In this document: positions 1 to 64,000 of the stretch, in pieces
How positions within the stretch are numbered: the stretch's first letter is position 1
Layout of the letters: each line of letters opens with the position of its first letter
Source: Tubiluchus corallicola
Lineage: Eukaryota > Priapulida > Priapulimorpha > Priapulimorphida > Tubiluchidae
Reading direction: 5' to 3'
DNA length: 64,000 nt
Assembly (NCBI GenBank): GCA_030141605.1
Contig: JAQGDQ010000534.1
Location: 87,366-151,365 of the forward strand
Program-made: the position numbers and the translations under genes
The notes under the pieces: model-generated
Seen by the model: the letters and a program-made list of their open reading frames with translations, nothing else
The model's database searches: none
Told to the model about the DNA's origin: nothing

Positions 1-53
1 TCTATGAGCCTTATGTTTGCCAAAATACTGATTCATCATCAAGCAGCTCGGAT

Positions 54-660
<607 letters not shown>

Positions 661-888
661 AAAGTATTTTGTTACTGAAAAAAATCAGTACTAGATTCAG
701 TAACAGTCATGTGCAGATAATTACAATGATTCAAATTTCAAAATTATAAGTGCAGATTAGATTTTCATCTTAAAATTTTGGAATCATTAATCATAAATTT
801 TAAACATAACAGGTTTGCAAGGGCAGATCCATGCAACCATGAATAAACGCTTTTACTCGAGAGGCACAATACTGGCGTAGTTCTCGAC

Positions 889-1375
889 CAGTGGCGGCTC
901 CTGTACAGGTACTGTGGAACTGCAGCACCCTCTATTTTCACTCAATATTATTAATAATATTGAACATAATAAGTCTTTATTCTTTAGTTATTTCTTTATA
1001 CTCTTGTATGGAACTAGAGCACGTGAGGGTAGTACTGTCTGCTTCACATTCCAGGACAGTGATGTGTTTGGCTGTTGTGCACATGCTGCTGTGTGCACAT
1101 GTCTGAGAAAACACGGTGTACGTTGCACTGCTAGTGTCTACTGCTAGGTAGAGAAAGTACTGTCGCTCACACAGCTTGCTGTCAGTTGTCATGTGCTTAA
1201 AAACCGTGAACCAGCATATTCTTGAACTGTGGCAATTTAGGCTATTCGTAACCAAAAAATTGTTTTAGGATTTCATCAAGTTTATGTATAAATTTTCGTA
1301 TGTTTGTTTGTTTAAAATTACAATGTTAAAATTGCATGATTATTTCATTTTATACAGTATTAAAACTATGCCTAA
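889..1375 (+). mobile_element. hAT-like non-autonomous element, partial
   Basis: Starts CAGTGGCGGCTCCTG, a hAT-type terminus. Shares GAGCACGTGAGGGTA and AGAGAAAGTACTGTCGCTCA with copies at 30915, 50404 and 52150. No right terminus seen. Confidence 0.6.
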
Positions 1376-1881
1376 TACAACAGATAAACACAAACAGGTA
1401 AAAAGAAACACAAGTGTCACTTACCTGAAGAAGTATCAGTTGGGGAGAGTAACTGCTTTAAATTTGGCGGCTTTGGGCTTCCGCTCTGATGAAGCCATCT
1501 TTGATTAATTTTCCAGCAATTATTGCCAGCAGGCTTGCATGGGTCACTTACACCCATTGAACCCGAAAGTGCTAAAAATCAGGAAAAATTTTAGAAGGTC
1601 TCACACCAAGAAAGGTAAGCTTCATAAGAATGAGACTAATACCCCTAAATAGGCAGCAATCAAAAAACTGATTAAATTTTGAAGATCTCAAGCAAAGAAA
1701 AGTAAGCTTCATAAGAATGAGCACTAATAGGCACTAATCAAAAAAGTGATTAAATTTTAAATGCTTAGTTCCCTTCGAGTTCCGACAAGTACAGCATTTT
1801 CTAACACATAGAGTTTAAAACTTTAAATGCTATTACCCAATCAAGGATGGTACGATTAAACTAGAGTTTCACTGCATTAAT
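1376..1881. repeat. Intergenic or 3' intronic DNA with a short tandem duplication
   Basis: A segment containing GTAAGCTTCATAAGAATGAG occurs twice (about 1615 and 1702), roughly 90 nt apart with diverged flanks. No gene recognised. Confidence 0.5.
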
Positions 1882-2271
1882 AAGCCTTTTCATAGTTTTG
1901 TCGTGCGCACGCGCAGTTGATGTAGGTTAAAGGTTAAGTGTATCATCGCAACACATCTTAACTACAACCGTCACGTGACGTGTGGATAAAACTAAGTCAT
2001 CTGCCACATCAGTTCAGTAACTTCAGTTGTTTTACATGGACTTCACTTAATTATGCATTAGTCTGTGCGTAGAGTGATTTACTAGCAGGATCTTGTTTGG
2101 GAACAAGAAAAAATGAACTAGGTGAAGTTCTAGCTAGCTGTTAAAACTGTTACTATTACAACAACATGGGTTGCGTGGCATTGTCAAGTGTACACAAATG
2201 CATTATCTGGTACACTTTTAACCTTTGACATTTCACGATCATCATCAATTTCTATAACTATGAAAAGGCTT
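1882..2271. mobile_element. Inverted-repeat element family C (Tc1/mariner-type MITE)
   Basis: About 390 nt with ends AGCCTTTTCATAGTT and its complement, flanked by TA. Related copies at 15535-15911 and 36930-37276. Confidence 0.8.
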
Positions 2272-2530
2272 ACTAAATCAAGATAATATACTACCATACA
2301 TTAAAAAAACAGTATTTCCAAATCTGCACTAGATTTTGCACATGAATTTAAGTTCTCATACATTCTTCTTGACAGTTTGCACGTCAAATTTACAAGCCTA
2401 AATACAAAAGGAAGCAAAAATTCAAAACATACATTCTGTTACAGTAGGAAATTACAGCAAAAACATGATGCAAAATTAACTACAGTAACTAAATTATAAT
2501 CTAATTTTCATACAAAATTATAGCAATTCA

Positions 2531-3154
2531 TTAACCCTTTCACTACATAGTTGCTTTTTAACAGGGCTGCATTGACTTTTGCATATTTAACAATAACTTC
2601 TTGTGGTGTGTTACTAAAACAGAATGTTCTAAATAAACAAATAGCCATTTGTTATTGGTTATAGCCAATATTATATACTGAATATTAGTTTTATGTAAAC
2701 ACATGCGAGCACACATACATGCACTCACGCACACACGCACACACGCACGCACGCACACACACACACACACACACGTTCACGCCCTGATAAATAAATATAT
2801 TTAGTAAGCATTTTCATAAAAGACAATACTAATCCATAATATGCAATCATTTTATAAGAAGGCAGAACAAGCAACTAAACATTTGTTTCATTGAAACATA
2901 CCTTACAATACAGTATTGTGGAATGCACCTGGCTTCAGACGCTGATTCGCTGGTTAGCGTTACTTGTTGCAAAGCAACCCCAATCCCACGACTCTTAAAC
3001 TTTTCTACAATGTTTTTGCATGGCCGTAGCAGCGAAGCAAACAGACCTGGGTGACTGCGCTTAGTGTTGAGCTCCAGCGGCAGTCTACCACCTTCCGTCC
3101 CTTTCTTGAAAAACGTAGGCAGCAGTGAGCAGCCTTCAGTAGTGAAAGAGTTAA
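2531..3154 (-). mobile_element. piggyBac-like MITE, complete
   Basis: TTAA-CCCTTTCACTAC at the left and GTAGTGAAAGAG-TTAA at the right: a TTAA target duplication with CCYTTT-type termini, as in piggyBac elements. About 620 nt, no transposase. Confidence 0.8.
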
Positions 3155-3201
3155 AGTAAAAGAAATGTAAAATCAAAATATTTTTAATGTTTAAAACATA
3201 C

Positions 3202-3348
3202 CTGCTTGGTTATTTGCCAGGTCAATCTTGCCACAAGGATAAGGGCTCGGATGTTTTGGTCTCAACGGAATGGAGGGCAAGTAACCTTGTTGCTTTGCAT
3301 CGGGTATGGAAGAGCTGCTTACACTCGTAAATGGTGGTGATGGCGGAA
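3202..3348 (-). CDS. Exon 28: Pro-rich cytoplasmic tail (last exon seen)
   Basis: 147 nt, phase 1 to 1, donor GTATGT, so at least one more exon lies below 3200 or outside the window. Encodes VPPSPPFTSVSSSSIPDAKQ, YLPSIPLRPKHPSPYPCG: proline-rich stretches that could bind SH3-type domains (inference). Confidence 0.85.
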
Positions 3349-6300
3349 CTGGATAAAAAAGGGATTTATCCTGTAAATTTTTCCCGTACAAATCAATAAT
3401 GTTATGTAGCTAAACTGTAATACAACTATTTACATTAATGGTCTACTTCTTGTTATGCCTTAATTATATGTATTAATGTAAAAATGTTGTTTCATGTTTC
3501 TTTAAAAGAAAACCGGATGATTGTGTAAACATTAGTTCAAAACAAAGTATGCTCTAAAATACTGAAAACTACAATAGCTTTTTTAAAATCAAAGCTTAGA
3601 TTAAATAATAATTACCTCGGATAATTAATTTTCTTAAACTTTCAAAGCTACTCAGCGAATCAGCTAAGACTGGCAATGGTGCCTTTTTGCCACATTCGCA
3701 TATCCGACAAAAAGGCGTGGTACCATGATAAGCATGATCATGAACTGCAGTGTTCGTATGTGACATTTGTGTGACGTAGAGCTGATTTCCGTGACATCAC
3801 ATCAGCATCTTACAGCAATCTTCACTTACAAAAACCTGCCTGACACGCAAGGACGATGGCTACCATTGCACTAACTGTGGTTAGTTTGTGATGTAAGTGA
3901 TAGCTGTGTTCGGTTCCCATTAATTAACTTTCCAAGGTAAATATTAGAAACAACTGCTAACTTTTATAGGCAAGAAAATGCGTATTTTGAACAGTAAATT
4001 AAAATGAGATTGAGTCTAATCAATTGTCCGACTTTCCTTTAAGAATATACTTACCTACGTCCTTGTCGGAATTCAGGTTGTTTAGTTCTATATTAGGAGC
4101 AAGTTGCCAACCTCGGTTACTCGACAGAGATTCTTTACGGATGTGACTCGTATGATCAGGAGATACAGAACAGCAAGAGTCTTTGTACTTTTTCTGGTCG
4201 CAGATCAATGCAGATTCTGCAGTTAAATCCTTCTTTAATTTTGATTCTCCTAAATTTCAAAAAAAAGACGTCAGTACTTGTGATGGGTGTAATTAGTGAA
4301 TTTTCATAGTTGTCTCCCCAGCATACGTGCCTTTGATAATAGAATGGTGACCATTTTGACAACGTGCAGTCCTTTGCACAACAGAATGTGTCTTTCGTAG
4401 TTCTTTATTCAAATATGAGACACAAAAACGTGTGTTTTTTGGAGGCAAGGAATGTAGGAGAGTAACACACAGCAAATTTTGCTCTCTAATCAGAAGCACT
4501 TGTGAGTTACTAGGCGAGTTACTCCAGGTCGTTAGAAACGAAGTAACATCTAGAAAATTCGCTGGTCTGAACACGCCATTAGTAATTATTATTAAAGGAT
4601 AAATCAACCCTCAAAAAACAATCATTCACATATTTTAACATACACTTAAAGATATTGAAATTACAACACAACGTAGAATACCTTGCTTAAAAATGCAAAA
4701 GAAATTTAAATCTTTAAATATTAACTTAATTAACGGCAGGCGAGCCCAACTATTGATCGCATCACAAACTAACACAATTTCCAACAGCAAAAATATTCCA
4801 CTAGCGTGGTGCATGTGTTTGCAAAAGCGAAAATTGAAATATAGCATTACTGTAAGATATTGTGGAATTGGATACTATGGAAGTGAAATTGTGTTTGTAT
4901 GACAATAATTCACGTAAGTCATTTTTGAAAAAATAGTATGTTTCCTTTCAATAATTTAACGAACAGATTATTTTGACCTACAGTTTAAGATTGGGTAAGG
5001 TTTTAATCTATAACTTTATTATCAGAAACGCTTTTGCAGTATTAATCGTGTTAAAATGTATACTTTTATCGGACTTGGAAATGGGGTAGTTTATGAAAAA
5101 ACATCCTTTCTTCCTTTAACATACAAGCGCCGGGTTTAGGTGTGTGTTCATTTCGCTAAAACGCCGAAAAAGAAGAAATTTGGACAGTCTCCTCTCGCGC
5201 AATATCTTGAGTAAAAGAGACGGTCTAAATTTCTTCTTCTTCAAAGTTGTAGTCAGCGTCAGTGACATTCATAAATATGGCAAACGCATATTAATTACTT
5301 TAAATAAACTCATTATAGTGGAATGCTTATCAATTTATATGAAAAGGAATGATTATGATTGATTTATTTTACAAAATGGCCCAAAGCAAACCGAAACAGA
5401 AATAAGTAGGGTAGGAATCACATCAGTTGTGTGGTCACACATTTTATCCTGTCTTCGTTTAATTAGAAAATCATAATTGTTAATGGAAGTGCATTAACCG
5501 ACAAAATTATGCAGTATACGTGTCGTAAATTTCCTTTTATCACGGAATTCCAGTATACTAGTTTACAACTAAATCACAAACACCTTAACTCCAAAATAAA
5601 TTTCTAAAATTTTAATTCCATGAGTTTTTGATAGAATCAGTAACACAACCAGTTTTTTCCTAAAATTAAAGCCACACCTGCCCCAAAACCGGCCCAAAAG
5701 AAGTTCCTCTCAAACAAGTATTCATCCACCAATCAAACCTTGCAAAAAAGTAGGGCCAATTATTATGTATAAAGACATAAATATGACTAAAGTCTTGTGG
5801 ACTTGTTCAAGTTCACAATAATAGCAATGTCCCGAATTGCAGTCATACGATATGTAATGGACAAAAATTACCTTTGTACTGAAAATGATTGATTCTGTGC
5901 CTTCGAATAAACAAAACAGCAATGACCACAATGACAATCGTCAGGAAAACACCTCCTAGCACTCCGATTATCGTCCCAACCTCTGCACTAGTAAGTGAAG
6001 CTGCTGCTGTTCCGGGTTTCTGAAGAACATCGTCTAGTTGTTGGAAACAAAGTGAAAATAGTAAATGCGACTGCAAATGTTGATATTCTGGATTTTAACT
6101 TAAAGGACAAGAAAGGGGTATCTGAAGTAGGTTTCAGAAAAATCGCCTTAAAAAATTATATTACTTTACAGCAATTTTATGCATACATCGTACTCACGTT
6201 GAAAGTAGTTTTTGTTTGTTTTCATTTTAAATCTCCAGCAATACTGTTCAGAAAAGGAAATGTTAAATTGTCTCAAAAAACTTTCCATACAAAGTTATAT

Positions 6301-9300
6301 TGCTTAGCATTTCGCTTACATGCTTGAAATATTTTTATTTAACGAGAAAAGAAAATTATTGATTGTTTAAAATGTTTTCACTAATTGGCAAAATTTCATT
6401 GACTCCTCCCTCACAGGGGGCACCACTCACTAACCAAAAAACCTATTTTTAATCTCACAGTAGTAAGCAGTGGCAGCGGTGGCAGTGGTGGTGGCAGTGG
6501 TGGGTTAAAGGACATATATTTAAAAATTATATTACTTTAAAGCAATTTTATGGTATAATACTCGTAATGAAAGGATTTTTTGTTTGTCTTCATTTTAAAT
6601 CTCCTGCAATATTGTTCCGACCGCACCATTACGTGACGTCATGTACGCACAACGTAAATCAGAGGAAGAAAAGGCAATGTTTAATGATGTCCGAAAAAAC
6701 TTCCCATGCAAAGTTATGCTACTTAGCATTTAGAGTGATTTTTATCATTTGTTGTTTTAAATCCGTGTTTTGCAATTTTGTTGAATAAACTATTATTATT
6801 TTTAATATATAAACTCTTATATACTAACTATATAAAGTAAACTACGTATAACTTGCACAGCTAAGGACCAGAATATTTGTTCGAGTTATGCCAGGGTGTG
6901 AGTTAGGCAGCGTTCGTAAGAGAACAGGATTAAGTCGTTCATCAATATCAGACAATACACCAGTAACATTACAGCCTGTGAAAATGACAAACTGAGCCTT
7001 TAATCTAATATCAAACAATTTTCATAAATAATTGAAAATAAAATGTCTGGTCCACCTCTATTGTAGTCTGAGCAGCATTGTTAATAGAATTTGGGAATAA
7101 TAATATTGTGATCTAGTTATTAAACCAAGTTCGTTAAGCCATGTTGTGTGCAGCGTTCTGCTAAGGTAATACAAGAAATCTTAGCATTTTTGCTGAAACT
7201 AGCAGTTCAAATCATAATGCGGTGCATACTTTTGCACAGGACTTCTTGCTTGGGAGGCTGTTCAAGACTCGAGGTCGAGACAGCCGGGGTAATTTCAGTT
7301 AGATTCTTAGAGATTGTATCGGGAACACAGTCAGAGTTGCGCGATAATTCAAGTTACAGATTCCGAGTTACGCGATGTTTGGTAAAGAGAAGGATGAAAG
7401 AAAAAATCTGTTCCACGAGATCTGTTCAAGATATGCAAAATTTTGAGTTATACATCGTTTACTGTATATACATATACATATATGTGTATGCATATACATA
7501 CATACATATATTAAGAAAATTATTAAGAAAAAGAAAACAAAAAATAGAATTCAAAAAGGATGTCCTTACACTACATATATTCTCATTCCAGAATAGAAAA
7601 AGCACTTCTAAAAGCAGACACAGCACTTAGGCATGCTCACATGACATAATTACCTAAGAAAATGCACAACTTCAACCCACACGTATCTTTAAATTGACTA
7701 TCTTTACATTGACTATCTTCACGGCTATCTTTGCGTTGAAATTATAAATATAACATCAACGTAACTTACTTTCAGCTAAGGAGGTGAACTTGTAAAGGGC
7801 AGTACTGCTCCCTGCTTCATTGTGTGCCGTCACTCGCAGTGTGTACCGTGTACCAGGATTCAAATCAAGAATGCGAAAGATTTTCTGAAATGCAGTTAAA
7901 CCAGCAAAATGATTGACAACACACGACCATTTACAACAGTTGCTTATAATTAACATCTTAATTCTTTCACATTTATATATTTTTTAAAATAATTAAGGAT
8001 TGTTTATTATAACAAACATCTCCTAGGAGAAACTAAAATTCACCATTAAATTCTTTCTTCTTCTTCTTCGAAGTCTCATTCTATCTTGTGTTGACACTGA
8101 GGCTGTGAATTATTACCATTATACTGAATTTGTTATTCAATAGCCTAAATTTTAGTTTTAAGTTCTATTAAATGACATTTTTGTAAAAATGTATAAAAAT
8201 TTCTAAAATAAAATAAAAATAGGAAAAAAATTCCTCATTAACTACACGAAATTCTTTTCTTCAAAGTCTCATTCCGTACGTGTTGTAGGCATTCGGGTAC
8301 TAACATTTATTAGAGTATTCCACCCACTCCTATCTGCAGCTAACAGCGTAAGTTCTTCTACTCCTAAAGATAGATTTGGTTGAAATTGTTGAACATCTTT
8401 ATTTATCTTAGCTATCCAAGTTGTTTTTGATTTGCCAGGTGGTTTTTTGCAAGGTTTTAAGGCTTCCTTTAAGGCAATTCTTACTGGTGCTTCACTCGGT
8501 AATCTTAGAAGATGTCCTAGCCATCTTGATCTTCGGATCTTGACTTTCGAACTCCAAGAAATTTCTTTGATTCTAGCGTATAAATCTTCATTTTTGATTG
8601 TGTATGGCCATTTTGTCTTTAAACCTTTCTTTAGAAGACTTCTATGAAGTGTGTCAATCTGCTTTTCTTGAGTAATCATTAAGACCCATGTTTAACTGTA
8701 TTAGTGTAAATCCCATGTTTATGATGTATTAAAATTCCTAAATACAAGATTAATTAAAAAAAATCAAGATGGCAGATTTTTTTATTTTGTACATATACTT
8801 ATTCAGTAACACAAATTGTTGGCAAGTTTCTTAAATTTTAGAAAATTTTGTAAAACATATAAAAATATAAGAAATTTCTAGTTTTACCTGATTAGGTCTA
8901 ACATTGTTATCGACCGTTTTCCAATTCCCGATGTCTGATGGTTGATAATCAATGACAAAAGACTTCATTGGACAGCCTCCATCTGACCAAGCTGACAAGT
9001 TCAAGGTTACGTAGGTTGAGTTGAGTTGAATAAACGAATCACTTGAAGGTTCAACCGGGGCTGCAACAATAAAGCAACAATGCAGCAAACTACGGCAATA
9101 GAAAGCATTCAAAGGTACAGCAAAGTATGAACACTGAAAATTTTGCCACCTTGCCACTCATCAAAAAGGCCTTTCACTTGTTACTTCACATTCATTACAA
9201 AATGTTAATAAGCAATACAAGAATTCTAAACATTGTTAAGTACAGTAAACTATGTATAACTCAAATTATCGTGTAACTTGATCCCAGTTCTCAATGCAAC

Positions 9301-12300
9301 TCTTAAGAATCTGACTAAAATACCTCGCCTGTCAAAAACAGCCTAGTTAGCAAGAAGTCGTACACGAATGTGTACACCAAATGACGATTTTAACTGCTAG
9401 TTTCAGCAAAGATGCTAAGATTTCTTGTATTGCCTTAGCAGAACGCTGTCCACACAACATGGCTTAATAAACGTGGTTTAATAACAAGATCACAATATTA
9501 TTATTGCCGAATTCTATTGACCATGCTACTCTGACTACAGCAGAGGTGAACCAGACATTTTATTTTTGATTATTCATAAAAACTGCTGATTGATATTTGA
9601 TTAAAGGCACAGTTTGTCCTTTCCATAGTCTGTAGTGCTGCTAGTGTATTGTCAGACATTGTTGGAGGGTCAGAGTGACTGAATCTTGTACGCAAACAAA
9701 TTTCCTGGTCCCGAGATGTTCGAATTATACATAGTTTACTGTTATTTCAGTATACCTGAACCAAGCGTCTTTGATGAGATGATAGAGCTAGGTTCACTGC
9801 GGCCTATCTTGTTGGACAATGACATGGAAAACTGATAATTGCTACCGCACTGAAGTTCATCCACCAAAACTGTGCGATTCTTTGGTGACACTTCGATTTT
9901 CTTCCAATCTTCAAACTCCCTTTTATAATTGAGGAGAGCTCCTAGAAGAAAGAGAAGCAAGAAAAAACTTTGGAACCACGTCAATGTGTAATGAGGAAGT
10001 GCCAGCAATGTAGGCAGGTTTTAAGTTTAAAAAAAAAGCACTGTGACATATCAAGCAATTATATGTTTGTCTATGCCACAACAGACAGTATCAGCCTGTG
10101 AAAAGAATATATTATAATAATTAGATTTGGAGCAATTTGACCCTTGGTTATGTAAATGGACGTTCACTTCAAAAACACGGGAAGCAAGTTGGTCAAATAA
10201 AGTAACAAGGCAAGTTGCTGAAAAGGTGCCAGTTTTGAAAAATGTGCTGGGAGAGCGTTTGCTCTCTCTCTCTGCTGCCCTATTAGCTATGCCACTGCCA
10301 AGAGCATTACACTAGAGCAGTGATTCTAAACCTTTTTTATTTGCTGATGCGGCAGACGGCTTTGCTTTGCCCACATGTCATTAGACGATTGTAGTTAAGC
10401 TTTGATCTACTGCTCAAACTGTTTATTTATCTGCACAATATATTGACATTTGCGTGGCTTAGAGCAGTGATTCTTAACCTTTTATTCGCTGCTGATGCAG
10501 CAGATGGCTTTGCTTTGCTGTATCGAACTCACGACCTCTCAGACTGAAAGTGGACACGTTATCACAAGGCTAAAACGTCTTGTACATTATTAAAGCATTT
10601 TGGTAGTTATTAAAACACTTAAAATATACCTGAAATTGGACTTGCATTTGAACCTTGTACAGACCAATTTAGCACCATGAAATCAGCCTTTACTAACGTT
10701 ATCCTCAGCAATGGTGGGTGAGGCGGAGCTGAAAAAATAATTTTAAAAAATTAAATAGTTAATGCACCTGTTTGTTAAAAAAATAAAAATGATGAAAGTA
10801 CATTTGTTAAAAAATAAAAATGATGAAAGTACACAACGGAATTTCCCTTTGGGTGAAAAAACAACAAACAGGAACGGGAAACAGTACCTCTTACTAAAAG
10901 CGTGTAAGTGATTTCGTCTCTGCCCAAAACATTTCGCACTCTGCAAGTATAATTTCCAGCACTGTCCAAATGAACTTGTCTTAACCGCAAGGATCCATTT
11001 GCCGAAAGTTGCATCTCCTTCATCCGGACAATGACCTTTCCACTGAAATGAAACTTCATTTGACACGCCAATCCTACTGATTTAGCAATATTGGTCAAAT
11101 TATTCGGCGATGTGCGAAAACAGGCAGGTGTATGAGAAAACCGTAATTTTATGAAAAGCAATTGTTATTACTTTATACTGTAATAAAAAATTACCACCAG
11201 ACCGGTTTTTTTGCATTTTACCCTTTTACCATACGCATCCCAGTAAACCTTTTCTATGACTTTTTCTAAATATGTTTTGTGAACAAAATATTTTCAGTTA
11301 TTTATTTTAGGCGCATTGTCTCACCGCGAAATAAAAGTGAAAATGCAATATGTTGATTTTTTAAAATTGTCGAAACTTTACTTCGCTTGTCTATACATTA
11401 TACGGGCGATGTATCTGATAAAACAAAATGTCAGACATCTGTATGCTGAGGTAGAACTAGTCTACTCATAAATTCAAAATAACAATGATTTTTGCACACG
11501 CGCTAGCAATATCGGTTGTCTACAGTTATTCCGGCATAGATAAGGGAACGTAACTAAGTAAATTTCAATTTCGTATTACTAGTAAGTCACATGTCTTTAA
11601 GCAGAGGTATAATGTATCCTATGGTGGTCAGCATAACCACAAATTATGCTGTTGCTGTTTACTAATGAAACACGGCGGTTTATCAAAAGTAATTTACGAA
11701 TTATGGTGGAGGTAATTTTTTACCCGTGTAAAAGCGTGACCCTATAAGGGTTAAAAGGTACATGTACAGTAAGGGAAACGTCCCTACTTTGCGGAAATTC
11801 ACTTATCGCGGGTGGGCCTGGAACGGAACACCCACGATAAGTGAGGGAACACTGTAAAATGGAGGTTTCAGGCAAACACGAAGAAATTAATCAGTAGAAA
11901 CATGAGTTAACTCAAAGAGTGTTTAACTTATATGATTTAAGCAGCATTGATTTTTGTCCATGGAACGTATCTCAATTCTTTTACATTACTTTCTATGGAA
12001 GTCTTGGTTTCATTTAACGTTTTGCTTAACGTCACATTTTACTGGAACGCATTAGCGTCGTTAAGCGAGGACTTACTGTACAAAAAAAATTCTTTAAAAA
12101 ACATTAAGATTTTTCACAATTATTTTTTTCATACTGCATGAAAAGCGTCATAGCTTGTAACGTTTTACATTACACGTACAATTTTTGTAAAAAAGTACGT
12201 ACATTTTACTTAAAGGAAAACCTGAGGATTATGTAAACATGAGTTCAGAATAAAGCGCACTCTTAAAATATTGAAAACTACAATAGTTTTTTTATACCAA

Positions 12301-15300
12301 AGCTTAGATTAAATAATAATTACCTCGGATATTCAAATTTCCTTAAGCTTTCAAAGCTACTCGCAGCTCAGTGAATCTACTAAGATTGACAACAGTGCTT
12401 TTTGTCACATTCGCGTAGGCGACAAATAGAAGGTGGTACCGTGATAACCATGATCATGAAGTGCTGTGTTAGTTTCTTACGTCAGATGTACAGCTGTTTT
12501 TCGTGACATCACGCGTTTAAGCAGTAACACCTACGCAAACGTGCTTGATGCGCAAGGGAAGATGCCTGTCATTGCACAAACTGTGGTTAGTTTTTGACGT
12601 AAGCAATAGCTGTGTTCGGCTGCCATTAATTAACTTTCTAAGCCAATTATTCAAATATAAGAAACTACTAACTTTTATAGGCAAGAAAACGTAATTTCAG
12701 ACAGTAAATTAAAATGAGATTGAGTCTAAACAATCATCCGGTTTTCCTTTAAGGTGAAGTGAAAAACGGTACTGTACATAAAACTACATTATTATGCATT
12801 CTAACTTATAAACCACATTGATACTAACTTGTAAAGCCAAACAATTTGAGGTTTTGGCTTCCCAGCAAAATGGCAGTGAAGTGTGGCTTCCTTGTTCCAT
12901 GTTACTATGTACTTTCCTCCAAAAGTTACAATTCTGGCGGGAACTGAAAAAAACGAAAAATATTTGCACTCATCAGACCAACAAAATTGAGCAAGCCAAA
13001 TTCGAACCTCAAAAATTTAAAGCATTTAAATAATTATTTATTATAACTCATTATTAATAAATAATAATCACAGTAGTTAAGACGATAAATTTGTTTGTTT
13101 TCAATGAATTAGGTGAGCGAGAATGCAATAAAATGGTTAAAGTATGTTTAAAGAAAAAAGGGAAATTTTAAACTGTCCCTAAGAATTTTCTACACAAATT
13201 AATATTACTTAGCATTTCACTTCCTGTTTGAAAGAATTATGCAACCAGAAAAGAAAATTCTTAATAATTTAAAGTTTTCGTGCCATTTGGTAAAACAGCG
13301 CTGCAGTATGCACCACTGATTCATCAAAAAACACATTATTTATTTTAGTGAAAATATAAAATAATTTATATTCTTAGGTAGTTAGCAAAGAGTGCGCTAT
13401 AAATGCTCTGGTTACTTTTCAAAACTTACGGAATCTTATCAAAACTTGTTTCAATTGACTTGCCCTCAAAATGGCATTGACGAAAGGTCATTTGTGGGAG
13501 TTTAAATTTACATGTTTTATACTGTGTTACTGCTAACACAAGTCCTGTATGCAACAAGAGAGCACCTAAATGATATAAAAATTTCAAGATGAATTTTTTT
13601 AAAGCTTTATTTGAGAACAGTATTTTCATGCACTTTAAAAATCAGTTATAAAAACTACAACTACAGCACAAACATAGTGTAAACAAGTCAATGACAGAAA
13701 TCTTCGCGAAACTAAGCAACTAACCTTTCTTATTGGGAGTGCTTTGAATAGACGATGAAGGCTCTCCCTCTCCGACAGATGTCCATGCTTCTACCCAAAA
13801 TGTGTATGTGCAGGTACTATGTAACTTACTGGCTTTATATTCTAGCTGCCTCGAAGGAATATCGACTTGGTGTCTAATCTAAAGAACCAGAAGAAACTGT
13901 TTAAACTCTAGTACTGCCACACTCATCAGTCAAACTCTCTCCTCCCCCATAATCACTGTGCGACCATTACCGTGTTTCAACTTTATAAGATTCTGCCATT
14001 TTAAGTGATGCGACAAGGACAGTTGTACACGAAATGTCATAGAACGACTAAAATTGTCAAAATAAATTTTAGCCAAATCTCCCTAGTATGTAAGCTTGAC
14101 CAATAGCTCAAAATTTTGACTGCAATTTATCATAACAACGATGACTATACTACAGGAATGGTACGTAATCTTTTGGTAAGGGTGTTTAGAAGCAACAAGA
14201 AATATTACAGACAAATTTATTACACAAAAATGGTAGCAATACTATCATAAGCTCAAAATTTAGTCTGTGAGCCTTCAACATCTCGGACAGCCTGAAAACT
14301 TGGACCAGCGACTAAAAGAACTGAAGATTATAGAATACATCTCAGAGATGTCTTGCAAGTTTGTAAGTCAGTCGGTCGGTCGGTCAGTCGGTCGATAGGT
14401 AGGTAGGTAGGTAGGTAGGTAGGTAAGTAAGTAAGTAAGTAAGTAAGTAAACCATTTCATTATAGAATGATACACACAACGAAATTTATGTGGTATTACA
14501 TACTGCAATAACTTAAGGAAACAACAAGGAGATTAACACAAATAATTCAATCAGTTGTACAGTGACATAGAGAATCAATAGTGGAGATTTACTGAAATTT
14601 ACTGTTGATGGTGCGAATTGCAACGGGATAGAAAGAATTTAAAGTTCTTGTGGTTTTAGCATTAAATGAGCGGAATCTATGACCAGAGGGGAACATTTCA
14701 AAATAATTATTGTCTCTTGAATACTGATCAATTGAATGGATCAGTCAAGAATTCATTTAAATTAAGTTTTAAGAATGTTTTAAATTACTTGCTAGACAAG
14801 CGTAATTTATGTTTATCGCCCATATGTAACAATTGTAATTTACAGTTTGAAACTTCAGAACTTTTTTTGTTCATGTGTGCTGTATATATTAATATACGTT
14901 TACCTTTTCTTACTAAAGTACCTTCTATTCTTCTTACTAAAGTACCAAAGGACTAAATTGAAATCTTATATTACAATGCTTTCAACAGTAGGATACTTAA
15001 AGATCAGTTCTACGTTTACAAAAGTGGAAATATGGGCACAGCAAAGCCAAAAAACTGAAAAGCTCAAATCCTTTATAGGCAGATTAACAACTAGTCAATG
15101 TACGAGTTGATCTGTCACGTTAATTTTGCAATAAGCTGTTTCACAGATCTAATGATTGATGATGATCATGAAAAGGTTATCAACATCAAACAATGCACTA
15201 ATAACACTACAAATGGTGAAAAGAACAAATTGAGCCTCAAATCAAATATTAACCCACATTTTTTATGATTAATCAAAAGTAAAATGACTGGTCCACCTCT

Positions 15301-18300
15301 AATGTAGCTGATAGCATGGTTAATAGAATTTGGCAATAATAATATTCTGATCTACATTAAATCACGTTCGTTAAACCATGTTGTGTGCAGCATTCTGCTA
15401 AGGTAATGCAGGAAATCTTAGCATTTTTGCTGAAACTAGCAGTTAAAAATGTCATGTGGTGTATACTTTCACGTAAGATTTCTCGCTTGGGAGACTGTCT
15501 GAGATAGGCAAGGTAAATTCAGCCAGATTCTTAAGGCCTTTTCACAGTTCCAGTGATTGATGATGATCACAAAAAGGTCAAAGGTTAAGTGTACCAGACA
15601 ATGCATTTGTGTACACTTGACAACGCCTCGCCGCCCATGCTACTGTAACAGTAACCGTTTTAACAGCTAGCTAGAACCTTACCTAATTCATTTTTTCTTG
15701 TTCCCAAGCAAGATCCTGGGTGTAAATCACTCTACACACAGACTAATGCATAATTAACTAAAGTCCAAGTAAAACAACTGAAATTACTGAATTGATGACT
15801 TACTTTACCCACACGTCACCTGACACTTGTAGCAAAGACACATTGCTGTGCTACGCTTAACCTTTGACCTACAGCAACTGCCCGTGCGCACAATGAAACT
15901 ATGAAAAGGCTGATTAGTTTACTGGCAATAGATAAATCATAGTAAATTTTTTTCTAAATGTGGAATTAACACCATATTACCTTACTAAAGTCTGATTACT
16001 TTATTAGGGTACGGACAGCAGCTAACTAAATAATATGTCAAAATTATTGACTCCTGCAATGCAGAAAGTTACATTCTAAGCACGTACCTCTTTTCCTGCA
16101 TGCACGTGACGCCTGTAAACAGTGTAGCGTAGAAGAATTCCATTTGCTTCTCTCGGAGGCAACCAAGCAATAATGACCGAATCAGCGGCGGCGACTACAG
16201 CTTTGATTTTTGCTGGTGGTCCAGGTTCTAGAAAAAGAGAAGCTGTCACATCCGTCATTATTATATGACCCGAGAATTAGTACCAGTGATTATGAAAGTT
16301 AAAAGAGTTATAATTTTTTAAAGAAAGACAGGATGATTTTTCACATAGTACCCTATTTTCAAGTTCGATAAAAAGTATACATTTGAACACAATTAATACT
16401 GCAAAAGCGTTTCTGTGCCACTGTAAGAGATACAGCGTGTTCTATTTGTATTAAAACCAGGCAAGTTTGAAGATTAAAATTCAAATTTCAAGTTTACTTG
16501 TGTGCTCACGCATGAGCTGTCGAACCTGTGCAGTACATCACAAACTAACACATCTGAACTGAAAGCTACAGCGCCTATTTTTTGTGCAATGTGTTTGCAA
16601 AATGCAGGTGCAAGTGCCCATCTAACTAGCAAATAGCGAAATGCATGTAACAGCAAAGAACTAGTGAACGTGAAATTGTGTTTGTGTTGTAATAATTCTT
16701 TCACGTAAGTTATTTTTGAAAAAGTTATTTTCTTTCAATACTTTAAAGAGTAGATCGTTTTGACCTACTGTTTAAGATTGAGTCCGGTTTTGCTTTAACC
16801 AAAATCAGCCTCTTAATAACAGACAATAAATACTAAGCTAGATTTAATGAATACTTGATAAATAATTACCATTACCCTCAAAGTTATGACTATTGTTAAA
16901 CGACCATAAGTAAGGTAAGGTATTTACTCACTGTCTTCAAAAGTTCTGATATAAATGGCTTCACTGTTCACACCATCACCTACTCGAGTGAACGCAAGCA
17001 CCTGTACGCTGTAATTTGTGTACTTCATTAGCCCATAAACTGTTATGGTCAGTCCAGGCGTCGTTTTGTACAACGGTTTCATATCTGATATTATAACAAA
17101 GGAGCCACATTATCAATTGTGCTATTTACAAATAAATGTACAGAAAAAGTATCAATGATTTCGCTGATAGAGAATTTAGCAAACAAAGAGCTCATAGTCA
17201 ATCCCATAAAGGTTACTGACCAGACCAACTTGCAAGTCTAGGTGATGATGAAATTAATTAAGAATGTTCCAAAACAAACTGATGTAATTAAAGGAAAACT
17301 GGACGATTAATGTTTAGACTCAATCCCATTTTAATTTAGTGTCAAAAATATACACTTTCTTGCCTATAAAAGTTAGTAATTGTTTCTTATATTTGAATAA
17401 TTAGCTGACAAAGTTAATTAACGGCAACCGAACACAGCTATTGCTTACATCAGAAACTAACCTCAGTGTGTGCAATGGCAGGTGTCTTCCCTTGCGCATC
17501 AAGCACGTTTGCGTAAGTGTACTGTAAAACACATGATGTCACGAAAAATGGGTTTTACATCATGTGACATCATGAAACTAACACTGAAATTAATGAACGT
17601 GCTTATCACGGTACCGCCTTCTATTTGTCGGCCACGCAAATGTGACAAAAAGGCGCCGCTGCCAATCTTAGTAGATTCACTGAGCCACGCGTAGCTTTGA
17701 AAGTTTAACGAAATTTGAGTATCCAAGGTAATTATTATTTAAATCTAAGCTTTGATTCAAAATAAGCTATTTTAGTTTTCAATATTTTAGAGCATTCTTT
17801 TTTGTGTACTAATGTTTACACAATCAGCCGGTTTCCTTTAAAATGTTCCAAGGCGAACTGATATAATTACCATTCACCCAATTTTGATAAATAACCCAGC
17901 ATTATTTGTAGCTTAGCAATTTAAAACTATTACCTTCTGCAAATGCATTGTCTAAGATTGGCCGCAATGTTATCTTGTAAGCTTGCAAAATTCCATGAAT
18001 GTCTTCAAATGGCGGAGGCAACCATTCCACAATAATGCCTGATGAAGATAATGCAACAGCTTCGACATTCCTGGGTGAACTAGTGGGCACTGTATTTTAA
18101 AAACAATAATTTAGTGCAATATCTCGAATGTGTTTAAAACATTATGATATGTTATCAACACCTACAATGTAGTTTTTGTATCAAATTACGGTCCCTAAGC
18201 TGGAGTACAGCTAATATTTTTTAGAAGACAGCGCAAGCAAAAGTGCAATGTGTTTGCAAAATTTCTAAATAAAATTTTATTTAATTACCAAAACACAGCA

Positions 18301-21034
18301 TAATCACAATGTTATCCCAATAACCGTATCATTTACATTACTAACAATAATTTAATAATCTATTGACATTGCTATTCATTACAAAGTTGAAGTTAATATT
18401 CTAGCAAGCTGTTATTATAAGGTGAACAACAATAAAAAACAAAGGAAGAGGACAATACATAAAATAACACTGTACTATAACAAAGAAGAGGATAATACAT
18501 AAAATAGAACTGTACTATATAACAAAGAAGAGGATAATACATAAAATAGAACTGTACTATATAACAAAGAAGAGGATAATACATAAAATAGAACTGTACT
18601 ATATAACAAAGAAGAGGATAATACATAAAATAGAACTGTACTATATAACAAAGAAGAGGATAATACATAAAATAGAAATGTACTATATATAACAAAGAAG
18701 AGGATAATACATAACATAGAACTGAACTATATAACAAAGAAGAGAATAATACATAACATAGAACTGAACTATATAACAAAGAGGAGGATAATACATAAAA
18801 TAGAACTGTACTTAACAAAGAAGAGGATAACACATAAATTAATACTGTACTATAACAAAGAAGAGGACAATACATAAAATAACACTTTTCTTAACAAAGA
18901 AGAGGATAATACATGAAATAACACTGTACTTAACAAAGAAGGGGATAATACATGAAATAACACTGTACTTAACAAAGAAGGGGATAATACGTAAAATAGA
19001 ACTGTACTATATAACAAAGAAGAGAATAATACATAACATAGAACTGAACTATATAACAAAGAGGAGGATAATACATAAAATAGAACTGTATTTAACAAAG
19101 AAGAGGATAACACATAAATTAATACTGTACTATAACAAAGAAGAGGACAATACATAAAATAACACTTTTCTTAACAAAGAAGAGGATAATACATGAAATA
19201 ACACTGTACTTAACAAAGAAGAGGATAATACATGAAATAACACTGTACTTAACAAAGAAGAGGATAATACATGAAATAACACTGTACTTAACAAAGAAGA
19301 GGATAATACGTAAAATAACACTGTACTTAACAAAGAAGGGGATAATACGTAAAATAACACTGTACTTAACAAAGAAGGGGATAATATGTAAAATAACATT
19401 GAACTCAACAAAGAAGAGGATAATACATGAAATAACACTGTACTTAACAAAGAGGAGGATAATAAGTAAAATAAAACTGAACTTAACAAAGAAAAGGATG
19501 ATATATAAAATAACACAGCACTCAACAAAGAAGAGGATAATACATGAAATAACACTGTACTTAAGAAAGGAGAGAATAATACATGAAATAACACTGTACC
19601 TAACAAAGAAAAGGATAATACATAATGATAACATCATCTCATAACAAGCTAGGCAACAGCCTATAGCTTTGCAAAATATGCATAATGAAGCAATCAGAAA
19701 ACCAAAGTGTTTGTAAATGCATTAAGTAAATAAAACCAACCATCCTCCAAAGTGCAAACGATAAATTCTTTCGAGCGCGGACCCGTTCCTCGTGCATTGA
19801 AAGCCGAAACTACAATGCAGTAAGTGGAGAATTTCTTCAGGCTTTCCAGTTCGTGCTGTTCTTCTTTTGCTCCGGAAAATGTGACAGTGTGGTATAAGTA
19901 CGGTCCTGAACTGTTGTGCAGTTTGTATCCAACGTAATACCCTTTCAACTCTCCATTCCACTTATTAAACGGGGGAGGCTAAAAACACAGACTTAAACTG
20001 CGCACAAGAATAATAGGATTATCAATTCGTAAATTCGTAAAATCACCAAAAGTGCCAAATGCCATAAAAACACTAGTAATGTGACGAGTTGAAAATCAAT
20101 CAAACTTCAAGACGGATATAATAATTTATGAAAAATTTACACGAATGATTTTCATTAACGCGATATGAAATGGGAAGTGCTAAAGCAAGGTACTATGTAG
20201 GTACCCGGAGTCAGTCATCATTGCAATTAAGGCAAACAGAATAAGGCGACTGCTGCACGACATTAGCGAGGAGTATCTTGAGACAATTTCAAAAAATTAT
20301 TGCAGGGAAAAGTGCAAGGTTCGCAAAAAGTCGCTTTCTAATTTAGTATTGCTTTGGTGCGCTTAGTAAATTGCCCAGGGTGCACATAAAGTGCAAAACC
20401 GGTCCCAAAGTCATCACAAAATACTCGAAAGCGCCACAAACTGTTCGCCAAGATTTCGCAAAGTCTGAAATTGTTACAAATGTTTGACGACAAGTTTGCG
20501 AACGTTTGTCGCACCTTTACGGTTTGGCAAAGTTTTAATGAAGTGGCGAGCTTTGCAACTCCAGCGACAAACTTTAAACATTTTAGAAACACTTTCCGAA
20601 TTCGGCAACCTTTTTGGCGACAACAGCGAACATCTGCGAATATTTTGCGACTGTCTGGCAAACTTTTGGCTACTGATGAACGCAGAAATTTTCGCAATGT
20701 CGCCGATGCCAGGAAAGCCTAGCTTTACTCCACTAACCGTTGAGCAGTACAAGTTTCATTACTTCCTGTGTTTTTTATATTTTGTCGGTATCAATGTTTT
20801 TCTAATAAATAATTACCATTCACAAATAATAATTTGAAGCATTAACAATAGAATGAACCAAAACTTATAAATCTGTGGAAAATTACATGCTGTATGGTTA
20901 TTATGTTTCTGTTTTGCAAGTTAAAAAAACATCAAATTTTAATGCAATAAAAGCAGCTCTTACTTTCCATTGTATATGAATAGACTGTGACCCGGTGGCT
21001 TTTACTTGAACATCTAATGGCACGCCATCTGGAA
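3202..21034 (-). CDS. DSCAM-like receptor, C-terminal half (FN3 x3, Ig, FN3 x2, TM, tail)
   Basis: Fifteen phase-consistent exons encode, in order, FN3-FN3-FN3-Ig-FN3-FN3-TM-cytoplasmic. This is the order of DSCAM from FN2 through FN4, Ig10, FN5, FN6 and TM. Signature strings match the family: GYYVGYKLHNS, TLEDG, YTNYSVQVLAFTRVGDG, PGPPAKIKAV, WLPP, WSDGGCPMKSF. Each FN3 is built from two exons and all domain borders are phase 1, as in DSCAM genes. DSCAM mediates homophilic adhesion and neurite self-avoidance in other animals. The usual start (signal peptide, Ig1-9, FN1) is absent; ADAMTS exons lie upstream instead. The tail continues beyond position 1 of the window. Confidence 0.9.
3501..4043 (+). 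mobile_element. Inverted-repeat element family B
   Basis: About 540 nt bounded by TTAAAGGAAAACCGGATGATTG-type inverted ends. Related copies at 12219-12753, 17288-17841, 47778-48000 (partial), 49059-49609, 61584-62116 and 63600-64000 (partial). Confidence 0.8.
4055..4249 (-). CDS. Exon 27: cytoplasmic tail
   Basis: 195 nt, phase 1 to 1, donor GTAAGT. Encodes ESKLKKDLTAESALICDQKK, YKDSCCSVSPDHTSHIRKES, NIELNNLNSDKDV. No domain recognised. A transposon-like repeat ends about 12 nt from the donor. Confidence 0.88.
4700..5122. mobile_element. Element related to 16316-16798, rearranged
   Basis: The part at 4900-5010 matches 16690-16798 in the same orientation, while 5025-5122 matches 16316-16420 inverted. 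Ends CTTCCTTTAA resemble family B. Confidence 0.55.
5123..5871. other. Intron DNA, nothing recognised
   Basis: AT-rich intron between exons 27 and 26; no exon, RNA or clear repeat seen. Confidence 0.5.
5872..6033 (-). CDS. Exon 26: transmembrane segment
   Basis: 162 nt, phase 1 to 1. Short juxtamembrane linker, then the hydrophobic stretch IIGVLGGVFLTIVIVVIAVL followed by FIRRHR, a stop-transfer signal for a type I protein. An alternative acceptor 14 nt into the exon (TTCTTCAG) would break the phase. Confidence 0.92.
6095..6790 (+). mobile_element. Family E element, two partial copies
   Basis: Segments 6095-6420 and 6508-6790 share TTCATTTTAAATCTCC and CAATATTGTTC with the longer copy at 33610-34342. 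A (GGTGGCAGT)-rich stretch at 6470-6505 separates them. Confidence 0.65.
6833..7470 (+). mobile_element. Inverted-repeat element family D
   Basis: Ends AAAGTAAACTACGTATAACT and its near complement at 7440-7470. Shares internal CCATGTTGTGTGCAGCGTTC with copies at 9237-9743 (inverted) and 15179-15530. Confidence 0.7.
7770..7884 (-). CDS. Exon 25: fifth FN3, second part
   Basis: 115 nt, phase 0 to 1, donor GTAAGT. Encodes KIFRILDLNPGTRYTLRVTA, HNEAGSSTALYKFTSLAE. Confidence 0.94.
8269..8680 (-). mobile_element. RTE-like LINE, 3' fragment of ORF
   Basis: Minus-strand frame reads SRWLGHLLRLPSEAPVRIAL then LKPCKKPPGKSKTTWI, the conserved C-terminal motif of RTE-clade retrotransposons. Truncated at its 5' end. 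Confidence 0.8.
8888..9060 (-). CDS. Exon 24: fifth FN3 (DSCAM FN6), first part
   Basis: 173 nt, phase 1 to 0. Encodes APVEPSSDSFIQLNSTYVTL, LSAWSDGGCPMKSFVIDYQP; the WxDGGCPxxxFxxxY motif is diagnostic of DSCAM FN6. Confidence 0.95.
9237..9743 (-). mobile_element. Family D element, second copy
   Basis: Ends ACAGTAAACTATGTATAACT and its complement; inverted relative to 6833-7470. The lower-numbered end faces exon 24; the 9743 end lies 12 nt from the donor of exon 23. Confidence 0.75.
9756..9941 (-). CDS. Exon 23: fourth FN3, second part
   Basis: 186 nt, phase 1 to 1. Encodes GALLNYKREFEDWKKIEVSP, VLVDELQCGSNYQFSMSLSN, SKTLGS; LxCGxxYxF matches DSCAM FN5. An inverted-repeat element ends about 12 nt from the donor. 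Confidence 0.93.
10316..10530. mobile_element. hAT-like termini, tandem
   Basis: AGAGCAGTGATTCTWAACCTTTT followed by a CAGAYGGCTTTGCTTTGC block occurs twice, about 147 nt apart. CAGTGRTTCTYAACCTTTT is a common hAT terminus. Confidence 0.45.
10630..10728 (-). CDS. Exon 22: fourth FN3 (DSCAM FN5), first part
   Basis: 99 nt, phase 1 to 1. Encodes APPHPPLLRITLVKADFMVL, NWSVQGSNASPIS. Acceptor TTTTCAG, donor GTATAT. Confidence 0.9.
10888..11042 (-). CDS. Exon 21: Ig domain, second half
   Basis: 155 nt, phase 2 to 1, acceptor CATTTCAG. Encodes GKVIVRMKEMQLSANGSLRL, LDSAGNYTCRVRNVLG; the DxAxYxC motif gives the second Ig Cys. Donor GTACTG is less canonical. Confidence 0.93.
11764..12085. mobile_element. 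pogo/Tigger-like remnants
   Basis: CAGTAAGGGAAACGTCCCT and ACTTATCGCGGGTGGGCCTG then CGATAAGTGAGGGAACACTG resemble Tigger termini; a second end-like block, TTAAGCGAGGACTTACTGTA, is at about 12060-12080. Confidence 0.5.
12219..12753 (+). mobile_element. Family B element
   Basis: Bounded by TTAAAGGAAAACCTGAGGAT and ATCATCCGGTTTTCCTTTAA; same structure as 3501-4043. Confidence 0.8.
12829..12943 (-). CDS. Exon 20: Ig domain, first half
   Basis: 115 nt, phase 1 to 2, acceptor TTTTTTTCAG, donor GTTAGT. Encodes VPARIVTFGGKYIVTW, ATLHCHFAGKPKPQIVWLY; Cys and Trp of the Ig core are present. Equivalent to DSCAM Ig10. Confidence 0.93.
13130..13720 (+). mobile_element. Family E element, partial
   Basis: Shares GAGTTTAAATTTACATGTTT and TATTACTTAGCATTTCACTT with 33610-34342. 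It ends close to the donor of exon 19. Confidence 0.55.
13725..13878 (-). CDS. Exon 19: third FN3, second half
   Basis: 154 nt, phase 0 to 1. Encodes IRHQVDIPSRQLEYKASKLH, YTFWVEAWTSVGEGEPSSS. Donor GTTAGT, acceptor TTCTTTAG. No open frame long enough to stand out on its own; found by phase and homology. Confidence 0.9.
14371..14450. repeat. Tetranucleotide microsatellite
   Basis: (GTCG)n grading into (GTAG)n then (GTAA)n, an orderly change of unit along 80 nt. Confidence 0.95.
14451..15178. other. Intron DNA, nothing recognised
   Basis: Intron between exons 19 and 18. No exon or recognised repeat; a 96-codon plus-strand frame at 14666-14956 has no family features. Confidence 0.5.
15179..15911 (-). 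mobile_element. Family D fragment followed by a family C element
   Basis: 15179-15530 matches the middle of 6833-7470. 15535-15911 is family C inverted, ending CTATGAAAAGGCT. Confidence 0.7.
16088..16227 (-). CDS. Exon 18: third FN3, first half
   Basis: 140 nt, phase 1 to 0. Encodes KPGPPAKIKAVVAAADSVII then AWLPPREANGILLRYTVYRR, matching DSCAM FN4. Donor GTACGT. Confidence 0.95.
16316..16798 (+). mobile_element. Inverted-repeat element related to family B
   Basis: Ends TTAAAGAAAGACAGGATG and CCGGTTTTGCTTTAA; internal sequence differs from family B but matches 4700-5122. Confidence 0.6.
16932..17084 (-). CDS. Exon 17: second FN3, second half
   Basis: 153 nt, phase 1 to 1. Encodes YGLMKYTNYSVQVLAFTRVG, DGVNSEAIYIRTFED; strongly DSCAM-like (YTNYSxQVLAxTxxGDGVxS). 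Donor GTGAGT. Confidence 0.95.
17288..17841 (-). mobile_element. Family B element, inverted
   Basis: Bounded by TTAAAGGAAAACTGGACGAT and CAGCCGGTTTCCTTTAA. Confidence 0.8.
17934..18089 (-). CDS. Exon 16: second FN3, first half
   Basis: 156 nt, phase 1 to 1. Encodes VPTSSPRNVEAVALSSSG, VEWLPPPFEDIHGILQAYKI. Donor GTAATA, acceptor AATACAG. Confidence 0.94.
18433..19630. repeat. Minisatellite, 39 and 42 bp units
   Basis: About 30 copies of AACAAAGAAGAGGATAATAC plus a variable tail (ATAAAATAGAACTGTACTAT or ATGAAATAACACTGTACTT). Lies wholly in the intron between exons 16 and 15. The 18433-18830 part is mostly 42-mers, 19140-19630 mostly 39-mers; a block around 18710-18900 recurs at 19010-19200. 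Confidence 0.95.
19741..19978 (-). CDS. Exon 15: rest of first FN3
   Basis: 238 nt, phase 0 to 1, acceptor GTTTTTAG, donor GTTGGT. Encodes PPPFNKWNGELKGYYVGYKL, LESLKKFSTYCIVVSAFNAR, GTGP and TLEDG, the classic FN3 C to G strands of DSCAM. Confidence 0.95.
20270..20750. repeat. GCGAA/TTCGC-rich stretch, probable old repeat
   Basis: Contains many short variants of TTTGCGA and TTCGCAA on both strands and gives open frames in several phases. No protein family recognised. Confidence 0.35.
20964..21034 (-). CDS. Exon 14: first DSCAM exon (start of FN3, equivalent to FN2)
   Basis: 71 nt, phase 1 to 0, acceptor TTTCTCTAG, donor GTAAGA. Encodes VPDGVPLDVQVKATGSQSIH IQWK, the A and B strands of an FN3 domain. 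Confidence 0.9.
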
Positions 21035-21289
21035 CTAGAGAAAATGTTTCAATGAACAGAAATGTTATTTTACTTGTGAAATATGCATAGCTCAATTCAG
21101 TAAGCAAGTTTAACTAAAGGTGAAAGATAATATCAGCATGAAAAATGAAGGACATGACTCGTCTATAAAGTTTATACATTAAGATTCTAAGATTTCACAA
21201 CTCTTGTTGACTTATGAAACTCATAGCTTACAAAATTTTTAAAATATGAGCATAAATAAATAATATATTAATGTGAAATATTATAAATA

Positions 21290-22985
21290 TTAATAATATC
21301 AATAACAATACAATAACAATAAAAACCAATACAAACAAATCACACACAAACTTAGATAAACATGAAAATTACAATAATAGTCTCCACCATTGCTGTCTTA
21401 TGTGCGATGTAAATTTAGCATCGCTTATTAAAATTTTCTGGCACATTAAATTATCACTAGTATCAAATCTTTTCATTAAACTTAACACAGATTTTCTACG
21501 TAATACATCAAAATACATCACGTGAATTTCAACACTCATCTCACGAGCACTGTAAAAATATGCATATCCAAAAAAATAATCTTTTTGATACATTGTGTGC
21601 AATTTTGAGTTTTAAGATATTACAATTATTAAAATGTCCCCAGGTAGACATGCAATAGAATGTATTACAGTAAGCACTAAATAGATATATTTTAACATCA
21701 ACAGAACAATAGCTGAATTTCTAATAAGTTGGTTTGTACGACAGTAGCATAAGGATCTTTGATTAACAATGTCAAGGTCATCTCGGTTATCATTTGAAAT
21801 AATATGGCTCAAATAATTTTCATTATCACAGGTACGTAAAACATTATTATCTAGTATGATGTTACCAAACATAAAATTTCTCAAAATATTTGAATTAACA
21901 GACATAAGTTTAGTTTTAGGTACATTGATTTTTATGTCATACTGTTCAGCATACAATTTACACACATCTAGTAGTTGCTGTAGGGCTGTAATCGTTGTTG
22001 CTAACTAACAAACATCGTCAGCATACATCAGGTGGTTCATAACCATGTTTGAGACATTGCAACCAAGTTTGGTGGATAAAAGCTTAACACTTAGATCTTT
22101 AAAATAAAAATTAAAAAGAGAAGGTGACCGACATCTTGCCACCTTGGCGTACTCCATTTCCAATATTAGAAGTTGTAGACTGACTATGTCCCCACCTGAC
22201 AGACATGCCTTGTTGCATGTAATAAATGTGAGCAAGCGGATTACAATATTCGGAATTGAAGTCTTTGTGAGTTTGAGAAAAAGTTTGAAGAAATTAACCC
22301 TATCAAATACCTTTGACAAGTCAATAAAAACAATGTGAACAGAGCTATCATGACTAACGTAGTAGTCAATGATCTCCTTTAATGTGTTTATGCAAATTTC
22401 GGTGCCAAGTTTTTCTGTAAAACAAAACTGATTAGGAGTTGTTGGAATATACTGTTTGTATCTGTTAAGTAATAAAATTTCGAATATTTTGCTGGCAACA
22501 GAAGCTAGTACAATTGGCCTATAGTTATTTGCATCCGTAATATCTTTATATTTATCCTTTACTAGAGGAATTAATATAGACATCATTAGCGATTCAGGAA
22601 GAAAGCCGTGAATCAAACACGAGCTAAATAACAAGGATAAATAAACCGGTAACATTGAGGAAGAATACTTAAAAAGTTCGACCTGTATACCATCAGGACC
22701 TGCAGATTTATGCAAGGTTAGTGTGCCGATTGCATCTTGCACCTCTCTAACAGTAAACTTGGGTATAATATGCATATCTTCTGCAAGGGCCCGGTGCAGC
22801 TGCGCCTCCAGATTCCATTTATCAACCCAATTAAAAAGAACACGATGTGCTCCGCCCACATATTACAAATGTTGTTTTCTCCTGTTATATTATTAATGTT
22901 AGAGGGAAGAGGAAGTTTAGAATTAGTTTCTTTCTTTATTGTTTTCTAAAACTGGTAGGAGTTGCAATGCATAAAGACGGTAGGC
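21290..22985 (-). mobile_element. CR1/Rex1-like LINE, 5'-truncated, degenerate
   Basis: Frame 22859-22005 reads KSAGPDGIQVELFKYSSSML, NNYRPIVLASVASKIFEILL, VFIDLSKVFDRVNFFKLF and MYADD: reverse transcriptase motifs. Frame 21965-21612 carries DIKINVPKTKLMSVNSNIL. A stop and frame change separate them. Its upstream end abuts the (GA)n tract at 22998. Confidence 0.85.
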
Positions 22986-22997
22986 AATTTTGTCTGA

Positions 22998-23004
22998 AGA
23001 GAGA

Positions 23005-23052
<48 letters not shown>

Positions 23053-23493
23053 GAGACAGAGAGAGAGACAGAGAGAGAGACACAGAGAGAGACAGAGAGA
23101 GAGACACAGAGAGAGACAGAGAGAGAGACACAGAGAGAGACAGAGAGAGAGACACAGAGAGAGAGAGAGAGAGAGAGACACAGAGAGAGAGAGAGAGAGA
23201 GACACAGAGAGAGACAGAGAGAGAGACACAGAGAGAGACAGAGAGAGAGACACAGAGAGAGACACAGAGAGAGACAGAGAGAGAGACACAGAGAGAGACA
23301 GAGAGAGAGACACAGAGAGAGACAGAGAGAGAGACACAGAGAGAGACAGAGAGAGAGACACAGAGAGAGACAGAGAGAGAGACACAGAGAGAGACAGAGA
23401 GAGAGACACAGAGAGAGACAGAGATAATTATAATAATAAGAGAGAGAGAGAGAGAAAGCAAGAGAGAGAGAGAGAAAAAGAGAGAGAGAAAGA

Positions 23494-23541
<48 letters not shown>

Positions 23542-23601
23542 AGTAAGAGAGGGAGAGGGGGGAGAGAGCAAGACAGAGAGAGTGAGAGAGATAATTATAA
23601 T
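22998..23601. repeat. (GA)n microsatellite with GACA variants
   Basis: About 600 nt of GA with regular GACACAGAGA variants of 12-22 nt period. Interrupted at 23424-23440 by ATAATTATAATAATAA, identical to the tail of the LINE at 23590. Confidence 0.97.
23424..23440 (-). mobile_element. Tail-only LINE insertion remnant
   Basis: ATAATTATAATAATAA lies within pure GA repeat. The same string begins the LINE tail at 23590, so this looks like an insertion truncated to its 3' tail. Confidence 0.5.
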
Positions 23602-23980
23602 AATAATAAATCTTTATTAAAGAAGTGAATATATATACACGAAGGTGCCTCTTTTTGCAGGCTCATATCAACAAATTACATTTTCACATAACAAATCTTT
23701 TAAATCCAGTTTCACACTATGTACAACGAATAACATTTTATACTTAAATTAGATATAATTTCAAACGAATCACAAGTATTATACAAACAAATTAACTTTA
23801 CACAACTACATAATTTATTTTTGTATACTCGAGCGGGCCTAAATTAACAATTACTTAGTATAAAATTATCTCTGATCAGGTTAGTGAAAGCCATTATTAA
23901 ATTTTTATCAGATTGAAGCAGAATATTACTTGTATAATTGGCATCAGCTATTTCTATGAAACGCATTCTTTTTGCATTAT

Positions 23981-26900
23981 CTACTTTATTGCATCTGAAT
24001 AAAATGTGCTGAGGAGCTCTTCTCCTCCACATGGACATAAACTAGTATCACTCATATTAAGTCTATACAAAAAGCTGTTAAAATTCCCCTGGCCAGTTAA
24101 AAAAGACATGGCAATGGATTCTATTTTCCTTTCATTATTTCCAAGCCGCAAATTCAAGGGTTTACATTTTATATTCTGCATTCCAACATTTTCTCCTCCA
24201 AATTGCATAACATGCCTATATTTAGTTGACCAGGTACAAGAAACATAATTCATAATTTGACGTTTAGTATACTTTAACATATTTTCCGCAACTTCTTCAA
24301 GATCTGTAGTACGGAAGTTTTCATTCCAGACAAATTTTAAAAAGTGTCTCACAGTCTGCGAATGTGTACACAAAATATTTTTATAAATATGTTTTCCTGT
24401 CAGACGTGCACTACCATACCGCAGAATCTTTTGTTTAACTAAATCATCAGCGCTCTGACATAACGTCTCGAGACAAGATTTAACCACAATTACATTTAAT
24501 TCAATGTCTAAAGGTGGAAAACCACAAAGTATTTCCTATTTAGTTCGTTCTGGTTTAAAAGCCAACCCCGCAGCGACTTTCATTATATCATAGATTATGT
24601 CTTCAAATACAGAAAGTTTTTTACTTAACCATACAATAGCACCATACAGTATAATCGGCAAAATAGTAGTTTTATAAATATTTACAATGGTAGCAAGTCG
24701 CAAACCTGCATATTTACTGCAATTGTTTTTTACTTTCAACCATCTATACCATACCTTTTTATGAACATTGCCCGCGTGTTTAACAAATGTTAATTTCCGA
24801 TCAACAGTTAGGCCTAATATTTTGCTGTCTTCAACAAACAATATTTCATTGTTACTAATTTTTAAATTGCCTGGCTTGTTATTTTCATCCCATGTCCCTA
24901 CTAGCAATGCTTCTGTCTTACCAGGTAACGTATTTATCTTTAAACGCCATTTCTGGCAGCATTTGTGAAGCACATCACAACAGCTTTGTGCAATTGTAAC
25001 ACAGGTTTGCGGGTCTGTATTTGACACATGCAAAGATCCATCATCAACATACTTGTACTTTTTAACTGAGTCATGCATGTTATAAAACATATCGACAATG
25101 AAAAATATAAACAGTATTGGGGCTATAACTGACCCCTGTGGAAGTCCTAAATTGCATCGATATTGATTGGACATATAGTCATAAAGGTAAAGTCATTTAC
25201 CTTTATGCAAATATTGCGATTTTGTAATATATATGCTATAAGGCGTAGCATAGACCCTCGTACATTTGCACAAATAAGTTTAAATAATAAACCTTCAACT
25301 CAAACAATGTCGAAAGCTTTTTCGTAATCACAGCAAATTGTTATACCGTATGCATTATTCAAAATGTCGTCTTCCATATCAGTAACTAATCTGGTTAAAT
25401 AACGTACTGTATTTTTGCCGTTTATGAAGCCTTCTTGCTCTGTATCAATGCAGTTTAACTGAAAGAAATGATTTTTAAGTCTATTTGATATTAAACGCTC
25501 AACAAGTTTACCTACATACGAAGAAATGGTGATTGGACGATAATTACTGGCATTTGAATAATCGATTTTGTTAGATTTTTTTAGTGGAATTACTTTCGTG
25601 CACGTCCAAGGCCATACTTGATTCTCTAAGCACATATTTGCAATACGTAATGCAATATTTTTTGCGACTGGCCCAAAATGTTTTATCATTTTTGGGTGAA
25701 ACCCATCGGAGTCAAGCGACTTGCCTTCAGTTCGCACTTCATTTTCTAATTCTTGTAAATTAAACCAGTTATTTACACAAAAATTTTCGTTTTGTTCCCA
25801 GTCCATAACTGATAATGAGCGTTCAATGTGACTTTTCCAGTTTTCATCAAATTCTTCCGTGTTCAAGTGTTCCCCACTAAAAAAAGTCTTATATAATAAA
25901 TCAGCACTATCCGAAGCTGAGACTACAGGTGAGCCATTACTAATTAATATATCAACACTATTATTATTATTATTGCTATTTACACCTTTAAAAATTTGTT
26001 TATATGTTTTCCAGAAGATGGCACCTTTTTCTACATTTAGTTTTTCTGTCTTGCTCTGTAGCCATCTATTCATAGCACTACTAAGTTCACTATCAAAGTT
26101 TTCTTTGTCAGTAATATACATGAGTTTATTTTCGTAGCTTGAGTGTCTTTTGAATTCTTCCTGCTGAGTCGAACAAGTCTTGATAACCGTGATAGCTCTG
26201 CAGTCCAGAACGGTTTACTGTGAGCACAGATAACTTTACGTTTTAGAGCCAACATATAACTTTAGTTTCTCTAAACCAGTTCCACATACTAATGACGTCA
26301 TTGGATAATAACAAGTTATTAAAGACTACTTCGTTTGCCATCAAGCGCTCGTCTAAGTTACGTAACCATTCTGTCCAATTGCTACCCTTAACGTCGAACA
26401 CATGTTTCTTTTCTGCCAAATTTGCTTGCGACGTATTAAAGCTGGATATCACAGGATAATGTCCCATTAAGGGGGCGCCACTAAACAACTCGACCTCACA
26501 GTCCACATATTGATTTAACACTATATTTGCCATTTTATCAGTTGAAATTACTAAATCGATTGTACTTGCACCAGTACTGGAGCTAAAAGTGCTCGACGAT
26601 GGAGCAAAAAAAGTTACTTTGCTGTTATTTGCACAAATGAAATCTTTGAGCACTTTGCCATTTGCATTATCTGAAGTATCCCACAAAAAACAACGTGCGT
26701 TAAAGTCTCCAGTAGCTACAAGGCCCCACAAATTGTGAATTTGCACATAATTCATTGCCTCTTTCAAGTTGTTTATTACTCTGGTAAAACTTTCGTAAAC
26801 AAACGATCTCATAAATGATCGTTTGGTGGGGTGTAAACAGAAGCTAAAAGAAATCTCCGTCCGTTTATATATATGAGCAGCCAAATAACGTCCGTGTTCT

Positions 26901-27171
26901 GACTTTCTAGCTCTTTAATTTTGCAGCTATTTATGTTGGTTTTGACAAAAACCGCTACTCCTCCATGAAAAGGTCTGCATGACTTAAAGTACTCTTTATA
27001 GTTCGTTAGTTTCGGAAATTGTTGAGCTGGGTCTACCCGCGTCTCTTGAACTGATACGATGTCAAAGTTTTCTCTATTTACGTAATTGTCTAATGCTAAA
27101 GTTGAGCGAGGTGGCAACGAATGGATGTTAATTTGGCATACCTTGAAAAGACGATCTCGTGTTTGAGTCAT
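23981..27171 (-). pseudogene. LINE ORF2 (APE endonuclease plus reverse transcriptase), broken
   Basis: Endonuclease motifs: VCQINIHSL, VSVQETR, GGVAVFVKTN, TGDFNARCFLWD, STIDLVIST, MGHYPVIS. RT motifs: NASNYRPITISSYVGKLVE, CCDYEKAFD, GLPQGSVIAPILF, YVDDGSL. At least four frame breaks (near 26850, 26180, 25290 and 24510), so the copy is dead. Confidence 0.88.
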
Positions 27172-28079
27172 TGATACATCTGTGTTCTTTTCAACTCCTT
27201 CTGGTAAATTTCACACTCTCTGCTCCTTGCCTCGTGCTTCCCCTTACAATTTGCGCAAACAGTCTCTTCTGCCGTGCATTCATTAGTTCTATGTTTCGCG
27301 CTACATTTTCCACACACAACAGAATGCTTGCAAAACTTGGCCACGTGGTTGTATTTTTGGCAATTGAAACAACAAATGGGCTTCTGCTTGCTAGCGAACA
27401 ATTCCACACTGCATAGCATCTGATCTATAGGTATACCCTTATTAATAGCTTGGTATAGGTCTTCTTGGGATTGAAAGGTGACTTTGACTAATGGCATATT
27501 TGTCCCATTTCTTTTCTTAAATCTCTCTACCTTTACTCCCTCATACTGATTTTGTATTTCATATTCTACATCTTGGTCTGATAAATTTGGATCGCAGTCT
27601 CTGATAAGGCCTATATGCAGTTTCTTTGGCTGTCTCACCCGTGTGTCCCCACCTAAAAATTCAGATTTCCATTCGCTAATCATTTTCTTTGCCGTGTCGC
27701 TGTCATTTAACTGGATCTGAATTTTACCTTTTGCAGTTTTGTATGCAACTTCAAATTTGGTTAACGGGAAGTATCTGCTGATATTACGTTTGATGTTTAT
27801 ACTTGTGTCCACTAGCTTTGGATCTTTAACATTTTCTATCAACACAGTTTTTTCCGGATCGTACAGTGTTTGGCTGCTCTTTTGGACATGACTTGCAGAC
27901 TTAGCTGATGCTGCACCCGGTTGCTTAGATTGTAACATACCACTCTTAGCTGCTGCTGAATACGACTTGGTTCCAACGTTACTTATCAACACGTCTACTT
28001 TCTGATCTAAGTGTTGGATCGTATTTGACAGAGTATTAAGTTTGTTAAAAGTGCTGCTCTTGTTAGTATCACCCTGCAA
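27168..28079 (-). CDS. LINE ORF1, gag-like protein with three CCHC zinc knuckles
   Basis: 303 codons, open. Three knuckles near the C-terminus: CFNCQKYNHVAKFC, CGKCSAKHRTNEC and CANCKGKHEARSREC, the CX2CX4HX4C, CX2CX3HX4C, CX2CX3HX6C series of Jockey/I-group ORF1 proteins. It should bind the element's RNA. Its TGA overlaps the ORF2 ATG as ATGA, a stop-restart arrangement. Confidence 0.88.
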   Translation of the reverse strand: MQGDTNKSSTFNKLNTLSNTIQHLDQKVDVLISNVGTKSYSAAAKSGMLQSKQPGAASAKSASHVQKSSQTLYDPEKTVLIENVKDPKLVDTSINIKRNISRYFPLTKFEVAYKTAKGKIQIQLNDSDTAKKMISEWKSEFLGGDTRVRQPKKLHIGLIRDCDPNLSDQDVEYEIQNQYEGVKVERFKKRNGTNMPLVKVTFQSQEDLYQAINKGIPIDQMLCSVELFASKQKPICCFNCQKYNHVAKFCKHSVVCGKCSAKHRTNECTAEETVCANCKGKHEARSRECEIYQKELKRTQMYQ

Positions 28080-28082
28080 TAT

Positions 28083-28518
<436 letters not shown>

Positions 28519-30885
28519 ATTATTATTATTATAACTCTATTTTATTATATGTATTAACATAAATACATACATAATATACATAAATTCCCTCTATTTGCAG
28601 GGACCAGCATGAGTATTATTATAATAAGGTAGAAAATAATTACAATTATCCGTTTTAATATCACTGGTGACTATGATAACAGTAAAACACTTATATACAA
28701 AAACATATCAACAACTACAAGCAACATAGCTAGATTTACATTTAAATTTATATTTACCTAATTTTATAAATAACTCTTACTTTTATATTTTCATTGACGG
28801 GTAGCAATCTAAGTATTATAAAATGACAGTAACTGGACTTCACATTTTTAAAAATAAACTCCATGTTTTTTCGGCTACATTTTCCTCTTTAGCATTTTCA
28901 ACAATTTCTACAAACGCATTAATAGCATTTCTACTTCTTATTCTGTAGATATCCTTAAGTTGCTTAGATGGGAGTGCAGTTTCAAGTTTCCTTCTGAGTT
29001 CGTCTTTTATTAGAGGACAGTTAAAAATTGTATGTTCTGGCGTTTGGCTGTTTGCATTGCATTTACACATATCAGTTTCTATCAGACCGATTCTATTGCT
29101 AAACACATTACAACCTCTTCCTAATAATAAGTTGAAAGCAATGGTTTCAATAACACGTTCATTTCTTGCTATTTGCAGATCTAAAGGTTTTGCGCAAACT
29201 TTAACTTCTTCAAAAGGGTTTCCAGCTAACTGGTTGCAATGCAACAGTTTTCTTTTCCATAGAAACTCTAAGAATGTGTATTTTAGATTGTCTTGTGGAA
29301 TTGACTGTAACATTTCATTTCGATTTGCGTTTAGACCTTTAATGGTTTTTAAGAATAATCTAGTCTTATTTAGGTGTTCTGCCAGGAAATGGTTGCAATA
29401 TTCAGCACTGATGTAATTCACATCTGCTTTAATTAGTTCTTTTCTGACTAAGTCATCTGCAGGTAAAGTAAGTAATTTCAAAACTGACTTAACAGATAAA
29501 ACAGAATAAATAACATCCATTGATGGTAGTCCTGCAATTAATTCAGTTTCAATTTTTTGGGGATTAAAACCTACTCCTGTTGCCATTTTTAACACATCAT
29601 ATAGTATATCGTCAAAAGCCGTGATGTTCTTTGCTAACCAAGCTATCGAGGCGTACAAAATCATTGGAAGTACCATGATATTAAAAAGTCTCAAAATTGT
29701 CTTCATATGCAAACCTTTGTGCCGGAAACAAAATTGCTTTATCTGGTCCCATGTTTTCCACGCCTTTTTCCTGGTATCTAGCACATGAGCGTTAAAATTT
29801 AATTAATTGTCCACTGTGACACCCAGCACTTTGCATTTTCTTACATACTCAATAGGATTATTTCCAAATTTGAGGTTTGGTGGGTCCGGTTCCCAATTCA
29901 AAATTTTTGAGTTCTTGTACAAAATGGCTTCAGTTTTGTTTTTGGCACAGTTTATGTTCATCCGCACCACATCTTACACCAAGTGTACAGTTTATCACAA
30001 CATTTTTGGGCTTTTAAATAACATTCATATTTTGTGTCTGCTGTGATTAACAAAGAACCATCATCTGCATATTTAAATTTTTCGCAGCTTACTTCATCAT
30101 CTATTGATTGAAACATGTCAATAACATACAACAAAAACAGTAATGGTGACAAAACGGAACCTTGTGGGAGACCCAACTGACAATTGTACTTTGGAGATGT
30201 ATGACCATTAATACGTAAAACAATATTCCTATTTTTTAAAAATGTACTAATAAGACACAACATGTTTCCTTTAATACCATATTGATACAACTTGTACAAT
30301 AGCCCATTTATCCAAACACTAGCGAAGTCGCAAAGAATTGCAATGCAGCTTGTTTCAAGCAAATTTGTTCTAGTCAGGTTATAAATAAGCCTGACCAAGT
30401 AGCGTACTGTACTGTGTCTGGCCTGAAGCCTTCTTGCTCATCATCAATAATGTCATATGCATTGCAAAATTGTCTTACACGATTTTCAAGAAGCTTTTCT
30501 GCTAGTTTTTCATAGTAGGAGGTAATGCTAATAGGTCTATAATTATTAGGGTCACTATAATCGGACTTGCCATTCTTTTTAATAAATGTAACCTTTGAGT
30601 CATTCCATGGCCAAATATTGCTGTCTAAACAAATGTTGACTATATTGAGAAAAGTGGCTTTAGCCCAAAATCCCAACTTCTTTATCATTAGAGGGTGAAA
30701 TCCATGAATGTCTATGGTCTTGTTGTTTGTTTTAACACTTTTTATCGCAATATTTAGTTCCCTCGTGTTAAACCTATCATTAAGCCATGTATGCTCCACA
30801 ATTATTTGTTGATCAATTTGTTGGCCAACAATTTCCTCGATGTCTTCAAACCATGTAATCTTTACCCTGCAGTTTTAGACTTTCT
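28519..30885 (-). mobile_element. Jockey-group LINE (LINE2), 5'-truncated
   Basis: RT frames at 30799-30374 (NNYRPISITSYYEKLAEKLL), 30398-29958 (LPQGSVLSPLLFLLYVIDMF, KYADDGSL) and 29784-28840 (VLKLLTLPADDLVRKELIKA; CKCNANSQTPEHTIFNC). Related to but clearly diverged from LINE1. The tail ATAATAATAATAATCTCTTT runs into TC repeat. Confidence 0.9.
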
Positions 30886-30914
30886 ATTTCGTTACTGGAT
30901 TTAGTAAGGGCACA

Positions 30915-31130
30915 CAGTGGTGGCTCGTGTAACGTAATAAGCCTTTTTTTCTTTCTTTACAATTGCACGGTCCAGAGCACGTGAGGGTAATACTGCTTGC
31001 TTCACAGCCCAGCACAGTGAACTCACAGCTCAGGCAATGTGATGTCTGGCTGTTGTGTGCATGCACACATATCTCAGATAACACACTGCGCTTTAGGTAG
31101 AAAAAGTCCTGTCACTCACGCAGTGCAGTG
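30915..31130 (+). mobile_element. hAT-like element, partial
   Basis: Starts CAGTGGTGGCTCGTG; shares GAGCACGTGAGGGTA with 889-1375. Ends without a terminus close to exon 13. Confidence 0.6.
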
Positions 31131-31190
31131 ATAAATATACTCTATACACCTCTAAATAAACAGTATCTATACAAGAGTAAAGCTAGCTAC

Positions 31191-53506
<22,316 letters not shown>

Positions 53507-53509
53507 GTT

Positions 53510-56090
53510 GTTGTTCTATCACTTCGCAACACTCAGTCTATCACTCTGACTGCAGAATGCCCATATTTCTGATGCAAACAAATGTATTCGGGTCTGAAAA
53601 TAAAAAATATTTGTTAATGTGAAAAACTTATTAAAAATACAAACACTTCAATGATGCTGAATCACAGCACACGGCACAATTTCAACGTGACCTAATTTCA
53701 CGATAAAATGTTTGGGCTTACAGAAATGGCAAATCTCATTCAAACTTTTGGAAGAAAACAATTGAAGTTGACAACAAGACGTGATACCTTCATAAAGAGG
53801 ACTTACAAGTTACACTTCTTCAAGACGTTTCGTAGACCTAGTGCTACTCTCAACACTATTGGGAGAAATAATAATAACAATGATAATTTTACATTATTAT
53901 TACTATTATTATTAAAGTACAGTAAGAATATTGAAGACGAAACTCGCATTATGCCTAACCTATCCGTGATGCAAACTGCAAGCGTGAACACCTATTTGTA
54001 GCTCTGCCAGTACCAGTCAAATGCAATATGTACTGCAAATGTACTGAATATGATAATAACAAAAAATTCAAACTTGGTAACTACTGTCACGCAAGTCCAT
54101 AGTCTTACTCTTCTAATTAAAAATAATACCACTGTTTAAGAAATGGTGTTCTGTATGTTGCCAAAGTACTGCTAAACAAATTTAGAAAGAACGGGTATAA
54201 CAACTTAATAACACCTTTGCAGTTTTGAACACACACGCACTAGTGTCAATATGCAAAATCTCTAACGCTAGCTTCAAATTGCAAAAATTGGTTATTCTTT
54301 ATGTACACTACAAGCATTTATTGAAAATTGATTGTGAAAAAATAAAGCATTAGATTTATAAGATCAGCACACGAGTTTTGTCCTTTTAGCAACAGGTTAA
54401 ATGTTCATAATATAAAAAAAGTAATGTCTATTGTCAACCAGAGCATAATCAAGCAAAACGGAACGAGTGGACTTCATCTGTCAGAAAGGGCAACCTGTTA
54501 TATTCGAGCAGAATGATCTTTTTCACTAAAATTATTGAGTAATCGTACACTGCCGACCAGGCCTGGCCATCTTTTCTTAGTAATTACTGTATTAACACAA
54601 TTCAAGATACCACACTAAAGTAAGTTTAGTAGCATCTGAGAAACTAGGCAAGAATAAGAAATCAGTCTGTTATCTTGATCAACTAGACTCTGTCATTTTA
54701 CGGTAAAGCCTGCTTCTGAAGATACTAAATTGATATGTTACTTCAAGAAGTTTAGCTGCATGATCACGGTATATGCTAAATGGCAAGTTAAGTGAATAAA
54801 GTTGGACCAAATTGAAAGGCAACTGCAAAAAAGTTTCATTTGCTACACTGCCTTAACAGAGTTACCCTAACAAGCTAATCTACCAGCATCATAGGAAAAG
54901 CCTGTAGTTCAGTTTTCATCTTTGGCTTGCAGTGTGGAAAATGCAAACTATTTAAATAAGATAAATTGTAATGATGTGGTGCTACGTATTAAATTATAAG
55001 CTACAACAATAACAAACACTGGTTTAGTATTGAAACAAAATTCAATATGTATGTATCGTAATTAATGCAAAATACTAAATAAACGCACAGATTTAGCTAC
55101 ACGGGTAATACTAATGTTTTTTTATTTGCTAAAATACAAGTGCAGTATAACACAAAACCTTTGACATCACAATTATGCACTATAGTAGTGAGAACAAGAA
55201 AGAAACACCATAAAAAAGTACTGAAATTTACGTTGTAACAAACAGACAACCAAAATGCTAAACACAAATAGGAAGTATTGCTAGTGCTGGGACAAGTATA
55301 AAAACTTCTTTTTGTAATGTGCTGTCAACAGCCAACCAAATATACCAAGTTTCTTCAATAGTATTAAAGTCAGTGTGGTGTATAAATTTTGATTACATAA
55401 TGTATTATTTTAAATGGGGTTCAAATTATAGCCTGCATCACGCAAACCATAATAGAATGTCACACATACGAATTAAATTAGATTACATAGATACATTAAA
55501 CATTTATTTTTAAGTAAAACTAACGATCAACCATGTCACTCTTAGCGACAATAGAAAACAACTTAATGCTATATTCTGCAACAAGTCATTGAACTAAAAT
55601 TTTGTACAAAAGTCATTGAACAAGTCATTTGCTAAAATGTAGTCAATTTATGAAACAAAAAGACGTAATAGTAATGAGTAAAGTTAAATCTGTCCTAGTA
55701 AAATGAATTGCATAAATTAACAATATAATGAATATAACCCAATCATACATTATGCATAAGCATCATTTAATTCTACAAATTAGTCTTTCTAGGAAGCTCT
55801 AAAAATAATATTTCTGCACTTGGAATGACATAACCTTGAGAAGTCCCTCTATTCAGAATGCAAGAAATCCTGAGAGTTTGCTCAAAAAAACTTGTAAAGA
55901 CGTGACTAATTCCAAAAAAAGTACAAAAAGCACTTGACAGATGCAATGGGACAAATACAATGATCATCTCTGTGTACACTAATTTTTTGGCAAGCTTTTT
56001 TCACACTTATTTTACGATATCATCCGTCGATATGTGCAACTAGTGAGTCTAAGTTCTGAAACACTACATGGTACAATGTGACACTAATAA
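53510..56090. other. Intergenic DNA between two minus-strand genes
   Basis: AT-rich, with a short (AAT)n at 53868-53920. Any promoter of the ADAMTS gene should lie near 53.5-54 kb; I see no clear motif. Confidence 0.5.
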
Positions 56091-56101
56091 TATTAATACT
56101 G

Positions 56102-56107
56102 TTTATT
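56102..56107 (-). terminator. Poly(A) signal for ANKMY2-like gene
   Basis: AATAAA on the minus strand about 60 nt after the stop codon; the first such hexamer downstream. Confidence 0.5.
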
Positions 56108-56163
56108 AGGCTTAGTTGACCAGCACTAACTCCATAAGCGTCATGAGAAACCTTTACTGCGTC

Positions 56164-57702
56164 TTACAATTCTACAGTAACTTGACTTGGATCCGTCTCA
56201 GCCTCTCTCGCTTCCTTCTCGGATATGTCCTCTGCTAGTCCTTTACCGACTTCGCCGCTGAATGGACACGTGACAGATCCTGGCTCTCCAACATTCTCTT
56301 GAAGATTCTGTGGTTTTACAGACTCTACGACTTTTCCATCCTTCATCCAAAACTTCATTCCAGTAAAGGGGCAGCTAATTAATTCACTTCCGTCATCCCG
56401 TGTCTCAACAAAATTATTATCAGAACCTTGCAGCATTTCCTTCTCAGTCGCACTGACATCATCTTTTTGGCCGTTTGTGGTAACGTTTTCGTTATCGTTT
56501 GAGTCGTCCGCTGTTTTTGTCTCCGCTATTTCAGCCTGCTTTTTCTGTTCTTCTTCTTCTTCTTTTTTCAGTCGTGCCTTCTTCTTCTCTTCGCGCTGAT
56601 ATTCTTCAAACAGCTTTTTGCAGACTTTTTTGTGTGTAAACCAGTGTAACTTCTGACACTCTTGACTGCAGTAGTTTACCATTTTACAAGCCGAACATTT
56701 CTTCTTAGCATTAGATTTTCCACAAGTCGTACAATCTTGATCATCATCAGCACCTCTCTGACCATTAATAGATTGTACAAGAACCGACAGTGCTGTTGGA
56801 TAACCACCGATCTCAACTGGTGCAATACTTCTGACTAGCTGTTGCAGCAGCACACTATCATGGTACGGGTACTCTCTTATCGTCTGTCTGCAAAACTTCT
56901 CCATAAACAACGGAAAACCGTCAACATCTCGACCACAGAGGAGACATTTAATAAAAGAAGTTAACTTTTGCGCTTTTGGCACAATTGAATCGTCTCCTTC
57001 ATCCTTCAGCCACTGCTGCAGCCTTTTGCACAAGCTTGCAATGTAATGCATCTTTATTGACATGACCTCGTTAATTTCCGCTTCCTTCACTTGCTGTTCA
57101 CACATCAGTGTAAGAAGACTTGTAACTGCTGGCAAATTATCGACTAGGCACGGATGAGCCTGAAGAAACTGAACTAAATTAACTGGGTGCAAATTATTCA
57201 GCAGTAAAAACCCATGTAATGGAATGGTAAGCTCTGGTTTTAATTTCGGTTCTGTTTCCAATCCGTGAGGCTGATTGAAATACTCCAAATTTTCGCGAGG
57301 TAAGAAATTGTTGATGATGCTAACAATTTTATGTTGACCAACAAAGCCAGCCATTTGAGCTGCTGTGCGATTAACCTTATTTGTAGGGGACGTTTTTGCC
57401 CCAGACGTCAGCAGCAGCTGCACCGTCTCTTCGTTGCCAGAAAGCGCAGCAAACATGAGGGCAGTATAGCCTTGATCATGATTGTTATTGTTTACATCTG
57501 CGCCATGATTTAGTAGAAGTTCGCACAATTCCTTATTCCCTTTGAAAGCTGCATGCTGTAACGGTGTCATGCCATTTTTATCCAAACAATCGACTTTAAT
57601 GCCTTTATGGCTCAACAATTCTGTAATTTCATTGACGTCATTGGACTGAATAAGTTCATAAATGCGTCGCTCTCTTGGTGTGAGATTTTCTGCGTTCGCC
57701 AT
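56164..57702 (-). CDS. ANKMY2: ANKMY2-like protein: ankyrin repeats plus MYND zinc finger, single exon
   Basis: 512 codons with no intron. Ankyrin repeats at about 30-135: GMTPLQHAAFKGNKELCELL, LNHGADVNN, GYTALMFAALSGNEETVQLL. MYND finger at about 319-360: CTTCGKSNAKKKCSACKMVN, YCSQECQKLHWFTHKKVC. A charged coiled-coil-like run follows (KKARLKKEEEEEQKKQAEI), then two CPF motifs (CPFTGMKFW, CPFSGEVGKG). In vertebrates ANKMY2 works in cilia and Hedgehog signalling, moving adenylyl cyclases. The human protein is about 440 residues from a multi-exon gene, so the intronless state is notable. Stop context and AATAAA look normal and the frame is intact, so it is probably functional. Confidence 0.93.
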   Translation of the reverse strand: MANAENLTPRERRIYELIQSNDVNEITELLSHKGIKVDCLDKNGMTPLQHAAFKGNKELCELLLNHGADVNNNNHDQGYTALMFAALSGNEETVQLLLTSGAKTSPTNKVNRTAAQMAGFVGQHKIVSIINNFLPRENLEYFNQPHGLETEPKLKPELTIPLHGFLLLNNLHPVNLVQFLQAHPCLVDNLPAVTSLLTLMCEQQVKEAEINEVMSIKMHYIASLCKRLQQWLKDEGDDSIVPKAQKLTSFIKCLLCGRDVDGFPLFMEKFCRQTIREYPYHDSVLLQQLVRSIAPVEIGGYPTALSVLVQSINGQRGADDDQDCTTCGKSNAKKKCSACKMVNYCSQECQKLHWFTHKKVCKKLFEEYQREEKKKARLKKEEEEEQKKQAEIAETKTADDSNDNENVTTNGQKDDVSATEKEMLQGSDNNFVETRDDGSELISCPFTGMKFWMKDGKVVESVKPQNLQENVGEPGSVTCPFSGEVGKGLAEDISEKEAREAETDPSQVTVEL

Positions 57703-60019
57703 TTTACAATTTTATATTCCGCAAAATCGCTATTACTCAAAGCTTCAAACAAATGAGCACAAAATTATTGATACTGATTAATGTTGGATATACAGAATTC
57801 CAGAATGTTGGTGAAAACCACCATGGATACATTTTGTTAGCAACCGGATTCCAGCAAGAGGGCATATCTTCTCAAGTATTTCCTAATTTTTTTGGTTTTC
57901 AACATCAATATCATTACCGAACATGTGTTTTTGCAGAGTGACCGTGTAAAATGAGTAATGTCTGTATTTCGTCTTTTCAATTTCCAGGAAATAAATAGTG
58001 ATCAGCTACATTTGGTTTGGGTATTACCGTGTATTTTAAGAAGCTTGATTGGAAATCAAAATTCAAATGCCGAGTTTTTCCTAAAAAGTTTAGTTTAGCG
58101 TCAAGTTAGTCACTTGCTGTACTATTTTAATCTCATCTTCAGTCATTTGAAAGACGGTATGAATGATTACTTGTGAAATAAATCCCTATAAACTTGAAAA
58201 GTGTATTGGTGGTGTTATTACACTTTTATATCTCCTAGTTTTTCCAGGCTATAACCCATTTTTCTTTCTAGGCCTGTACTCTGTAGACCGTAAAACAGAG
58301 CAGTAAGCCTGACATTATGTAAAAGTAGACGTTTTTAGGCATCATAATTTCAGGTCGTTGTTATTCTTACTGACAACATTCAAGAAGCTACACGTGAGCG
58401 ACTTAACGAGGTCCTTAATCTGTATTTTTAGTTCCATTACTTTGATCAAAATTTGTTATGTCTTGGGTAAGTGTTTTATACATAGCATAGGCAAGGCATG
58501 TGCTATAATAATAATAATAATATTTTGGAGACTACCAATATGTCCAATTAAGGCAACTCCTTATCGTTACAAATTATGCTCACAATGACAATAATAATAA
58601 TACCACCGTCATATTAATATAATAAGGAAGAATTACTATAAAATTTATACCTACTGACATGCATGAACCATGAGAAATCACAGGCTAGTTATTTTTTATT
58701 AATATTACTTTACAGTATACCCCCTTCACTATTGCCATTATGCTGTCGTCATCATTCAATTTCTATTTCTTCAAATACGTACAATGTATGCGTTGGGAAC
58801 CACTTAATACAATACGTGTCAATTAATACTTACATATAGAATTAATTCATATAAGCTTTGTACAGAAGGTTGTTTTTACAGACAATCATTCTAATAGTAA
58901 TTAAAATTTTTTGATATATTGTATATTAATATGGTTAAGTTAGTTTTCGAACTAATTGTAATGTAGCACACCGATACGCAAATCATAGTTAAATATGGCA
59001 TGTTTTAAGCAATGAGAAAGTAATTATCATCTCTGTCATCATCGTCATCATTACTTTCATCATTGCTGTCATCGTTATCATCAGCATCATCATTACCACT
59101 ATCATCTTCTTCATATTCGGACTGTTCGGCATTATTTATGTCTTGTTCTTTCTCTTGTTGTTCTTCTTTTTCTTCCAGTTGTTTTTCGTATTGTTGTGGT
59201 TCTTACTGTTCTTGTTTATATTGTGTTTTTTTGTTTTTGTTCTTGTTATCCATATTTTTTATTATCGTTGTTATCATCATCATCTTTAATCCATCGTCAT
59301 CTTTAACCCATAATCTTTTTTTCTTTCTTAAGAAATGGTGATGTTGATAACCAATGTTTGGTCATTAATGTAAGTAATGGTGAACAGTTGAACGCTCGAA
59401 TTCGATTCAAACGAGTTTTTTATTTCAGATTTGATTCAAAGTTAAAATTATTGATTCGAATAGTGAACCACTTCTACTACATGAGTTCTCGGTCATTAAA
59501 ACGTTTGAAACGCCTTGCACACAGCACATTTTAGCTGTGATTTTTGTGCACAATATTTAAACAAGTTTAGCATTTTTACTACAGTACAAAATCAAGCAAT
59601 ATGCATGATCTTTGCAAGACTGCTTTGAAGTTGAGATACGAAATTTTGTTCGAAAATCATTTTGACCAAATTCGGATTCGAAATTCGGTTTGATTCTAGT
59701 TTGAAGGTCACATATTTCATTCGATACGAATTCGTTTTCCAGTTGACAATGCTCACCCCCCCCAACTTGTTGATAAGCTGCATGAGCAACTGGGTCGTCT
59801 GCCCTCTCTCTGTAAGACTGCTGTGTTGTATATAGTGAAGTTCATAGGTTGGTGAGCTATTCATAAAATGTTTCTAACTGTTTAACTTGAATGATGTGCT
59901 TAGAAGCCGTAATTTGTCCTTGGAGCCAATTAAGAAATGTTTGTGGATTGGTAAAAAACTAAAACTTTCTTTTAACGCTAACTTGTCTATCTTCTGAGAA
60001 GTTTAATTCACCTAAATTA
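57703..60019. other. Intergenic DNA
   Basis: Short (AAT)n at 58505-58525 and a TCA/TCTT-rich stretch at 59035-59300. No gene or RNA recognised. Confidence 0.5.
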
Positions 60020-60814
60020 CAGTCGTGGCCAAAAAGTTTAAGCCCACCTGTGATTATGACGTGAATTTTGAGCTTTTCTGGTATTCAGTACCATATATTT
60101 TCCCTCCTGGTGGTCCGATTCATTCACACGATGACTCATTGGGAAGGTAATTGAAAATTGCAAATAAATGTTTGTATTGCCCATGTGCAGGACTTATGAG
60201 ATGATGACGTAAAAGGACATTTCTAGTTATTCTAGAAAAGAAAGCTGCAGAATTTTTTAAAAGCAATGTTCATGGTGATTCCGCGAATGAGTTCCTTGTT
60301 TGATGATAAAAATATTTCATTATCTCCGTGATTCTGTTTTGAATCAAAGTTAATTATAAAATCACCGTCTCGACGGGATAACAAGCATTGATGATGTCAC
60401 AGCGAGGATGATGTGATCAAGTCGGAGACACATGCGCATGCGCAGCTGATCACTCATCCTCTTACTTTCATGCTCACAGCGAGGATGACGTCATCAAGTC
60501 GGAGACACATGCGCATGCGCAGCTGATCACTCATCCTCTTACCTTTCATTAGAATTATCATCCAATGTAATCAGACGACTGGGGAGGAAGCTACTGCATA
60601 GAGCGCGTCTAAGACAATTCCCGCGACCGTACTGATGACGTCATCATCTCCTAAGTCTTGCGCATGCGCAATACAAACATTTATTTGCAATTTTCAATTA
60701 CCTTCCTAATGAGCCATCGTGTGTACGAATCGGTCCACCATGAGGGAAAATACATGGTTTTGAATACTGAAAAAGCTCAAAACACAGGTGGGCGTAAACT
60801 TTTGGCCACGACTG
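60020..60814. mobile_element. Tc1/mariner-type fold-back element
   Basis: Flanked by TA; ends CAGTCGTGGCCAAAAAGTTT and AAACTTTTGGCCACGACTG. Long arms (60020-60215 and 60630-60814) are inverted copies. The centre has a 79 bp segment (GCGAGGATGAYGTSATCAAG...) twice at 60398-60545, with CATGCGCATGCGCAG palindromes. Confidence 0.85.
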
Positions 60815-61226
60815 TAATGTTTCTTAACAAAAGAAGCAGCTATGTTTTGTAGTGATGGTATCATGTACATTGTGTGTTCCTGTTGTTGTTTTAACTGCTT
60901 AGCCGGTGCAATGAATTCTCATTCTCGCAATAATGGATGCGTCACGTAGAAAAGCCTCTTTGTTTAACTTTACCTACCCTTCAACATTATTCAGAATCAA
61001 TATTTACCCGCATGTGGCGTATGAATCACCTGTTTTACCTTATAATCTAGGCTGTTATTTTCTGCTGAGATAGCATTATTGGCACATAATGCCGTGTGAC
61101 TGATTATCTCTCATGTCTCTATGTTTCTTACTACTCAAAATTATGATGTATTCCATAAATTAAGCTCCCTGCATGTTTGTAAACATGTGTAGCACTGTGA
61201 GTTAGTTCATTGCTGTGTTTTCCTAG

Positions 61227-61342
61227 GATAAACTTGGATGATGGAAATCTTCGATAATTCACTTCGTCTTTATCTTGATAGCATTGCGACTAGTAAGTCA
61301 GGACTGTATGATGATCAGCTTTCTGTGCCAGCTAGTCTTCAG
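61227..61342 (+). CDS. Exon of an unrecognised plus-strand gene (contains likely start)
   Basis: Acceptor TTTTCCTAG, then ATGATG at 61238-61243; donor GTAAGC after 35 codons: MMEIFDNSLRLYLDSIATSK, SGLYDDQLSVPASLQ, phase 0. The adjoining exon at 62338 fits in frame. Coding start 61238 if the first Met is used. Family unknown. Confidence 0.6.
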
Positions 61343-61583
61343 GTAAGCTGAATTCTTTGTGGTTTCACTAATATTTAATATTTTCATTATACTTAGTGAC
61401 AGCATTAAAAATTAAGAATTAAAATTTTTGCTGCTACTAAGAGCTTCTAAGCACCAATTTGAGTTGTAAAACTATTACTGTTTAAAAAATTAAATTGCTA
61501 GTTTTATTCTTGCCCATTCCATCTCTTAATGTTTTAATTACTTTAAAGTTTATTATACCGTAAACATGTGGCGTCGTGTTATT

Positions 61584-62116
61584 CTTAAAGGAAAACTGGA
61601 TGATTGTGTAAACACGAGTTCAGAGTAAAGAATGCTCTAAAATATTGAAAACTACAATAACTTTTTTTAAAATCAAAACTTAGTTTAAATAATAATTGCC
61701 TCGGATACTCAAATTTCGTTAAACTTTCAAAGCTACGCGCGAGATTGGCAATGGCGCCTTTTTGTCACATGCACATGACCGACAAATAGAAGGCGGTGCC
61801 GTGATAACTATAATCATGAACTGCTGTGCTAGTTTCTGACGTCATATGATGTAAAGCTCATTTTTCGTGACATCAGGCGTTTAAACAGTACCATAACACT
61901 TATGCCAAATGTGCTTGACGCGCGAGGGAAGACGCCTGCCATTGCACAAACTGTGGTTAGTTTCTGACGTAAGCAATACCTGTGTTCGGTTGCCGTTAAT
62001 TAACTTTCTAAGCTAATTATTCAAATATGAGAAACAATTATAGGCAAGAAAATGTATATTTTGGACAGTAAATTAAAATGAGATTGGATCTAAACAATCG
62101 CCCGGTTTTCCTTTAA
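61584..62116 (+). mobile_element. Family B element
   Basis: Starts TTAAAGGAAAACTGGATGAT; ends CGCCCGGTTTTCCTTTAA. Inside the intron of the plus-strand gene. Confidence 0.8.
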
Positions 62117-62337
62117 TATAAAACGCATGTTCTACATTACATGGAGTTTGAAAGTTTGTAATAAAATGAAACATTTTCTTATTTCACCAAGGACCATGGA
62201 CTTGTTATGAAGTTAATCAAGAATTTTAAATTATTACAAAACATGTGACGTTGTTATCCTTGTTATAAAACATTTGTTCACGAACACTATTGATAATACG
62301 TTGAGTTTGGAACTGTGCATTTTTTTGTTTTAACTAG

Positions 62338-62382
62338 GATTATGGTCTGTATGGTAGCGAAATTAAGGAGCAAGCTAATGTG
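62338..62382 (+). CDS. Second exon of the unrecognised plus-strand gene
   Basis: 45 nt, acceptor TTTTAACTAG, donor GTAAGA, phase 0 to 0: DYGLYGSEIKEQANV. Further exons would be beyond 64000. Confidence 0.55.
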
Positions 62383-63599
62383 GTAAGACTGATTAACATT
62401 AGTTGTTATTGTTCGGAAAAGATGAATTTAACAATGTTGCTAACTGTAAAATATTCCAATGTATACATGACTTTATATTACGTACTAAATGCTTCCAGTA
62501 GTTTCTATCTGATATGAATACATCAGTCTTAAATATTCGTACTTTAATATTTTCTAACCGTCATTTTTTACTAATGTCTAATGTAATCATGTAGTAAAAC
62601 TTGTCAGCTTGTGTAGTTATAGTCTATTCTTACTGTAAATGTTTTTGTAAATAGTGTATAAAGTCTGTTGTGGTGAAGATCCTAAATCATGTTGTTCAAA
62701 CTGTCTGATCCAATCCTATAATAAATTATGTTTAAACTAATCACACATCACCGAGGTTAGGTTTATTTAAATGTTTGCAAAAATTCTTAAAATGGTTGAA
62801 TCATAAACGTGTGATAAGCGCCTCATGTTATTAAAAATCATTTTACAGTCATGATCATTTCACCGTTGGCTGCTCCCATTTTGTTTGTTCATTTATTTAT
62901 TTATTTGTTTATAATACATCTATGAGCTGAAGTCAAGAGACTTATATGTCCATTAAAAACATCGTAAAACATATCGACAATGTACAGAAAGTAAGATTAC
63001 TGCTAAAAGTAGAAAATACATAGTACCATTTTGAGCGCCCATTCTTCCACCAGTGATGTCATATATCGACTGAAAAACTTTTTGCAAGGAATTGGATAAG
63101 CTAATTTTGCGATATTTTTGCAAGAATGTTATGCAAGCTGCATAAGTTTGAATTAGTTTGAGCAGCGCGCACTTACGGCCAGCCGTGATGCGTTTACGAA
63201 GAGCCACGAAGGCCCAGCAAGTATGCCACAATTTTTAAGTGAATTGCTGCGACCAACGGGCCTAAAAATTTCAATTCTGTGTCAGTATAAAACAACTTTA
63301 TGCTCTATGGACAGTTTTTGAGCAAATTTCTTTGTTATATTCAAAAGTTAATTAGTAGTAAAATAAATCCAACATATGTTAAGTCACTTGTCCTTTCTTT
63401 TAATGAATCATAGTCATTTTTTTTTGATGAGTTCATTTTATTATTATCTGGAAAATTTCATTTTAGTAACTTCTAATGCAATTTTTAAATCACAAAATTT
63501 ACGTAAACTTTGATAACATTTACCGGCACAGACCGAGGAAGAATTGAACGACAGCGGTGGCGAGTCAGCAGCCAATGCATTGTGGGACACGTGGAAGCA

Positions 63600-64000
63600 G
63601 TACAGCTAATGCTTACGTCAGAAACTACCCACAGTTTGTGCAATGGTAGGCGTCTTCCCTTGCGCGTCAGGCACATTTGCATAGTTGTTACAGTAATGCT
63701 TAAACGCATGATGTCGCGAAAAATGGGCTCTACATCATATGACGTCAGAAACTAACACATCATGGGGGTTATCACGGTACCACCTTCTATTTGTCGGCCA
63801 CGCGCATGTGACAAAAAGGCGCCGCTGCCAATCTTAATAGATTCACTGAGCCGCGCGTAGCTTTGAAAGTTTAACAAAATTTGAGTATCCGAGGTAATTA
63901 TTATTTAATCTAAGCTTTGATTTAAAATAAGGTATTGTAGTTTTCAATATTTTAGAGCATTCTTTATTCTGAACCAATGTCTACACAATCATCCGGTTTT
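63600..64000 (-). mobile_element. Family B element, left part missing, runs to window end
   Basis: Matches 49200-49600; ends ACACAATCATCCGGTTTT at the window edge. Confidence 0.75.

Follow-up and report, generated by a model that had tools for sequence, protein, structure and literature searches.

The spacer and the TSP tail of ADAMTS proteases serve in matrix binding. Excerpts from the literature describe these proteases as secreted, matrix-associated enzymes (PMC4448532), report that in ADAMTS-4 and -5 the spacer, or the Cys-rich domain together with the spacer, binds aggrecan (PMC10499240), and treat membrane anchoring and shedding as features of the ADAMs (PMC4885070). For the Dscam family, they describe chelicerate genes shortened via domain loss, in which the sDscams are without Ig1-6, Ig10, FN3-4 and FN6 and the mDscams without C-terminal FNIII and Ig domains (PMC5775551); the word "protease" is absent from the main text of that paper. 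No fusion of ADAMTS and DSCAM is reported in the titles or abstract openings listed by searches of open-licence papers (most lists being limited to the best 12 or 15).

The window analyzed here, a 64-kb stretch of DNA from Tubiluchus corallicola, contains on its minus strand 13 ADAMTS exons (A1 to A13, 53506-31191) followed by 15 DSCAM-type exons (D1 to D15, 21034-3191). Exons were located by tblastn using human ADAMTS1 and DSCAM sequences as queries. Consecutive ADAMTS exons appeared between 48.7 and 31.2 kb and DSCAM FN2 to FN6 exons between 21.0 and 7.8 kb, all on the minus strand, and splice borders were read by hand for 13 and 12 exons, plus three for the transmembrane (TM) segment and the tail. 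The exons are bordered by AG acceptors and GT donors, A1 opens at an ATG, D15 closes at a stop, and the 28-exon model has no internal stop over 1481 codons. A1 (putative signal peptide) as well as D14 and D15 (tail) were defined by open reading frame (ORF) and splice sites, without homology. In this one model, Pfam recognizes a reprolysin domain (E 6.8e-27), the propeptide, ADAMTS_CR_2, TSP_1, and ADAMTS_CR_3, and also five fn3 stretches, an I-set domain, and the DSCAM C-terminal FN3 (E 5.7e-38). An earlier note on this DNA had described 13 ADAMTS and then 15 DSCAM exons on one strand, none of them broken and with 27 phase-consistent joins, including a phase 1 to phase 1 join from the end of A13 (31191) to the start of D1 (21034). 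All of this was re-derived (27/27 joins keep phase); only the gene end, given there as 3202, had to be moved to the stop codon at 3193-3191.

Judged from its predicted protein, the front half encodes a zinc protease similar to ADAMTS7/12 that extends up to the Cys-rich domain. It shares with the ADAMTS7/ADAMTS12 group the propeptide, furin site, reprolysin, disintegrin-like, TSP1, and Cys-rich domains and is 42-50% identical, in the best local alignment, to the 120 relatives listed, many of which are named ADAMTS7 or 12 and some 6-like. The putative start exon A1 (53398..53506; ORF, ATG, and donor only) encodes a short, hydrophobic N-terminus that was not flagged in a 19-residue hydropathy scan. 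The propeptide (Pep_M12B_propep in Pfam) is encoded by A2 (51777..52123) and A3 (49724..49877; exon model), the latter with the sequence YFIEPL, which we take to be a propeptide motif. A4 (48568..48782; model, 3' end and donor copied downstream) contains the furin site RLKR at residue 235, another such site being RVKR at residue 73, and the start of the catalytic domain, which continues through A5 (47468..47551) and A6 (43512..43636) to A7 (40889..41038), with the zinc site HEMGH(N), and A8 (38533..38694), with FGMRHDD and the Met-turn LMSS (A5 to A8 by tblastn and model). The zinc motif HExxHxxGxxHD is found at residue 390. The disintegrin-like domain (PF17771, ADAMTS_CR_2) corresponds to A9 (36618..36861), the first part of the central TSP1 repeat (PF00090, TSP_1) to A10 (35653..35798), the end of this repeat and the Cys-rich start to A11 (34351..34532), and the remaining Cys-rich domain (PF19236) to A12 (31881..32017) and A13 (31191..31311), the last of which carries 13 further residues toward the spacer, as seen by comparison with relatives, and a phase 1 donor.

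The ADAMTS half was compared with 22 relatives, hand-picked from the best 120 matches listed. It keeps 176 of the 184 columns conserved to at least 95% (0.96) and all conserved Cys columns (35/35), and the relatives themselves, each left out in turn, keep at least 0.93 (median 0.98). By these counts, the ADAMTS half has no sign of decay. In a comparison with PDB, ADAMTS-5, -13, -1, and -4 rank first (best E 1.5e-94). Unlike in the ADAMTS7/ADAMTS12 group, neither a spacer nor C-terminal TSP repeats could be located in the window, and a membrane span, if the halves are joined, would stand in place of secretion. A profile built from 119 spacers reached at best 1.5 bits on both strands of the 64 kb, as compared to 82, 52, and 41 bits for the Cys-rich control profile in A11, A12, and A13, respectively, and ADAMTS-tail queries against the whole window matched nothing beyond the known exons at an E better than 0.05.

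A tandem array at 48006-48588 (minus strand) starts with the last bases of A4 and its splice donor (ATAATGAACATG/GTATGT) and runs into the intron. Its 11 copies, mostly 51-53 bp apart, all have three or fewer mismatches, and 8 of them are exact over 18 bases. It consists of duplicated donor sites, and readthrough past A4's own donor meets a stop within a few codons. A stretch related to a dispersed repeat of ~560 bp adjoins this array (47772-48001).

The back half has the canonical order of the adhesion receptors DSCAM and Dscam1-2, FN2-FN3-FN4-Ig10-FN5-FN6-TM, followed by a short tail of ~120 residues, and is 37-41% identical to the 120 arthropod Dscams listed, but would have, if the halves are joined, a protease in place of Ig1-9 and FN1. 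FN2 starts in D1 (20964..21034; acceptor phase 1, tblastn and model) and continues in D2 (19741..19978; tblastn and Pfam fn3), and is followed by FN3 in D3 (17934..18089) and D4 (16932..17084) and FN4 in D5 (16088..16227) and D6 (13725..13878), these four exons by tblastn and model. Ig10, located between FN4 and FN5, is encoded by D7 (12829..12943) and D8 (10888..11042; both tblastn and Pfam), FN5 by D9 (10630..10728; model) and D10 (9756..9941; tblastn and model), and FN6 by D11 (8888..9060) and D12 (7770..7884), where the DSCAM-type Pfam model FN3_DSCAM-DSCAML_C (PF25059) scores 129.6 bits. The TM segment after FN6 lies in D13 (5872..6033; residues 1326-1359, 19-residue hydropathy up to 3.18), and the cytoplasmic tail in D14 (4055..4249) and D15 (3191..3348, ending with TAA), both defined by splice sites. 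In the comparison of the back half with PDB, titin came first (1.3e-50), followed by contactins, receptor phosphatases, and Dscam (1e-34), and with the FN2-FN3 piece a receptor phosphatase (1.3e-35) ranked slightly above a Dscam chain (2.8e-31). Since this ranking puts non-Dscam proteins first, we base the assignment to DSCAM on the Pfam model specific to this family, on the order of the domains, and on the protein search.

Against 12 arthropod Dscams, hand-picked from the best 120 listed matches, the whole DSCAM half including the tail keeps 125 of 182 invariant columns and four of seven Cys columns. After this first count had come out low, a recount restricted to FN2-TM was chosen, in which 125/156 arthropod-invariant columns are kept (0.80), as compared to 112/156 in human DSCAM as control. 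In the same recount, one spider protein keeps 44/80, and 16 other partial Dscam proteins, hand-picked from the matches to a 401-residue piece across the join, keep 0.60-0.88. The 12 arthropod Dscams keep at least 0.93 among themselves (median 0.99). We take the lower score as probably reflecting distance from the arthropods and not decay, and read this half as belonging to a Dscam of neither insect nor crustacean origin, apparently still under constraint. In being shortened by loss of domains, it resembles the chelicerate sDscams and mDscams. Profiles of Ig1-9 and FN1, run over both strands of the 64 kb, matched known FN/Ig exons or noise only (at most the best 14 matches each), and neither FN1 nor Ig1-9 was found within the window upstream of D1 or upstream of A1.

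The two halves are separated by a join interval of 10,156 bp (21035..31190, minus strand), by far the largest intron of the model (median 1,120 bp, next 3,831 bp), in which spacer, Ig, and FN1 were not found. It contains stretches of decayed LINE-type elements, in which each of the three minus-strand frames matches reverse transcriptase and two match endonuclease, with ORFs interrupted by stop codons and shifts of frame, as well as GA repeats in two arrays (539 and 434 bp); by our reading, the interval probably consists mostly of decayed LINEs and GA repeats. According to the earlier note, the join sits exactly at domain borders. This holds on the DSCAM side, which opens at the first residues of FN2, but not on the ADAMTS side, where the Cys-rich model ADAMTS_CR_3 ends at residue 712 and A13 runs to residue 725, an overrun of 13 residues; past this end point, the chain continues as GY into the spacer in the five relatives compared. 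The introns of the model are in phase 1 in 14 of 27 cases, in phase 0 in 8, and in phase 2 in 5. With this distribution, two unrelated introns would match by chance with a probability of about 0.39 (~39% of unrelated pairs), so that the phase match alone is weak evidence.

The window contains no N. Self-comparison revealed that the regions of the DSCAM half and the ADAMTS half have 12 repeat matches in common (68-87% identity), six of which belong to the dispersed repeat of ~560 bp. Copies of this repeat were found in both orientations at 3477-4043, 12186-12753, 17287-17843, 49059-49614, 61560-62117, and 63602-64000, the last one being cut by the window end, and are 76-86% identical to each other. 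The dispersed repeats common to both halves indicate one genome and rule out a cross-species chimaera or contamination; they are still compatible with a misjoin within the genome. The intron between A5 and A6 harbors a 2.4-kb array of a 26-mer (43822-46231) and that between A6 and A7 a degenerate TTAGGG-like (telomere-like) array of ~1 kb (42422-43468). Both arrays were read through, the former without gap, which suggests an assembly from long reads. In the intron between A7 and A8, a full-length 5S rRNA match (102.8 bits; 39971-40089, plus strand) lies on the opposite strand and is either a gene copy or a 5S-derived SINE. An ORF of 515 codons from stop to stop (57711-56164, minus strand), containing ankyrin repeats and a MYND finger, is located 2.7 kb upstream of A1.

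Protein searches covered 5.8 billion proteins. The whole model matched 1574 proteins, and none of the 120 listed covers more than 53% of the query; the DSCAM half matched 1097, the 120 listed being Dscam by name or domains; and a 401-residue piece across the join matched 42, all listed. The earlier note had considered the combined architecture to be unlike either family, and this was borne out: not one of the 282 matches listed (131 to the ADAMTS half, 151 to the DSCAM half) carries both halves in one protein, and a relative of this kind should have ranked first in the whole-model search. No second species thus supports a fusion. The best identities among the matches listed were 50% (whole model), 41% (DSCAM half), and 54% (join piece), so that no listed match is close enough to be a transcript of the same species, and the searches speak neither for nor against transcription. 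Listed matches with names came from a scorpion, molluscs, and others for ADAMTS and from arthropods for Dscam; one match of the join piece, with its name shown as "Pr...", we take to be from Priapulus. These names point to an invertebrate, perhaps an ecdysozoan.

A real fusion gene coding for a membrane-tethered ADAMTS is the explanation that we favor as the most likely one, at about even odds. It would have arisen by a rearrangement within two phase-1 introns that placed the 5' exons of an ADAMTS7/12-like gene before the 3' exons of a DSCAM gene of canonical type, and A13 would be spliced to D1 in a single transcript. The encoded type I membrane protein would have a signal peptide and a propeptide cut off by furin at RLKR, an ectodomain consisting of the reprolysin zinc protease, the disintegrin-like, TSP1, and Cys-rich domains, and a six-domain stalk (FN2-4, Ig10, FN5-6), and then a single membrane-spanning segment with a short tail. 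If the enzyme is active, its Cys-rich domain would still place the substrate, the membrane anchor would replace the spacer and TSP tail, and substrates would be cut at the cell surface only; with the spacer swapped for a stalk, both the choice of substrate and the place of cleavage should change. The intact half-genes in order, the zinc site, the furin site, and the TM segment are in keeping with this reading, which the earlier note had put forward as an ADAM-like surface sheddase; the exact border given there for the ADAMTS side was not borne out. The lack of internal stops in either half counts for a fusion, since an old promoterless fragment should have acquired stops, as do the ankyrin-MYND ORF and the lack of Ig1-9/FN1 matches upstream of A1 in the window. 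Counted against it were the size and repeat content of the join interval and the lower conservation of the DSCAM half (0.80) as compared to the arthropod Dscams among themselves.

Both halves look canonical, which also counts against a fusion, because the same outcome is expected if an ADAMTS7/12 and a DSCAM gene, each broken in a repeat-rich intron, were wrongly joined by the assembler, with their other halves on other contigs. Such a misjoin within the genome predicts intact halves, as seen, and accounts for these and for the repeat-filled gap equally well as a fusion does; the LINE remnants and GA arrays of the join interval and the absence of the fusion among the matches listed are in its favor. 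We nevertheless regard it as unlikely, as the window is free of N, longer arrays elsewhere in it were read through, and a random join would have to match in gene, orientation, and phase, for which a rough estimate is a few per cent. Still less probable is that the order of the DNA is real and the halves are not spliced together, in which case a shortened, secreted ADAMTS would terminate within the intron that follows A13, and the DSCAM half would either start on its own or be a recent remnant. Readthrough past the A13 donor meets a stop after two codons, and the coding strand of the join interval contains 17 AATAAA or ATTAAA hexamers, both in favor of this reading. However, a simple scan limited to GTRAG donors found no credible exon with a signal peptide from which the DSCAM half could be transcribed separately (the one signal-peptide-like candidate in the join interval, as compared to zero in ten shuffles, lies inside a LINE reverse transcriptase ORF), the DSCAM half is free of stops and keeps more arthropod-invariant columns than the human DSCAM control, and the spacer carried by the listed ADAMTS relatives was not found in the window. 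Nested or interleaved genes, one lying in an intron of the other with the ADAMTS remainder downstream of the DSCAM exons or Ig1-9 upstream beyond the window, are highly improbable even though the window reaches only 3.2 kb past D15 and 10.5 kb before A1, given that the spacer and Ig1-9/FN1 profiles revealed nothing new on both strands of the 64 kb and that the ORF upstream of A1 is unrelated.

The favored fusion product, if the halves are joined, would resemble the ADAM sheddases in being a type I membrane protein with an extracellular reprolysin protease, but would differ from them in its TSP1 repeat, ADAMTS-type Cys-rich domain, and DSCAM stalk, and its listed relatives are ADAMTS and not ADAM proteins. 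That a membrane-tethered ADAMTS on a DSCAM stalk is transcribed and translated, and represents a second, independent ADAM-like surface protease that is possibly directed to neural membranes by its DSCAM part, is a tentative proposal with slightly less than even prospects in our estimate. If true, it would show exon shuffling to be capable of producing ADAM-like proteolysis at the cell surface de novo. The replaced spacer would provide a natural test of the role of this domain in ADAMTS proteases, and the DSCAM family would have gained a relative that carries an enzyme instead of the Ig1-9 recognition region.
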